Source: Bacillota bacterium
Lineage (GTDB): Bacteria > Bacillota > Clostridia > Peptostreptococcales > Anaerovoracaceae
Direction of reading: 5' to 3'
NCBI GenBank assembly: GCA_017397825.1
Contig: JAFQHT010000118.1
Location: 1-52,236, forward strand
DNA: 52,236 nucleotides
Of this stretch, positions 1 to 52,236 are shown one piece after another. The position numbers were made by a program, and so were the translations under genes. Position 1 is the first letter of the stretch. The number at the start of each line of letters is the position of its first letter. Below the pieces are notes generated by a model, which made no database searches, was not told the DNA's origin, and saw only the letters and a list, made by a program, of their open reading frames with translations.

Positions 1-46
1 ATTGCTTTAATAAGAAAAAGTTATATTAAGATAAAGCATTTGTCTA

Positions 47-141
47 TTGCTTTTTTCAGTAAAGGGGAGTAATATAATACTTGTGTTATGTAATTATCGT
101 GTTTTAAATAATAAATGTGCGGACAGAATAATCATTCTGTC
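47..141 (+). promoter_or_regulatory. Leader with possible -10 box and small hairpin
   Basis: A TATAAT hexamer lies at 73-78, but the only -35-like sequence (TTGCTT, 47-52) is 20 bases away, so the promoter is weak or uses another signal. Downstream, GACAGAAT (122-129) and ATTCTGTC (134-141) form a perfect 8-bp stem with a 4-base loop, without a T-tract, just before an AAGGAGAGG sequence at 151-159. The stem may be a leader structure for the following two-gene unit. Confidence 0.3.
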
Positions 142-196
142 AGAAAAGGAAAGGAGAGGTAAGTTAAAGCACGGTTTGATAATGGAGAATGTAATT

Positions 197-508
197 ATGG
201 GTAAAAACAAAGGGCCGCTTGAGGTGATTGCAAGGCTTCTGGGGATGGACTATATTTCGGATCTGAGAAACCCTGTTTATCTTCCGGCGGTAAGGTGCGT
301 GCTGAACTTTATGGATATCTCAAAGTTCAGTGCGGATGAGTGGTCGCATGCGGCTAACTATATTCTGGGAAACGAAAAAACATATGCCACAGCGGCAGAA
401 GCGGTGGCGGGGATTTTGGACAGAGATTCATTAAGTGTTCAGGCGGGCGGAAAACGACTGCAGAACTATGTATGGGGAAAATATATGGAAGAAAGAACGG
501 AGGTATAA
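197..508 (+). CDS. Small unknown protein upstream of surface protein
   Basis: About 103 residues, soluble, with no signal peptide or membrane segment. I do not recognise the family. I chose ATG 197 because GGAG at 184-187 sits 9 bases upstream. ATG 182, 5 codons earlier, is in frame, but the AAGGAGAGG at 151-159 is too far away to serve it well. The protein is mostly helical in composition, with no obvious Cys or His metal site. It ends 3 bases before the ATG of the large secreted protein, so the two are probably cotranscribed and translationally coupled. That suggests a role linked to expression or export of the surface protein, but nothing in the sequence shows it. Confidence 0.6.
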   Translation: MGKNKGPLEVIARLLGMDYISDLRNPVYLPAVRCVLNFMDISKFSADEWSHAANYILGNEKTYATAAEAVAGILDRDSLSVQAGGKRLQNYVWGKYMEERTEV

Positions 509-511
509 ATT

Positions 512-3500
512 ATGACCAAACGACTATTATGCTGCCTCCTGGCGGTATGCCTTGTGTTTACCATGGCACCGGCAATGGCCTGGGCAGATGGGGAAAGTGA
601 ACCTGTAACAGAGCCATCTCCATCAGTTGCCACATTAGACATATCAGTAGGTTCTATAACAATTACTGAAAATGGCTTCTCACAGGAAAATGGAGATACA
701 AACGATAATTGGCCGGGTGATTATGTGATTACACAGACTGGTACTGGCACAGTATCGAATTATATTCACATTACCGGTGGTATGCATAATATCACCCTTA
801 ATGATGTTAATATAAACGGCACGAAAACGATCGAAGCGACCGAAGCAAATAGTCTGTTCACCGGACACTCAACACATCCTATGAAGGCAACGCAACTAGG
901 TCCATTTATGGTTTACGGTGGTGCTGATGTGACTATGACAATTAAGGGCACAAACGACATCACCTCTCCTACTGATTTCATTAGTGCGGCAGTTGAGGTT
1001 GTACATGGAAGTGCACTTACCATTGAGGGCGAAGGCACACTGAATGCTACTGCAACGCGAGGCGAGTGTAACGGTATCGGTAGTTCTCGCTGGAGAAAAG
1101 CAGGTACGGTAACCATCAACTCCGGCACGATTGTTGCAAAAGCTAACGGCGCTTATGTGTCTGGCCTCGGCCCCGGCAGAAGTCAAACCGGTGGTAGCTT
1201 TATCATCAATGGCGGTAATGTAAGCAGCAGTAGTGGACAAGCATACGCTATTGGTGTTTCGGCTGGTGCTACGGCAGACAATGTGACAATCGCTGGTGGT
1301 ACAGTCACTTGCACTCACGGTGTTGGCGGTACTGTCTTTTCAGTCACCGGGGGCAATATCATTACCAACGCTACTCTTCCTGCTACTGACAGCAATGGAC
1401 GTAAACTGGCAAAGCTGTATGTGGTAGATACAAACGGTACTGTAGAGGCAAATACTGAAGTTGAAGTCACCGTAAACAACGGTACTCCTTGGAAAGCTAT
1501 TACTGATAACAATGGTATCATCAACACATATATGTTGGATACAGATACGGTTAACGGTTCTGCCAAACTGCCTGACGGCTGGCTCATCGGCGGTAATTGT
1601 GTTTGCGACACAGCAGACCTTACATTTACAGATATGGCAAATGAAGTTGACGTATACTCTGAGGATGTAGATGTCGACGTAACTGTACGTGGCGTGTGCA
1701 CAATGCCTATCCACAAGGATGTTACTGCAATCGTAACAATCGATAGTGTGACCCTTGAAAACAGTACAGAGTCTGTAGAAACCCCTGCAAATTATGCCAC
1801 TTATGCAGATGGCAAGCTTACTTTGAAGCCTGCTGGCAATACAGATAACTACACCGTAAAACTGAGTGCTACACGCGGCGGCGAGGGTGAAGAACCTGTT
1901 ACACATGAGATTAAGGTATGGGCCAGCAACACAGTAGGCAGAAAACTCAATATTACCAATGGATCAATCACTGTTGTCGGGGTAACAGATACGAACAACA
2001 TAAAGTATACCCAAGGCAGCAACACCTTTACCGTTGATAAAGATACTCCTGTAACTATCACAGGCAAATCTTCCTATACTTACGCTGGTGTTAATCCTAT
2101 CCACGTAAAAGATTGCAGCCCTACAATTATCCTTAAAGATACAGACATTTCAATAGGTGGAAATGCTACAACAACAGCAGGTAGCGAGGCGCCTTTGAAT
2201 CATTATGTGTCTACTATTCTAATTGAGGGAGCAAACACTCATGCAACATTGCTCCTAAGCGGAGAAAACAAAATATCCCGCGAGGTTTATAATAGCAGCT
2301 CTCACCTGTATCCTGGTATTGAAGTCAAGGAAGCAGAACTGACTATCGATTGCATAGAGGGTGAGAACTGTACTGACAAAAACTGCTTGAATAAGCTGTT
2401 TATCGTAACAGCAAATATCGGTTGTCGGGCGGCAGGTATTGGTCAGCGCAAGCAAACAGCGCCTTATGGATTTACGCTGAATATTGATGGCGGCTATATT
2501 GATGTCAATAAAGATGGGTATGGTGCTGCCATCGGCAGCTGTTGGGTGTCTCATGACGAAACCGTAAATCCATTTACGATTAACATAACAGACGGTTATG
2601 TGAAGACATATTCTTCCGCAAATGGCGGAGGAATTGGCGCAAAGGGTAACAGTCAGGTGAATTCTGGAAAGGTGCACGTCAACATCGGTGGTACTGCTGT
2701 TGTTGAAACAATTCTGGAAGGTACACCAAAAAATAACCCTGCAATCCGAGGAAGCAGCGTTACTATTTCTGAAAATGCCAATATAACTGCCAAAGGCAGT
2801 ATTGAGGCAAAAACTGCTACGGTAACAGGTAACGCAAAAGTAGATTTACAGCCTACTGTTGGTGCAAGTGGTGATGGTGGAATTGAAGGCAATCTTGTCG
2901 TTTCTGGCACGGCTGAAGTGACTGCAAAGGGTGGCGTTACTGGTAATGTGAATGTTGCAAATGGTTCTTATTCTAATATTGAGGGTACAATCAAGGGGAC
3001 TGTTACTGCTGTAGGAGGTGCATCTGTCAATGGTGTTAATATGCCTGAAAATATGGAAGGCACAATAATAATTCCTGGTGGAAGCATTGGTGGTTTAGCT
3101 GTTGATGAAGAGAACGATACAATCACACTTCCTGCAGGAACAACTATAAAAGCAGACGATGAAACTGAAACAGTAATTCCTGAAAATATAACATCAGTAA
3201 CAGTACCTGCAGCGGCAGTTGATGAAATTGAAGTAAAAGAAACAGAAATCGAAGGAACAGAAGAAAAAACATCTTCTCTCATTCTTCCAGAAGGTTCTGC
3301 AGTAACTCAGGGAACTGATGCAGAACAGATAACAACAACAATTCCTTCCGGCGGCAGTGTTGCAGAAGACGGAAGTATTTCCACAGAAGGTATTGTAATT
3401 ACAGAAAACACAGATGGAACTGTGACTACAGTAGATGGAGATAAAGTGACAACAATCACACCTCCATCCGGAAGTGAAGATATAACTGTAAATACTGACG

Positions 3501-4900
3501 GCTCAGTAAAAGTACCTGCAGATACAGTTATAACAGAAGTCACAGGCACAGGTGAAAATGCGGTAACAACAACTACAACAGTATCTGCGGCAGGAACTGT
3601 ATCCGCTGATGGCAATGTAACATCTGAAGAAGGTGTTGTATTTACTGAAAATCCGGACGGTACATTTACGGTGACTGATGCAAACGATAAAACAGTAACA
3701 GTAGAAGTACCTGAAGGAGAAACTGCAGAATTTTCAGACGGAACAGTAACTCTTCCTGAAGGAGCGACCGTTACAGAAGCAGATGGTACAGTGACAACAG
3801 TACCTGCAGGCGGAAGCCTTGAAGCAGAAGGAACTGTAACTTCCGAAACCGGTAACGTAATTACTGAAAATGCAGCAGGCACAGAAGTGACAATTACTGC
3901 TCCTGACAACAATACAACTACAATCACAGTACCTGCTGACAAAGCAGATGAACTTGTAGTAAATGCAGACGGAACAGCAACACTTCCAGAAGGTTCTGCA
4001 GTAACTCAGGGAACTGGCGCAGACCAGACAACTACAACAATCCCTGCAGGCGGCAGTGTTGCGGCAGACGGAAGTATTTCCACAGAAGGAACCAAGATTG
4101 TTGAAAATGCTGACAATACAGTCACTGTTACTGATAAAAACGGTACTACAACAACAATTACACCATCAGAAGGTGGCAGTGTAACTGTAAACCCTGACGG
4201 CAAGGTAGAAGTGCCTGTAGGTTCCACAATTACCAAGGGTGAAGGCGATAGCCAGACAACTGTAACAATCCCTTCAGAAACAGGCGGCAGCGTAACTCTT
4301 CCAGCAGACAAGGTTGATGATGTCAAGCAGAATAGCAACGGTAACGTATCACTCCCATCAGGAACTATTGTAACTGACTCAGAAGGAAAAGATACAGTTA
4401 TGAACTACGGCGGAACTATCAATGCAGAAGGTAAGCCAGACGCAACAATCCCTTACTATCCACCAACAACTCCTTACAATCCTGCAGAACCTGAAACTCC
4501 TGTAGAACCTGAAACTCCTGCAGAACCTGAAACTCCGCAGACAGGTGGCACAGAAACTCCTGCTGAAAAGACAGAACGAATCATAAACGGTGTCGAAAAC
4601 ACAACTGTCAAGGCCAAGTCAGTGAAGACTTCAAAGGGTATTAAAATAACATGGACCAAGTCCAAAGGCTACAAGGTTGACTACTATGAAGTATACCGTT
4701 CAACCAAGAAGTCCAAGGGCTACGGTACTAAACCAATTTATACAACAAAGAATTCAGAAAATCCGGGCACCAAGACATACTACGTCAACACCAAGAACCT
4801 GAAGAAGGGCACACGCTACTACTACAAGGTACGCGGCGTGCGTGTAGTTGACGGCAAGAAGTACTACACAGAAGCAACTAAGGCCTGGAGAACCTTTTAA
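512..4900 (+). CDS. Large secreted repeat-rich surface protein with FN3-like C-terminus
   Basis: 1462 residues. The N-terminus is a clear signal peptide (charged MTKR, hydrophobic core, cleavage near AWA at about residue 25). Residues about 40-900 are Gly/Asn/Thr-rich with many short beta strands and repeated 'INGG', 'VTINSGT', 'ITGG' units, as in carbohydrate-binding or right-handed beta-helix surface proteins of gut Firmicutes. Residues about 900-1300 are degenerate repeats of the type GGSV..DGSIS.EG and TVT.P.G, followed by a PETP/VEPETP proline spacer and a C-terminal fibronectin III-like domain of about 90 residues rich in Lys and Tyr. There is no LPXTG sorting signal, so attachment may be through the basic C-terminal domain. 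Start ATG 512 has AGGAGGT-like GGAGGT 8 bases upstream. It is probably an adhesin or glycan-binding protein; the function is inferred. Confidence 0.75.
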   Translation: MTKRLLCCLLAVCLVFTMAPAMAWADGESEPVTEPSPSVATLDISVGSITITENGFSQENGDTNDNWPGDYVITQTGTGTVSNYIHITGGMHNITLNDVNINGTKTIEATEANSLFTGHSTHPMKATQLGPFMVYGGADVTMTIKGTNDITSPTDFISAAVEVVHGSALTIEGEGTLNATATRGECNGIGSSRWRKAGTVTINSGTIVAKANGAYVSGLGPGRSQTGGSFIINGGNVSSSSGQAYAIGVSAGATADNVTIAGGTVTCTHGVGGTVFSVTGGNIITNATLPATDSNGRKLAKLYVVDTNGTVEANTEVEVTVNNGTPWKAITDNNGIINTYMLDTDTVNGSAKLPDGWLIGGNCVCDTADLTFTDMANEVDVYSEDVDVDVTVRGVCTMPIHKDVTAIVTIDSVTLENSTESVETPANYATYADGKLTLKPAGNTDNYTVKLSATRGGEGEEPVTHEIKVWASNTVGRKLNITNGSITVVGVTDTNNIKYTQGSNTFTVDKDTPVTITGKSSYTYAGVNPIHVKDCSPTIILKDTDISIGGNATTTAGSEAPLNHYVSTILIEGANTHATLLLSGENKISREVYNSSSHLYPGIEVKEAELTIDCIEGENCTDKNCLNKLFIVTANIGCRAAGIGQRKQTAPYGFTLNIDGGYIDVNKDGYGAAIGSCWVSHDETVNPFTINITDGYVKTYSSANGGGIGAKGNSQVNSGKVHVNIGGTAVVETILEGTPKNNPAIRGSSVTISENANITAKGSIEAKTATVTGNAKVDLQPTVGASGDGGIEGNLVVSGTAEVTAKGGVTGNVNVANGSYSNIEGTIKGTVTAVGGASVNGVNMPENMEGTIIIPGGSIGGLAVDEENDTITLPAGTTIKADDETETVIPENITSVTVPAAAVDEIEVKETEIEGTEEKTSSLILPEGSAVTQGTDAEQITTTIPSGGSVAEDGSISTEGIVITENTDGTVTTVDGDKVTTITPPSGSEDITVNTDGSVKVPADTVITEVTGTGENAVTTTTTVSAAGTVSADGNVTSEEGVVFTENPDGTFTVTDANDKTVTVEVPEGETAEFSDGTVTLPEGATVTEADGTVTTVPAGGSLEAEGTVTSETGNVITENAAGTEVTITAPDNNTTTITVPADKADELVVNADGTATLPEGSAVTQGTGADQTTTTIPAGGSVAADGSISTEGTKIVENADNTVTVTDKNGTTTTITPSEGGSVTVNPDGKVEVPVGSTITKGEGDSQTTVTIPSETGGSVTLPADKVDDVKQNSNGNVSLPSGTIVTDSEGKDTVMNYGGTINAEGKPDATIPYYPPTTPYNPAEPETPVEPETPAEPETPQTGGTETPAEKTERIINGVENTTVKAKSVKTSKGIKITWTKSKGYKVDYYEVYRSTKKSKGYGTKPIYTTKNSENPGTKTYYVNTKNLKKGTRYYYKVRGVRVVDGKKYYTEATKAWRTF
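3284..4089 (+). repeat. Long intragenic direct repeat in surface-protein gene
   Basis: Bases 3284-3390 recur at 3983-4089, 699 bases apart, which keeps the reading frame. The first 34 bases of the two copies are identical and most of the rest match; differences are scattered. Between the copies lie weaker, protein-level repeats. Such repeats can recombine and change the stalk length of the surface protein without a frameshift. Confidence 0.75.
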
Positions 4901-4946
4901 TTAATTCTGCGAAAAACTAATCATGTTTTTCATAACTTTCCTTCGT

Positions 4947-5031
4947 ATGCCGGGGCGCACAACCGGCATGCGGTAAAATGAACTTTTTATGGGTAAAGCA
5001 GAAAGCACCTGATGCACACAGGTGCTTTTTG
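4947..5031 (+). terminator. Tandem hairpins ending the surface-protein unit
   Basis: ATGCCGG (4947-4953) pairs with CCGGCAT (4963-4969) but has no T-tract directly after it. The second hairpin, AAGCACCTG (5003-5011) with CAGGTGCTT (5019-5027), runs into a T-rich tail and is a good intrinsic terminator. Confidence 0.75.
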
Positions 5032-5035
5032 CGTT

Positions 5036-5109
5036 AAAAAACTCTCCGTCATACATGCCCTCTGCTCCGCATAAAATGTAGCAGACATTATGAGCGGAGG
5101 GAGTTTTTT
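5036..5109 (+). promoter_or_regulatory. Structured leader that hides the ribosome binding site
   Basis: AAAAAACTC (5036-5044) pairs with GAGTTTTTT (5101-5109), and TCCG (5045-5048) pairs with CGGA (5095-5098), giving a 13-bp stem with a 2-base bulge. Inside it TCTGCT (5061-5066) pairs with AGCAGA (5080-5085). The Shine-Dalgarno GGAGGGAG is within the outer stem and six T residues precede the ATG at 5110. It could be a translational switch or an attenuator-like terminator. Confidence 0.5.
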
Positions 5110-5607
5110 ATGAGCGAAAATAATCAGAGAAGCCGGGGAAAGTTTTTCAGGAAACCGAAAAAGAAAACCCTTGGAATAATCGGTATTGCAGCAATTCTGG
5201 GAGCACTGGCATATATGGCCTCAGGGACAGGACTTGTTGAAATAGGCGGAGGTCGCAACGTGGAATTTACTCAGCTGACCAAGGATGAAATTCCACAGGC
5301 CATTGAAACAGATGTTATCCCTGAATACAGAGACCTGGAAAGGGCTCTTGGCTGCCTGATAGACGGCAAAGTTTACGTAGTAGTAACAAGAGGAGAAAAG
5401 CCTACGGCAGGGTACGATCTGACCGTCGAAAAAATGAAACTGGAAAAGACAGAGGGCAAGCACAATCTGGTAGTGCACGCTTTATTTACTGATCCGCCTG
5501 CTGACACGGCAGTTTCTCAGCTTATAACCTATCCTTACGTGGTGGCAGCAACTGATCTGGAGGCACTTCCTGATACCATTGAACTTTCGGTGAAGTATGC
5601 AGAATAA
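5110..5607 (+). CDS. PrcB-family membrane-anchored protein
   Basis: 165 residues. A basic N-terminus (RKPKKK) precedes one membrane segment at about residues 20-40, after which the chain should be outside the cell. Residues about 85-155 match the PrcB C-terminal domain: a VYVVVTRGEKPTAGY start, a central strand LVVHALFTDPP and a final QLITYPYVVAATD segment. In Treponema denticola PrcB is an accessory protein of the dentilisin protease complex. The family is widespread in Firmicutes, where its role is mostly unknown. No protease gene lies next to it here. The start at ATG 5110 has GGAGGGAG upstream, buried in a hairpin. The gene stands alone between two terminators. Confidence 0.7.
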   Translation: MSENNQRSRGKFFRKPKKKTLGIIGIAAILGALAYMASGTGLVEIGGGRNVEFTQLTKDEIPQAIETDVIPEYRDLERALGCLIDGKVYVVVTRGEKPTAGYDLTVEKMKLEKTEGKHNLVVHALFTDPPADTAVSQLITYPYVVAATDLEALPDTIELSVKYAE

Positions 5608-5646
5608 TAACAGCTGATTGCCGGATTACAATATATACAGACTAAA

Positions 5647-5686
5647 AAAGAGCAGCATGATGGTCGCATGTTGCTCTTTGTTTTTT
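5647..5686. terminator. Bidirectional terminator between convergent genes
   Basis: AAAGAGCAGCATG (5647-5659) pairs with CATGTTGCTCTTT (5667-5679), a 13-bp stem allowing one G-T pair, with a T-run after it on the plus strand and an A-run before it that serves the minus strand. Confidence 0.85.
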
Positions 5687-5687
5687 A

Positions 5688-5855
5688 CTATCTGAATGCC
5701 AGAATACACAGTACAATAAGTACCACTGTAAACAGGGAACGTATGATAAGGTTGGGACGCTGGATTTTTTCTGCTTTTATTATGAAAAAAACATCAAGTA
5801 TAAGCATAGTACCTAATATAATCCAGAGATAAGGTGGTTGCAACAGTTTTTCCAT
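5688..5855 (-). CDS. Very small membrane protein
   Basis: 55 residues, beginning MEKLLQPPYLW. AGGAGG lies 7 bases before this ATG, which rules out the longer reading that begins further upstream. Two hydrophobic segments, at about residues 7-24 and 37-54, are joined by a short basic loop (KAEKIQRPN), so this is a two-pass membrane peptide. I do not recognise the family. It is convergent with the PrcB-like gene and divergent from the NTPase gene. The size, clean ribosome site and hydrophobic pattern support a real gene, but no function can be assigned. Confidence 0.6.
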   Translation of the reverse strand: MEKLLQPPYLWIILGTMLILDVFFIIKAEKIQRPNLIIRSLFTVVLIVLCILAFR

Positions 5856-5902
5856 AATAACACCTCCTGCAAGGAATTTTTTTACAAAAATTATAATATA
5901 TG

Positions 5903-5931
5903 TTGTGGCTAGTGTCAAATTGTAATATAAT
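5903..5931 (+). promoter_or_regulatory. Sigma-A type promoter for the P-loop NTPase gene
   Basis: TTGTGG (5903-5908), a 17-base spacer and TATAAT (5926-5931). The -10 box lies about 40 bases before the start codon at 5970. Confidence 0.65.
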
Positions 5932-5969
5932 GTAAAATATAGAAAAAATTATAAATACAAGGAGGGGTT

Positions 5970-6656
5970 ATGGCAAATATATTCGGAAGAGCATCAGACG
6001 AGCGGCAGTGGCAGTCACCGGACTATGGCGTGATAATGGACAGGCACAAAACAGTCATAGGCGTTAAAGGAATAGGCAGCGGCAGCGGGACAACCTTTAC
6101 TGCTATGAATCTGGCTTTTGAACTGGCGGAAACTGTCGGCACAACAGAAGGTGTAACTTACATGGAAGGAAGGATGCAGCCGCCGGGCTGCCGTAAGATG
6201 AGTGATATTCTCAGTGTGGATCCGCAGTTCCGAAGACGTTTATCCAGAGGAAAGACAAATATTTATAAAAAAGTAAACTGGGCTGCAGAAAATCAGGACT
6301 ACCGCGGTGCAGCAGGCAGATACATCATAGTGGATGATCCGGAAAATTATGACGAACTGGACCTTGTTGTTGCAGTTGCTGATCCTTTGCCGTCACGTAT
6401 CGAGGCGGGTATTGAAACATACGGGAAGCTCCGGCAGCTGCAGATTCCGGTTATCTGGATTGTCAACAAAGCCAACCCTCAGGCGGGTATCCGGGAAGTG
6501 GAAAGTTTTCTGAAGCAGAAGTTTGATTACAGGCTGGAACTGTTGCCGGCAGAAGTGTTTTATAAGGCGGAATTTGCCTGTACACAGCAGTACTTTATAC
6601 AGAAACCCCGGGCCATAGAAAAAGTGGCACAGCATATTCTGGAACACAATAAATAG
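5970..6656 (+). CDS. ParA/MinD-like P-loop NTPase
   Basis: 228 residues. After a short N-terminal extension, 'VIGVKGIGSGSGTT' at about residues 28-42 is a Walker-A-like loop preceded by a beta strand. It is like the MinD/ParA type but with Ser where the signature Lys is expected (GSGSGTT rather than GKGGVGKT). 'YIIVDDPENYDELDLVVAVADP' at about 118-139 resembles the Walker B/switch part, followed by 'IPVIWIVNKANP', the usual nucleotide-base region. It may bind a nucleotide weakly or not at all. GGAGGGG precedes ATG 5970. The gene sits just upstream of ftsE but has its own promoter, and ftsE has another, so a link to division is only suggested by position. Confidence 0.55.
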   Translation: MANIFGRASDERQWQSPDYGVIMDRHKTVIGVKGIGSGSGTTFTAMNLAFELAETVGTTEGVTYMEGRMQPPGCRKMSDILSVDPQFRRRLSRGKTNIYKKVNWAAENQDYRGAAGRYIIVDDPENYDELDLVVAVADPLPSRIEAGIETYGKLRQLQIPVIWIVNKANPQAGIREVESFLKQKFDYRLELLPAEVFYKAEFACTQQYFIQKPRAIEKVAQHILEHNK

Positions 6657-6676
6657 TATATATCCATATTTTACTA

Positions 6677-6705
6677 TTTAAATTTCAGTCGAAATGTTGT
6701 ATAAT
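6677..6705 (+). promoter_or_regulatory. Probable promoter of the ftsEX unit
   Basis: TATAAT at 6700-6705 with a weak -35, TTTAAA (6677-6682), 17 bases upstream. It lies in an A+T-rich gap about 65 bases before the ftsE start. Confidence 0.5.
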
Positions 6706-6769
6706 GTTAATGTATGTAAAGAAATATGTCATAACATTGATATAAACAGATAATTTGGGGGAATTACAC

Positions 6770-7456
6770 ATGATTACTTTTGATCACGTTACTAAAAAAT
6801 ACCGTACCAACATCGGTCTTGACGATGTGAGTGTACATATCAATAAAGGGGATTTCGTATTCCTTGTCGGTCCCAGCGGTGCCGGCAAATCCACATTCAT
6901 CAAGCTGATTCTCAAAGAAATAAATGCAGATGAGGGGACAATCAGAGTGGGAGATTTTGAAGTAACTGCTCTTTCAAACCGTATGATACCGATGTTCCGC
7001 CGCAAGGTGGGAACTGTGTTCCAGGATTTCAGACTGCTTCCTAAAAAGACGGTATTTGAAAACGTGGCCTTTGCTATGGAGGTGCTGCATAAGTCTCCTC
7101 GGCAGATCCGTAAGCAGGTTCCTCAGATTCTCAGCCTTGTGGGCATCAGTGACAAGGCACACAAGTATCCTGACGAACTTTCTGCAGGGGAACAGCAGAG
7201 AGTAGCAATTGCAAGAGCAATCGTGAATAACCCGGCAGTTCTCATCGCAGACGAACCTACTGGTAACCTGGACCCTGACACAGCGTGGGAAATCATGGAT
7301 CTGCTGGATCAGATCAACCTGAGAGGTACCACTATTGTAATGGTAACTCACGCCAAGGACATCGTCGACAGAATGAAGAAACGTGTAATTGCAATAGAAA
7401 GCGGCCGCATTGTCAGAGACGAAGCAGGCCAGTACGGATATAAGGGGGCTGAGTAG
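6770..7456 (+). CDS. Cell division ATP-binding protein FtsE
   Basis: 228 residues, the normal FtsE length. Walker A GPSGAGKST is at residues 34-42, the ABC signature LSAGEQQ at 137-143 and Walker B VLIADEP at 157-163, followed by the D-loop and the TH switch motif. FtsE dimers hydrolyse ATP at the cytoplasmic face and drive FtsX, which controls a peptidoglycan hydrolase outside the cell during division or elongation. I chose ATG 6770, 8 bases after GGGGG; a TTG in frame 15 bases upstream lies inside the ribosome site. ftsX begins one base after the stop codon and an M23 activator follows, which is the canonical gene order. Confidence 0.95.
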   Translation: MITFDHVTKKYRTNIGLDDVSVHINKGDFVFLVGPSGAGKSTFIKLILKEINADEGTIRVGDFEVTALSNRMIPMFRRKVGTVFQDFRLLPKKTVFENVAFAMEVLHKSPRQIRKQVPQILSLVGISDKAHKYPDELSAGEQQRVAIARAIVNNPAVLIADEPTGNLDPDTAWEIMDLLDQINLRGTTIVMVTHAKDIVDRMKKRVIAIESGRIVRDEAGQYGYKGAE

Positions 7457-7457
7457 T

Positions 7458-8348
7458 TTGGGTAGTTTAATGTACAATATCAAACAAGGCTTTATCCAGA
7501 TTTTCAGAAACAGGGGTATGAGCCTTGCATCAATATTTGCCATTGTGGCAATGCTGCTGATACTGGGACTTTTCTTTGTAATTACGGTCAATGTGAACTT
7601 GTTTACCGAAGTCGTGAAGCAGGATTACGACCAGATTGAAGTGTATCTTCTTGAAGAAACAACCAATGATCAGGCCAAGGAACTGATGGCACAGATAAAA
7701 GCAAAGGACGGGGTTACAGATGTTGCTTACAGAACCAAGGACGAAGCTCTTGAAATTCTCAAGCAGCGCTGGGGAGAAAGCGGATACCTGCTTGATTCCC
7801 TGGGAAAGAACCCGCTTCCTGCGTCAATTCTGATTACTGTAGATTCACTTGATAATGCAGAAGAAGTCGCAGCCTATGCAGGTTCTCTGCCGGGAGTTGA
7901 CGACATGCTGTACTATCAGGAGACGGTTGAAAAACTGACCAAGATTACTGACTTCCTTCAGATTGGTGCACTGATTATCATGGCATTCCTGGTTGTGGTT
8001 TCTGTAATCGTAGTATCCAATACAGTAAAACTCACTGTATTTGCCCGGGCGAAGGAAATCCACATCATGAAGTATGTAGGGGCAACAAACTGGTTCATCA
8101 GAGGACCTTTCCTGGCGGAAGGTGTTATTATCGGTATGCTGGCGGCACTGATTTCTTCAGGCCTTATAGCACTGGTATATTCCAAGCTGGTTGAGGCTGT
8201 GGGAGCGCAGGTTCTTGCAATCGTGGGATGTCCGCTGATTTCAGTGGGTTACATGACCACAAACATGATTATTATTTTCCTGGCACTGGGTGTGAGTATC
8301 GGTGCGTGGGGAAGTATTATATCCATGAGAAGATTCCTGGATACTTAA
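7458..8348 (+). CDS. Cell division protein FtsX
   Basis: 296 residues if translation starts at TTG 7458, which is 10 bases from the AAGGGGG at 7442-7447. ATG 7470 is a possible alternative but lies 22 bases from it. There is one membrane segment near residues 20-45, a large extracytoplasmic domain (about 50-165) that in this family contacts the hydrolase, and three more membrane segments in the C-terminal half, with the conserved 'ARAKEIHIMKYVGATNWFIRGPF' coupling region at about 195-217. It acts with FtsE as a non-transporting ABC complex that opens the peptidoglycan hydrolase encoded next. Confidence 0.93.
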   Translation: MGSLMYNIKQGFIQIFRNRGMSLASIFAIVAMLLILGLFFVITVNVNLFTEVVKQDYDQIEVYLLEETTNDQAKELMAQIKAKDGVTDVAYRTKDEALEILKQRWGESGYLLDSLGKNPLPASILITVDSLDNAEEVAAYAGSLPGVDDMLYYQETVEKLTKITDFLQIGALIIMAFLVVVSVIVVSNTVKLTVFARAKEIHIMKYVGATNWFIRGPFLAEGVIIGMLAALISSGLIALVYSKLVEAVGAQVLAIVGCPLISVGYMTTNMIIIFLALGVSIGAWGSIISMRRFLDT

Positions 8349-8370
8349 AATTTTGGGGGATACATAAGAG

Positions 8371-9420
8371 ATGAGAAAAAAGAGTTTAATTTTAGTTTTG
8401 GTAATGGCACTTGTAGTGACCATGTGTGCCAGCGGTCTGGCATTTGCATCGTCCCAGTCTGCACTGCGGAACGAGCTGGATGATGTGGAGGAACAGCAGG
8501 ATGAACTCAGTGCCAAGATGGCCAAGGTTTCCAAGGATATCAAGAGTGCTCAGTCAAAAGTTGACAATCTGAACTATCAGATTAACAAAACATCCTCTGA
8601 CATTACCAACACAGAAAAGAAAATCGATAAGAAAAAAATCGAGATGCAGGAAAGAGAAGCCAATCTCAATGACCGTCTTGTTGTAATGTACAAGAACGGT
8701 TCTATAGGATTTGTGGATATTCTTCTCGGATCCAACAGTATTTCAGATTTTATTACCAATATGGAAATGATTCAGAAAATCTACGAAAACGACGTGGAGA
8801 TTCTTGAAACTCTCCAGACAGAACATGCAGAGCTTGAAGAAATTCAGGCAAACCTGAAAGAAAAGAAGGCGGAGCTGGCAGCACAGAAGACTCAGCTGGC
8901 CGCAGAAAAAAAAGAACTGGATGCCAAGAAAAAAGAACTTGAAAAAGAAGAAGATGAACTGAAGGCAGAAGCGGACAGACTTACCCAGGAACTGGTAAAG
9001 CTGATGGACAAGAACAGTCCTTACGTGGGCGGTGAGTTCACATGGCCCGTACCTTCCAGCCACTATATTACTTCTTCTTACGGCAACAGACTTCACCCTA
9101 CACTTAAAGTATGGAAGTTCCACACCGGTATTGATATCGGTGCTTCCAGCGGCAAGGATATTCTGGCAGCAGCATCCGGTAAGGTAATTTTCTCTGGCTG
9201 GTATGGCGGCTACGGAAACTTTGTTATGATTGACCATGGCGGCGGAATCGTAACCTGCTATGGGCACGCTTCCAAGCTTCTGGCATCAAAAGGTGATGTG
9301 GTAAAACGTGGTGCAGTAATCGCTAAAATTGGCTCTACAGGTCGTTCCACAGGACCTCACTTACATTTTGAAGTACGTAAAAACGGGGATTATGTGAACC
9401 CTATGAGTTACTTTAACTAA
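8371..9420 (+). CDS. Murein hydrolase activator with coiled coil and M23 domain
   Basis: 349 residues with a signal peptide (cleavage near residue 27, after FAS). Residues about 30-215 form two long coiled coils rich in Glu/Lys/Gln, like EnvC and PcsB. Residues about 225-345 form an M23 (LytM) peptidase domain with the zinc ligands present: H251 and D255 in HTGID, and H330 and H332 in HLHFE. Unlike EnvC, the metal site looks complete, so it may cut cross-bridges itself, as Gram-positive relatives (PcsB-like, CwlO-like) do. Its place directly after ftsEX fits the family: FtsX pulls on the coiled coil to expose the active site. GGGGGA precedes ATG 8371. Confidence 0.9.
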   Translation: MRKKSLILVLVMALVVTMCASGLAFASSQSALRNELDDVEEQQDELSAKMAKVSKDIKSAQSKVDNLNYQINKTSSDITNTEKKIDKKKIEMQEREANLNDRLVVMYKNGSIGFVDILLGSNSISDFITNMEMIQKIYENDVEILETLQTEHAELEEIQANLKEKKAELAAQKTQLAAEKKELDAKKKELEKEEDELKAEADRLTQELVKLMDKNSPYVGGEFTWPVPSSHYITSSYGNRLHPTLKVWKFHTGIDIGASSGKDILAAASGKVIFSGWYGGYGNFVMIDHGGGIVTCYGHASKLLASKGDVVKRGAVIAKIGSTGRSTGPHLHFEVRKNGDYVNPMSYFN

Positions 9421-9435
9421 AATATTAAGAAAGAA

Positions 9436-9456
9436 GCGCCCGGCTGGTCCGGGCGC
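9436..9456 (+). other. GC-rich hairpin before recJ
   Basis: GCGCCCGG (9436-9443) pairs with CCGGGCGC (9449-9456) around a 5-base loop. No T-tract follows, so it is not a typical terminator. The recJ start codon is only 6 bases downstream and no good Shine-Dalgarno is seen. It may set the level of recJ read-through or translation. Confidence 0.6.
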
Positions 9457-9462
9457 ATAATC

Positions 9463-11127
9463 ATGGTAATGGTAGAATTAAACAGGACTATATTAAAATT
9501 ATTAAATAAAAGAGGTATTGTCAGCGAAGAAGAAATTGCAGAATTTATTTCTGACAAGCCGCAGAGAACCCATGAACCTTCTTTGCTGGATGATATTCAG
9601 GAAGGTGCAGATTTAATTTTGTCCGAAATTGCTGCGGGCAGCAGAATCTGTATCTACGGTGACTATGATGCTGACGGCATTACTTCCACAGCTCTCATGA
9701 CAGGAATTCTGAGAAATCTTATGCCTAAAGAAAAGCTTGGATACTACATTCCGTCACGTTTTGAAGAGGGTTACGGGCTTAATATGGAAGCAGTCAAAAC
9801 CATTGCAGACAAAGGTTTTGACATGATTATTACAGTGGACTGCGGAAGTGTATCAGCAGAAGAAGTTGCGTACGCCCAGTCTCTTGGCATGAAAATTCTG
9901 GTTACAGACCATCATAATATTACTGACAAGATGGCAGGTTGCCTGCTGATAAATCCAAAAAAACCTGACGGACAATATCCGTTCAGAGACCTTTCCGGAT
10001 GCGGCGTGGCTTTTAAGCTGGCCCAGGTAATACAGCAGAAAGCCGGTCTTCCTAAATCAGTGCTTACAGAGGTTCTGGACCTGGTTGCCATCGGTACAGT
10101 GGGCGATATCATGCCGCTGGTTGATGAAAACAGAACCATGGTAAAATTCGGCCTGAAAATAATCAATACAGGCCAGCGCCCGGGACTTCGCAGACTTATT
10201 GAGGGTGCAGGGCTTAAAGTGGGAACAGTTACTTCCGAAAATATCGGTTTTGTCATCGTACCTCACCTTAATGCCAGCGGCCGGATTGAGGACGCTTCAC
10301 AGGCAGTAAAACTGCTCACAGCAGAAGAAGGAGATCCGTGCATTGATACAATTGTAGAAGACCTGCTTTTCAAAAATCAGGAAAGAAGAAGACTTCAGAA
10401 CGAAACTTATAAAACATGTACAGCCGATATTGATACATCGGCATTGGACGATTTTATCCTCATAGAATCAAAGGATGCCCACGAAGGAATTGCCGGCATT
10501 GTGGCAGGAAAAATCAAAGATACATACTACAGACCTGCGGTCATTCTTACTCCTACAGGCTGTGAAGGCAAGTATCTCAAAGGAACCGGCAGAAGTATTG
10601 AAGGTGTGAACCTTTACGAGCTTCTTAAAAAGAATGAAGCTTTATTCGAAAAATTCGGCGGCCATGCGGGAGCCTGCGGATTTACAATGAAAGCAGAAAA
10701 TCTTCCTGAGCTGCGCGAAAATATTGCGGCAGAGATGGATACTGAAAAAGCAAAGAATCCGAATCTTTTCATAAAAAAATATCCTGTTGATATGGATCTT
10801 GACTTTGATGATGTGACTATGACTTTCGCAGATCAGCTGCAGCTTCTTGCTCCTTTTGGCAATGGCAATGCTAAACCTTTGTTCAGACTTGTGAATGTGA
10901 CAATAGGTGATCTTCGCTTCATGGGCACTGAGAACCAGCATGTACGCTTTATGGCAAGTAATATGACCGGACAGAGTGTGCAGTGTGTAATGTTCAATAA
11001 AGCCGGTGAATACGGCATGTCTCTGTATGCGAGAAGACCTGTGGAACTTATTGGCTCCCTTGACTGTCAGGTATGGCAAGGTTCCAAAAGATTACAGTTT
11101 ATTGTTGATAAAATTAAGTTTGACTAA
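9463..11127 (+). CDS. Single-stranded-DNA-specific exonuclease RecJ
   Basis: 554 residues, near the short end for RecJ. The DHH phosphoesterase motifs are present: YGDYDADG near residue 66, VDCGS, TDHHN near residue 149, and GGHAGACGF of the DHHA1 domain near residue 400. A C-terminal OB-like domain follows ('LLAPFGNGNAKPLF...'). RecJ degrades single-stranded DNA 5' to 3' with Mn/Mg in recombination and mismatch repair. Start ATG 9463 is followed by a second in-frame ATG at 9469; neither has a strong ribosome site because a hairpin occupies the space. No terminator follows; instead the next promoter overlaps the stop codon. Confidence 0.9.
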   Translation: MVMVELNRTILKLLNKRGIVSEEEIAEFISDKPQRTHEPSLLDDIQEGADLILSEIAAGSRICIYGDYDADGITSTALMTGILRNLMPKEKLGYYIPSRFEEGYGLNMEAVKTIADKGFDMIITVDCGSVSAEEVAYAQSLGMKILVTDHHNITDKMAGCLLINPKKPDGQYPFRDLSGCGVAFKLAQVIQQKAGLPKSVLTEVLDLVAIGTVGDIMPLVDENRTMVKFGLKIINTGQRPGLRRLIEGAGLKVGTVTSENIGFVIVPHLNASGRIEDASQAVKLLTAEEGDPCIDTIVEDLLFKNQERRRLQNETYKTCTADIDTSALDDFILIESKDAHEGIAGIVAGKIKDTYYRPAVILTPTGCEGKYLKGTGRSIEGVNLYELLKKNEALFEKFGGHAGACGFTMKAENLPELRENIAAEMDTEKAKNPNLFIKKYPVDMDLDFDDVTMTFADQLQLLAPFGNGNAKPLFRLVNVTIGDLRFMGTENQHVRFMASNMTGQSVQCVMFNKAGEYGMSLYARRPVELIGSLDCQVWQGSKRLQFIVDKIKFD

Positions 11128-11148
11128 ATATGCCAACAATGGTATAAT
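11120..11148 (+). promoter_or_regulatory. Near-consensus promoter overlapping the recJ stop
   Basis: TTGACT (11120-11125), a 17-base spacer and TATAAT (11143-11148). The -35 box lies inside the last recJ codons. The 5' leader to the next gene is about 80 bases. Confidence 0.85.
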
Positions 11149-11234
11149 TACCGCATAATATTAGTGATTTAGCTCATGAAACCGAAAAAGCGGTGCAGTG
11201 GTTATATTCAACTTAATTCGGAAGGAGAATTGGT

Positions 11235-11534
11235 ATGGCATACGAGTCAAAGTTTAAAAGAGATGATATTGACGAATTATTTGATGCAGTGCTCACATTA
11301 AAGGACAGAGAAGACTGTTACAGATTTTTTGAAGATATCTGTACAATCAACGAAATTCATGCAATCGCACAGAGACTTCAGGTGGCAAAACTGCTTTCAG
11401 AAAAGAAGACATACAGCGAAATTGAAGCCATTACCAAGGCATCTACCGCAACAATAAGCAGAATCAATAAATGCCTGGTTTACGGTGCGGACGGATATAA
11501 GAGAGTTCTTGAAAGACTTAAGGACGAAGAATAA
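11235..11534 (+). CDS. YerC/YecD-type TrpR-like DNA-binding protein
   Basis: 99 residues, the usual length of this family. The fold is all-helical and resembles the Trp repressor: an N-terminal helix 'LFDAVLTLKDREDCYRFFED', then a helix-turn-helix 'TYSEIEAITKASTATISRINKCL' at about residues 57-79. The family (YerC of Bacillus) is a cytoplasmic transcription regulator of poorly known target. GGAAGGAGAA precedes ATG 11235. It has its own promoter and terminator, so it is a single-gene unit. The conserved glycine-tyrosine tail 'YGADGYKRVLERL' is present. Confidence 0.85.
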   Translation: MAYESKFKRDDIDELFDAVLTLKDREDCYRFFEDICTINEIHAIAQRLQVAKLLSEKKTYSEIEAITKASTATISRINKCLVYGADGYKRVLERLKDEE

Positions 11535-11546
11535 TTAAAAACCCTG

Positions 11547-11575
11547 AAGAACGCCGCTGGCGTTCTTTGTTTTTA
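11547..11575 (+). terminator. Intrinsic terminator after the YerC-like gene
   Basis: AAGAACGCC (11547-11555) pairs with GGCGTTCTT (11559-11567) around a 3-base loop, followed by TGTTTTT. Confidence 0.85.
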
Positions 11576-11591
11576 GGGGAGAGGAAATTTT

Positions 11592-12140
11592 ATGAAATAC
11601 TGTATATATGTATATGAAGGCAATCTTAAAAGTGAGGACCTGCGCAGAGCATTGGTTATGGAAGCTGTTTCTGCATATTGTCAGGGCAGAAACATTGATT
11701 TTGATGCTGAAACTGCGGTAATCCTGAAGGGCGAAAAAGGCAAGCCGTATATTGACGGCCTGCCGGTACACTTTAATGTGAGTCATACAGGAACCATGTG
11801 GATGTGTATTACAGGTCCGCAGGAATGCGGCCTGGATCTGCAGCAGGAAAAAGAGTGCGATTACGAAAAGATTGCTGCACGCCATTTCAGCCCTGATGAA
11901 CAGGCGTATGTGCGTGAACATGGACTTGCGGGCTTTTTCCGCATCTGGACACGCAGAGAGGCTTACGGCAAATATACAGGGCAGGGTTTTTATGGCGACA
12001 TGCCGTCCTTTGCGGCGCCGGACGGAAGTCTGCCTGAATATACAGGCGGGGCATATTTAAGAGAGATACCTATTGCAGATGATATTTTCTGCGTTTACTG
12101 CACAGGAGGAAAAGACGATGAAATTGAGTTTTTTGGTTGA
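11592..12140 (+). CDS. Sfp-type 4'-phosphopantetheinyl transferase
   Basis: 182 residues. The three family motifs are in order: FNVSHTG at 61-67, GLDLQQ at 80-85 and IWTRREAYGKY at 118-128. Enzymes of this type move the phosphopantetheine arm of CoA onto a Ser of an acyl or peptidyl carrier protein, using Mg. The metal-binding pair is normally D-x-E; here it is D82-x-Q84, while E123 of the last motif is kept. It is shorter than Sfp (about 224 residues). The ribosome site is GGGGAGAGG before ATG 11592. It overlaps the next gene by 23 bases. No polyketide or non-ribosomal peptide gene is in the window, so the carrier-protein partner is unknown. Confidence 0.8.
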   Translation: MKYCIYVYEGNLKSEDLRRALVMEAVSAYCQGRNIDFDAETAVILKGEKGKPYIDGLPVHFNVSHTGTMWMCITGPQECGLDLQQEKECDYEKIAARHFSPDEQAYVREHGLAGFFRIWTRREAYGKYTGQGFYGDMPSFAAPDGSLPEYTGGAYLREIPIADDIFCVYCTGGKDDEIEFFG

Positions 12141-12969
12141 TAATAAAACTGAAAGAGCCAGCTGTCAGGCTGAGTGGGGACTGTCGATTTTTGTCGAAAG
12201 TGGTGGCCACAAGGTGTTGTTCGATACGGGCTGCTCTGATATGTTTGCCCGCAACGCTAAGGCCATGGATATTGACCTGACAGAGGCAGAAGCAGTGCTT
12301 ATCAGCCATGGGCATTTTGACCATACTGAAGGAATGCCGGCTTTCGCTGAAATCAACAAAACAGCACCTATATACATTCATAAAAACGCGTTTTCAGTTT
12401 TTCATGGCACTGATGGGGATGAAATTGAGGAATATAACTGCGGTCTTTTGTGGAGCAGGGAGTTTACTGACAGCATCCGCAATCGATTCGTACTGACTGA
12501 AAATGTGGTAAAAGTCAATGATTGCATGACCCTTATAGGCAACATCCCGGATTTCAGGGAATATCCGCCGACAGAAAAATTTTACAAGGAAGTGGAAGTT
12601 GTTAACAGCTGCGGCGACAAGGCTGTTATAATGGAACCGGACGATATGAGTCACGAGCAGTTCCTGGTTGTGGAAGAGGGTGAAATGATTTTTATTATTT
12701 CAGGCTGCAGTCACAGGGGCGTACTTCCTACAATCATGACTGCTCAGAAATATTTTCCTGATAAAAAAATTGCGGCACTGATAGCAGGAATGCACATGTA
12801 CCCTCTGGCAGATGGCCCTCGTAAGAAACTTGTTCAGCAGATTATCGATGCAGGAGTAGAAAAGGTCTTTCCGCTTCATTGCACAGGTATGGCGGCCATC
12901 ATTGAATTCAAGGCACGCATGGGTGAAGGCTGCGTGGTTGCCTCATCAGGTGATGTCTATGAACTCTAG
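12118..12969 (+). CDS. MBL-fold metallohydrolase
   Basis: 283 residues. AGGAGG precedes ATG 12118, which lies inside the end of the previous gene; longer upstream readings are out. The metallo-beta-lactamase motif SHGHFDHT at 63-70 supplies H64, H66, D68 and H69; 'IISGCSHRGV' provides another His and 'GMHMYPL' and 'PLHCTG' later ones. This arrangement is that of the archaeal-type 7,8-dihydropterin-6-methyl-4-(beta-D-ribofuranosyl)-aminobenzene-5'-phosphate synthase-like family, common in Clostridia, where the real substrate is unknown. No signal peptide, so it is cytoplasmic. It overlaps recX by 11 bases. Confidence 0.8.
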   Translation: MKLSFLVDNKTERASCQAEWGLSIFVESGGHKVLFDTGCSDMFARNAKAMDIDLTEAEAVLISHGHFDHTEGMPAFAEINKTAPIYIHKNAFSVFHGTDGDEIEEYNCGLLWSREFTDSIRNRFVLTENVVKVNDCMTLIGNIPDFREYPPTEKFYKEVEVVNSCGDKAVIMEPDDMSHEQFLVVEEGEMIFIISGCSHRGVLPTIMTAQKYFPDKKIAALIAGMHMYPLADGPRKKLVQQIIDAGVEKVFPLHCTGMAAIIEFKARMGEGCVVASSGDVYEL

Positions 12970-13465
12970 AGAAAAAGCCCGCGAGGCAGCTCTGAAGAAG
13001 CTGGGCAGCCGGGCGCGCACAGAAAAAGAAATAAGAGATCATCTACGTTCACTGGACTTCAGTACAGAAGATGTAAATGATGCGGTGGATTTTCTCAGAG
13101 AATATAATTACATAAATGACGAGCGCTACTGCCGTCAGTATTATGCTTACGCCCGCCCCAAAGGCAAGGCTCTTTACCGCATAATCAGAGAACTGGAGCA
13201 GAAAGGAATCCCTGCACATGTTGCAAGGACTGCCCTTGAGGATATGGAGGCGGAGCCGGAGTTTGGTGAAGAGGTTATAAGCGACAGGGACGCTGCCCTT
13301 GAAGTGGGCTTTAAAATGGCGCGCCAGCAGTCTGCATCCGGCAAGGACTTTGATCAGAAGTTTCTGGCCCGCATCGGGCGCAGGCTTGCAGGTCTGGGCT
13401 ACGACAGCAGCACCTGTTACTATGTTATGAATAAAGTAAAGGATTACGGAAAAGAAGATGAGTGA
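12959..13465 (+). CDS. Regulatory protein RecX
   Basis: 168 residues with the three-helix repeats of RecX: 'REAALKKLGSRARTEKEIRDHLRSLDF' near the N-terminus, 'VDFLREYNYINDERYCRQYYAYARPKGKALYRIIRELEQKGI' in the middle and a third, weaker repeat at the C-terminus. RecX binds RecA filaments and limits or tunes recombination. I chose ATG 12959 (MNSREKAREAA), with AGGTG upstream; an in-frame ATG at 12953 is an alternative. The gene overlaps the MBL-fold gene at its start and tcdA at its end by 8 bases, so all four genes from 11592 look like one unit. recA is not in the window. Confidence 0.85.
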   Translation: MNSREKAREAALKKLGSRARTEKEIRDHLRSLDFSTEDVNDAVDFLREYNYINDERYCRQYYAYARPKGKALYRIIRELEQKGIPAHVARTALEDMEAEPEFGEEVISDRDAALEVGFKMARQQSASGKDFDQKFLARIGRRLAGLGYDSSTCYYVMNKVKDYGKEDE

Positions 13466-14144
13466 TCAGTTTGAAAGAACCCGTACATTAATCGGTCAGG
13501 AAAATCTGGATAAGCTTGCAGCTGCAAGGGTGATTGTTTTTGGTGTAGGCGGAGTTGGCGGCTATGTATGTGAAGCACTGGCCAGAGCCGGTGTGGGAAG
13601 AATCGATATTGTGGACAAAGATGTGGTTGATATTACCAACATCAACCGCCAGATTATTGCTACCCATGATACTGTGGGCCGCCCGAAGGTGCAGGTCTGC
13701 AGAGAAAGAATGCTTTCCATCAATCCATCGCTTACATGCGATGCAAGAGAATGTTTTTACCTGCCGGAAAGGGCCGGGGAGTTCGACTTCGGCGAGTATG
13801 ATTACGTGGTAGATGCAATTGACAATGTAACTGCAAAAATCGATATTATCTGCCGCAGCAAAGAAGCCGGAACGCCGGTGATTTCCTCCATGGGAACCGG
13901 CAACAAGCTTGACCCGACTGCTTTCAGGATTGCTGATATTGAAAAAACCAAGGTGTGTCCGCTGGCCAAGGTAGTCCGGAAAGAACTGCGTGCCCGTGGC
14001 GTTCGTGGAGTAAAAGTACTTTACTCCGAGGAAGAACCGCGTAAAACTGCAGGAGAAAGAACTCCTGCCAGCATCAGCTTCGTGCCATCGGCAGCAGGGC
14101 TGATAATCGCAGGGGAAGTAATCAGAGATATAATTAACGGATAA
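13458..14144 (+). CDS. tRNA threonylcarbamoyladenosine dehydratase TcdA
   Basis: 228 residues. This is an E1/ThiF-fold enzyme: nucleotide-binding loop GVGGVGG at 29-35, then 'DKDVVDITNINRQIIATHDTVGRPK' (adenylation site) and the 'VVDAIDNVTAKIDII' segment near residues 115-129. TcdA activates the carboxylate of t6A37 in tRNA with ATP and closes it to the cyclic form. The C-terminal 'SFVPSAAGLIIAGEVI' is typical of the family. It lacks the CxxC zinc motifs of ThiF/MoeB proper, as TcdA does. It is the last gene of the run beginning at 11592, overlaps recX by 8 bases and ends at a strong terminator. Confidence 0.88.
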   Translation: MSDQFERTRTLIGQENLDKLAAARVIVFGVGGVGGYVCEALARAGVGRIDIVDKDVVDITNINRQIIATHDTVGRPKVQVCRERMLSINPSLTCDARECFYLPERAGEFDFGEYDYVVDAIDNVTAKIDIICRSKEAGTPVISSMGTGNKLDPTAFRIADIEKTKVCPLAKVVRKELRARGVRGVKVLYSEEEPRKTAGERTPASISFVPSAAGLIIAGEVIRDIING

Positions 14145-14151
14145 TAAAGAA

Positions 14152-14190
14152 GGCCTGCTCTCCTGAATGAGGCAGGCCATTTTCTATTTT
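14152..14190. terminator. Terminator between tcdA and the LOG gene
   Basis: GGCCTGC (14152-14158) pairs with GCAGGCC (14172-14178), followed by ATTTTCTATTTTT. The genes on both sides converge here, and the tail overlaps the end of the LOG coding region. Confidence 0.8.
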
Positions 14191-14717
14191 TCAAGGTAAT
14201 CCAGAAGTGCACCGGCATCCCCTAAGATACCGAAGAGTTCAAGACATTCAGCCTTCATGAATCCCTGCTCCACAGTGTGCCGCAGCATCTGCTCAAGCAG
14301 GTCGTAGTAACCGTTGATGTTGTAGACGGCGATTGGTTTGTTGTGCTGACCAAGCTGCTTCAGTGTAAGAATTTCGAAGAATTCCTCATAGGTACCTATT
14401 CCACCGGGAACCATAACGAAAGCGTCTGCCTGGTCTTCCATGAGCTGCTTTCGCTCACGCATGGTCTGGGTGAAGATGAATTCGCTGCAGTTTTCGTAGA
14501 GTATGCCCGGTTTGTCGAAAAAGGTGGGAGCAATTCCCAGAGAGTATCCACCAGCTGCCATAACTCCGCGGACTGCAGCTCCCATAAGTCCGGTGGCACC
14601 TCCGCCGAATACAAGTCCGTGACCGCGCTCTGCCATGGTCCGGCCGAAATCTTCAGCCTTGTCGTAATATATTTTTTCAAGCTCGGTGCTGCTGGCACCA
14701 TACATGCATATGTTCAT
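14184..14717 (-). CDS. LOG-family phosphoribohydrolase
   Basis: 177 residues. The Rossmann-like fold has GGGATGLMG at about 38-46 and the hallmark PGGIGTYEE at about 105-113. Enzymes of this family (LOG/YvdD) release the base from nucleoside 5'-monophosphates, classically cytokinin riboside monophosphates in plants. In Firmicutes the physiological substrate is uncertain, probably AMP-like nucleotides. I chose the start 'MNICMYGASS', with GGAGGT 7 bases upstream; the longer reading to 14801 would run through the promoter. It has its own sigma-A promoter. Confidence 0.85.
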   Translation of the reverse strand: MNICMYGASSTELEKIYYDKAEDFGRTMAERGHGLVFGGGATGLMGAAVRGVMAAGGYSLGIAPTFFDKPGILYENCSEFIFTQTMRERKQLMEDQADAFVMVPGGIGTYEEFFEILTLKQLGQHNKPIAVYNINGYYDLLEQMLRHTVEQGFMKAECLELFGILGDAGALLDYLEK

Positions 14718-14739
14718 GTTTTCTACCTCCAACACAACC

Positions 14740-14768
14740 ATTATACCTGCAAACCAGCCGTATGTAAA
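14740..14768 (-). promoter_or_regulatory. Promoter of the LOG gene
   Basis: On the minus strand TTTACA (14768-14763), a 17-base spacer and TATAAT (14745-14740). The start codon is 22 bases further on. Confidence 0.8.
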
Positions 14769-14785
14769 CTCAAGTTGAAGAATTG

Positions 14786-14814
14786 AAAAAGGGATTACCA
14801 TTAAAGATAATCCC
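14786..14814 (-). terminator. Terminator overlapping the end of the four-helix gene
   Basis: On the minus strand GGGATTA (14814-14808) pairs with TAATCCC (14797-14791), followed by a T-run (14790-14786). The stop codon at 14803-14801 lies in the loop region. Confidence 0.75.
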
Positions 14815-15235
14815 TGAGCTTGATTGCAAGGTCAGCTTCCATGCTGATCAGTTTTTTTGCGATGTCTTTGGACTGTTCATCGGCGGCCGCATACTTGTTA
14901 AGGTAGCGGGAAAGAGATTTGACGCCCATGTTGCAGCCGTCTGTCAGAAGGTCAGCGATGGTGTCGTCGCCCGCATCCATGGCCATCATCATATTGGTTT
15001 TGATCCAGGACATACCTTTGGCCATGGGATTTGGTTCTTTTCCTTCTTCCCCATAATTATCAAGGAGTTTCCGTGTTTCCTCTCCCAGACGGCCGTGCTC
15101 CGACTTGGATGAGGAAAGAATCTGATTCAGCCGCTGGCTCTGCGTTTCATCAAGGATTTCGTCGATGGAGCTTACGCCCATTTTGATCCCTGCGTTACAT
15201 TCTCTTAAAAGATTGATAGTGTCTTCATGTACCAT
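14801..15235 (-). CDS. Four-helix DUF2383-like protein
   Basis: 144 residues, all helical, with no signal or membrane segment. The start 'MVHEDTINLLRECNAGIKMGVSSIDEIL' resembles the DUF2383/PA2169 ferritin-like helical bundle family, but conserved Glu/His iron ligands cannot be picked out with confidence. The Met-rich stretch 'MAKGMSWIKTNMMMAMD' lies in the third helix. GGAGGT precedes the ATG. It is divergent from the DUF134-NifX gene and ends in its own terminator just before the LOG promoter, so it is a single-gene unit. Its function is unknown. Confidence 0.6.
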   Translation of the reverse strand: MVHEDTINLLRECNAGIKMGVSSIDEILDETQSQRLNQILSSSKSEHGRLGEETRKLLDNYGEEGKEPNPMAKGMSWIKTNMMMAMDAGDDTIADLLTDGCNMGVKSLSRYLNKYAAADEQSKDIAKKLISMEADLAIKLRDYL

Positions 15236-15317
15236 TTTATTACCTCCGGAGTTTTTTTATTAGTATCTGCAATTTAAGAAAAAATATAATTTACCCCTTT
15301 ATTTTTTACATAAAGAG

Positions 15318-15326
15318 TGTTATAAT
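15318..15326 (+). promoter_or_regulatory. Extended -10 promoter for the DUF134-NifX gene
   Basis: TGTTATAAT at 15318-15326 has the TGn extension and a perfect -10 hexamer. No good -35 is seen, which is usual for this promoter type. Confidence 0.6.
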
Positions 15327-15365
15327 CGACATATGACGGAAATAATGTAGAAAGGAGGCCGGAAG

Positions 15366-16205
15366 ATGGCAAGACCCAAGAGATGCAGGCGTATCTGCGG
15401 AGAACCTGAATACATCGAATTTTTGCCGAAGGGTGGTGCGGAAAGTGAAGAATACACCGTAACCTTATCTCTGGACGAATTCGAAACCATCAGGCTTGTG
15501 GACTATGAAAAACAGACTCACGAGCAGTGTGCAGTCCGCATGGACATTTCCAGAACGACCGTGACAGAGATTTACGAGAGGGCCCGTGAAAAAGTGGCTG
15601 ATTGCCTTGTCAACGGCAAGCGGCTGGTGATTGCAGGCGGTAACTACAAACTTTGCAGCGGCGGTGTGGATGATTGCCATGGCAGAAACTGCGGCAAAGC
15701 TTCCGGCACCGGAAATAAAATTGTTTTAACTGAAAAGGGAGGACCAGAAATTATGAGAATAGCAGTTACTTACGAAAACGGACAGATTTTCCAGCACTTC
15801 GGACACACATCACAGTTTAAGGTTTACGATGTGGAAGAGGGCAGAATTGTTGCAAGTCAGGTTGTAGATACAAATGGCAACGGACATGGTGCACTGGGCG
15901 GTTTCCTGGCAGCAAACCAGGTTGAAGTTCTCATCTGCGGCGGTATCGGCGGCGGAGCGCAGAATGCACTTGCTCAGGCAGGTATTAAACTTTATGGCGG
16001 CGTAATGGGTGAAGCAGATGCGGCTGTAGAAGCTTTCATCGCAGGCAAGCTGGATTTCAATCCGAATGTACAGTGCAACCACCATGGCGAAGGTCATCAC
16101 CACGGTGAAGGTCACACATGTGGCGGTCACGGACATGATAATGGCCACAGCTGCGGCGGACATGGACATGGTGAAGGCGGATGTGGACACCACGGATGTC
16201 ACTAA
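15366..16205 (+). CDS. DUF134 helix-turn-helix fused to NifX-like domain with His-rich tail
   Basis: 279 residues in three parts. Residues 1-100 are a DUF134 domain: 'MARPKRCRRICGEPEY' and the helix-turn-helix 'THEQCAVRMDISRTTVTEIYERAREK'. Residues about 128-240 are a NifX/NifB C-terminal-like dinitrogenase cofactor-binding domain starting MRIAVTYENGQIFQHFGHT and including the Gly-rich 'CGGIGGGAQNAL'. Residues about 236-279 hold at least 15 His with Gly and several Cys, a likely metal-binding tail. Separate DUF134 and NifX-like proteins often sit side by side near MinD-type ATPase/Fe-S genes; here they are one chain. It may be a metal- or Fe-S-responsive regulator. GGAGG precedes ATG 15366. 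No nif structural genes are near. Confidence 0.8.
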   Translation: MARPKRCRRICGEPEYIEFLPKGGAESEEYTVTLSLDEFETIRLVDYEKQTHEQCAVRMDISRTTVTEIYERAREKVADCLVNGKRLVIAGGNYKLCSGGVDDCHGRNCGKASGTGNKIVLTEKGGPEIMRIAVTYENGQIFQHFGHTSQFKVYDVEEGRIVASQVVDTNGNGHGALGGFLAANQVEVLICGGIGGGAQNALAQAGIKLYGGVMGEADAAVEAFIAGKLDFNPNVQCNHHGEGHHHGEGHTCGGHGHDNGHSCGGHGHGEGGCGHHGCH

Positions 16206-16219
16206 TTTAATAAATAATA

Positions 16220-16249
16220 AAAGCCGGTCTCTCAGGAGGCCGGCTTTCT
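16220..16249. terminator. Terminator between convergent genes
   Basis: AAAGCCGG (16220-16227) pairs with CCGGCTTT (16240-16247). The A-run on the left side can serve the minus-strand gene as well. Confidence 0.75.
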
Positions 16250-16268
16250 GCATGTAAAGGGTAAATTA

Positions 16269-17294
16269 TTAAACTGTAACTTCGCCTGCAAGAATTCTGC
16301 GGTAATCTTCGCAGTTTTTCTTCAGCATTTCAGGGATTTTCAGTTCGTATGGGCATTTGGAAAGGCAGGCACCACATTCGATACACTTTTCTGCATCTTT
16401 CATTGCTTGCTGCCATTCTTCTGTAACCCAGTCAGCGGAAGGTGCACGGCGGATCATCAGAGACATGCGGGCACAGTTGCTGATTCTGATTCCCTGAGGA
16501 CAAGGCATGCAGTATCCGCAGCCGCGGCAGAATTCTCCGTCAAGGTCTTTACGTTCTTTCTCGATGAAAGCACGGATTTCATCATCCATAACAGCAGGGT
16601 TATCAAAGAAGCTGAGCCATTCTTCAAGCTCTGCCATAGTCTGAATTCCCCAGATAGGAAGTACGTCATCGTGCTGTGCCATAAAGGCAAATGCAGCGCG
16701 GGAGTTTGTGATAAGACCGCCGGCCAGCGCTTTCATGGCAATATAGCCCATGTTCTGCTGACGGCACATTTCGATGAGTGCCAGATCTCTTTCCCCTGAA
16801 AGATAGCAGAACGGGAACTGCATAGTTTCGTAAAGGCCGGATTTTACACATTCTTCGGCCACACCGATTTTGTGGCAGGTGATACCGATATGTTTAATCA
16901 TACCCTGGCGTTTGAAATCTTCCATGGTTTCATAAAGTCCTGTACCGTCACCGGGAGCGTAGCACTGACCTGCCAGATGGAACTGGTAAATATCGATATA
17001 GTCAGTTTTCATGCTTTTGAGTGACTGTTCAAGATGGCGTTTCATGTCATCAGGTGTTTTTGCCCCTGTTTTAGTGGCTATGTAAATATTTTTGTGGACA
17101 TCAGAAAGCGCAAGACCGATTTTTTCTTCACTGTCTGTGTATGCATTGGCTGTATCAAAAAACGTCATGCCGCCTTCATAAGCACGGCGGAGAATTGCTG
17201 CTGCATCTTCAAAATTTCTTCTCTGTACAGGCAGAGCACCGAAAGCATTCTGAGGAACTGTAATGCCGGTACTGCCAAGGGTAACCATTTTCAT
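16269..17294 (-). CDS. Aldo/keto reductase with C-terminal 4Fe-4S domain
   Basis: 341 residues. The barrel carries the aldo/keto reductase tetrad D47, Y52, K75 and H106. The C-terminal part has Cys clusters: 'CRGCGYCMPCPQGI' followed by 'CIECGACLSKCPYELKIP', typical of ferredoxin-type tails in anaerobe members of the family. Such proteins are thought to reduce carbonyl compounds with electrons from NAD(P)H or ferredoxin; the substrate here is unknown. It is cytoplasmic, with GAAGGAAG before the ATG. It begins one base after the hydrolase stop and is the last gene of the four-gene unit headed by the LuxR regulator. Confidence 0.88.
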   Translation of the reverse strand: MKMVTLGSTGITVPQNAFGALPVQRRNFEDAAAILRRAYEGGMTFFDTANAYTDSEEKIGLALSDVHKNIYIATKTGAKTPDDMKRHLEQSLKSMKTDYIDIYQFHLAGQCYAPGDGTGLYETMEDFKRQGMIKHIGITCHKIGVAEECVKSGLYETMQFPFCYLSGERDLALIEMCRQQNMGYIAMKALAGGLITNSRAAFAFMAQHDDVLPIWGIQTMAELEEWLSFFDNPAVMDDEIRAFIEKERKDLDGEFCRGCGYCMPCPQGIRISNCARMSLMIRRAPSADWVTEEWQQAMKDAEKCIECGACLSKCPYELKIPEMLKKNCEDYRRILAGEVTV

Positions 17295-17295
17295 A

Positions 17296-18249
17296 CTATC
17301 TTCCTTCTTTCTCTTTAAATTTTTTTATCATTATGTCAGTAATTTCCTTAACTTTATTTCTGTAAGTTTCTTCATCGACTATGTAGCTTAGACCGTGGCC
17401 TGCACCGGGGAACGTCTGGAAGATAAGGTCTGAATTGCAGTTTGCTGCAATTTCTCTGCTCATGTCGCAAGGTACGAAAAGGTCTTCTTCTCCATGTATC
17501 AGAAGTACCGGAATGCGTGTATTTTTAACTGACTCGATAACTGAAGTTTCATTGGGATCGAACCTGCCGTAAATCCGAGCTCCAAGCCATATAAAAGGCC
17601 ATATGATGGCAGGAGGCAGGTGCATGTCCCGGCAGACTTTGCAGATGATGTCTTTTACTGAAGAGTAAGGGCAGTCTGCTGTAACCCCGATAACATTATC
17701 CGGAAGGTCCATACCGGAGGCCATGAGAACAGTGGTAGCACCCATGGAAACACCTTCTATAATGATCGGCCGGTCTTTTCCGAAACGCTGGCGGGCATAT
17801 TCAATCCAGCTGAGACAGTCTCTGCGTTCGTTTATACCGAAGGCAATGGTTGAACCTTCACTTTTGCCATGGGCACGCTGGTCTACAACCAGTGTACTGC
17901 CGCCGCTTTCTCTGGCCAGTTTGTTGCCGCCGCAGAAATCTCTCGCGGCACTGCCGTGGTAGCCGTGGAACTGTATGTGCAGCGGTGTATCGTCACTGAC
18001 GTGATAGTAACGTGCTGCCAGTTTCAGTCCGTCAAAAGCTGTGGTATATACCTGCTCGTAAGGAATTGTATCCATATCAGTAATCAGTTTCTGCATGGTT
18101 CCCCATTCTTTTTCATATTGTTCGCCATGCGGGAGTTTGTATTTTTTGTTACGGTTTCTCAGGGGTGAGTAGAAACACCGCCAGTAACCGTAGTAGGCAA
18201 ACAGCAAGACAGCTGCTGCCAGTATAATTATAATAAATAAAATTTTCAT
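17296..18249 (-). CDS. Membrane-anchored alpha/beta hydrolase
   Basis: 317 residues. A single hydrophobic segment at 3-20 anchors the protein, probably with the catalytic domain outside the cell. The alpha/beta hydrolase core follows, with the oxyanion region 'FHGYHG' near 95-99, the nucleophile S168 in GVSMG, the acid D256 in 'HGEEDLFVP' and the base H285 in 'GAGHG'. It is related to the YfhR/BEM46-like group of peptidase S9-like lipases/esterases; the substrate is unknown. Its ATG overlaps the stop of the upstream gene by one base (TAATG), so the two are translationally coupled. Confidence 0.85.
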   Translation of the reverse strand: MKILFIIIILAAAVLLFAYYGYWRCFYSPLRNRNKKYKLPHGEQYEKEWGTMQKLITDMDTIPYEQVYTTAFDGLKLAARYYHVSDDTPLHIQFHGYHGSAARDFCGGNKLARESGGSTLVVDQRAHGKSEGSTIAFGINERRDCLSWIEYARQRFGKDRPIIIEGVSMGATTVLMASGMDLPDNVIGVTADCPYSSVKDIICKVCRDMHLPPAIIWPFIWLGARIYGRFDPNETSVIESVKNTRIPVLLIHGEEDLFVPCDMSREIAANCNSDLIFQTFPGAGHGLSYIVDEETYRNKVKEITDIMIKKFKEKEGR

Positions 18250-18806
18250 TATATTACATTACTGTTAAGTTCATATATAGTCATCAGTGCATCATAAACC
18301 ATTGTGAACAGGCCGTCGCAGTTTGACGGATATTCGTATGTATCCCTGAAAGTTACCATTCTTCCGTTATCCAGCGTAAATACTATTGTGGTGACAGGAG
18401 CATCAAGCAGTTCAAGTTCCGATGGCACTCCTTCGCCTGAGATGAGACATTCAGTGCTGTGGCAGATTTCTCTGAAGACGCCGAAATCAGTTTCGCTGAC
18501 TTCTGTATTTAAAGTCTCTTCATCAGCCCCGTTATAAGGACTTCTGGCATAGTCATAAATGAACCGGCCGCTTTCGTCAGAAGCGATGCTCATATAATGA
18601 TAACCGCCTTCCATACCCCCGCTGCAGCTGTAAGATACGCCGGTCAGATTCCAGGAAAGGGTATTGATCATGCCCGGGCCGTCCAGAATATTCCTGTCTG
18701 TGTGTCCTTTTAATAAAAACAGCGCAGCAACAATAACAAGGATAACAATAATTACGATAATCCCTATGGTCATTTTATTCACCTTTCGCTTTCCGGAGAG
18801 TTTCAT
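18249..18806 (-). CDS. Single-pass membrane protein of unknown function
   Basis: 185 residues. The short basic N-terminus (KLSGKRKVNK) precedes one membrane segment at about 12-32. The rest has the shape of a secreted beta-rich domain: 'FRDTYEYPSNCDGLFTMVYDALMTIYELN' at the end and two Cys pairs that could form disulphides. I do not recognise the family. GAGGAGGT precedes the ATG, which lies 16 bases after the LuxR gene. The gene is coupled to the hydrolase by a TAATG overlap, so it probably works with the hydrolase or the regulator. Confidence 0.6.
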   Translation of the reverse strand: MKLSGKRKVNKMTIGIIVIIVILVIVAALFLLKGHTDRNILDGPGMINTLSWNLTGVSYSCSGGMEGGYHYMSIASDESGRFIYDYARSPYNGADEETLNTEVSETDFGVFREICHSTECLISGEGVPSELELLDAPVTTIVFTLDNGRMVTFRDTYEYPSNCDGLFTMVYDALMTIYELNSNVI

Positions 18807-18822
18807 AAGGGTACCTCCTCAA

Positions 18823-19920
18823 TCACTTCAGCGGCAATAACTTTTCTATGATTTCAGCCCTGCTGGAGACTTCCAGCTTGGCAAAAATATTTGAAGTATG
18901 TTTCTTTACAGTATTTTCTGAAACGCAGAGGTCTTCTGCAATATCCTTTCTTTTTTTATTGGCAAGAAGCTCTTTCAGAACTTCCAGTTCTCTGGATGTC
19001 AGAAGGGCGGCATCAGCCCAGTTTTCTATCAGTTCATCAATGTTTCCGATCTGTGCAGCGTCAGTATGTGAAGTATTCTCCGGCACTGGGGCTGCATTGT
19101 CAGTTTTGGCAGAAGCACCTCCGTAGAAGGTATCCAGCATGCTGTACAGTGACAGCAGATATATTTCGGTAATTATATAGGACACCGATAAGAACTCAAA
19201 GTTAATATGTATTTTCTGCTCAATGAACCATACCAGTATATTGGCAAAAACCACCGCAAGAAGTGACACTGCAAGCTTCGGAGAACTTTTGGCTTTCCTG
19301 AAGTGTGCGTAAATAATTACGGCAATCATGATAATGAAATAGAATGCCAGGAAAAATGAATAAACGCAGTGGAGAGGACCGTAGGTTTTGGCAAGAGCTG
19401 CACCGCCGTTGATAAACACCAGAGAAACCTCTTCGTAGTACAGGGTCGAATATCCGGGCGAAAGCACCAGCAGCAGAACTGCCAGATCGATGGCCAGGAG
19501 AACTGCCAGAAAAACCTTGTTCCTCTTATAGTGACATTCATCCATTATGATTATCAGCATGAACAGTGGCAGGAATACTGCTCCGAAGTATGTAATCTTG
19601 TTGGCAAGAAGGGCTTCTGACAGAGTCTGCGATGATGACAGAAAAGCATAACCCAGATTGATGACAAGCACCGAGGTAAAAAGCAGTATAAATACCAGAT
19701 CTTTCTTTTTTATGAAAGCGCAGTAACCCAGCAGAAGGATGAAAGAAACAACAGTTGTAACCATATATGCAACAGTATTGTTGAACTGAAGTTTGTCAGA
19801 ACTGCCGCTGCCTGCAGCATAAGCAACAGAAAATGAGCACACGAAAACAGCAGCTGCGGCAAGCAGCATCAATAACAACGTACAGATGTTTTTTTCATAG
19901 CCTTTTCCTGGTGTATACAT
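18823..19920 (-). CDS. Membrane-bound LuxR-type regulator with 7TM sensor
   Basis: 365 residues. About residues 10-265 are hydrophobic with seven to eight membrane segments and resemble the HisKA_7TM N-terminal module of histidine kinases (for example 'NKITYFGAVFLPLFMLIIIMD'). The C-terminal 65 residues are a LuxR DNA-binding domain: 'LTSRELEVLKELLANKKRKDIAEDLCVSENTVKKHTSNIFAKLEVSSRAEI'. A kinase and receiver are missing, so it is a one-component membrane sensor-regulator. The same architecture is common in gut Clostridia and Actinobacteria, where some members control enzymes for host- or diet-derived compounds. It heads the minus-strand unit and is divergent from the zinc-ribbon/SPFH array, sharing an operator-rich gap with it. 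The start has GGAAGGAAGG upstream. Confidence 0.85.
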   Translation of the reverse strand: MYTPGKGYEKNICTLLLMLLAAAAVFVCSFSVAYAAGSGSSDKLQFNNTVAYMVTTVVSFILLLGYCAFIKKKDLVFILLFTSVLVINLGYAFLSSSQTLSEALLANKITYFGAVFLPLFMLIIIMDECHYKRNKVFLAVLLAIDLAVLLLVLSPGYSTLYYEEVSLVFINGGAALAKTYGPLHCVYSFFLAFYFIIMIAVIIYAHFRKAKSSPKLAVSLLAVVFANILVWFIEQKIHINFEFLSVSYIITEIYLLSLYSMLDTFYGGASAKTDNAAPVPENTSHTDAAQIGNIDELIENWADAALLTSRELEVLKELLANKKRKDIAEDLCVSENTVKKHTSNIFAKLEVSSRAEIIEKLLPLK

Positions 19921-20002
19921 TTATGGTCCTTCCTTCCGGGCTTTTATAAAAATATAATGTTTTGCTTATTAAAGTATTATAGCACTTCTGAAGAATATGC
20001 AC

Positions 20003-20060
20003 CACCCCTTAAAGATAAAAATCACCCCTTAAAATTACCCCTGAGCAGAGGCAGGGGTAA
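20003..20060. promoter_or_regulatory. Four ACCCCT half-sites in a divergent control region
   Basis: CACCCCTTAAA occurs at 20003-20013 and again at 20023-20033, exactly 20 bases apart. Then TTACCCCTG (20035-20043) and CAGGGGTAA (20052-20060) form a perfect 9-bp inverted repeat with an 8-base spacer. The sites lie between the LuxR-regulator promoter (minus-strand TATAAT at 19981-19976 with a poor -35) and a plus-strand promoter at 20063-20089. The spacing by helical turns and the poor -35 boxes fit activator binding. The LuxR-type protein is the obvious candidate, but that is inference. Confidence 0.6.
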
Positions 20061-20062
20061 TA

Positions 20063-20089
20063 GTGACACCGATAAAAAAATGATATAAA
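20063..20089 (+). promoter_or_regulatory. Probable promoter of the zinc-ribbon/SPFH array
   Basis: An extended -10, TGATATAAA at 20081-20089, with GTGACA (20063-20068) 15 bases upstream of the hexamer. The -35 region touches the inverted repeat at 20035-20060. Confidence 0.5.
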
Positions 20090-20124
20090 TAAACTAATAA
20101 AAAGGATGATAAGGAGGGAAAGTG

Positions 20125-20475
20125 ATGAATGAGACAATAGCAAGCAACATCAGAGACTTGTCCGACAGCGGTGAATTCAGATTCGCTGCCTCCTGTACAG
20201 TTTGCGGAAAAACATGGATAAGCACACCGACGCCTTTTTCTAAAGCTGAAGGTATCGTAAAAAGCGAAGTGAAAAAGTTTTTTTTCATGAAATGCTACCA
20301 TAAAGAAAAACGAAATGCGATGGCAGCTGCAATTAAGGAAGCGAAAAGCAGTCTTAATTTCTGTCCTGTCTGCAGAAGCCTTGTATGTGATGACTGTTTT
20401 ATGATATGTGAACATGATGACATGTGTATTGACTGTGCATCATATTTCCACGAAAAAGGTGAACGCGTCGATTAG
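20125..20475 (+). CDS. Small zinc-ribbon protein
   Basis: 116 residues. Three Cys groups suggest bound zinc: CTVCGK near residue 25, CPVC..VCDDC at about 80-90, and CEHDDMCIDC at about 95-104. The middle is a basic helix. I know no function; the pattern suggests a small metal-stabilised domain rather than an enzyme. AGGAGG at 20112-20117 lies 7 bases before ATG 20125; a GTG just before it is less likely. The gene is first after the operator region, and zinc ribbons recur in four of the next genes, so it probably belongs with that system. Confidence 0.65.
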   Translation: MNETIASNIRDLSDSGEFRFAASCTVCGKTWISTPTPFSKAEGIVKSEVKKFFFMKCYHKEKRNAMAAAIKEAKSSLNFCPVCRSLVCDDCFMICEHDDMCIDCASYFHEKGERVD

Positions 20476-20513
20476 TGGCGGAAATTAACAGCAGAAAAAG
20501 AAAGGAGAAAAAC

Positions 20514-21974
20514 ATGGGAAGATATAAAAAATTGATTCTTCTGCACTCCAATGATATGCATGGAGACTTCACCGCAGAGCATGTGGATGAAAAACTGGTC
20601 GGCGGTGTGAGCATGCTTTCAGGCTATATTGACAAGGTGAGACGGGAAGAAAAAAATACTCTTTACTGTATAGCCGGCGATATGTTCAGAGGTTCAGTAA
20701 TTGATTCTGAATTCAAAGGTATCAGTACAATTGAAATTATGAATGCTATTGCACCGGACGTCGTTACTTTGGGAAACCATGAAACCGACTACGGTGTGGC
20801 ACACCTTCTGTTTCTTGAAAAATGCGCCAAGTTCCCTATAATAAACGCCAATCTGTACATAAAATCCAATTCTGCACGTCTCTTTAATTCTCATCTGATA
20901 ATTGAAGTGGACGGCATGAAAATTCTGTTTATAGGTATTCTGACAGAAGAAGTAATGGCACAGACAAGGACTGAAGAAGTTATAGGTTCCTTCGTGGACA
21001 TCCACGATGCGGCCAGGGAAGTGGGCAGAATATGCAACGCATACAACGCCACAGACATTGACCTTACAGTGCTGATGACGCATATCGGCTTCGAGGAAGA
21101 TAAAAAGCTGGCAGCAGAGCTTGACCCGGCCTGGGGCGTGGATGTTATTATCGGCGGCCATTCACACACCTTCATTGAAGCTCCTGAGTTTGTAAATAAC
21201 GTTGCAATTGTGCAGGCAGGTACAGGTACCGACCAGATAGGCAGATTTGATATAGTAGTGGACACTTATGATAACAATATCGAAAGTTTTCAGTGGCAGG
21301 CTATTACTGTCAATAAGGAAAACTGTCCGCAGGACCCTGACATCATAAAGATTCTTGACACATATAAAAGCCACACTGACCAGAAATACGGCCGTACAGT
21401 AACACGTTTCCGTCGTCGTCTCACTCACCCTGAAAGAAATCAGGAAACGGAGCTGGGAGGACTTATGTCAGATATTCTGAAAGACAGTCTGGCCATAGAC
21501 ATAATGCTTCTTGGTTCAGGAAGCGTGAGATGCGACCTGGGACCGTTGGTTACTTATAAGGATTTTGTGGAGTGTTTCCCATTTGACGATTCCCTCCATA
21601 TGGTAACGGTTACAGGAGACCAGCTGAAGCGGATGCTTGCTTTCATGCTCCGCGACGAAGTGTGGCAGGGTGCTCACAACGAGTTTTACCAGCTTTCAAA
21701 GGGTATGAAGGTTGTGTATGATAAGGCAAAGGGCGAAATGCTTGAATTTTCTTATGAAGACAAGCCTATTGAACCGGAACAGATTTTCAGAATCGGTCTT
21801 CAGGAGTTCCATTTCCTCAATTTCACAGAGTTCTTCAATGTACCGTTTGAAGAGGTGGAAAAGAACAAGAAGCCAGTGACTCTGGCAACATCCACAAGAG
21901 ATGTTCTGGAAGAGTACCTGACTACTCACCAGCATCTTGACCGTGAAATCGACGGCAGACTTACATTGATTTAA
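20514..21974 (+). CDS. Metallophosphoesterase, 5'-nucleotidase family
   Basis: 486 residues. The N-terminal calcineurin-like domain has the metal-site motifs 'HSNDMHGD' at 11-18, 'GDMFRGS' near 60, 'LGNHETDYG' near 87 and 'GGHSHT' near 222. The C-terminal domain (about 310-486) is the 5_nucleotid_C type. Members hydrolyse nucleoside 5'-monophosphates or cyclic 2',3' phosphodiesters, usually in the cell envelope. Here there is no signal peptide, so it should be cytoplasmic. AAAGGAG precedes ATG 20514; a GTG start at 20475 overlapping the previous stop is less likely. The 53-base gap to the SPFH gene has no clear terminator, so it may be in the same unit. Confidence 0.85.
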   Translation: MGRYKKLILLHSNDMHGDFTAEHVDEKLVGGVSMLSGYIDKVRREEKNTLYCIAGDMFRGSVIDSEFKGISTIEIMNAIAPDVVTLGNHETDYGVAHLLFLEKCAKFPIINANLYIKSNSARLFNSHLIIEVDGMKILFIGILTEEVMAQTRTEEVIGSFVDIHDAAREVGRICNAYNATDIDLTVLMTHIGFEEDKKLAAELDPAWGVDVIIGGHSHTFIEAPEFVNNVAIVQAGTGTDQIGRFDIVVDTYDNNIESFQWQAITVNKENCPQDPDIIKILDTYKSHTDQKYGRTVTRFRRRLTHPERNQETELGGLMSDILKDSLAIDIMLLGSGSVRCDLGPLVTYKDFVECFPFDDSLHMVTVTGDQLKRMLAFMLRDEVWQGAHNEFYQLSKGMKVVYDKAKGEMLEFSYEDKPIEPEQIFRIGLQEFHFLNFTEFFNVPFEEVEKNKKPVTLATSTRDVLEEYLTTHQHLDREIDGRLTLI

Positions 21975-22027
21975 ATTATTAAAAAAATATTTAAGTATAC
22001 ACTTTTGTTTAATGAAAGGAGAATATT

Positions 22028-23308
22028 ATGGGACTTATCAGAGCAGCATTAGGATCAGCAGTTGGAACACTGGCAGATCAGTGGAAAGATTATTTTTATT
22101 GTGATTCAATTCCGGCAGACGTACTTATGGTAAAAGGCCGCAACAGAAACTCAGGCCGCTCCGGAAATACCGGCAGAACAAGCAATGTTATTTCAGACGG
22201 CTCAGTAATCAACGTAGCAGACGGACAGTGCGTAATGATCGTTGAAGCAGGTAAAATTGTTGACCTTTGTTCAGAGCCAGGCGATTTTACATATGATACA
22301 TCAATCGAACCTTCCATCTTCTGCGAAGGCCTTTCCAAGGAAAGCGTAAAGAGAGTATTTGAAGAGATGGGTAAGAGATTCGCTTTCGGCGGTGAACCAC
22401 CAAAGGATCAGCGTATCTACTACTTCAATACTAAAGAAATCATGGGCAACAAGTACGGAACACCTGCACCTGTTCCTTTCAGAGTTGTAGACCAGAGAGC
22501 AGGCATTGACATTGATATCGGCCTCAAGTGCTTCGGCGAATACAGTTTCAGGATTATCAACCCTATGCTTCTTTACAAGAATGTATGTGCAAATGTGGAA
22601 GAAATGTTTACCCGCCAGGAACTTGAAGGACAGATGAGAACTGAACTGCTCACAGCTCTTCAGCCTGCATTTGCAAAGATTTCAGCTATGGGCATCAGAT
22701 ATTCAGCTATTCCTGGCCACACAGCAGAGCTTACAGAAGTCCTCAGAGAAATTCTTTCTGAATCCTGGGGCGGCCGCATGGGCATTGAAATCCAGAAGGT
22801 TGGTATGTCCTCAATCAAGGCAGATGAAGAAGACGCAGCGATGAGCACGGATATGCAGCGTGCAGCAGCATACACAGATCCAAGCCTTGCAATGGCATAC
22901 ACCGTTGCATCCAGAGGCAAGGCTCTTCAGGACGCGGCAAACAATGAAGCAGGAGCCGCTACAGGCCTTATGGGCATGGGCATGGTCGGCGGCATGGGAG
23001 GTCAGGACAACATGATGCAGACACTGCTGCAGATGCAGCAGGCTCAGCAGATCCCACCGCAGCCGCAGCAGCAGGTTGGAATGCAGGTTAATCAGCCGGC
23101 AGTACCTCAGCAGCAGGCACCGGCAGGATGGACTTGTTCCTGCGGACATGTGAATACAGGTAAATTCTGCAGTGAATGCGGAAGTGCGAAACCGGCAGCA
23201 GCTCAGTTTAAGTGTGACAAGTGCGGATGGCAGCCTGAACCGGGTTCACAGCCGCCTAAGTTCTGTCCTGAATGCGGCGATAAATTTGATGGTAATGATA
23301 TAGGCTAA
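22028..23308 (+). CDS. SPFH-domain protein with C-terminal zinc ribbons (YdjI-like)
   Basis: 426 residues. The first 320 are an SPFH/virion-core-protein-like domain of the YdjI type: an N-terminal helix, then strands and the 'DQRAGIDIDIGLKCFGEYSFRI' region, and a helical part ending in 'RAAAYTDPSLAMAYTVASRG'. A Met/Gly/Gln-rich linker at about 315-375 leads to two zinc ribbons at about 375-420 ('CSCGHVNTGKFCSECG' and 'CDKCGWQ...CPECGDK'). In B. subtilis YdjI, with YdjG and YdjH, is encoded beside PspA and belongs to a membrane stress complex. AAAGGAG precedes ATG 22028. This is the first gene of a run with no internal terminators. Confidence 0.8.
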   Translation: MGLIRAALGSAVGTLADQWKDYFYCDSIPADVLMVKGRNRNSGRSGNTGRTSNVISDGSVINVADGQCVMIVEAGKIVDLCSEPGDFTYDTSIEPSIFCEGLSKESVKRVFEEMGKRFAFGGEPPKDQRIYYFNTKEIMGNKYGTPAPVPFRVVDQRAGIDIDIGLKCFGEYSFRIINPMLLYKNVCANVEEMFTRQELEGQMRTELLTALQPAFAKISAMGIRYSAIPGHTAELTEVLREILSESWGGRMGIEIQKVGMSSIKADEEDAAMSTDMQRAAAYTDPSLAMAYTVASRGKALQDAANNEAGAATGLMGMGMVGGMGGQDNMMQTLLQMQQAQQIPPQPQQQVGMQVNQPAVPQQQAPAGWTCSCGHVNTGKFCSECGSAKPAAAQFKCDKCGWQPEPGSQPPKFCPECGDKFDGNDIG

Positions 23309-23341
23309 CGAGCCTGAAAGAAAAGTAAAGGAGGTTCAGTT

Positions 23342-24103
23342 ATGGGTCTTTTTGATAAAATGTTTTCTAAAAAAATGTGTGATATCTGCGGCGAGGATAT
23401 GGGTATCGTGAGTGACAGAAAAGTTGAGGACGGCGCTATATGTAAAAAATGTTCCGCAAAGCTTTCACCTTGGTTCAGAGAAGGCCGCACTACTACTCTT
23501 GCAGAAATAAAAGAGCAGCTGGCATACCGTGAAGAAAACAAGACAGAAGTTGCAAAGTTCAATATAACAAGAACAATCGGCAGCGATAATTTAAAAATAC
23601 TTGTTGATGATGATGCAAGCAGATTTGTTGTGACAAGTGCAAGAAACCTTGAAGAAGCCAATCCGGATGTTCTTGATTTTGCACAGGTTACAGGCTGCGA
23701 CCTGGACGTAAGAGAAAGACGCACCGAAGAAAGACGCAAAAAAGAGGAAGGCGGATTTGAAAGTTACAATCCTCCTAGATACAGAGTGTACTATGATTTT
23801 TACATAACAATTCATGTAAATCACAAATATTTCAACGAAATTGAATTTAAAATCAACAGCTACAGTGTAGAGACGACTCCCTCAACAGGAGCCCCACAAC
23901 ACCGTATACCAGATCCTGAACTCAATAATGAGTACAGAGAATACAAAGAAATGGGAGAAGAAATCATAGCAATCCTGACAGATGTACACAAACAGGCGAG
24001 GGAAGATGCAGCACCTAAGGCAGCAGTAAAATGTCCTTACTGCGGAGCTACAACTGTTCCGAATGCCAGCGGATGCTGTGAATTCTGCGGAGGACCACTT
24101 TAA
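23342..24103 (+). CDS. DUF4428-like double zinc-ribbon protein
   Basis: 253 residues. The N-terminus 'MFSKKMCDICGEDMG...CKKCSAKL' (about residues 8-42) looks like the DUF4428 zinc domain. The middle, about 60-210, has alternating strands. The C-terminus 'CPYCGATTVPNASGCCEFCGGPL' is a second ribbon of the Cys-x2-Cys type. There is no membrane segment. Function is unknown; similar proteins occur beside SPFH/YdjI-like genes. AAAGGAGGT precedes ATG 23342, 33 bases after the previous stop. Confidence 0.65.
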   Translation: MGLFDKMFSKKMCDICGEDMGIVSDRKVEDGAICKKCSAKLSPWFREGRTTTLAEIKEQLAYREENKTEVAKFNITRTIGSDNLKILVDDDASRFVVTSARNLEEANPDVLDFAQVTGCDLDVRERRTEERRKKEEGGFESYNPPRYRVYYDFYITIHVNHKYFNEIEFKINSYSVETTPSTGAPQHRIPDPELNNEYREYKEMGEEIIAILTDVHKQAREDAAPKAAVKCPYCGATTVPNASGCCEFCGGPL

Positions 24104-24122
24104 GAAAAGGAGTTTTGAAGCT

Positions 24123-24647
24123 ATGAAAAATACAGTATTAAAAAGTGACAATGGCATATCTGTAAAATATGTTTTCAGCGAAATGCCGGAAAATGCAGGG
24201 GATTTAAAAGAACTGCTAGCAGAATATCCTCAGACTGACAAATTCAATACGGCAGCGTTTTTCATGGCCTCCCTTGTGCGCTATGTTAAAAATGCCGAAG
24301 ACGGACTTGCAATGATAGATGTTCTGAAAGGGCCGCAGCTTCTCAGCAATCCTGCAAAGTTGTTCGTAAAAGAACGTTTCATGGACAAAAAATATCTGGC
24401 TGAAGCATATTTTGAGGGTGCTGAACCGGAAAACAATTACGAACCTGATAAACCTATGACGCTTATTTTATATAATGATCTTGTGGAACCACCGGAAGGC
24501 TACAGCTACATAAATGTAAAAACTTCCGGAGCAGACAATCCGCGCCGCCTGGTCATGAGAATAAAGGACGGACACCACTACATATGGGAATATAACGGCC
24601 TTCTCATGGGCATACGTCTGCCGGCGCAGGAGGACCCTTGGTTATAA
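24123..24647 (+). CDS. Unknown soluble protein in SPFH array
   Basis: 174 residues with no signal peptide, no membrane segment and no Cys pairs. The mixed alpha/beta composition starts with a helical part 'LKELLAEYPQTDKFNTAAFFMASLVRYVKNAEDGLAMIDVLKG' and ends with strands: 'RLVMRIKDGHHYIWEYNGLLMGIRLPAQED'. I do not recognise the family with confidence. AAAAGGAG precedes ATG 24123; a longer reading runs into the previous gene and is rejected. The tight spacing on both sides (19 and 17 bases) ties it to the zinc-ribbon/SPFH neighbours. Confidence 0.6.
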   Translation: MKNTVLKSDNGISVKYVFSEMPENAGDLKELLAEYPQTDKFNTAAFFMASLVRYVKNAEDGLAMIDVLKGPQLLSNPAKLFVKERFMDKKYLAEAYFEGAEPENNYEPDKPMTLILYNDLVEPPEGYSYINVKTSGADNPRRLVMRIKDGHHYIWEYNGLLMGIRLPAQEDPWL

Positions 24648-24664
24648 AGGAGGAAGACTGAAAT

Positions 24665-25765
24665 ATGGAACGGAGTGTTACAAACTATCAGTGTCTGTCC
24701 TGTAACGGCCCGCTGCATTTTGTGGGCGAAAGCGGAATGCTGGAGTGCGATTACTGCGGCAGCAAGTTTTCCGTAGAACAGATAGACCAGGTCTATGGAA
24801 AGAAAGAACAGACACCTCCGCCGACTTTTGAAGAAAAGGCGGAAACCCACTGGGATCTGTCCGGTTTGTCAGAAAACTGGGAGGGCGAAGAAGTAAAAAT
24901 GCGCCAGTACAGCTGTCCGTCATGCGGCGCACAGCTTTTGTGGGAAGAATCAACGGCAGCAAGTCACTGCCCGTACTGCGGCAATCCGTCAGTAGCTCCG
25001 GAGCAGTTCGGAGGCATGCTCAGGCCGGATTATGTGATTCCGTTTGAGCTGAGCCCTGAAGAGGCAAAGAAAGCTCTTAAAGAGTTTTACAAAGGCAAGA
25101 AACTGCTTCCTAAGGAATTTGCCTCGGGCAACAGGATTGACAAGCTGCAGGGCGTGTACGTGCCTTTCTGGCTATATGACGGCAAGGCAGAGGCAGATAT
25201 ACATTTTCTCGGTACAATATCATCAACTAGAAGAGAAGGAGATTACGATGTAATCAGCACTTCCTACTACGATATCCACAGAGTCGGTGCTGTGCCTTTT
25301 GAAAGAATACCTGTGGACGCATCGGTAAAGATGCCTGACGAGTACATGGATTCCCTGGAGCCATTCGACTACGGAAAGATAAGACCTTTTTCCATGTCCT
25401 ATCTTCCGGGCTACCTGGCAGAAAGATATGGTCTTTCACCTAAGCAATGCATGAAACGTGCTGACTCCCGTGCACAGAATACCGCAAGAGATGTGCTGCG
25501 AAGCGATGTCAGAGGTTTCGGCAGTGTTTCAGTAAAGTCGGAATCCATATATCTTGACAGAGGCAAAGTGAGCTACGCACTGCTACCGGTGTACATTCTG
25601 AACACCAAATACGACGGCAAAGATTATCTTTTTGCCATGAATGGTCAGACAGGCAAGTTTGTAGGTGATCTGCCTGTCAGCAAGAAAAAATACTGGACAT
25701 ATTTCTTATCCGTATTTGCAGGTGTTACGGCTGTTATCGGAACAGCACTGACTGTATTTTTATAA
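24665..25765 (+). CDS. YdjG-like zinc-ribbon membrane protein
   Basis: 366 residues. Two zinc ribbons lie at the N-terminus: 'CLSCNGPL...CDYCGSKF' near 10-36 and 'CPSCGAQL...CPYCGNPS' near 85-112. The central domain, about 130-310, has the 'DYVIPFELSPEEAKKALKEFYKGKKLLPKEF' and 'LQGVYVPFWLYDGKAEAD' segments typical of the YdjG-type TFIIB-zinc-ribbon family. One membrane segment ends the protein (about 344-366). In B. subtilis the homologue sits in the pspA-ydjGHI operon, driven by sigma-W, and helps PspA at the membrane. GGAGGAAG precedes ATG 24665. It is followed after 15 bases by a YdjH-like gene, the same order as in Bacillus. Confidence 0.85.
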   Translation: MERSVTNYQCLSCNGPLHFVGESGMLECDYCGSKFSVEQIDQVYGKKEQTPPPTFEEKAETHWDLSGLSENWEGEEVKMRQYSCPSCGAQLLWEESTAASHCPYCGNPSVAPEQFGGMLRPDYVIPFELSPEEAKKALKEFYKGKKLLPKEFASGNRIDKLQGVYVPFWLYDGKAEADIHFLGTISSTRREGDYDVISTSYYDIHRVGAVPFERIPVDASVKMPDEYMDSLEPFDYGKIRPFSMSYLPGYLAERYGLSPKQCMKRADSRAQNTARDVLRSDVRGFGSVSVKSESIYLDRGKVSYALLPVYILNTKYDGKDYLFAMNGQTGKFVGDLPVSKKKYWTYFLSVFAGVTAVIGTALTVFL

Positions 25766-25780
25766 AGGAGGCGCAGAGCA

Positions 25781-26596
25781 ATGAAAAAAATTATTATCAG
25801 AGCATCTGTGCTTGTCCTGGTACTGACTTTGATTATCGGTATGTTCAGTATCAATGCTTTTGCAGATGAAAATAAAAGGCAGTATGTTTATGACCCCGCA
25901 TATCTTCTGACCGATGAGGAGTATGCAGATCTTAATGACCTGGCCGCGGAAATCAGTGAAAAATACCAGTGTGCAGTACATTTTGTGACAGATGACGACC
26001 CTTCTCTGAATCTGGACAATATCCAGATGTACGCAGAAGACCTTTACCTGAGCAGCCCTGCCCTGGGATGGGGCGAAAGCAAGGACGGCTTTATGCTGGT
26101 GCTGGGAACCGCCGAAAGATGTTACTGGCTGCTGGCATACGGACCTTATGGAAACTATGCCCTTACTGACTACGGCAAAGACTGGATGAGCGAAAATTTC
26201 CTGTCACATTTTGCAGATGATGACTGGTACGGAGGCTTCCGAACATACATAACCGACTGTGATTATGTGCTCAGCTGTGCAGCAGAAGGCAAGCCTGTTG
26301 ACATTTATTATGATGAAGATATCGGCCCAGAAGGTTACGGCATGGCCGGTATTGCAGGGCTGATTGCTTCTTTCATAACTTGTACAGTTCTCAAAAGCAA
26401 GATGAGAAATGTAAATATGGCAACAAGAGCAGAGAATTATCTGGATACAAGTAATGTAGAGATTCTGTACAGATATGACCAATATCTTTACACTGATGTA
26501 GACAGGGTAAGGAGAGAAACTGATAACGACGATGATTCCAGAGGAGGAACCACTGTCAACAGCAGAGGTTTCTCCGGCAAAGGCGGAAGTTTTTAG
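25781..26596 (+). CDS. TPM-domain membrane protein (YdjH-like)
   Basis: 271 residues. A signal peptide or N-terminal anchor covers residues 1-28 (cleavage near FADE). The TPM domain follows at about 30-165: 'DPAYLLTDEEYADLNDLAAEISEKYQCAVHFVTDDDPS' and 'WGESKDGFMLVLGTAERCYWLLAYGPYG'. A second membrane segment lies at about 185-205, then a basic helix and the Gly/Ser tail 'RGFSGKGGSF', as in YgcG/YdjH proteins. TPM domains are linked to membrane stress and, in related proteins, to photosystem repair or lipid-associated functions. It is the partner of the YdjG-like gene and AAAGGAGG precedes its ATG. Confidence 0.85.
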   Translation: MKKIIIRASVLVLVLTLIIGMFSINAFADENKRQYVYDPAYLLTDEEYADLNDLAAEISEKYQCAVHFVTDDDPSLNLDNIQMYAEDLYLSSPALGWGESKDGFMLVLGTAERCYWLLAYGPYGNYALTDYGKDWMSENFLSHFADDDWYGGFRTYITDCDYVLSCAAEGKPVDIYYDEDIGPEGYGMAGIAGLIASFITCTVLKSKMRNVNMATRAENYLDTSNVEILYRYDQYLYTDVDRVRRETDNDDDSRGGTTVNSRGFSGKGGSF

Positions 26597-26613
26597 GCAG
26601 GAGGTGTGTAAAG

Positions 26614-27660
26614 ATGATAAGAACCAAAACAAAAAATATATTAATAATACTGCTGATGCTGATTCTGTCGGTATCCATGACAGCCTGCGGCGGCAGCGGT
26701 GATGGAGACAATAAACCTTCACCTCCACCGGATGAACCGGTGAATGAAGGCCCGGACTGTGTAATGCTGCGCCAGGCAATGATTGAGACAACAGACATGG
26801 CGGCAGTCGCATTTCTTGGTTACTATGAAGGTGATTACGAAGGACTGGATGATTACCTTGACGAATACAAATTTGCTGAGGACCATCCTTTCATCAAGGA
26901 AATTGACGCAGACCATTTCATTGAGCATGAAGGCGACGAGCTTTACTGCATTGTTCCTGCAGATGAAGAAGCTTTCGTCAATGTCTATGAGTGGATTATC
27001 AGCGAAGAAAACGACTTCATGGGTGAAGTAGGCAATGTAATCTATGAAGGTGGGGCGGATCCTTTCTTCATCAAATGCAACATGAGCGACATTATGCCGA
27101 ACACTTTCGTCGAGGTAGTGGATTCAGCGGGCAATACCCTTGAATACATTCCGCAGATGAGTCTGATGAGCGGTACTCTCCTCAAGCCTTACGGGGCACC
27201 GACCATACTGGATTTCACCCCATATGAATCATTTACTGAATACTTCGGATTCGGATACGGTTTCAGCCTTGATAATCTCACTGCTGTAGGCAACTGGGTT
27301 ACAAGGGCTTATACAGTAAACGATGAGTTCGTTGAGGGAAACTGGTATTTCGGAGAAGACGGGACAGTGGAATTCTGCTATTCAGTCAGTGAAGGAAGGC
27401 CATATGAAATATACTATGAAGGTCAGTATTACGAAGCAGAAGGAAATGATGAGTTCCCTGAAAACACATACATCATGGATATGAAGCTTGCAGAAGACAA
27501 TTCCGAGCTGCAGATGGCCAGACCGGAAATTGTGACGGCAGTGACTTTCATGGAGTATCCTGATGATGTAAATGTGTTCATGTATTATCAGGGCGGAGAT
27601 TATATCTTCGATAATGCAGTAAGAAATAATGAATATGTACTGGAACCTACCATGGGTTAG
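26614..27660 (+). CDS. Unknown lipoprotein, acidic
   Basis: 348 residues. A lipoprotein signal is clear: basic start, hydrophobic core, then MTAC at the lipobox, so it is attached to the outer face of the membrane. A disordered Gly/Ser/Pro/Asp stretch follows, then a large acidic domain rich in Glu/Asp/Tyr. I find no catalytic motif. It is in the array 17 bases after the TPM gene, with CAGGAGGT upstream, and is the first of a series of lipoproteins. Its role may be sensing or holding something in the envelope; function is unknown. Confidence 0.65.
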   Translation: MIRTKTKNILIILLMLILSVSMTACGGSGDGDNKPSPPPDEPVNEGPDCVMLRQAMIETTDMAAVAFLGYYEGDYEGLDDYLDEYKFAEDHPFIKEIDADHFIEHEGDELYCIVPADEEAFVNVYEWIISEENDFMGEVGNVIYEGGADPFFIKCNMSDIMPNTFVEVVDSAGNTLEYIPQMSLMSGTLLKPYGAPTILDFTPYESFTEYFGFGYGFSLDNLTAVGNWVTRAYTVNDEFVEGNWYFGEDGTVEFCYSVSEGRPYEIYYEGQYYEAEGNDEFPENTYIMDMKLAEDNSELQMARPEIVTAVTFMEYPDDVNVFMYYQGGDYIFDNAVRNNEYVLEPTMG

Positions 27661-27699
27661 CAGGTACAGGAAAGTAATGAAAAGACAGGAGGTACGGCA

Positions 27700-28419
27700 A
27701 TGAATCCGGCTGAAGAAAAGAACACTCTGGAATTTGAGTTGTCCGGAGAAGATTTAAAACGCATAGAGGAAATCGCAGCGGAAATTGATCTGGACAGCGC
27801 CGCGGGGATTCTTCAGTACGGAACTTCCTGCCAGCAGAAAATAGACACTTTTTCCGACAGCGTCCTTGAAAACGCAAGGAAAAAGGATATGGGCAAGATA
27901 AGCGGGCTCATTGCAGAGCTCGCTGAGGAACTGAGAGGCGTTTCTTCCGGCGGCCGCAGAAAACGTATAAAGATGGAAAAGCTCGAAGACAATGTGGATA
28001 CTATGACGGCAATGCTTTATGATCATCAGAACCGGCTTCTGGAAGAAACCATCCGCCTTAAAAAGTTTTATCAGGAAAACCTGAGTTACTACAGGGAACT
28101 GACAATATATATTGAGGCGGGCAAAAGAAAACTGGAAATAACTGCAGGAGGAGCCATGCGTGAAAACTTTGAGAAGAAGATTCATGATCTGGAAGTTACA
28201 AGACTCATATGCGTGCAGATGGCTGCTCAGCTTGATATTATACGAAACAACAATGTTGCTGTCAGCGATAAAATACAGGCAGTACTCAAGAATGCCATAC
28301 CCCTGTGGAAAAACCGCATGACCACGGCAATGAGCATCGAGGATGCTGCTGAAAGCAACGGACAGCTGATATCGGCCCTGGATGAAATGGTCAGGGCACA
28401 GAATGAAGGGAGTGAATGA
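27700..28419 (+). CDS. Compact TelA-like (toxic anion resistance family) protein
   Basis: 239 residues, soluble, mostly helical. The TelA pattern is visible: 'GILQYGTSCQQKIDTFSDSVLENARKKDMGKISGLIAELAEEL' near 30-75, 'LLEETIRLKKFYQENLSYYRELTIYIEAGKRKL' near 120-150, 'KKIHDLEVTRLICVQMAAQLDIIRNNN' near 160-190, 'IPLWKNRMTTAM' near 203-215 and 'ESNGQLISALDEMVRAQNEG' at the end. Usual TelA proteins are about 360-390 residues; here the linkers between these blocks are shortened, while every conserved block remains. TelA was named for tellurite resistance, but its biochemical role is unknown. It is paired with an XpaC-like gene, an association known from Bacillus (xpaC-yceH-like). AGGAGGT precedes the ATG. 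Confidence 0.75.
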   Translation: MNPAEEKNTLEFELSGEDLKRIEEIAAEIDLDSAAGILQYGTSCQQKIDTFSDSVLENARKKDMGKISGLIAELAEELRGVSSGGRRKRIKMEKLEDNVDTMTAMLYDHQNRLLEETIRLKKFYQENLSYYRELTIYIEAGKRKLEITAGGAMRENFEKKIHDLEVTRLICVQMAAQLDIIRNNNVAVSDKIQAVLKNAIPLWKNRMTTAMSIEDAAESNGQLISALDEMVRAQNEGSE

Positions 28420-28421
28420 AC

Positions 28422-29060
28422 ATGAGAGGAAGCGGCGGAATAATAGTTTTGCTGGCGGCAGCAGCGGCCCTGCTGTTTTTCAGCGCCAAAGGACTGTTTC
28501 CGGCTCTTACCAAAGCACTGACGGTTTTTATCATAATAGTGATTGCTCTGGTAGTAATTCTTATTATTCTGGTTATGTATTTCGGTCTGAGAAAAGGCGA
28601 CAAGAGGAAACCGGGAACTCCTACTGTAAATGATAATCAGCAGATGGCCAAAGGCCGCCGCAATATTGTGGAACTGAGAAGTCTTGCCGGAAGAATCAAA
28701 AATCTTGATGTACAGAAACTCAGCGAAGAAATATGCGACGGAGCAGAAAAAATCCTTACAGCACTGAAAAACCATCCTGATAAAATTCAGGAGCTGTATC
28801 AGTTTTTCAGCTACTACCTTCCTACGCTGACCAGCATACTTAAAAAATATGTGGGTCTTGAAGAAGGGGGTAAAGCCACTGAAGAAATAATTGCAAGCAC
28901 ATCTTCTACCCTTGAAAACATTAAAAAAGCTCTGGAAAAGCAACATGATGGAATATTCGATGACGATGTGCTGGATATGTCGGTGGAAATGGAAGCACTG
29001 ACCGTTGCGTGCAGACGTGACGGCCTGCTGGACGATGAAGATTTCGGAGGTACAATATGA
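28422..29060 (+). CDS. XpaC-like membrane protein
   Basis: 212 residues. Two hydrophobic segments at about 8-26 and 34-55 form an N-terminal membrane hairpin. The cytoplasmic part has the XpaC pattern: 'LRSLAGRIKNLDVQKLSEEICDGAEKILTALKNHPDKIQELYQFFSYYLPTLTSILKKY'. XpaC proteins were named for hydrolysis of 5-bromo-4-chloroindolyl phosphate and are found in pairs with TelA, linked to stress response; direct function is not established. I chose ATG 28422, 9 bases after GGGAG; ATG 28416, which overlaps the TelA stop as ATGA, is also possible. Confidence 0.75.
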   Translation: MRGSGGIIVLLAAAAALLFFSAKGLFPALTKALTVFIIIVIALVVILIILVMYFGLRKGDKRKPGTPTVNDNQQMAKGRRNIVELRSLAGRIKNLDVQKLSEEICDGAEKILTALKNHPDKIQELYQFFSYYLPTLTSILKKYVGLEEGGKATEEIIASTSSTLENIKKALEKQHDGIFDDDVLDMSVEMEALTVACRRDGLLDDEDFGGTI

Positions 29061-29971
29061 TGAAGAAGGTAATGATAATGGCTTTGATATGCTGCCTTGG
29101 ATTTATGTACGGCTGCGGTGACAGTCCACAGGAACCGGATAAACCGGATGTGCCTCCTGATGGCCCACAGAACCAGACCGAAGAAGTACATGATCCGGTA
29201 ACAGAAGCCGACCTGGCAGATACATACTGGGTTGCCAGAGAATATATAGCAACAGAAATTGAAAACAGACCTGACACTGTGTACGAAATGCCTCATGAAG
29301 GCTGGAACGCAGACCTCATTCTCTATAAAGAAGGTGCTGCACGCCTCAGAAATGTAGAGGACTATACCTATGTTGAAGAAACGGCAGTTTTTGCTGATGC
29401 TTCATGGACTGTAGGAACTGATGGAAAGACACTGATACTGAGTGAATATGCAGGCGGTTCCGGAGAGACGCTTACGGGCTGGATGCAGGAAGGCAAGATT
29501 TATCTGAGCGACGGAACAGGAACTTTCATAATGGAAAAAGGAAGTATGCCTGTAAACGGTGCAGAGTGGCTGCCTGCTGATCTGGTAGGAACCTGGAAAC
29601 TGTCAACAAACGAAATTGAAGGTTATTTGGAAACTGCAGAGGAACTGGGCATTGAAGGATACATTTCCTTCGCTGCATATGATGGAGGACTTACTGCAGA
29701 TTATTACACCAGTGATGATTTCGGCATATTGACAGAGGTATTTGCAGATCAGGTTAAATACGAAGAAATGTCCCTCCATGAGGGCTGCGCAAATGAAGTC
29801 TGGTCAGTATCCTTTACTTCAGAAGATGGTCTGACAGAGTGCTATGCAACAATCATAGACCGTGACACTTTAAGGATGATGATTTTCAGTTATCTGGATG
29901 ATATGGAATATCCGGCTGTTGCCGTGCAGAACTTCCTGTGGCAGGGTAACGGCAGCGGTGCTGTAGGTTAA
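29057..29971 (+). CDS. Unknown lipoprotein with two beta-rich halves
   Basis: 304 residues. The signal ends in a lipobox 'MYGC', followed by a Pro/Asp-rich linker 'DKPDVPPDGPQNQTEE'. Two similar beta-rich halves follow: one starts 'DTYWVAREYIATEIENRPD' and the other 'GTWKLSTNEIEGYLETAEELG', in the manner of lipocalin-like or DUF-type lipoproteins of gut Firmicutes. No catalytic residues were seen. Its ATG overlaps the XpaC-like stop by 4 bases with GGAGGT upstream, which couples it to that gene. Confidence 0.6.
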   Translation: MMKKVMIMALICCLGFMYGCGDSPQEPDKPDVPPDGPQNQTEEVHDPVTEADLADTYWVAREYIATEIENRPDTVYEMPHEGWNADLILYKEGAARLRNVEDYTYVEETAVFADASWTVGTDGKTLILSEYAGGSGETLTGWMQEGKIYLSDGTGTFIMEKGSMPVNGAEWLPADLVGTWKLSTNEIEGYLETAEELGIEGYISFAAYDGGLTADYYTSDDFGILTEVFADQVKYEEMSLHEGCANEVWSVSFTSEDGLTECYATIIDRDTLRMMIFSYLDDMEYPAVAVQNFLWQGNGSGAVG

Positions 29972-29986
29972 AAAGGAGTGATTATT

Positions 29987-30892
29987 ATGAAAAAGAAAAA
30001 TCTGTTGAGAATGCTTATACTGGCACTGGTGCTGGTACTTGCAGTTGCAGCTTCAGGCTGCGGCGGTGAGACGGGCAATAATCCAGAAGATAACCCGCCG
30101 GACGATCCTGTAATCAATGACCCTGTTGACAATGACCCTGTTATTGATAATCCTGTGGAAGACGATTCAATTCACGTAAGCTCAACGGAAGAACTTTTCG
30201 CAGCCATTGCTCCAGGTGCAAAAATTGTCATAGAACCAGGATATTACAACATGAGCGAGTTTGTGGAAACCTTTGACCATGAATCCATGGTTACATGGAA
30301 TCAGGAAAACCCATACATACGCCTTGAAGAATGTTTTGACGGAAACGATGTGTTCATCCGCAATGTGGACGGGCTTTCCATTGCCGGCGGAGGCGAAAAC
30401 TTTTCAGATACTGAAATCGTGGTAGAACCGCGGTATGCGGCGATTCTGTCTTTCGAGAACTGTAAAGACATTGAAATTTCCAATATTACCATGGGTCATA
30501 CCATGCAGTCCGATTGTTCCGGAAATGTGCTGAACTTTTTCGGCTGCGATAATGTGAATCTGGACAAAGCAGACCTTTACGGCTGCGGAGTCATCGGAAT
30601 AAATGCCAAGCAGAACTGCGGAGATATTACTGTAACTGACAGTATTATAAGAGACTGTTCTTACGGTCCGATAGAGATCGCAGAATGCCAGGGCAGATAT
30701 GAATTCAGAAACTGCGTTTTTAAAGGCTCAATGGGCGGTGGATATTATGAAAAATCCGGCAGCTCAGAGTTATGTTTCTACGATTGTGAATTCGGAAGTG
30801 AAGAAACCAACATATGGTACTTTTATGAAGATATAGTTGCAGAAAACTGTGAATGGGGCGAAATCACACAGTACCCTGATTACGGTTGGTAA
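29987..30892 (+). CDS. Lipoprotein with right-handed parallel beta-helix
   Basis: 301 residues from ATG 29987, 9 bases after AAGGAG. The lipobox is ASGC, then a low-complexity Asp/Pro/Asn/Val linker of the pattern 'NDPVDNDPVIDNP'. From about residue 65 the chain reads as a parallel beta-helix: repeated short strands with 'IEPGYYNMSEF', 'NVDGLSIAGGGEN', 'NCKDIEISNITMGH', 'GCDNVNLDKADLYGCG', 'NCGDITVTDSIIRDCSYG'. Such folds bind or cut polysaccharides, but catalytic residues cannot be assigned. It is on the outer membrane face and in the same array as its neighbours. Confidence 0.65.
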   Translation: MKKKNLLRMLILALVLVLAVAASGCGGETGNNPEDNPPDDPVINDPVDNDPVIDNPVEDDSIHVSSTEELFAAIAPGAKIVIEPGYYNMSEFVETFDHESMVTWNQENPYIRLEECFDGNDVFIRNVDGLSIAGGGENFSDTEIVVEPRYAAILSFENCKDIEISNITMGHTMQSDCSGNVLNFFGCDNVNLDKADLYGCGVIGINAKQNCGDITVTDSIIRDCSYGPIEIAECQGRYEFRNCVFKGSMGGGYYEKSGSSELCFYDCEFGSEETNIWYFYEDIVAENCEWGEITQYPDYGW

Positions 30893-30915
30893 AGAAAGAA
30901 GCAGGAGGAACAGCA

Positions 30916-32079
30916 ATGAAGAAAAAATTTTTAAGTCTGCTTCTTGCAGGCGTCATGATATTTGCCTCAGCTGCATGCGGAGCGCAGGAACCTGCAGGCC
31001 CTGTGGACAGCACTGATGATTCTGATAGCACACAGCAGAGCCAGGACGTAAGCACTGAGGATACAGTTGTTGTAGTTGACGGAATGGAACTCGGAAGCGG
31101 CCTTATTGCAGAAGAGGAGCCTCTGGCTGAAGTGGATGCAAACCCTGACAGAGACATTGACCGCGCTGTGGAACCGATAAAACCGGTATTTGACACCATG
31201 CTGGACGGAACACCGCTGACAGAAAAGTTTTATTATTACCGCGGCACGCTGGATGAAACTTATCAGCAGGCATATGACCTTATCCGCAGTCACCTGATGA
31301 AAGGTTCAGAACAGTTCTCCATGACAGTACCTGTCAAAAAAGAAGACTTTTTTGATATTTACAAAAAAGTAATTTATGACAGCCCGGAACTTTTCTGGGC
31401 GGAAGTAAACGGTTCATGCTATTCATACAACAATGCAGGACTGGTTGTGTCTTTCAAGCCGGGATACAATGATCTGGTAGAGGACATTGAAGGCAATACC
31501 GCAGCCCTTGAAGAGGCAACAGCTGAAGCTCTGGCAGACATGTGGAGCCTTGACACAGATGCAGAAAAAGCAAAATATGCCCATGACTGGCTTATATATA
31601 ATATCAAGTATAATCTTGATGCCCCATATAACCAGACCAGTTTCAGTGCTCTGGCAAAAGGTTCAACTGTGTGCGCAGGATACGCTCACGGTTTCCAGTA
31701 CATGATGCAGCAGATGGGTATTCCATGTGCTTACATACTGGGTTATACTGCAGGAGGCTACCATGCGTGGAACATTGTAAAGCTTGACGGCAAGCATTAT
31801 GCAATGGACGTTACATGGGATGACCCTATCAACGGCAAAAAAGGAAAGTATTATTACACATACTTTAATATAACAGACAAAAAGATGTCCAAAGACCATG
31901 AGCGTGAGGATATTTCAGCTGTTCTGCCTGTAGCCAAAGGAACTGCCTGCAGCTACAAAAATGCTTTCGGAGGCAACTCACCGGGTACTGATTTCAAGGG
32001 TATCAAGGGTAAAATGCCGGAAAAAATCCAGCCTGAACAGTCAGGTGATGATACCGGAGGAAACCCTTACCTTTCATAA
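30916..32079 (+). CDS. Transglutaminase-like lipoprotein
   Basis: 387 residues. The signal ends with the lipobox SAAC. A variable region follows to about residue 95. The transglutaminase-like domain lies at about 200-310, with the catalytic triad C253 (in 'STVCAGYAH'), H283 (in 'GGYHAWNIV') and D298 (in 'AMDVTWDDP'). Bacterial members of this fold are usually peptidases or cross-linking enzymes acting on envelope proteins or peptidoglycan; direction of activity is not known. AGGAGG precedes ATG 30916. It is followed 32 bases later by a clostripain-type lipoprotein, so two cysteine enzymes sit side by side. Confidence 0.82.
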   Translation: MKKKFLSLLLAGVMIFASAACGAQEPAGPVDSTDDSDSTQQSQDVSTEDTVVVVDGMELGSGLIAEEEPLAEVDANPDRDIDRAVEPIKPVFDTMLDGTPLTEKFYYYRGTLDETYQQAYDLIRSHLMKGSEQFSMTVPVKKEDFFDIYKKVIYDSPELFWAEVNGSCYSYNNAGLVVSFKPGYNDLVEDIEGNTAALEEATAEALADMWSLDTDAEKAKYAHDWLIYNIKYNLDAPYNQTSFSALAKGSTVCAGYAHGFQYMMQQMGIPCAYILGYTAGGYHAWNIVKLDGKHYAMDVTWDDPINGKKGKYYYTYFNITDKKMSKDHEREDISAVLPVAKGTACSYKNAFGGNSPGTDFKGIKGKMPEKIQPEQSGDDTGGNPYLS

Positions 32080-32111
32080 GACAGAAGCGCTGTATATAGG
32101 AGAACCATGTT

Positions 32112-34058
32112 ATGAAAAAAACATTTATCAGTCTGCTGCTTATTCTGGCATTGGCGCTTACATTCAGTGCCTGCGGACAGTATGACAATACAGGCGAGAC
32201 AGAGTGGGCCATATACTGGTATCTTTGCGGCAGCGATCTGGAAAGCTGGTACGGCTGTGCCACCGATGACCTTGAGGAAATGCTGGCGGCTGAAATCCCT
32301 GAAAATGTGAAAGTAGTCATTGAAACCGGCGGCGCTCTTGAGTGGGAACATAAAAAAATAGACGCTGATAAAATCGACCGCTTCATTTACAACAAAGGAA
32401 AACTCAAAAAAGTAGAAACGCAGCCTCAGGCTGATATGGGCGACGCAGCCACACTGGAAGACTTTCTCAGGTTCTGCACTGAAAACTACCCTGCAGAGAA
32501 GCAGATGGTGCTTTTCTGGGACCATGGAGGGGGCAGTGTTACCGGATCGGAGTTCGACATCAATTATGCCTTTGACTCACTGACCATAGAAGAATTTCAT
32601 GATGCTTTCGAAGCGGTGTTCGGGACAGACGCAGAAGAACCGCCGTTTGAAGTAATCGGTTTTGATGCCTGCCTTATGGCTACCATAGACGTGGCAAGTG
32701 CATTCAGCGACTTCGGAAAGTACATGGTAGCTTCCCAGGAACTGGAACCGGGAAATGGCTGGTACTATACCGGCTGGCTCCAGGCTCTGGCAGAAAACCC
32801 TGAAATGGATGGCGCGGCCCTCGGCAAAGCAATCTGCGATGCCTATGTACAGGGCTGTGAAATGGCAGGTACAGGTGAAGATGTTACTCTTTCTGTTACG
32901 GACCTTTCCAGAATTGACCGCCTGCTTGAAGCCTATAATGAAATGGGTACGGCAGCATTGATGGGAACCGCTGAAGAGCCGGCTGTATTTACTTCTTTCA
33001 GCAGAGGCGCAGTCTATGCCGAAAACTACGGCGGAAATACAGAGGAAGAAGGTTACACCAATATGGTGGACCTGGGACACCTTTGCAGGAACAACGCTTA
33101 CCTTCTGCCTGACAGCAGCGTGGAAGTCCAGAAAGCGCTGGAAGAGTGCATAGTATATAAAGTAAACGGCCCTTACAGAACAGAAGCAAGCGGTCTCAGC
33201 TGCTATCACTCATATAATGGAGATATAGAAAACTTTGTGGACTACACAGAGGTTGGATGCAGTGAGGCTTTCAAATATTTTTACGGATATGGCCTGAGCG
33301 GCGAAATGAGCAAAGCAGGTATTCAGTATCTTCAGGATAAGGGAGTACATGAAGAGGACATTGCCGTTGACAGCGGGATGCTGGATATTTCAGTTCTTGA
33401 AGGCTGGGATGTGTATATCGATGATTATGGCAATGCCGTGCTGGACGTACTGCCCAGGGGAGCTGAGCCAATTGTCAATGTACGAACAAAAGTTGTAATG
33501 GATGATGGGGTAAGCGACTATTTCAGATTTCTGGGAGAAAGCGGCCAGATTCATTACGACTATGAGGAAGGAATTTTCACCAGCCCGATTACAGGTTACT
33601 GGCCATCTATAGACGGTAACTTTGTCTTTACAAGAATGCTTTATCAGGGAGAGGATTATACTGTATATTCAGTTCCTGTGCTGCTCAACGGTGAAGAGTA
33701 TAACCTGAGAGTGGTTTATGATCACGACAAGCAGGATTATACTGTGCTCGGTGCACGAAAAGGTCTTACCGACGTGGGTATGCCGGATAAACATCTGGTA
33801 CAGCTCAGACCGGGCGATGTACTGACTACGATCTATCTTGACCGGTCGCTGACCGGAGAGGGAGGTTTTGACCACAGGGCAGGTGCAAACATTACTGTTA
33901 CGGAAGAAACCATGTTTTATGAAGCACCGCTTCCTGACGGAAGGTACAGTTTCCTCTTTGAAATGACCGATGCCCGCGGAAAGACAGCCTGGTCAGAAAT
34001 GGCTGATTTTGAACTGGATGAAGGATATATTTATCTGACATATTACACATCGTTTTAA
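32112..34058 (+). CDS. Clostripain-family cysteine peptidase lipoprotein
   Basis: 648 residues. The lipoprotein signal ends with SAC at about residue 21. The peptidase C11 domain covers about 30-420: the catalytic His is H138 in 'LFWDHGGG' and the nucleophile C187 in 'GFDACLMAT', in a caspase-like fold. The C-terminal 200 residues are beta-rich. Clostripain itself cleaves after Arg and is self-processed; the processing site here is not obvious. As a lipoprotein it should act on the outside of the cell, perhaps on proteins of the same system. AGGAGA precedes ATG 32112. Confidence 0.85.
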   Translation: MKKTFISLLLILALALTFSACGQYDNTGETEWAIYWYLCGSDLESWYGCATDDLEEMLAAEIPENVKVVIETGGALEWEHKKIDADKIDRFIYNKGKLKKVETQPQADMGDAATLEDFLRFCTENYPAEKQMVLFWDHGGGSVTGSEFDINYAFDSLTIEEFHDAFEAVFGTDAEEPPFEVIGFDACLMATIDVASAFSDFGKYMVASQELEPGNGWYYTGWLQALAENPEMDGAALGKAICDAYVQGCEMAGTGEDVTLSVTDLSRIDRLLEAYNEMGTAALMGTAEEPAVFTSFSRGAVYAENYGGNTEEEGYTNMVDLGHLCRNNAYLLPDSSVEVQKALEECIVYKVNGPYRTEASGLSCYHSYNGDIENFVDYTEVGCSEAFKYFYGYGLSGEMSKAGIQYLQDKGVHEEDIAVDSGMLDISVLEGWDVYIDDYGNAVLDVLPRGAEPIVNVRTKVVMDDGVSDYFRFLGESGQIHYDYEEGIFTSPITGYWPSIDGNFVFTRMLYQGEDYTVYSVPVLLNGEEYNLRVVYDHDKQDYTVLGARKGLTDVGMPDKHLVQLRPGDVLTTIYLDRSLTGEGGFDHRAGANITVTEETMFYEAPLPDGRYSFLFEMTDARGKTAWSEMADFELDEGYIYLTYYTSF

Positions 34059-34078
34059 AAGAGAGGTGGCGCGGAAAG

Positions 34079-34780
34079 ATGAAAAAAACAATTGTAATTG
34101 TGATTTCTTTAATTCTTGCATTTTCAATATCGGCCTGCAGCAAAGAAGACGATGTTATTTCACCGGAACCGACAGGAGCTGAAATATACAGCGGACTGCT
34201 GGATGAGTTTTATGAAGTAATTGCTTCAGGAGAGGCTATGTCAAGTGAACTAGAAGGCGCCTTTGCAATTTATGAAGGGCTTGGGCATATGGATGTAAGC
34301 GAAATGCTCAATGCAGCAGGATATGCAGTTAAAGATGTCAACGGCGACGGAACTCCTGAACTGCTTATAGGCCTGATTTCGGATTACGAAGAGGGCAAGG
34401 CTGAAGGCAATATACTGTATGCCCTTTATACTTATTCCGGCGAAAAACCTGTGTGTGTAACTGAAAGTTACGTCCGCGACGGATACCGGTGGATGGACGA
34501 TGGAAAGTTCTGCTATACCGGTTCAGGTGGTGCGGCAAACTCAGGCTTCGGAGTGTTCAGCCTTCCGGCAGGAAGCACAGAACTGGCATGTGAAGATTTC
34601 TGGTTCTCTGATATAAAAGAGGGTACAGATACCGAAATAGGATATTATCATAACACTTCAGGAAGCTGGAATGCCGGAGAATCCGTAGAACTGGCAGTTT
34701 CAAACGATGATTTCTGGGAAATGGAAGAAGAACTCCTTGCACAGGTAAAAAACTTTGAAATGACCATTTTTGCAGAATAG
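34079..34780 (+). CDS. Small unknown lipoprotein
   Basis: 233 residues. The signal ends at a lipobox 'ISAC', followed by a Ser/Lys/Glu/Asp linker. The rest, from about residue 45, is alpha/beta: 'DGTPELLIGLISDY' and 'WMDDGKFCYTGSGGAANSGFGVFSLPAGS' are the more distinctive parts. The stretch 'KDVNGDGTPELLIG' (about 83-96) looks like an FG-GAP/calcium-loop motif, a common ending of such extracellular sensing domains. I do not recognise a family. It follows the clostripain gene by 20 bases, with GAGAGGTGG upstream. Confidence 0.65.
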   Translation: MKKTIVIVISLILAFSISACSKEDDVISPEPTGAEIYSGLLDEFYEVIASGEAMSSELEGAFAIYEGLGHMDVSEMLNAAGYAVKDVNGDGTPELLIGLISDYEEGKAEGNILYALYTYSGEKPVCVTESYVRDGYRWMDDGKFCYTGSGGAANSGFGVFSLPAGSTELACEDFWFSDIKEGTDTEIGYYHNTSGSWNAGESVELAVSNDDFWEMEEELLAQVKNFEMTIFAE

Positions 34781-34810
34781 GGTAAAACCAAAGGGAGGGT
34801 CATAAACATA

Positions 34811-35350
34811 ATGTATCAAAAAGGAAGGTGCACATATCTTATGATTGGAATTATATGTGTAGTAATTGCAATTGCTATAGTTATTCTTCTTTCTTTTTCA
34901 GTAAGGCAAAAAGAATATGTGGTTGGAACCGATATTGCAGCAGAGGATATTACGGAATTCTATTATACATATTCTTCCTCAACGTATCCGCCAGAATATC
35001 AAAGATATCGTTTTTATAAAGAAAAAGAAGCGTATAAGTTCTTCCACGAAAAGAGAGAGGGATACGATTGGCCTCTTACAGAGGCACATATCAAACTTTC
35101 CGATTCGATAGAATTATCAGAAAAAGAATGGACGGAATTCCTGAATTATTTAAATGGCGGAAAGGTCAAAGAGAGAAATCAGAGCTTTGAAGCAGGTAGG
35201 CCCGGTCCTTGGTTATATCTGTACTGGGAAGGGGATAGGGCTAAATATCAGGAATTTTATTTTCCGACCTTACACGAAGAAAAAGCTTTTGAGAATTTTT
35301 GTGCAGAACTTGTAAAGTTAAACAGAGAGCAGTCTGAAAAGTGTTTTTGA
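34811..35350 (+). CDS. Single-pass membrane protein of unknown family
   Basis: 179 residues. After a short basic start (MYQKGRCTYL) comes one membrane segment at about residues 10-29, with no lipobox. The outer part has a repeated aromatic/acidic character ('FYYTYSSSTYPPEYQRYRFYKEKEAYKFF') and ends with 'WLYLYWEGDRAKYQEFYFP' and a Cys two residues from the end. The DNA is A+T-richer and uses more A/T third positions than the genes before it. GGGAGGG is upstream. It may be the last gene of the array, perhaps acquired separately. Confidence 0.55.
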   Translation: MYQKGRCTYLMIGIICVVIAIAIVILLSFSVRQKEYVVGTDIAAEDITEFYYTYSSSTYPPEYQRYRFYKEKEAYKFFHEKREGYDWPLTEAHIKLSDSIELSEKEWTEFLNYLNGGKVKERNQSFEAGRPGPWLYLYWEGDRAKYQEFYFPTLHEEKAFENFCAELVKLNREQSEKCF

Positions 35351-35554
35351 CAACAATCACCTGATAGCATAAACACAAGATTTTGTTGCCAGTAAGTTTG
35401 ATACTACCCCTCATGCGCTGAAAGAAGCATGGAAGTATTGCATGATATAAGAAAGCTGGAACATTTTGCTGATTTTTTACTATGTAGAAAATGAAACAGT
35501 CATACAAATTTGAAGTTGCGGAGATAGATAAACTGTAATTAAAGGAGTGCTTTA
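35351..35554 (+). other. A+T-rich gap with possible coding debris
   Basis: No terminator hairpin, promoter or complete gene was found. Short stretches could be read as protein in different frames (for example 'HALKEAWKYC' and 'MKQSYKFEVAEIDKL' at 35491-35538), interrupted by stops, so this may be the residue of a decayed gene. The segment directly before 35555 supplies the ribosome site of the next gene. Confidence 0.3.
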
Positions 35555-36028
35555 ATGAAGAGGTTCATAACTTTAATAACCACTATAGTGCTTTCGGCAT
35601 CAATCGGACTGTGCGGTTGTGCAGATTATTGCAGAAAAACGATTACCTCAATTGAAACGATGACACTTACTTTGCAAGGAATGAGATTCTGTAGTGTGTA
35701 TCAAATCACAAATGAAGACGGGAAAACAGAACTCAGGCGTTTCAGAAAAGTATATTCAAATGGAGTAGATGCGCTTGAGCTTGAGGCAAGTGCTGTTTGT
35801 GACATTACAGATTTTATTGAACTTATGAATACCTGCGGTGTAATCTGCTGGGACGGATTTCACGGCAAGCACCCGAAAAATGTGAAGGACGGAATAATGT
35901 TTGACTTCAGGGCTACCGTAAATGACGGACAGGAAATCCACGCCGATGGCTCTGAAAATTTCCCCAAAGGTTACCATGATTTTGTGCGTGAGCTCAATAA
36001 AATACTTACAGAGCATGAAGATGACTGA
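35555..36028 (+). CDS. Small probable lipoprotein
   Basis: 157 residues. The hydrophobic signal ends near 'GLCGC', so lipidation is likely but the lipobox is not perfect (Cys at -2). The outer part has the pattern 'GVICWDGFHGKHPKNVKDGIMFDFRATVNDGQEIHADGSENFPKGYHDFVRELNKIL', which resembles a family of small secreted proteins common in gut Firmicutes; no function is known to me. AAAGGAG precedes ATG 35555. A terminator follows at 36103. It is in the same direction as the array but separated from it by 204 bases. Confidence 0.6.
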   Translation: MKRFITLITTIVLSASIGLCGCADYCRKTITSIETMTLTLQGMRFCSVYQITNEDGKTELRRFRKVYSNGVDALELEASAVCDITDFIELMNTCGVICWDGFHGKHPKNVKDGIMFDFRATVNDGQEIHADGSENFPKGYHDFVRELNKILTEHEDD

Positions 36029-36102
36029 TTGATAAATTCCAATTTACTGAACTAAATAGTATATATTCTCTGCTCCATAGCAGAAGGAAGTATATAAAAA
36101 TA

Positions 36103-36145
36103 CCCTCCGTATAATCCTAACCATACGGAGGGCTGACTGTTTTTT
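36103..36145 (+). terminator. Terminator at the end of the lipoprotein array
   Basis: CCCTCCGTAT (36103-36112) pairs perfectly with ATACGGAGGG (36123-36132), followed by a T-run at 36140-36145. A further small stem, ACCCGC/GCGGGT (36150-36169), precedes the convergent gene. Confidence 0.88.
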
Positions 36146-36186
36146 GAGCACCCGCCTATGCCAGCGGGTTCTGCTATGTATAGATG

Positions 36187-36894
36187 CTATTCAAGAATCT
36201 GACCGTCAGTGGAGATTGTAACAACCTGCCAAGGGATGAACTTGCCGCTGGCCTGCAGGGCACGCTTTGCAGCATTTTCAATGCCGCCGCAGCAAGGCAC
36301 TTCCATACGGACGATGGTAAGGCTCTTTATATTGTTGTTTGCGATGATTGCAGTGAGTTTTTCTGCGTAGTCACCTTCGTCCAGTTTAGGACAGCCGATG
36401 AGGGTGATACGGTTTCTGATGAATTCATTGTGGAAGTTGCCGTATGCAAAGGCTGTACAGTCAGCCGCCACCAGCAGGTTTGCACCGTCAAAATAAGGCG
36501 CGTTTACAGGAACCAGTTTAATCTGAACCGGCCATTGCATGAGCTGACTTTCCATTGATGCAGTCGGTGCAGCCTGAGCAGGCGCAGATGATGGACAAAG
36601 GGTTTTGGCCATGGAACCTGGACATCCGCCGGATACATGGCCGCCTGCAGCCTTCTTTGCAGCCTGGGCAGCCATAACTGCTTCGTGGTCGTAAGCCGGC
36701 GCTTCACGTTCTTCAAAAGTGATTGCACCTGTAGGACATGCCGGCAGGCAGTCGCCAAGACCATCGCAGTAGTCTTCGCGGAGAAGCTTGGCAACTCCGT
36801 CAACCATGCCGATGGCACCTTCGTGGCAGGCAGCAGCACATGCGCCGCAGCCGTTACATTTGCTTTCGTCTATTTTGATTATCTTTCTGATCAT
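36187..36894 (-). CDS. Ferredoxin-like 4Fe-4S protein with C-terminal domain
   Basis: 235 residues. The N-terminal 60 residues carry two iron-sulphur motifs: C13, C16, C19 and C23 in 'CNGCGACAAAC', and C43, C49 and C53 in 'CDGLGDCLPACP', which lacks the usual first Cys spacing of a full ferredoxin. A Pro/Ala-rich linker leads to a C-terminal domain of about 120 residues with 'VPCCGGIENAAKRAL'. It is cytoplasmic. It overlaps the upstream gene by one base (TAATG). Proteins of this type are often found beside Crp/Fnr and hydroxylamine-reductase genes, but hcp is not seen here. Confidence 0.78.
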   Translation of the reverse strand: MIRKIIKIDESKCNGCGACAAACHEGAIGMVDGVAKLLREDYCDGLGDCLPACPTGAITFEEREAPAYDHEAVMAAQAAKKAAGGHVSGGCPGSMAKTLCPSSAPAQAAPTASMESQLMQWPVQIKLVPVNAPYFDGANLLVAADCTAFAYGNFHNEFIRNRITLIGCPKLDEGDYAEKLTAIIANNNIKSLTIVRMEVPCCGGIENAAKRALQASGKFIPWQVVTISTDGQILE

Positions 36895-37391
36895 TATTCT
36901 GTCCTCCCGAATTTCATTTCTTTTCCTTGTGTGTCGTATTTTTTGCGCTTTCCGGTTATGCCTGAAACTTCTATTTTCCAGACGGCAGTGCGGAAAAGGC
37001 TCTTTTCAATGGCCATATCGAATTCGTGCATGTTGGTCGGTGTATGACGCTGGCAGAGAATTCTCAGGGCGTGAATTTTTTCTTTGTCGTCGGTTACCTC
37101 TGAAGCTGTGCCTCGGATTACTGCGGATTCAAATTCAGTGGTGAATTTGTCCGGTGTGCGGTAAGTGTCACCGACACAGGTCATGCAGACCTGCGGGTTG
37201 TTTCTGAGACAGTCGATTTTGAAACCATCCCTGGCGCTGTGGATGTATATGGTCTGTTCGTCGCAGACGATGGTAATAGGTATGCAGTATGGAAGCCCTT
37301 CGGGGTCAACCATGGAAAGCACTGCGTATTCGCATTTATCGGCCACCTGCCATGCAAAATCTGCATCCATTTCTCTGTCTTTTCGTCTCAT
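36894..37391 (-). CDS. Pyridoxamine 5'-phosphate oxidase-fold protein
   Basis: 165 residues with the FMN-binding split-barrel pattern: 'EYAVLSMVDPEGLPYCIPITIVCDEQTIYIHSARDGFKIDCLRNNPQVCMTCVG' at about 20-75. It is closest to the NimA-like group, which binds flavin or heme and is sometimes a nitroreductase, not the true PdxH. GGGAGGT precedes the ATG at 37391; longer readings run into the promoter. It is first in the minus-strand pair with the Fe-S protein and is divergent from the Crp/Fnr regulator, with the shared gap full of palindromes. It is likely redox-responsive. Confidence 0.82.
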   Translation of the reverse strand: MRRKDREMDADFAWQVADKCEYAVLSMVDPEGLPYCIPITIVCDEQTIYIHSARDGFKIDCLRNNPQVCMTCVGDTYRTPDKFTTEFESAVIRGTASEVTDDKEKIHALRILCQRHTPTNMHEFDMAIEKSLFRTAVWKIEVSGITGKRKKYDTQGKEMKFGRTE

Positions 37392-37406
37392 ATTTTTACC
37401 TCCCGC

Positions 37407-37435
37407 TTGACTTGTTACCTGCATTATAATACAAT
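37407..37435 (+). promoter_or_regulatory. Promoter of the Crp/Fnr gene
   Basis: TTGACT (37407-37412), a 17-base spacer and TACAAT (37430-37435). The -10 box is inside the first palindrome arm (37429-37435). On the other strand TATAAT (37428-37423) is a candidate -10 for the divergent gene. Confidence 0.7.
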
Positions 37436-37463
37436 AAACTCAAATTGTATGTTGGAAATACAA
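37429..37463. promoter_or_regulatory. Two overlapping palindromes in the crp/fnr divergent gap
   Basis: ATACAAT (37429-37435) and ATTGTAT (37444-37450) form a perfect inverted repeat with an 8-base spacer. TTGTAT (37445-37450) and ATACAA (37458-37463) form another with a 7-base spacer, sharing the middle arm. They cover the -10 and downstream region of the plus-strand promoter, so binding would repress. The Crp/Fnr-type protein encoded next is a likely ligand for autoregulation. Confidence 0.55.
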
Positions 37464-37479
37464 CAAAAGGAGCGCAAAT

Positions 37480-38139
37480 TTGAAAAAATATCTTGAAATA
37501 TTAAAAAAATGTCCTCTTTTCGCGGGTATAGGTGCAGAAGAAATTGAAGCAATGCTGGGTTGTCTTCAGGCTCAGGTGGTACGTGTGCCCCGGGGAAAGG
37601 CAATACTTGAAGAAGGACAGCCGGCAGAAAAAATGGGCATACTCCTTTCCGGAAGCGCCAATATAGTTCAGGAAGACTATTATGGAAACAGGACTCTTGT
37701 GGCAGGAATTGAACCGGCGGAGCTTTTTGCTGAATCTCTGGCCGGAGCAGGGGTAAAGGAGATGCCTCTCAGCGTGGTGGCCGCGGAGGATTGCGAAGTA
37801 ATGCTTATCGACTGCATGAGGATACTCAGGACCTGTTCAAACAGCTGCATTTTTCATACCAGTCTCATAAACAATCTTCTTCAGGTAATCGCCGCAAAAA
37901 ACCTGAAACTCAACCAGAAAATCCAGATTATTTCACGGAGAACTACCCGTGAAAAGCTGATGGCATATCTGATGATGCAGGCAAAAAACCGTGGAAGCAG
38001 TGAATTCACCATACCATTTGACCGTCAGGAACTGGCCGATTTTCTGGGAGTTGAGAGGAGTGCCATGAGCGCAGAAATCAGTAAGCTGCGGGCAGAAGGC
38101 ATTATTGAGTGTAACAGAAGCTGGTTCAGACTTTTATAA
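37480..38139 (+). CDS. Crp/Fnr-family regulator
   Basis: 219 residues, starting at TTG 37480, 7 bases after AAAGGAG; no better start exists. The cNMP-binding-like domain is at about 10-125 ('VPRGKAILEEGQPAEKMGILLSGSANIV', 'RTLVAGIEPAELFAESL'). The C-terminal helix-turn-helix is at about 170-215: 'TIPFDRQELADFLGVERSAMSAEISKLRAEGII'. No four-Cys Fnr cluster is seen at the N-terminus, only scattered Cys at C11, C28, C106 and C111-like positions in the middle, so the signal is unknown, possibly nitric oxide or redox given the neighbours. Confidence 0.82.
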   Translation: MKKYLEILKKCPLFAGIGAEEIEAMLGCLQAQVVRVPRGKAILEEGQPAEKMGILLSGSANIVQEDYYGNRTLVAGIEPAELFAESLAGAGVKEMPLSVVAAEDCEVMLIDCMRILRTCSNSCIFHTSLINNLLQVIAAKNLKLNQKIQIISRRTTREKLMAYLMMQAKNRGSSEFTIPFDRQELADFLGVERSAMSAEISKLRAEGIIECNRSWFRLL

Positions 38140-38159
38140 ATAAATATCAACCGGACGCA

Positions 38160-38196
38160 AAAATCTCCGCCCTGATGGACGGAGATTTTCTTTTGT
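38160..38196. terminator. Bidirectional terminator between Crp/Fnr and SCIFF maturase genes
   Basis: AAAATCTCCG (38160-38169) pairs with CGGAGATTTT (38180-38189), with T-rich sequence after it on the plus strand and A-rich sequence before it for the minus strand. Confidence 0.85.
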
Positions 38197-38208
38197 AAAA
38201 TAATTAAG

Positions 38209-39588
38209 TTAGCCGCGGAAAGTTCTGGCAACAGCCACAGCAATGGCACATTCCATTCTTTTGCGGAAAAGTTCGCAGCCATATTTATAGACACCTTTGA
38301 TATCGCCGGTTGCGTGATATGCATTGGCAGCACAGCCGCCGGAGCAATACAGACGCGCCCAGCAGTCGCGGCATTCAGGTCGTGCGTAAACATTGCAGGA
38401 CATGAATTCATCCTGAATGGCAGTGTTGTCAACACCGTTCCAGATGTCTCCGAGACGGAACTTTTCTTCGCCGACAAACTGGTGGCAAGGATAAAGTTCT
38501 CCGGAAGGAGTAACTGCCATGTATTCAGTGCCGGAACCGCAGCCGGAAATTCTCTTGTAAATACAAGGACCGCCGGTCAGGTCTATCATATAATGATAGA
38601 AAGTGAATGGTCTGCCTTCTTCGTCGCACCGGAGCATGAGCTGGGCCAGTTCCTCATATTGCTGAAGAACTATCGGCAGATCTTCTTCTGTGAGCTCTGA
38701 AGGGTCGCCTGCAGCACATACCACAGGTTCCATACTGAGTTCAGTAAAGCCGAGATCCAGCATCTGACGTATGTCTTCAAGGAAGTCCGGATTTGCATGA
38801 GTGAATGTACCGCGCATGTAATAATTCTTACCGCCGCGGGATTCAACCAGCTTCTGGAACTTAGGAACAATCTGTTCCCAGCTTCCTTTGCCCTGATAGT
38901 CAACACGGTACCGGTCATGGATTTCTTTACGTCCGTCCAGACTGAGTACCACGTTGCTCATTTCCTTGTTGGCAAATTCGATAACATCATCATCGATGAG
39001 CATACCGTTTGTTGTAAGCGTAAAGCGGAAATTCTTGTTATGCTGCTTTTCAATAGAACGTGCATAAGCAACCATTTCCTTTACGACATCCCAGTTCATA
39101 AGAGGTTCTCCACCGAAAAAGTCCACTTCCAGATTATATCTGTCACCTGAATTTGCGATCAGGAAGTCCAGGGCCTGCTTACCGGTTTCAAGGCTCATAA
39201 GAGCTCTGTCACCATGGTATTTTCCCTGACTGGCAAAACAGTATGCACAGTTCAGATTGCAGGTGTGGGCAATGTGGATGCAGAGGGCTTTGATAACTCC
39301 TGCAGTTTTTTCTTTAAGCTGGCCTGCAGCTTCTTCAAAAGTGTCAGGCGCAAAAAGCCTGCCCTGATCTTTAAGGGCAGCAACCTGCTGGTAGCATTCC
39401 TCAATGTCGGCGGCAGTTATACCATCATGTCCGGCATATCTGCTCATCATAGCACCGGTTATTTCATCGTGTCCGGCTGTTTCGAACATGGCGATTATGT
39501 CATATGCCACATCATCTACAACGTGGACAGAGCCTGAACATATGTCAAGGACGATGTTATAACCGCCAAGTTTATACTGATGCACCAT
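38209..39588 (-). CDS. SCIFF thioether maturase (radical SAM)
   Basis: 459 residues. The radical-SAM motif is C110, C114 and C117 in 'HTCNLNCAYCFASQG'. The C-terminal SPASM domain has further Cys groups at about 345-360 (CIYKRISGCGSG), 'PCHQFVG' and 'CNVYARPECRDCWARLYCSGGCAANAYH', for auxiliary Fe-S clusters. The N-terminal 90 residues have the recognition-domain shape of peptide maturases. In this system the enzyme makes a thioether bond in the SCIFF precursor, a Clostridia-wide ribosomal peptide. The start lies 3 bases after the peptide stop codon, with AGGAAAA as a weak ribosome site, so translation is coupled. Confidence 0.93.
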   Translation of the reverse strand: MVHQYKLGGYNIVLDICSGSVHVVDDVAYDIIAMFETAGHDEITGAMMSRYAGHDGITAADIEECYQQVAALKDQGRLFAPDTFEEAAGQLKEKTAGVIKALCIHIAHTCNLNCAYCFASQGKYHGDRALMSLETGKQALDFLIANSGDRYNLEVDFFGGEPLMNWDVVKEMVAYARSIEKQHNKNFRFTLTTNGMLIDDDVIEFANKEMSNVVLSLDGRKEIHDRYRVDYQGKGSWEQIVPKFQKLVESRGGKNYYMRGTFTHANPDFLEDIRQMLDLGFTELSMEPVVCAAGDPSELTEEDLPIVLQQYEELAQLMLRCDEEGRPFTFYHYMIDLTGGPCIYKRISGCGSGTEYMAVTPSGELYPCHQFVGEEKFRLGDIWNGVDNTAIQDEFMSCNVYARPECRDCWARLYCSGGCAANAYHATGDIKGVYKYGCELFRKRMECAIAVAVARTFRG

Positions 39589-39591
39589 AAA

Positions 39592-39741
39592 TTATTTTTC
39601 CTTTGTATTTTCGCACTGCTGGTTAGCAATACCACAGCTTGTCTTGCAAGCAGACTGACAGGAAGTCTGGCATTCGCCGCATCCGCCGTTCTTAGCACTG
39701 TCACACAGGTTACGAGTTTCGATAGTTTTAATGTGTTCCAT
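39592..39741 (-). CDS. SCIFF precursor peptide
   Basis: 49 residues, too short for usual gene finders. It reads MEHIKTIETRNLCDSAKNGG then a Cys-rich core with C21, C24, C28, C32, C36 and C43. The core matches the known 'GGCGECQTSCQSACKTSC' pattern of SCIFF (six cysteines in forty-five residues), which Clostridia produce almost universally. There is an extra Cys at position 13. GAGAGGAG precedes the ATG. The neighbouring maturase gene begins 3 bases downstream. The ripened peptide's function is unknown; a signalling or communication role has been proposed. Confidence 0.93.
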   Translation of the reverse strand: MEHIKTIETRNLCDSAKNGGCGECQTSCQSACKTSCGIANQQCENTKEK

Positions 39742-39774
39742 AGTAACTCTCCTCTCAAAAAAATAATACAATAA

Positions 39775-39803
39775 ATTGTAACACTTTTACGGGATTCAGT
39801 CAA
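39775..39803 (-). promoter_or_regulatory. Promoter of the SCIFF operon
   Basis: On the minus strand TTGACT (39803-39798), a 17-base spacer and TACAAT (39780-39775), the same hexamers as the crp/fnr promoter. ATACAAT (39766-39772) and ATTGTA (39775-39780) form a short palindrome over the -10 box. Confidence 0.8.
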
Positions 39804-39814
39804 TGGACTTTGCC

Positions 39815-39843
39815 TTGATTTGTGTACCGCAAAGAATTATAAT
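39815..39843 (+). promoter_or_regulatory. Promoter of the MATE gene
   Basis: TTGATT (39815-39820), a 17-base spacer and TATAAT (39838-39843), divergent from the SCIFF promoter only 11 bases away. Confidence 0.8.
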
Positions 39844-39878
39844 ATTTACACAGAGTTTTATTTAACCGGGAGAAAAAT

Positions 39879-41264
39879 ATGATGTCAGCAAAACCTGCCG
39901 AAAACCCTCTGGGCACACAGCCGGTAAAATCTTTAATATGGAAGTATTCGCTGCCGGGCATTGCCAGCCAGCTTATTAACTCTGCCCATAATATTGTGGA
40001 CCAGATTTTTATTGGCTGGGGGATTAATGATCTGGGTATTGCTGCTACCAATGTTACATTCCCGTTCACGACCATGATGACAGCAATTTCTGCACTTATC
40101 GGTATGGGTGCATCCGCAAGTTTCAGCATACTTCTGGGTCGCAAAGAGCCTGAAAAAGCGGCGGATTACCTGGGAAATGCTATAACTATGATGAGCGTCG
40201 TGAGTGTTGTTATTGCAGCATTCAGTCTGCTTTTTCTGAAACCGGTACTTTATCTTTTCGGAGCGACTGATTTAATTATGGAGTATGCGTACCCATATGC
40301 AAAAATCATCTGTATCGGAATTCCTTTCGGAATTTTTGCATCTGGAATGTCATATTTTATACGTGCTGACGGAAGTCCGAATTATGCCAGTGTGATGCTT
40401 CTTTCAGGTGCAGTTTTTAATATGGTATTCGACCCGGTATTTCTGTTTGTGTTTGATATGGGAATGGCCGGTGTTGCATTGGCAACGGTATTGGGACAGG
40501 TGCTTTCATTTGTGCTGGCGGTTATTTATATACTGCGCAGGCTGAAGACAGTGGAACTGATAAAAAAGAATTTCATGGTAAGAGCAGCTATTGTAAAATC
40601 TGTGTTTGCCCTTGGAATTGCAACATTTACCACTCATGTACTCAATACAGCAGCACAGATAATTCAGATGAATGGTCTGAGAACATACGGTGCCATGTCT
40701 GTCTTTGGCAGTGAAGTGGTTCTGACTGCTTCAGGTGCAGTTGCCAAACTGACAATGGTATTTCTGGCCAGCGTCATCGGTATAGCCTTGGGATGCCAGC
40801 CTATCATCGGTTACAACCTGGGCAGCAGACGGTACGGCAGGGTGAAAGAGACTTATCTGACAGCCCTGAAATATGGCACAATAATAGCCGCAGCATCTTA
40901 TCTGACACTGCAGCTGTTTCCGGGGACTATTCTTAAGATTTTCGGATCTGAGGATCCGCTGTTTTATGAGTTTGCCACCCATTATATAAAAATTTTCTTC
41001 GGGGTATTGTTCCTTAACGCACTGCAGCCGGTAACGTCGATTTTCTGCACGGCAGTGGGAAAAGCCAAGCTTGGATTCTGGATGGCGGTGCTCCGCCAGG
41101 GACTTCTGATGATTCCAATTATGCTGATTCTGCCGCGGTTTATAGGTCTGGATGGCGTGCTCTGGGCAGGGGTGCTGTCTGACCTGGGTGCAGCAATATT
41201 TGTACTGTTTATAGGAAGCAGGCAGGTAAAGGAACTGAACCGGCTTGAAAAAGAAAATACATAG
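39879..41264 (+). CDS. MATE-family multidrug efflux protein
   Basis: 461 residues with about 12 membrane segments in two halves, the MATE fold. The N-terminal half has 'LIWKYSLPGIASQLINSAHNIVDQIFIGWGINDLGIAATNVTFP' and 'GMGASASFSILLG', family signatures. Such proteins export cationic compounds or metabolites using Na+ or H+ gradients. GGGAG precedes ATG 39879; ATG 39882 is a second possibility. It is divergent from the SCIFF peptide genes with promoters back-to-back, so it might serve SCIFF export or immunity, but a general role in drug export is equally likely. A strong terminator follows. Confidence 0.88.
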   Translation: MMSAKPAENPLGTQPVKSLIWKYSLPGIASQLINSAHNIVDQIFIGWGINDLGIAATNVTFPFTTMMTAISALIGMGASASFSILLGRKEPEKAADYLGNAITMMSVVSVVIAAFSLLFLKPVLYLFGATDLIMEYAYPYAKIICIGIPFGIFASGMSYFIRADGSPNYASVMLLSGAVFNMVFDPVFLFVFDMGMAGVALATVLGQVLSFVLAVIYILRRLKTVELIKKNFMVRAAIVKSVFALGIATFTTHVLNTAAQIIQMNGLRTYGAMSVFGSEVVLTASGAVAKLTMVFLASVIGIALGCQPIIGYNLGSRRYGRVKETYLTALKYGTIIAAASYLTLQLFPGTILKIFGSEDPLFYEFATHYIKIFFGVLFLNALQPVTSIFCTAVGKAKLGFWMAVLRQGLLMIPIMLILPRFIGLDGVLWAGVLSDLGAAIFVLFIGSRQVKELNRLEKENT

Positions 41265-41271
41265 TAAAAAA

Positions 41272-41307
41272 GGCACTCACTTCATGTGGGTGCCTTGAAT
41301 GTTTTTT
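41272..41307. terminator. Terminator after the MATE gene
   Basis: GGCACTCAC (41272-41280) pairs with GTGGGTGCC (41286-41294), followed by TTGAATG and six T residues. The convergent LysE gene ends at 41314. Confidence 0.8.
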
Positions 41308-41313
41308 GACTTA

Positions 41314-41925
41314 TTAAATCACCATCTGTATGAAACTCCACAGAAGTTTGAATCCGTAGAAGATAATTACAAGGCCGCAGACAACGTTGATGATGCGCAG
41401 AGTCTTGTCAGTAAATCTTGCACTGAAGAGTGAAATAATTGTGGAAATGGAAAGGAACCACAGTACAGATGCACTTGCAAAACCTGCCACAAAGAACAGG
41501 TCAGTGCCTGCAGGCAAGGTTGCCTTGAATGCACCCAGCATCATTGAACCGTCGATGAGTGCCTGTGGATTGAACCATGTAACAACGCAGGCAGTAGTGA
41601 TGACTTTTCCTATTGGTATATCAACCTTTGTACTTGTGTCCATGGAATCCTTTGCACGGACAAGGCCCAGGCCTATCCAGAGCACTATCAGGCTGCCGAT
41701 GAGCAGAATTGCCATTTCAAGCAGTGGTGATGCACTCATAATAGCACCTACACCGAAGAAACATGCCATGCCCAGTGTAACATCAAAGAAAATAACAATC
41801 AATGCAGTAGCGTAAACTCTTCTGCGCGGCTGAGTCAGCGCTGTGTTGATTACAAATAAGTTTTGCAGGCCGATGGGAGCAACATATGCCAGACCCATGG
41901 TAAGCCCCTGAAGATAAATATCCAT
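41314..41925 (-). CDS. LysE-family amino-acid exporter
   Basis: 203 residues with about six membrane segments. The start region 'YLQGLTMGLAYVAPIGLQNLFVINTAL' has the LysE/ArgO signature with a conserved Gly/Pro and Gln. 'CVVTWFNPQALIDGSMMLGAF' is another family mark. Members export basic amino acids, homoserine or similar. AAGGAGAA precedes the ATG at 41925; the longer reading to 41985 runs through the control region. It is divergent from an HxlR regulator, which suggests that the regulator controls the exporter. Confidence 0.88.
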   Translation of the reverse strand: MDIYLQGLTMGLAYVAPIGLQNLFVINTALTQPRRRVYATALIVIFFDVTLGMACFFGVGAIMSASPLLEMAILLIGSLIVLWIGLGLVRAKDSMDTSTKVDIPIGKVITTACVVTWFNPQALIDGSMMLGAFKATLPAGTDLFFVAGFASASVLWFLSISTIISLFSARFTDKTLRIINVVCGLVIIFYGFKLLWSFIQMVI

Positions 41926-41965
41926 TCTTTTCTCCTTAAAATAAACTTGCTCTTTTTTTAGTACT

Positions 41966-42041
41966 TGATATAATTGTAATATCATCAGGCGATAAAATCA
42001 AGAACGCAAATTAAAATAACCAAGTAATAAAAAACTTACTT
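41966..42041. promoter_or_regulatory. Two palindromes between the LysE and HxlR genes
   Basis: TGATAT (41966-41971) and ATATCA (41979-41984) form a perfect inverted repeat with a 7-base spacer, and AAGTAA (42022-42027) with TTACTT (42036-42041) another with an 8-base spacer. The second lies just before the ribosome site of the HxlR gene. HxlR/DUF24 proteins bind palindromes of about this size, so these are candidate operators for both directions. Confidence 0.5.
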
Positions 42042-42065
42042 AGAACTGAAAAAGGAGGGCCTCAG

Positions 42066-42398
42066 ATGATAGAAACTCATTACGACTGTCCGTGTCTGGA
42101 AAAATGTCCGCTTAACTACACTATGTCAATTATCGGCGGGAAATGGAAAATGCAGATAATCTGTGCTCTGAACAATCAGGGTACTTTGCGCTATAATGAA
42201 CTTCGGCGTAAACTTGACGGAATATCCAACACAGTTCTTGCCAATTCGCTCAAAGAACTGGAGGAGCAGGGGCTGATAGTACGCAATGAATATCTGGAAG
42301 TGCCTGTCAGGGTGGAATATTCCACAACTGAAATGTGCGACAAGCTGATGCCGATTCTTGAGCAGCTCAGCGAATGGGGAGAGGAGATGATGAGATGA
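42066..42398 (+). CDS. HxlR-family (DUF24) regulator
   Basis: 110 residues with a winged helix-turn-helix: '[60 protein letters not shown]'. Three cysteines near the N-terminus (C8, C10, C14 in 'CPCLEKC') may sense reactive electrophiles or disulphide stress, as in YodB or HypR, although the classical single Cys in 'CP' is also present. AAAGGAGG precedes ATG 42066. Its stop overlaps the next start (ATGA) and it is divergent from the LysE gene. Confidence 0.85.
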
Positions 42399-43153
42399 GA
42401 TTAATATCATGGAATGTAAACGGTCTCAGAGCCGTTATGGGAAAAAACTTCATGGAGTTTTTCAATGAAACAGATGCAGATGTTTTTTGCCTGCAGGAAA
42501 CCAAACTTCAGGCGGGACAGATTGAAATGGACCTGCCCGGCTATCATCAGTACTGGAATTATGCCGATAAAAAAGGCTACTCGGGCACTGCGATTTTTAC
42601 GAAGAAAGAACCTCTGTCAGTAGCTTACGGCATCGGCATAGACGAGCACGACCACGAAGGACGCGTAATCACACTGGAGTTTGAAGATATTTATGTAGTG
42701 ACTGTCTACACACCAAACTCTCAGGATGAACTGAAACGTCTGGAGTACCGCATGAAGTGGGAAGATGATTTCCAGGCCTATATAAAAGAGCTTGAAATGT
42801 CGAAACCTGTGGTTTTCTGCGGTGACCTCAACGTAGCCCACAAGGAAATCGACCTGAAGAATCCTAAGACAAACCGCCGCAATGCCGGCTTTACTGACGA
42901 AGAACGCGGCAAGATGAGCCAGCTCATTGATGCAGGTTTCATCGATACTTTCAGATATTTTTATCCTGACCAGGAAGGCATTTACTCCTGGTGGTCATAC
43001 CGTTTCAAAGCACGTGAAAAGAATGCAGGATGGAGAATAGACTACTTCATAACTTCCGGTTCTCTGGCTGACCGTCTGGCCGGTGCGAAGATTCACACCG
43101 ATGTTTTCGGTTCGGACCACTGTCCGGTAGAACTGGAGTTAAAGGATTTATAG
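42395..43153 (+). CDS. Exodeoxyribonuclease III
   Basis: 252 residues. The start '[14 protein letters not shown]' and the metal-site motifs 'FCLQETKLQ' (E near 34), 'FCGDLNVAH' near 153 and 'RIDYFITSG' near 223, and the final '[11 protein letters not shown]' with catalytic His, are typical for ExoIII/AP endonucleases. The enzyme cuts DNA at abasic sites and removes nucleotides from 3' ends in repair. ATG 42395 overlaps the HxlR stop by 4 bases, with GAGGAG 8 bases upstream, so the two are translationally coupled. proC follows after 12 bases. Confidence 0.93.
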
Positions 43154-43165
43154 GGAGGAAAAAAC

Positions 43166-43948
43166 ATGAAAAATATAGGTTTTATAGGCATGGGCAATAT
43201 GGCTCAGGCCCTTGCAAAAGGTTTTATAGGAACAGGAACAGTTCCTGCTGAATATGTTTTTGCATATGCTCCCAATCAGGAGAAACTGGCCGCAAATGCC
43301 CAGAAAATCGGTTTTACACCTTGCCGTAGTCTCCGCGAACTGGCTGCTGTGTGTGATACTCTGATCATGGCATGTAAGCCTTATCAGATAGAATCTGTTC
43401 TCGGCGAACTTGGCGGGGCAATAATCGGCAAGGCTCTGATTTCTGTGGCTGCAGGCTGGGATTATGATAAATACGCAGAATACCTGCCGGAAGGAGTCGC
43501 TGTTCAGTATATAATGCCAAACACACCGGTGGCTGTAAGCTCCGGAGTAATCCTGATGGAAGAAAAAAACAGCCTTATTCCTGAGGAAAGAGAACAACTC
43601 ATGTATGTTCTCAGCAGTGTAGGAGGCTGCGTGGAACTGCCTTCACATCTTATGAATGCAGGAATGGCGATTTCAGGCTGCGGGCCTGCTTTCTTCGATA
43701 TGATTATTGAAGCTCTCGGTGATGGCGGTGTAAAAAATGGCCTTCCACGGGACAAGGCTTATCACCTGGCAGCAGCAACAATGGCGGGGACTGCAATACT
43801 TTTTCTGGACAGCGGAATGCATCCGGGACAGCTTAAAGATCAGGTGTGTTCCCCTGCAGGCACTACAATCCGCGGTGTAGCAGCGCTGGAAGAAGCGGGA
43901 GTACGCTCAGCATTTATCAAAGCTGTTGATGCAACTATGAAAAAATAA
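43166..43948 (+). CDS. Pyrroline-5-carboxylate reductase
   Basis: 260 residues. The N-terminal Rossmann motif is GMGNMAQAL near residues 7-15, followed by 'MACKPYQIESVLGEL' and 'VQYIMPNTPVAV'. The C-terminal dimer domain has 'GMHPGQLKDQVCSPAGTTIRGVAALEEAGVRSA', a signature of ProC. It reduces pyrroline-5-carboxylate to proline with NAD(P)H, the last step of proline synthesis. GGGAGGA precedes ATG 43166. It is cotranscribed with the exonuclease gene, 12 bases apart. Confidence 0.95.
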   Translation: MKNIGFIGMGNMAQALAKGFIGTGTVPAEYVFAYAPNQEKLAANAQKIGFTPCRSLRELAAVCDTLIMACKPYQIESVLGELGGAIIGKALISVAAGWDYDKYAEYLPEGVAVQYIMPNTPVAVSSGVILMEEKNSLIPEEREQLMYVLSSVGGCVELPSHLMNAGMAISGCGPAFFDMIIEALGDGGVKNGLPRDKAYHLAAATMAGTAILFLDSGMHPGQLKDQVCSPAGTTIRGVAALEEAGVRSAFIKAVDATMKK

Positions 43949-43967
43949 AAAAACTTTAAAATTTTAC

Positions 43968-43996
43968 TTGGCTAAATAAGGAAACAGTAGTATAAT
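43968..43996 (+). promoter_or_regulatory. Promoter of the rubrerythrin gene
   Basis: TTGGCT (43968-43973), a 17-base spacer and TATAAT (43991-43996). The leader to ATG 44055 is about 50 bases. Confidence 0.75.
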
Positions 43997-44054
43997 ATAT
44001 CCATCGGCGGCTTATGCGGTGCCGGCGAAATTTTACGAAAAGAGGTACAGACCA

Positions 44055-44588
44055 ATGGACTATAAAGGAACAAAAACAGAAGCTAATTTATGGGCTGCAT
44101 TCGCAGGCGAATCACAGGCCAGAAACAAATATACATATTTTGCAAGCGTAGCTAAGAAGGAAGGCTACGAACAGATTGCAGCAATTTTCCTCGCTACAGC
44201 AGATAACGAAAAAGAACACGCTAAACTGTGGTTCAAAGAACTTGGAGAATTAGGGGACACTGCTCAGAACCTCCTCCACGCTGCAGAAGGCGAAAACTAT
44301 GAATGGACTGACATGTATGCAACATTTGCAAAGGAAGCAGAAGAAGAAGGCTTCAACGCTTTGGCAGCTAAATTCAGACTCGTAGCAGCGATCGAAAAAA
44401 CTCACGAAGAAAGATACAGAGCACTTCTCAACAACGTTGAAATGAAGGCTGTATTTGAAAAAGCTGAAGAAGCTATCTGGGAATGCAGAAACTGCGGACA
44501 CCTTGTAATGGGCAAGAAAGCTCCTGAAATCTGTCCTACATGCAACCACCCACAGGCTTATTTCGAAGTGAGAAAAGAAAACTATTAA
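44055..44588 (+). CDS. Rubrerythrin
   Basis: 177 residues. The four-helix diiron domain has '[19 protein letters not shown]' with E19, '[14 protein letters not shown]' and '[16 protein letters not shown]', giving the Glu/His ligands of the peroxidase site. The C-terminal rubredoxin domain has '[20 protein letters not shown]' with both CxxC pairs for one iron. It reduces hydrogen peroxide in anaerobes with electrons from rubredoxin or NADH oxidoreductases. AGAGGT precedes ATG 44055; the reading that starts earlier is in the leader. It has its own promoter and terminator. Confidence 0.95.
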
Positions 44589-44616
44589 TTTTTGATTATT
44601 AGGTTAAGGCTTTACA

Positions 44617-44648
44617 GGCTCCTGCGACGGCAGGGGCCTTGCTTTTTT
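44617..44648 (+). terminator. Terminator after rubrerythrin
   Basis: GGCTCCTGC (44617-44625) pairs with GCAGGGGCC (44630-44638), one G-T pair, followed by TTGCTTTTTT. Confidence 0.82.
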
Positions 44649-44664
44649 AGAAACGGTGATTACT

Positions 44665-45135
44665 ATGAGCAAAGGTTTTTTGGAAACACCACTTGGTATA
44701 CTTGAAATTGTGGCAGAAAGTGGTAAAACAGTAAGGATTGATTTAATGCGCGGCGAAGCGGATTGTGTTGAAACTTGTCAAAACGTAGCGGATGAGTGTG
44801 CAATCAAAGAGGCAAAGAAGCAGCTTACCGAATATTTCGATGGCAGCAGACAGGATTTTGACCTGGATACTGAGCTCCGCGGCACAGATTTTCAGAAAGC
44901 AGTCTGGACTGTACTTAAGGCCATACCTTACGGCAGAACCTTGAGCTACGCAGAAGTTGCGGCAGCGGCAGGGAAACCGAAAGCTCAGAGGGCTGCGGGA
45001 AATGCAGTGGGAAAGAATCCTTTGCTCATAGTAGTGCCATGCCACAGAGTTATCAAGGCAGACGGAAGTCCGGGAGGCTTCAGTTCAGGCATTGATGCCA
45101 AAATAATTTTGCAGAAAACGGAGGGAATTCTCTGA
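44665..45135 (+). CDS. Methylated-DNA--protein-cysteine methyltransferase
   Basis: 156 residues. The catalytic Cys is C126 in 'VVPCHRVI', with the helix-turn-helix 'TLSYAEVAAAAGKPKAQRAAGNAVGKNP' before it and the 'GFSSG' region after it. The protein transfers alkyl groups from O6-guanine to itself, one time per molecule. The start ATG 44665 has only a weak ribosome site; GTG 44656 is an alternative. It overlaps the next gene by one base (TGATG). Confidence 0.92.
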   Translation: MSKGFLETPLGILEIVAESGKTVRIDLMRGEADCVETCQNVADECAIKEAKKQLTEYFDGSRQDFDLDTELRGTDFQKAVWTVLKAIPYGRTLSYAEVAAAAGKPKAQRAAGNAVGKNPLLIVVPCHRVIKADGSPGGFSSGIDAKIILQKTEGIL

Positions 45136-45740
45136 TGGAATATATAGGCGATGTTTTTTATGATTACGGCGGAGGGCTTTATGCAAACATAACCAACCAG
45201 TGCCCATGCAGATGCGAGTTCTGTATCAGGGATATGGTGGACTCTCTTGGCGATGCTGACAGCCTCTGGCTGAAGAGAGAGCCGTCACTGGAAGAAATTT
45301 TTGAGCTGCTGGGAGAGTGGAATCTGAATAAGTACAGCGAGCTGGTTTTCTGCGGCTACGGAGAGCCTACTGCAAGACTTGACGACCTTCTGGCAGTGGC
45401 AAAGCATGTAAAAACAAACTATAATATTAAGGTGCGCATAAATACCAACGGCCTTGCTGACCTGCTCAACGGCAGGGAAACGGCACCGGAGCTCGCAGGC
45501 GTGATAGATGCTGTGTCAATCAGCCTCAACACTTCAGATGGGGCTAAATATGATGCCCTTTGCCATCCGGTTTATGGAGAAGATGCTTTCGGAGAAATAC
45601 TGGAATTTACCCGTAAAGTGAAAGAATATGTGCCCGATGTGACAATGTCAGTTGTAGGCGGCACAATCCCGGCAGTAGACGTTGAAAAATGCCGCAGAAT
45701 CGCCACAAATGATCTGGGCGTAAAATTCAGGGTCAGATAA
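45135..45740 (+). CDS. TatD-linked radical SAM protein
   Basis: 201 residues. The radical-SAM motif is C23, C27 and C30 in 'NQCPCRCEFCIRD'. The short TIM-barrel part, about 40-200, includes 'LVFCGYGEPTARLDDLLAV' for the SAM region. It resembles the small family of radical SAM proteins named for frequent linkage to TatD nuclease; the reaction is not known. The start overlaps the stop of the alkyltransferase gene by one base, so translation is coupled. No tatD gene lies in the window. Confidence 0.8.
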   Translation: MEYIGDVFYDYGGGLYANITNQCPCRCEFCIRDMVDSLGDADSLWLKREPSLEEIFELLGEWNLNKYSELVFCGYGEPTARLDDLLAVAKHVKTNYNIKVRINTNGLADLLNGRETAPELAGVIDAVSISLNTSDGAKYDALCHPVYGEDAFGEILEFTRKVKEYVPDVTMSVVGGTIPAVDVEKCRRIATNDLGVKFRVR

Positions 45741-45766
45741 AAATCAGAAAGAGGTAAGGGAAAGAG

Positions 45767-46513
45767 ATGAAAAAAGAAGTTTTCAATTACGAAAGCAAAC
45801 TCAATGTATACAACGTTGATACAAACAGGTGCGGACGTCCGGCAGGACTGCTCCGGGAAATGCAGCAGTGCGGCTCAGTGCAGATGGCAACCGAAAAACC
45901 TTCATATGATGAATTGCTTGATGAAGGCAAAGCACTTATGCTCAGCCGCCTTGATATGGTGCTGCATGAAGATGTTTACCTGGAAGAGCCGATTCAGGTT
46001 TATACATGGCCGTGTCCGAGTACAAGGGCAACTTTTCTGAGAAATTATATGGTAAAGAAAGAAGGCAGAATTGCTGCGGAAATTTCCAGCCAGTGGACTC
46101 TGGTGGGAGTGGAAAACCGCAAAATTATGAAGGTGGGAGATATTGACCTCTCCAACTACACCCATGATGAGTATAAGGAAGTTCTGACCAGCACCAAGAT
46201 GAAGATTACGAAGGAGCAGGCTGATGCCATGGAAGAAGTGGGCAGCAAGCAGGTGCTCCTCAGCGACTGTGACTATAACGGCCACATGAACAATACTTAT
46301 TCACTGGACATGCTCTGCGACTATATTCCTGAGCTCTATGAGACAAAGTACAGGGTGTCCTATGTGCGCATTCATTTCGGCAATGAAGCTCCGGTGGGTA
46401 CTAAAGTCATCATAAAAAGACTGAAAACTGAGGATGGAAAGTACCTTTTCCAGACTTTCCGCGAAGACGGCCAGCTCAATGTAGAGGCTGAAATTGGCCT
46501 GGTGGAAAGATAG
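45767..46513 (+). CDS. Acyl-ACP thioesterase
   Basis: 248 residues with two hot-dog domains. The second carries the family motif 'DCDYNGHMNNTYSLDMLCDYIP' near residues 167-188, with the Asn and His of the active site. Such enzymes release fatty acids from acyl carrier protein at the end of a fatty-acid cycle. It is cytoplasmic and its substrate length is not known. GAGGTAAGGGAAAG is before ATG 45767, a somewhat spread-out ribosome site. It follows the radical SAM gene by 26 bases and a terminator comes after it. Confidence 0.85.
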   Translation: MKKEVFNYESKLNVYNVDTNRCGRPAGLLREMQQCGSVQMATEKPSYDELLDEGKALMLSRLDMVLHEDVYLEEPIQVYTWPCPSTRATFLRNYMVKKEGRIAAEISSQWTLVGVENRKIMKVGDIDLSNYTHDEYKEVLTSTKMKITKEQADAMEEVGSKQVLLSDCDYNGHMNNTYSLDMLCDYIPELYETKYRVSYVRIHFGNEAPVGTKVIIKRLKTEDGKYLFQTFREDGQLNVEAEIGLVER

Positions 46514-46530
46514 CAGATATATAGAATGAT

Positions 46531-46563
46531 AAAATCCGCAGCATTAATGCCGCGGATTTTTTA
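46531..46563. terminator. Terminator after the thioesterase gene
   Basis: AAAATCCGC (46531-46539) pairs with GCGGATTTT (46552-46560) and runs into more T residues. It serves also the convergent gene ending at 46581. Confidence 0.82.
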
Positions 46564-46580
46564 ATGGTCTGATTTTTATT

Positions 46581-47576
46581 TTAATACCAGTCTACTGCTT
46601 CGCCGTATTCTGATTCTGAAAGTTCTTTCGTACTGCCGTCCTTGATTGTGTAAACATAGTAGCGGTACTGGTCGGTGTATTCACCGTAGTAGATTTTGCT
46701 TGATGTGCAAAGATCAATGGTTGTATTGGAACCCAGTTCGAGAATAACCTGAGGGTCTTTGCCGCTGAGGCTGGATTTATAGAATGTATAGCCTCCTGTG
46801 TACCAGTCAAGAACTCTGTAGATTAAAGAACTGCTGCCTGCTACAGGGCGGCTTGCACCTTCGATAGTTCTGATGAGCTTCTTGGTCTTGCAGTCAAAAA
46901 CTGCGATGTAGTCACCGCCTGCGAAGCTGTGTCCGTAGATGTAACGGCTGCTTCCGCTGTTGTTTTCAAGAGGTTCAACAGGGAAATTCTTATCGTGAGT
47001 AGTGATTTTCTTGGTTTCCAGATTCATGGAACAAAGCTTGTCCACAGGGTTTCCGTCCGGATCGGAACCGCTTCTTGAGAAGAAAAGTCTGCCGTTGTAA
47101 ACCTTAAGCAGTGTGATGTATCCTGCATAGTCTTTGACAGCGATGCTCTTGACAGTCTTGCGGTTCTTGCCTGTGTCGCTTACAGAGTGGATGCGGACTT
47201 TTGTGCTGTCAGTAAATTCATATCCGTCTGCTGCAAGATTCCATGTTGCATAGTAAACCTTGGAACCGTTGTAGAGAATGCGTCCGTCCATATGATATTC
47301 GTCGTTGTTGTAGGATGCAAGTTTTACTTTTTTACTCTTGGTGCTCTTCTTTGCAGAATAGTAAAGCGTTGATTTGGTGTAATCGGAATTGGATTCAGTC
47401 CAGAAATATCCGTCGCCTATTTTAACTTTGCCGTCTACGCCGTAACCTGGAGTTCCGGCATAATACTTTGCTGCAGCAGCGTCAGCCTGCGCCGGCATCA
47501 TGGCGAAAACCATGAGCAGGATGATTGTCACAGCAACGATTGCTTTGAAATGTCTTGAAGTGAGTAAATTGTTCAT
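46581..47576 (-). CDS. Secreted beta-propeller-like protein
   Basis: 331 residues. A signal peptide covers residues 1-33 (cleavage near ADA). The rest is all-beta: repeated 'GRLFFSRSG', 'SKIYYGEYTDQYRYYVYTIKDGSTK', 'GSSSLIYRVLDWY', as in DUF5050-type WD/propeller-like proteins of Clostridia. No catalytic motif or anchor is seen. It is a likely extracellular sensing or binding protein. GGAGGAAG precedes the ATG. It is convergent with the thioesterase and has its own promoter. Confidence 0.7.
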   Translation of the reverse strand: MNNLLTSRHFKAIVAVTIILLMVFAMMPAQADAAAAKYYAGTPGYGVDGKVKIGDGYFWTESNSDYTKSTLYYSAKKSTKSKKVKLASYNNDEYHMDGRILYNGSKVYYATWNLAADGYEFTDSTKVRIHSVSDTGKNRKTVKSIAVKDYAGYITLLKVYNGRLFFSRSGSDPDGNPVDKLCSMNLETKKITTHDKNFPVEPLENNSGSSRYIYGHSFAGGDYIAVFDCKTKKLIRTIEGASRPVAGSSSLIYRVLDWYTGGYTFYKSSLSGKDPQVILELGSNTTIDLCTSSKIYYGEYTDQYRYYVYTIKDGSTKELSESEYGEAVDWY

Positions 47577-47610
47577 AGGGGAGCTTCCTCCGTGTTTGTT
47601 TCTTAATTAA

Positions 47611-47640
47611 GTTATATATTATGGAAGCAGTGGAAGTCAA
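47611..47640 (-). promoter_or_regulatory. Promoter of the beta-propeller-like gene
   Basis: On the minus strand TTGACT (47640-47635) and TATAAC (47616-47611) with 18 bases between them. A TATATA one step closer (47618-47613, spacing 16) is also possible. Confidence 0.55.
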
Positions 47641-47659
47641 TGGAAAAGTAGCGGAAATA

Positions 47660-47690
47660 AATAAAAAAGAGACTTTTTTAAAGCCTCTTT
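47660..47690 (-). terminator. Terminator of the ABC transporter unit
   Basis: On the minus strand AAAGAGGCTTT (47690-47680) pairs with AAAGTCTCTTT (47676-47666), with one G-T pair, followed by TTTTT. The permease ends at 47701. Confidence 0.82.
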
Positions 47691-47700
47691 TCAGATGTTG

Positions 47701-50700
47701 CTATTCAATTGACTTCAGCGACTCGGTCATGCTGATTTTCTGCAGTCTGAAGTACATTACGAAGTTGACTATTCCTGCAAATATGAAGGTCATAATCACA
47801 GCGTAAACATAGCTGATTGGCAGTACGTGAATGTCGAAATACATCAGGTCAATCTTTACCTGACCCATTACGAACTGGTTCAGCCAGCTGCCGAGAGGCA
47901 GGCCTACCAGAGCCGAAACTGCTGTGAGCACCAGGTTTTCGCGGAATACATAGGCCGATGTTTCTTTAGGATAGAAGCCAAGAACCTTGATGGTTGCAAT
48001 TTCGCGGATTCGCTCTGTGATGTTTATGTTTGTCAGATTGTAAAGCACTATGAATGCCAGAGCTCCTGCACAGATAATTACCAGCAGGATTACGGCGTTG
48101 AGGCCTTCAAGGGTTGTTGCTACACGTTCTTTGAAGTCCATGGTCACTGAAACTGCAGCCACATTATCTGCGTTCATCAGCTTGGCACCGCCACCATACG
48201 GGTCTTCTACTTTGCCGTCTTCGCCAGGAATGCCCTTGACGAAGGCTGCGTTGGTTTCCAGGTCACCGTAGAAATCTTCATAAGTTTCGTCGTTGATGTA
48301 GAAGTAATTGTTTACATAGTTTTCGCAGATGCCGGAAACTGTGGCAGTCAGCTCTTTTTTGTCACTGTCCATTATGGTCAGCTGGTCACCGACATCCACT
48401 TTCATCATGCGGGCCAGATTGGTATTTATGATGCACTGGCCTTTTTCAGGATATGCAAGGGGCTGGCCGTCCTCAGTGTGAAGCTCAACGAATTTACCGA
48501 AAGGATCATCGTTTTTCGCCACAACCATGTTTACAGTTTTGATTGTGCCGTTTGCATGGGCATCTGCAGTGATGGTGTAGAGGAAAAGAGCGTCAGACAC
48601 TGTATCAGTGTTTTCTTCAAGGAATTCAGCTCTTTCGTCCTCGCTTATATCTTTGTCAAAAGTTACAGTATAGTCTACGAAGTAAATTTCTTCGTACTGT
48701 TTAGGTACTACAGTCCTGATGGTATCGCCGATACCGAAGCCAGCAACCAGAAGGGCCGTACAGCCGCAGATTCCAAGAACCATCATGAAAAATCTCTTCT
48801 TGTAGCGGAAAATATTTCTCATGGATACTTTGTGGAGGAACTGCAGTCTGTTCCAGATGAAAGGAATCTTTTCAAGCAGGATTCTCTTGCCAAGGGCCGG
48901 AGCCTTAGGTCTGATAAGCTGTGCAGGAACTTCTGAAAGTTCTCTGTAGCAGGAATACATTGTAGCACCCAGGGCGCATATCAGAGCAACAGCGATACAT
49001 GCTCCGCCTATTTTCCAGTTAAGCACAAATGTAAGTGGTGCGAAACCGTACATCATGCTGTAAGCCACCCAGATTACGTAAGGGAAGAGGTAGGAGCCTG
49101 CAAAAAAGCCTATGACTCCGCCCACCAGTGCAGCACTGGACGAGTAGAAAATGTACTTTCTGAGGATTTGTCCTTTGCTGTAGCCCAGGGCTTTGAGAAC
49201 GCCGATCTGGGTTCTCTGTTCATCAATCATTCTTGTCATGGTGGTCATTACCACAAGGGCAGCCACCAGGAAGAAAAATACAGGGAATATCTTGGCAAGA
49301 CCTGCAACGATGGCAGTGTCACTGTCGAAGCACACATAGCCGATGTTTGTGTCTCTGCCAAGCACATATGTGTCAGGATTTTCGATGTCTTCGATTTCGT
49401 CGCGGGCATCGTCCAGTTCTTCTTCCGCATCAGCAAGTTCTTTTTTTGCATCAGCAATTTCTTTTTTTCCGTCGGCGATTTCGCGTTTGCCGTCGGCTAT
49501 TTCTTTCCTGCCGTCGGCAACTTCTTTTTTGCCGTCAGCGATTTCTTTTTCAGCATCTTCTATGGCAGCAAATCCGTCGGCCACTTCTTTTTCGCCATCT
49601 TCTATCTGAATGCGGCCTTCCTCAAGTTCAGCCCATGCTGCCTCAAACTGAGCGTCGGCTTCTGCTTTTGCAGCTTCGTACTGCGCATAGTACTGAGCAT
49701 AGAAAGGTGTGCCTTTTGCAGGTTCAATGCTGGCAAGAAGTTCTTCCAGCCGGGCATCGGCATCTGCCTTTTCATGATTGTACTGAGCAAGACCTTCTTC
49801 ATAGTCTGCGCGGGCTTTTTCAAGATCCGCCCGGGCATCTTCAAGCTTCTGCTGGTTTTCTTCAAGCTCTTTTTCGCCGTCTGCCAGTTTTTTCTCAGCG
49901 TCACGGAGCTCTTTTTCTGCATCCTTAAGTTCTCCTTCGCCGTCTGCCAGCTCTTTTTCTGCGTCTGCAAGCTCAATTTTAGCGTCTGCAAGCTTTTCTT
50001 CGGCCTCTGCAAGTTCTTCATTGGCTTCTGCCATTATATCGTCATAGCGGCCGTTTGCGCTGTTTTCCAGAGCAATTTCAAGAGGTTTTTCAATTGCATC
50101 CACGGCATCGTTATATTCGTCGCTGAAAATCACGCCGTCAGCATCTGCGTCCACATACATTTCTGTATAGTAGTCAGCATTCCAGCCATCTTCATTGAGG
50201 TAGAGGAAAAATGACACGGTGCCGCTGCCAAGGGAAGTGGAGCCGCGTTCGTAATTCATATACAGAGATGAGCGGGAAATACCGGTGATGGTATATTCTT
50301 TATAAGCAAGAAATTCTTCTGCATCTTCGTCATCTGTGGCACTTGTTTTTACTATGGTAATAGTTTTGCCGATGTCGCCTTCGCTGAAAAACCATGGGTC
50401 TGCCAGACATTCATTGCCTTTTTCCGGAAGTCTGCCGGCCCGCAGGTCAATGGTGTTGATGGTGTCATTTATGGTGTGAATTTTGGCAACCACATCACCG
50501 GCCTGGCTGTCTGAAATATTGACAACAGCATCAGTGGACCAGGAACCGATTACGTTGTTCACACCGTCAACCGCAGCGATTTCTTTTATATTTTCCTCTT
50601 CAAAACCCAGAGTGGAAATCAGCTGGAAGTCGAAAAGATTGTGTTCTTTTATGTATTTGTCACCTGTCACCAGGAAAGCCTCTCTGGAGACTTTAAGGCC

Positions 50701-50805
50701 TGAGAAAAAGCCTACTCCAAGAGCCACAATGGCCAGGATGGCGGCCCAGCGGCTGAAACTGCCGCGGATTTCCCGGAAGGTGGACTTTCGCATCATGTTC
50801 TTCAT
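47701..50805 (-). CDS. FtsX-type ABC permease with long coiled coil
   Basis: 1034 residues from the chosen ATG 50805 (MKNMMRKSTFREI), which sits 16 bases after the ATPase stop; an ATG at 50859 is inside the ATPase gene. One membrane segment lies near 20-45, then an extracytoplasmic part with two coiled-coil blocks of Glu/Lys/Ala/Asp at about 257-337 and 390-475, the second with a strict seven-residue KEIADGK-like repeat. Three FtsX-type membrane segments follow near 510-640, a second MacB-like extracellular domain and three final membrane segments. Such permeases (YhgE/Pip-like or MacB-like) export or sense peptides or antibiotics. It works with the ATPase encoded just upstream. Confidence 0.85.
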   Translation of the reverse strand: MKNMMRKSTFREIRGSFSRWAAILAIVALGVGFFSGLKVSREAFLVTGDKYIKEHNLFDFQLISTLGFEEENIKEIAAVDGVNNVIGSWSTDAVVNISDSQAGDVVAKIHTINDTINTIDLRAGRLPEKGNECLADPWFFSEGDIGKTITIVKTSATDDEDAEEFLAYKEYTITGISRSSLYMNYERGSTSLGSGTVSFFLYLNEDGWNADYYTEMYVDADADGVIFSDEYNDAVDAIEKPLEIALENSANGRYDDIMAEANEELAEAEEKLADAKIELADAEKELADGEGELKDAEKELRDAEKKLADGEKELEENQQKLEDARADLEKARADYEEGLAQYNHEKADADARLEELLASIEPAKGTPFYAQYYAQYEAAKAEADAQFEAAWAELEEGRIQIEDGEKEVADGFAAIEDAEKEIADGKKEVADGRKEIADGKREIADGKKEIADAKKELADAEEELDDARDEIEDIENPDTYVLGRDTNIGYVCFDSDTAIVAGLAKIFPVFFFLVAALVVMTTMTRMIDEQRTQIGVLKALGYSKGQILRKYIFYSSSAALVGGVIGFFAGSYLFPYVIWVAYSMMYGFAPLTFVLNWKIGGACIAVALICALGATMYSCYRELSEVPAQLIRPKAPALGKRILLEKIPFIWNRLQFLHKVSMRNIFRYKKRFFMMVLGICGCTALLVAGFGIGDTIRTVVPKQYEEIYFVDYTVTFDKDISEDERAEFLEENTDTVSDALFLYTITADAHANGTIKTVNMVVAKNDDPFGKFVELHTEDGQPLAYPEKGQCIINTNLARMMKVDVGDQLTIMDSDKKELTATVSGICENYVNNYFYINDETYEDFYGDLETNAAFVKGIPGEDGKVEDPYGGGAKLMNADNVAAVSVTMDFKERVATTLEGLNAVILLVIICAGALAFIVLYNLTNINITERIREIATIKVLGFYPKETSAYVFRENLVLTAVSALVGLPLGSWLNQFVMGQVKIDLMYFDIHVLPISYVYAVIMTFIFAGIVNFVMYFRLQKISMTESLKSIE
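49430..49570 (-). repeat. 21-base codon repeat in the permease coiled coil
   Basis: The stretch encodes a chain of seven-residue units on the pattern KEIADGK, REIADGK, KEVADGR, KEIADGK, KEIADAK, so the DNA repeats every 21 bases with small differences. It is a recombination-prone tract in the coding frame. Confidence 0.65.
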
Positions 50806-50821
50806 CAGTTGTCCAGCCTTT

Positions 50822-51523
50822 CTACCATTCAATGTTTTCAACAGGTACGCGGTTTTCATTGAGTTCCACGGAGGAAACAGTACCGTTCTTTACGTGGATG
50901 ATGCGGTCTGCCATAGGGGCAATGGCAAGGTTATGTGTAATGATTACAACGGTCATGCCTGTTTCGTGGGCTGTGTCCTGCAGAAGCTTGAGGATTGCCT
51001 TGCCTGTGTTGTAGTCCAGGGCACCTGTAGGTTCGTCACAGAGGAGGAGTTTAGGGTTCTTGGCCAGGGCGCGGGCAATGGCCACGCGCTGCTGCTCACC
51101 GCCGGAAAGCTGGGCAGGGAAGTTATTGAGTCTGTCAGCGAGACCTACTTTTTCAAGGGCTTCCCGGGAGTCCATAGGATTCTTGCAGATCTGGGTTGCC
51201 AGTGAAACGTTTTCCACAGCAGTCAGGTTCTGTACCAGATTGTAGAACTGGAAAACGAAACCGATTTCGTGGCGTCTGTATGTAGTCAGCTCCTTGGGGG
51301 AGTAGCCGGAGATTTCGCTGCCGTCAAGGTAAACATGGCCATCTGTAAGAGAGTCCATGCCGCCCAGAATATTGAGGAGAGTGGTTTTGCCGGCGCCTGA
51401 AGGTCCGACGATAACGCAGATCTCTCCTTTTTCTATTTCAAAAGATGCATCGCGGAGCGCGTCAATAGTCACTTCGCCCATCTGATAAGTCTTTTTTACA
51501 TGCTCGAATTTTACAAAAGACAT
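50822..51523 (-). CDS. ABC transporter ATP-binding protein (MacB/LolD-like)
   Basis: 233 residues from the ATG at 51523, with AAGGAGAA 7 bases upstream; a longer reading runs through the repeat element. Walker A is 'GPSGAGKTT' near 38-46, the Q-loop 'FQFYNLV', signature '[14 protein letters not shown]' near 144, Walker B '[12 protein letters not shown]' near 165 and the switch 'ITHN'. The pattern is that of MacB/LolD-type ATPases. It serves the large permease encoded 16 bases downstream. No substrate-binding protein is present, as is usual in this class. Confidence 0.9.
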
Positions 51524-51559
51524 TCGTACTTCTCCTTTAAGTATCGGGATATTTTGTTT

Positions 51560-51773
51560 GTGCTCAATATGTCTGCACAATAGGATTTGAGCGGTTTCCG
51601 CAGGAGCGGTAAATGTCGGCTGATTAAGAAGCGAATGTGAGCAGCCAAGAAATCGGCATTGTCTGAGCCAAAGGCGAGTTTGCCGGTTTCTCTGCGAACA
51701 GAGCTTTGTATCACTGCCGACACCCGCGACGAGGACTTAGCGAAAGTCCTGATTGGGTAGGCATATTGAGCAC
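51560..51773. repeat. 214-bp structured element with 12-bp terminal inverted repeats
   Basis: GTGCTCAATATG (51560-51571) and CATATTGAGCAC (51762-51773) are perfect 12-base inverted repeats. Inside, TGTCGGC and GCCGACA pair over 100 bases, and small perfect hairpins occur, such as CTCTG-CGAA-CAGAG near 51683-51696 and AGGACTT-AGCGA-AAGTCCT near 51732-51750. GCGA-type loops recur five times on the plus strand. The stretch lies in the 5' region of the ABC transporter unit. It might be a structured RNA or a MITE-like repeat. Clear target-site duplications were not found. Confidence 0.6.
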
Positions 51774-51810
51774 AGATAAAACAATCTGTAATTTAACGGC
51801 AAATATTATA

Positions 51811-52236
51811 TCATATTCCCGTGTTTTTTAAAAGGAAAAGTCTGCGCCTCCATGCGGAAAAAATTGTAAAGAAAGCAAAAATTAGCAGAATCATAGCACC
51901 GGCTGAAATCCATGGCAAAAATGTCTTATTGACAACAAGCATTTTCACCATTGCGGAAAGAAGCAGCCCTGCCGGTATAGAGGTGAGAATTCTGCAGAAA
52001 GAATCATTATAATTCACCGGGCCACATACATAGTAGGCCATGACCGGCAGTGCCACCGGCAGCCCGCCAAGACACAATCCCGAAGACAGAGCCACCGAAT
52101 AGCCTGCAAGAACAGCACCTGCAGCCTGCCCACTGCAGAACATGGTGATTTCAGCCAGAAAGAGGAGCCAGATACAGCTGCTGTAAATTCCTCTGAAAAT
52201 TCCCAGCAGAGCAGCTGCTGCCGGACCGGCACACAG
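51811..52236 (-). CDS. Membrane protein, cut at the window edge
   Basis: 141 residues are visible, with the N-terminus outside the window. The chain has four or five hydrophobic segments: 'SSCIWLLFLAEITMF', 'QAAGAVLAGYSVALSSGLCLGGLPVALPVMAYYV', 'ILTSIPAGLLLSAMVKMLVV' and 'WISAGAMILLIFAFFTIF', and ends with a basic tail 'WRRRLFLLKNTGI'. It is open to the edge: an internal ATG at 52143 is preceded by an unbroken reading frame. I do not recognise the family. It would be transcribed away from the edge, towards the structured element. Confidence 0.6.
   Translation of the reverse strand: MCAGPAAAALLGIFRGIYSSCIWLLFLAEITMFCSGQAAGAVLAGYSVALSSGLCLGGLPVALPVMAYYVCGPVNYNDSFCRILTSIPAGLLLSAMVKMLVVNKTFLPWISAGAMILLIFAFFTIFSAWRRRLFLLKNTGI

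Follow-up and report, generated by a model that had tools for sequence, protein, structure and literature searches.

The present analysis revealed that a gene set resembling ydjGHI of Bacillus subtilis and a TelA-XpaC pair are joined in one tight run, as identified by Pfam domains and as the initial annotation had stated. The run comprises 16 genes (20122-35350, + strand) of the window, by which we mean the whole 52,236-nucleotide stretch of DNA analyzed. The arrangement of these genes supports a single operon with a conserved proximal core.

Extent and products of the gene run

Between 22028 and 35350, the initial annotation had counted 13 genes on one strand. ORF inspection of the window upheld the tight one-strand arrangement and corrected the count to 14; the widest gap is 39 bases, which was the limit claimed. 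Two preceding genes that had been regarded as possible members, znr0 and nuc5, overlap by 1 base, end 53 bases 5' of the SPFH gene, and extend the run to 16. Two 4-base gene overlaps were found (at 28416 and 29057), and GGAG/AGGAGG-like motifs precede most starts in 22028-35350, in agreement with the strong ribosome sites noted earlier. A terminator scan of 19000-37000 detected no + strand site in the intergenic positions of the run. Two weak + strand sites, at 20793 and 34189, lie within coding sequence, and the claim that no terminator interrupts the run was thereby sustained. Counting both strands, this interval has 19 terminator-like sites, close to the average for shuffled sequence (14.3, sd 4.0). 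A hairpin at the right end (36102-36133) is terminator-like on the - strand, while on the + strand the T-run is further off. The starts of the DUF6935 and transglutaminase genes were probably at 24123 and 30916, respectively (longest ORFs from 24063 and 30886). The simple gene caller used here is prone to antisense errors.

The first gene, znr0 (20122-20475, +), encodes 117 aa with CxxC pairs and was present in 2 of 398 genomes of the phylum, including its own. The next, nuc5 (20475-21974, +), encodes a UshA/CD73-type metallophosphoesterase with a 5_nucleotid_C domain (PF00149, PF02872; 9.8e-35 against the nucleotidase structure 3ivd), in which no signal peptide was seen; two to three copies occur in the related loci L004, L007, and L040. 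These are followed on the + strand by genes for a YdjI-like SPFH protein with C-terminal zinc ribbons (22028-23308; PF13421 [Band_7_1], 5e-16), a DUF4428 protein with a C-terminal zinc ribbon (23342-24103; PF14471, 3.7e-12), a DUF6935 protein (24123-24647; PF22043, 7.6e-36), a YdjG-like protein with zinc-ribbon domains and a C-terminal TM segment (24665-25765), and a YdjH-like TPM-domain protein (25781-26596; PF04536, 6e-15). Of 20 further DUF4428 loci, 8 have SPFH on the same stretch, and DUF6935 takes a lipoprotein form in L004 and L006. Sequence searches of the PDB gave no match for DUF6935 and a weak one for YdjG (best 0.03, a zinc-ribbon chain).

The initial annotation had proposed at least five lipoproteins. 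By eye, six lipoprotein signal peptides were recognized inside the run, and a seventh belongs to LpE just past it. LpA (26614-27660, +) recurs in extended operons (10 of 15 extended runs). The others in the run, all on the + strand, are LpB (29057-29971), with a weak, below cut-off lipocalin-like match (PF13648, E=0.003), a beta-helix protein (29978-30892; PF13229, 8.3e-9), a transglutaminase-like protein (30916-32079; PF01841, 2.3e-13), a clostripain (C11)-family protein (32112-34058; PF03415, 4.7e-44), and LpC (34079-34780). The run ends with MemD, a small, N-terminally anchored protein found by ORF inspection (34811-35350, +). LpE (35555-36028, +) follows after a gap of 204 bases; a relative adjoins TPM in locus L042 (3e-6 among 4460 ORFs, 9e-9 among 15 sequences). 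Homologs of the C11 protein were found in L042 and adjoining YdjG in L152.

TelA and XpaC are widespread, and we know of no established mechanism for either. The TelA of the run (27700-28419, +; 239 aa; PF05816, 2.1e-38 in two stretches) is shortened at both ends and lacks internal blocks in an alignment with full TelA; its match covers only positions 1-146 and 177-253 of the 332-position profile, short of a full-length TelA. We refer to it as mini-TelA. It adjoins a gene with PF10112 (28416-29060, +; 1.9e-23), a domain that we take to be XpaC, and the two form an XpaC-TelA pair. In the phylogenetic tree, TelAs joined to such modules constitute one side of a 100/98 branch, which sets the joined TelA apart as a separate lineage. 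The gene order at joined loci is TelA-XpaC, in contrast to XpaC-TelA in 25 of 27 stand-alone loci. The mini-TelA branch is very long (3.53), and the protein may be degenerating. In addition, the genome has an ordinary XpaC-TelA locus; the tree did not support mini-TelA as a recent copy of that TelA. By sequence, the best PDB match of TelA was weak (0.006, a NifU chain).

Conservation of the core and absence of PspA

The initial annotation had suggested a search for the same gene order in relatives. That order is conserved: L004 (znr0-nuc5[x2]-SPFH-DUF4428-DUF6935-YdjG-TPM-LpA-TelA-XpaC) shares 10 families and the regulator in order, and L006 and L007 share it in part. In none of the relatives examined did we find the distal genes, from LpB to MemD, together as a block. 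TelA and XpaC both occur at 4 of 108 other YdjG loci and XpaC alone at 1 of 108; the joining is not unique to this genome.

What is known of the YdjGHI platform mostly concerns its role in anchoring PspA. A search with PF04012 at E 1e-3 gave no match in the assembly itself (82% complete) or in five other genomes of the genus, which bears out the earlier statement that pspA is absent, and two PspA queries found no PspA-like ORF at any of 108 YdjG loci. SPFH-YdjG-TPM sets without pspA are common, and this absence is not special to the present locus. We classed 15 of 103 YdjG loci as extended and 88 as simple. A lipoprotein gene is present in 12 of the 15 extended runs versus 9 of the 88 simple runs, a comparison that is partly circular because LpA helps to define the extended class; with LpA and TPM hits left out, the figures are 8 of 15 and 5 of 88. 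Of the 15 extended runs other than the present one, 4 have TelA and 5 have XpaC; therefore, most of these do without the proposed substitute for PspA. The lipoprotein cargo varies, with a metallo-beta-lactamase-like protein in L007 and CAP-domain and C11 proteins in L042.

Candidate control region and boundaries of the inserted unit

The shortened TelA, a divergent 7TM-LuxR regulator, an operator-promoter region, and insertion boundaries had been overlooked in the initial reading. The regulator gene (18823-19920, -) encodes a membrane transcription regulator with HisKA_7TM and GerE domains (PF16927, 1.2e-16; PF00196, 4.6e-16), and divergent homologs face the module in L004, L007, L022, L029, L040, and L137. 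In the intervening region, direct half-site repeats (CACCCCTTAAA, 20003-20028, +) lie 5' of a candidate operator, ATTACCC-N14-GGGTAAT (20034-20061), the heptamer palindrome of which is identical in L004 and L007. A candidate extended -10 box (TGATATAAA, 20081-20089, +; hexamer 20084-20089) is located 22 nt past it. This spacing appears fixed: a heptamer inverted repeat lies exactly 22 nt ahead of the -10 box in 5 of 7 module-facing upstream regions, and a sixth region has a near-copy at 21 nt. The repeat type tracks the DNA-binding domain (HTH) of the regulator. These features support regulated expression of the module, with the membrane-embedded regulator as the putative binder of the conserved repeat. 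With the candidate operator placed immediately 5' of the -35 region, the regulator would probably act as an activator.

The motif TTACCCN{10,20}GGGTAA matched once in the window and in none of 100 shuffles. In the whole genome it had three matches (control, 1), the other two being within coding genes, and a genome-wide regulon was rejected. Of 393 genomes across the order, 17 contained the exact palindrome (control, 8). Apart from the present genome, the 16 carriers had no LuxR7TM within approximately 1.5 kb, and the palindrome was also rejected as a marker of the system throughout the order. No such inverted repeat was found with the L040 regulator, although the regulator is present, in the region of the second regulator of L137, or at L131, L219, L220, and upstream in L221. 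The sole match in L221, between SPFH and the regulator, is of an unlike type and mismatched.

A same-genus relative (G001) has an empty site, which supports the gain of approximately 18 kb as one unit. The left end is probably p185 (18249-18806, -), a small membrane-anchored protein with no Pfam match at E 0.01; tblastn at E 1e-15 likewise gave no hit in L272-L276, stretches from the same genus. The abhydrolase gene (17296-18249) was rejected as part of the unit because it is at the ancestral site in G004, and the idea that a 505-aa gene of L004 fuses p185 with the abhydrolase was rejected for lack of real similarity. The window contains no tRNA, no integrase or transposase match exceeded the cut-off among the proteins scanned, and 17291-18900 and 35341-36200 share no end repeats of 11-30 bases. 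A plasmid or phage origin was rejected; among the matches listed, 13 plasmid and 8 phage records contained only YdjG relatives with at most 41% identity.

Possible functions and comparison with known systems

The reading that we favor, with about an even chance of being correct, is an inducible envelope-protection cassette in which TelA/XpaC, rather than PspA, partner the YdjGHI platform, together with surface lipoproteins that vary. The 7TM domain would sense an envelope or extracellular signal, and the LuxR domain would bind the inverted repeat and switch on the operon. YdjG and the TPM protein would draw the SPFH protein to the membrane, as in B. subtilis, in which YdjG and YdjH are described as bringing YdjI and PspA there (PMC8581546). 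DUF4428 and DUF6935 may join this platform, and the dedicated TelA-XpaC pair may replace PspA as its cytoplasmic partner. The lipoproteins would act outside, on the wall or an attacking agent, with LpA as the recurrent member, while peptidase, transglutaminase, and beta-helix types vary between lineages. Cytosolic nucleotidase-like nuc5 may make or clear a small phosphorylated metabolite.

The initial annotation had envisaged an envelope-stress scaffold. The joined sets and conserved order stood; the role and the substitution of PspA are what we infer, and the role fits the available account of the B. subtilis sigma-W regulon, which lists both pspA-ydjGHI and xpaC-yaaN (PMC3498285). A Listeria TelA mutant is also cited as more nisin-sensitive (PMC12791056). 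The results suggest that a membrane-protection platform can run without its usual partner. We consider it unlikely that TelA and XpaC of this lineage took over the membrane-remodeling job of PspA outright, which would make the operon a PspA-independent membrane-repair machine with a membrane-embedded LuxR switch and exchangeable surface lipoproteins.

It is similarly doubtful that SPFH-YdjG-TPM is a chaperone-like organizer that serves to assemble, display, or process surface lipoproteins rather than to defend against stress. The enrichment of lipoproteins in extended operons and their locus-dependent cargo are consistent with such a role, and Ravi et al. propose a chaperone-like band-7/TPM role with PspA and frequent surface-lipoprotein coupling (PMC11237479); however, 79 of 88 simple runs have no lipoprotein, and relatives of TelA/XpaC have been linked to envelope stress. 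An operon induced by its substrate, in which the regulator senses a small molecule that the exported enzymes and nucleotidase degrade or salvage, appears improbable. Transmembrane LuxRs of Eggerthella lenta are reported to activate adjoining catabolic genes on substrate (PMC9734109), and nuc5 is multiplied in some loci. However, the domain search recognized no transporter or catabolic pathway in the operon, the core is of the membrane-scaffold type, and nuc5 has no visible signal peptide. Defense against phages, bacteriocins, or rival cells is quite improbable: the distribution is patchy, the unit was apparently gained whole, and DUF4428 is described as N-terminal in some TM-less homologs of the phage-defense nuclease SNIPE (PMC13190303), whereas PADLOC, given 10 of the 16 operon proteins, left 9 without a match and 1 with a weak zinc-ribbon match, and no nuclease or toxin-like domain was recognized by domain search. 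That unrelated short operons abut by chance and are carried together is very improbable, given the spacing, overlaps, and lack of intergenic terminators, the conserved proximal order, and the presence at L042, another module locus, of relatives of C11 and LpE, even though the distal half did not recur as a block.

Under the envelope-protection reading, the joining of TelA/XpaC and YdjGHI without PspA offers a direct, testable hypothesis for the role of both. The operon also provides candidate partners (DUF4428, DUF6935, LpA, and a cytosolic nucleotidase), as well as a regulator that would combine sensing and control in one protein and for which an operator is predicted.

By Pfam domains, the locus resembles the pspA-ydjGHI operon of B. 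subtilis in combining SPFH with a C-terminal zinc ribbon, YdjG zinc ribbons with a TM segment, and TPM. However, it lacks pspA, has another order, and adds DUF4428, DUF6935, LpA, TelA-XpaC, a nucleotidase, lipoproteins, and the adjoining 7TM-LuxR. XpaC and TelA are adjacent, as in the xpaC-yaaN pairs of Bacillota, but in reversed order, with a TelA of a separate lineage and 239 aa, inside a YdjGHI-like operon. Similar to DadR, HcdR, and CadR of E. lenta, the regulator combines a membrane domain with a C-terminal LuxR HTH beside putative target genes; in contrast to them, it has 7 TM (HisKA_7TM, by Pfam) rather than 10-12, its neighbor is an envelope-type operon, and activation is predicted. 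The PspA neighborhoods of Ravi et al. 2024 (PMC11237479) share the band-7/TPM/zinc-ribbon association and lipoprotein coupling; that survey starts from PspA, and its main text, as available, contains neither TelA nor XpaC.

Operon structure and gene order in relatives

The genes of 22028-35350 (+) form a single tight run, as had been proposed in the initial annotation; however, the run contains 14 genes rather than 13. The largest gap between these genes is indeed 39 bases, and no terminator-like site was found between genes on the + strand. The two genes suspected to precede the run, znr0 (CxxC-pair protein) and nuc5 (5'-nucleotidase-like), extend the operon to 16 genes starting at 20122. A hairpin (36102-36133) is located downstream of an additional lipoprotein gene, LpE. 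The expectation of at least five lipoproteins also held: signal peptides were recognized by eye on 6 of the 16 operon products, in addition to LpE. Outside the operon, the 1462-aa product of 512-4900 has an N-terminus resembling a signal peptide.

Genome contigs scanned with the YdjG-like protein yielded 53 loci, part of them truncated by contig ends, and relatives were annotated by profiles made from the window proteins. The gene-order comparison proposed in the initial annotation revealed matches to the window in two relatives, L004 and L006. L004 encodes the 7TM-LuxR regulator followed by znr0-nuc5-nuc5-SPFH-DUF4428-DUF6935-YdjG-TPM-LpA-TelA-XpaC in the window order. SPFH through XpaC in L006 are ordered as in the window, and the contig stops after XpaC. 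L007 carries the regulator, znr0, three nuc5 genes, SPFH, DUF4428, YdjG, TPM, and the lipoprotein LpA, followed by a different exported-protein set. The families are partly reused in differing orders in L022, L029, L036, L040, L042, L109, L117, L137, and L156. L006 (1-10881) contains two SPFH-YdjG-TPM sets facing each other, one simple and the other with TelA-XpaC, and L050 of Selenomonas infelix (6364-14403) has a single SPFH gene followed by three YdjG-TPM pairs in tandem.

YdjG is present in 74 of the 296 genomes of the family (own included) and in none of the 5 other same-genus genomes. DUF4428 was detected in 46 of the 296 family genomes and DUF6935 in 7 of 61 relatives (both counts include the own genome). 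znr0 is rare (2 of 398 phylum genomes, own included), and its neighborhood in the second genome differs. DUF6935, of which no mention was found in openly available papers, carries a lipoprotein signal peptide in L004 (9161-9922) and L006 (7818-8618) and lacks it in the window; this family is predicted to be placed on both membrane sides.

Extended YdjG operons and the probable inserted unit

We classified 103 YdjG loci (108 minus 4 repeats and L025, which dropped out at gene calling), several of the runs ending at contig boundaries. Extended runs accounted for 15 loci (mean 7.9 genes; at least one lipoprotein in 12), and simple runs for 88 (mean 3.8 genes; lipoprotein in 9), the extended class being defined partly by LpA and 4 of the 9 simple-run matches being TPM proteins. 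Lipoproteins other than LpA and TPM matches were present in 8 of 15 extended versus 5 of 88 simple runs; the script used flagged 5 of the 6 operon lipoproteins recognized by eye in the window. LpA, TelA, and XpaC occurred in 10, 4, and 5 extended runs, respectively.

In the same-genus genome G001, a match to 14801-17312 is followed by 134 bases and then by a match to 36175-36894, without the intervening 18.9 kb. In G004, of the same genus, the Fe-S gene, the abhydrolase gene (17296-18249 in the window; 59% identical), a 277-aa gene, and an aldo/keto reductase gene are adjacent. The abhydrolase is therefore old, and the gained unit would extend from ~18250 to 36170, comprising p185 (small membrane-anchored protein, 18249..18806, -), the regulator, the operon, and LpE. 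The abhydrolase would then have been lost in G001. Alternatively, the absence from G001 and G004 may represent loss in both relatives. No integrase was recognized, the window contains no tRNA, and no end repeats of 11-30 bases were found.

Joining of TelA/XpaC and absence of PspA

Among 148 family genomes, 58 had a TelA match, which was above the cut-off in 57. This search provided 29 loci, two of which were again L143 and L146, where TelA is joined to a YdjG-type operon. XpaC immediately precedes TelA in 25 of the 27 stand-alone loci, with no XpaC match in 2; the order is TelA-XpaC in all five joined loci (window, L004, L006, L143, and L146). A tree was built from 32 TelA proteins: the 5 joined ones, 26 of the 27 stand-alone ones (flanks viewed over ~1.5 kb), and the second copy of the own genome. 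The joined TelAs are set apart from all others by a branch with 100/98 support. The window TelA (239 aa; end branch, 3.53) lacks internal blocks and both ends in the alignment, and appears to represent either specialized shortening or gene decay. The second TelA locus of this genome (L071, contig C103, 4738-8230) is one run encoding XpaC, full-length TelA, a 189-aa membrane protein, and a TPM protein; this TelA clusters with a same-genus copy, apart from the joined TelAs.

The initial annotation noted that pspA was absent, and our searches agree. PF04012 had no match in any of the 6 genus members (own included); at E 1e-3, it matched in 6 of 61 relatives, 2 above the cut-off. Two local PspA proteins used as queries detected no PspA-like ORF at the 108 YdjG loci, many of which are short, 4 of which repeat other records or are near-copies, and some of which remain similar. 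The absence of PspA from the own genome is only suggestive because the assembly is 82% complete.

Among openly available papers, we found none combining TelA, XpaC, PspA, and SPFH; TelA, XpaC, TerD, and operon; SPFH, TelA, lipoprotein, and operon; or any three of TelA, TerD, band-7, TPM domain, and XpaC. The excerpts examined of XpaC, YaaN, TelA, and toxic anion resistance papers contained no description of the joining of the YdjG-type and TelA/XpaC sets. A comparison of Ter systems published in 2012 may also cover the contexts of TelA and XpaC.

According to excerpts of published studies, YdjG and YdjH of B. subtilis recruit both YdjI and PspA to the membrane, and YdjI has an effect on fluidity (PMC8581546); sigma-W control is listed for both pspA-ydjGHI and xpaC-yaaN (PMC3498285); a Listeria TelA mutant is cited as having increased nisin sensitivity (PMC12791056); and the transcriptome table of an L. 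lactis membrane-protein overproduction study includes telA1 and an XpaC-like gene (PMC3139573). The merging of co-regulated sets in one operon would thus be a natural step. In the excerpt seen of another report, some TM-less SNIPE nuclease homologs carry an N-terminal DUF4428 (PMC13190303), which hints at a role in membrane recruitment.

Regulator and candidate operator-promoter

The regulator (18823-19920, -), a HisKA_7TM-GerE protein, is divergent from the operon, and its homologs are divergent and module-facing in L004, L007, L022, L029, L040, and L137. A ~500-aa membrane-anchored protein with repeated Cys-x-x-Cys units adjoins the regulator in L004 (415-1932, -) and L007 (1-1479, -); none was seen adjoining that of the window.

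In the upstream region shared by regulator and module, the window, L004, and L007 carry the repeat ATTACCC-N14/16/14-GGGTAAT. The repeat of L022 and L029 is CYACACY-N13-RGTGTGG. A -10-like hexamer (TATAAA three times, TAAAAT, and TATAAT) begins exactly 22 nt past the repeat in these five regions, a rule framed after their sequences had been seen; a match that good occurs at 2.4% of positions in upstream regions. The window, L004, and L007 have an extended -10. A generalized repeat and -10 pattern has its sole match in each of the five regions, and appeared in 0.1-1.4% of 1000 shuffles per region. The L040 region has no such repeat despite its regulator, and the region of the second regulator of L137 has no match to the pattern. 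The strict rule failed in the module-facing region of L137, which was outside the rule-framing set; reading by eye, CCCACCC-N13-GTGTGGG (one mismatch) is followed by TATACT after 21 nt. Thus, the strict rule applies to 5 of 7 module-facing regions, with a sixth one base off. The repeat was not found upstream of the regulator in L221 or in L131, L219, and L220; L221 has one dissimilar, mismatched match between SPFH and the regulator.

The window, L004, and L007 share a near-identical helix-turn-helix, which differs from those of L022, L029, and L040; this grouping matches the repeat types. The exact palindrome is present in 17 of 393 genomes of the order versus 8 for the reversed control (counted from rows). 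In the 16 genomes besides the own, no LuxR7TM lies within ~1.5 kb of the palindrome. Thus, the candidate operator is suggested by position, spacing, and covariation, not by rarity.

A longer sensor-like protein is located beside a sugar-binding-like lipoprotein (by eye) in L022 (8391-9962), L137 (12890-15908), and L279 (925-3992), hinting at sugar sensing. The transmembrane LuxRs of E. lenta, as described in an excerpt of PMC9734109, offer an earlier example of a membrane switch made of a single protein, as proposed for the regulator in the window.
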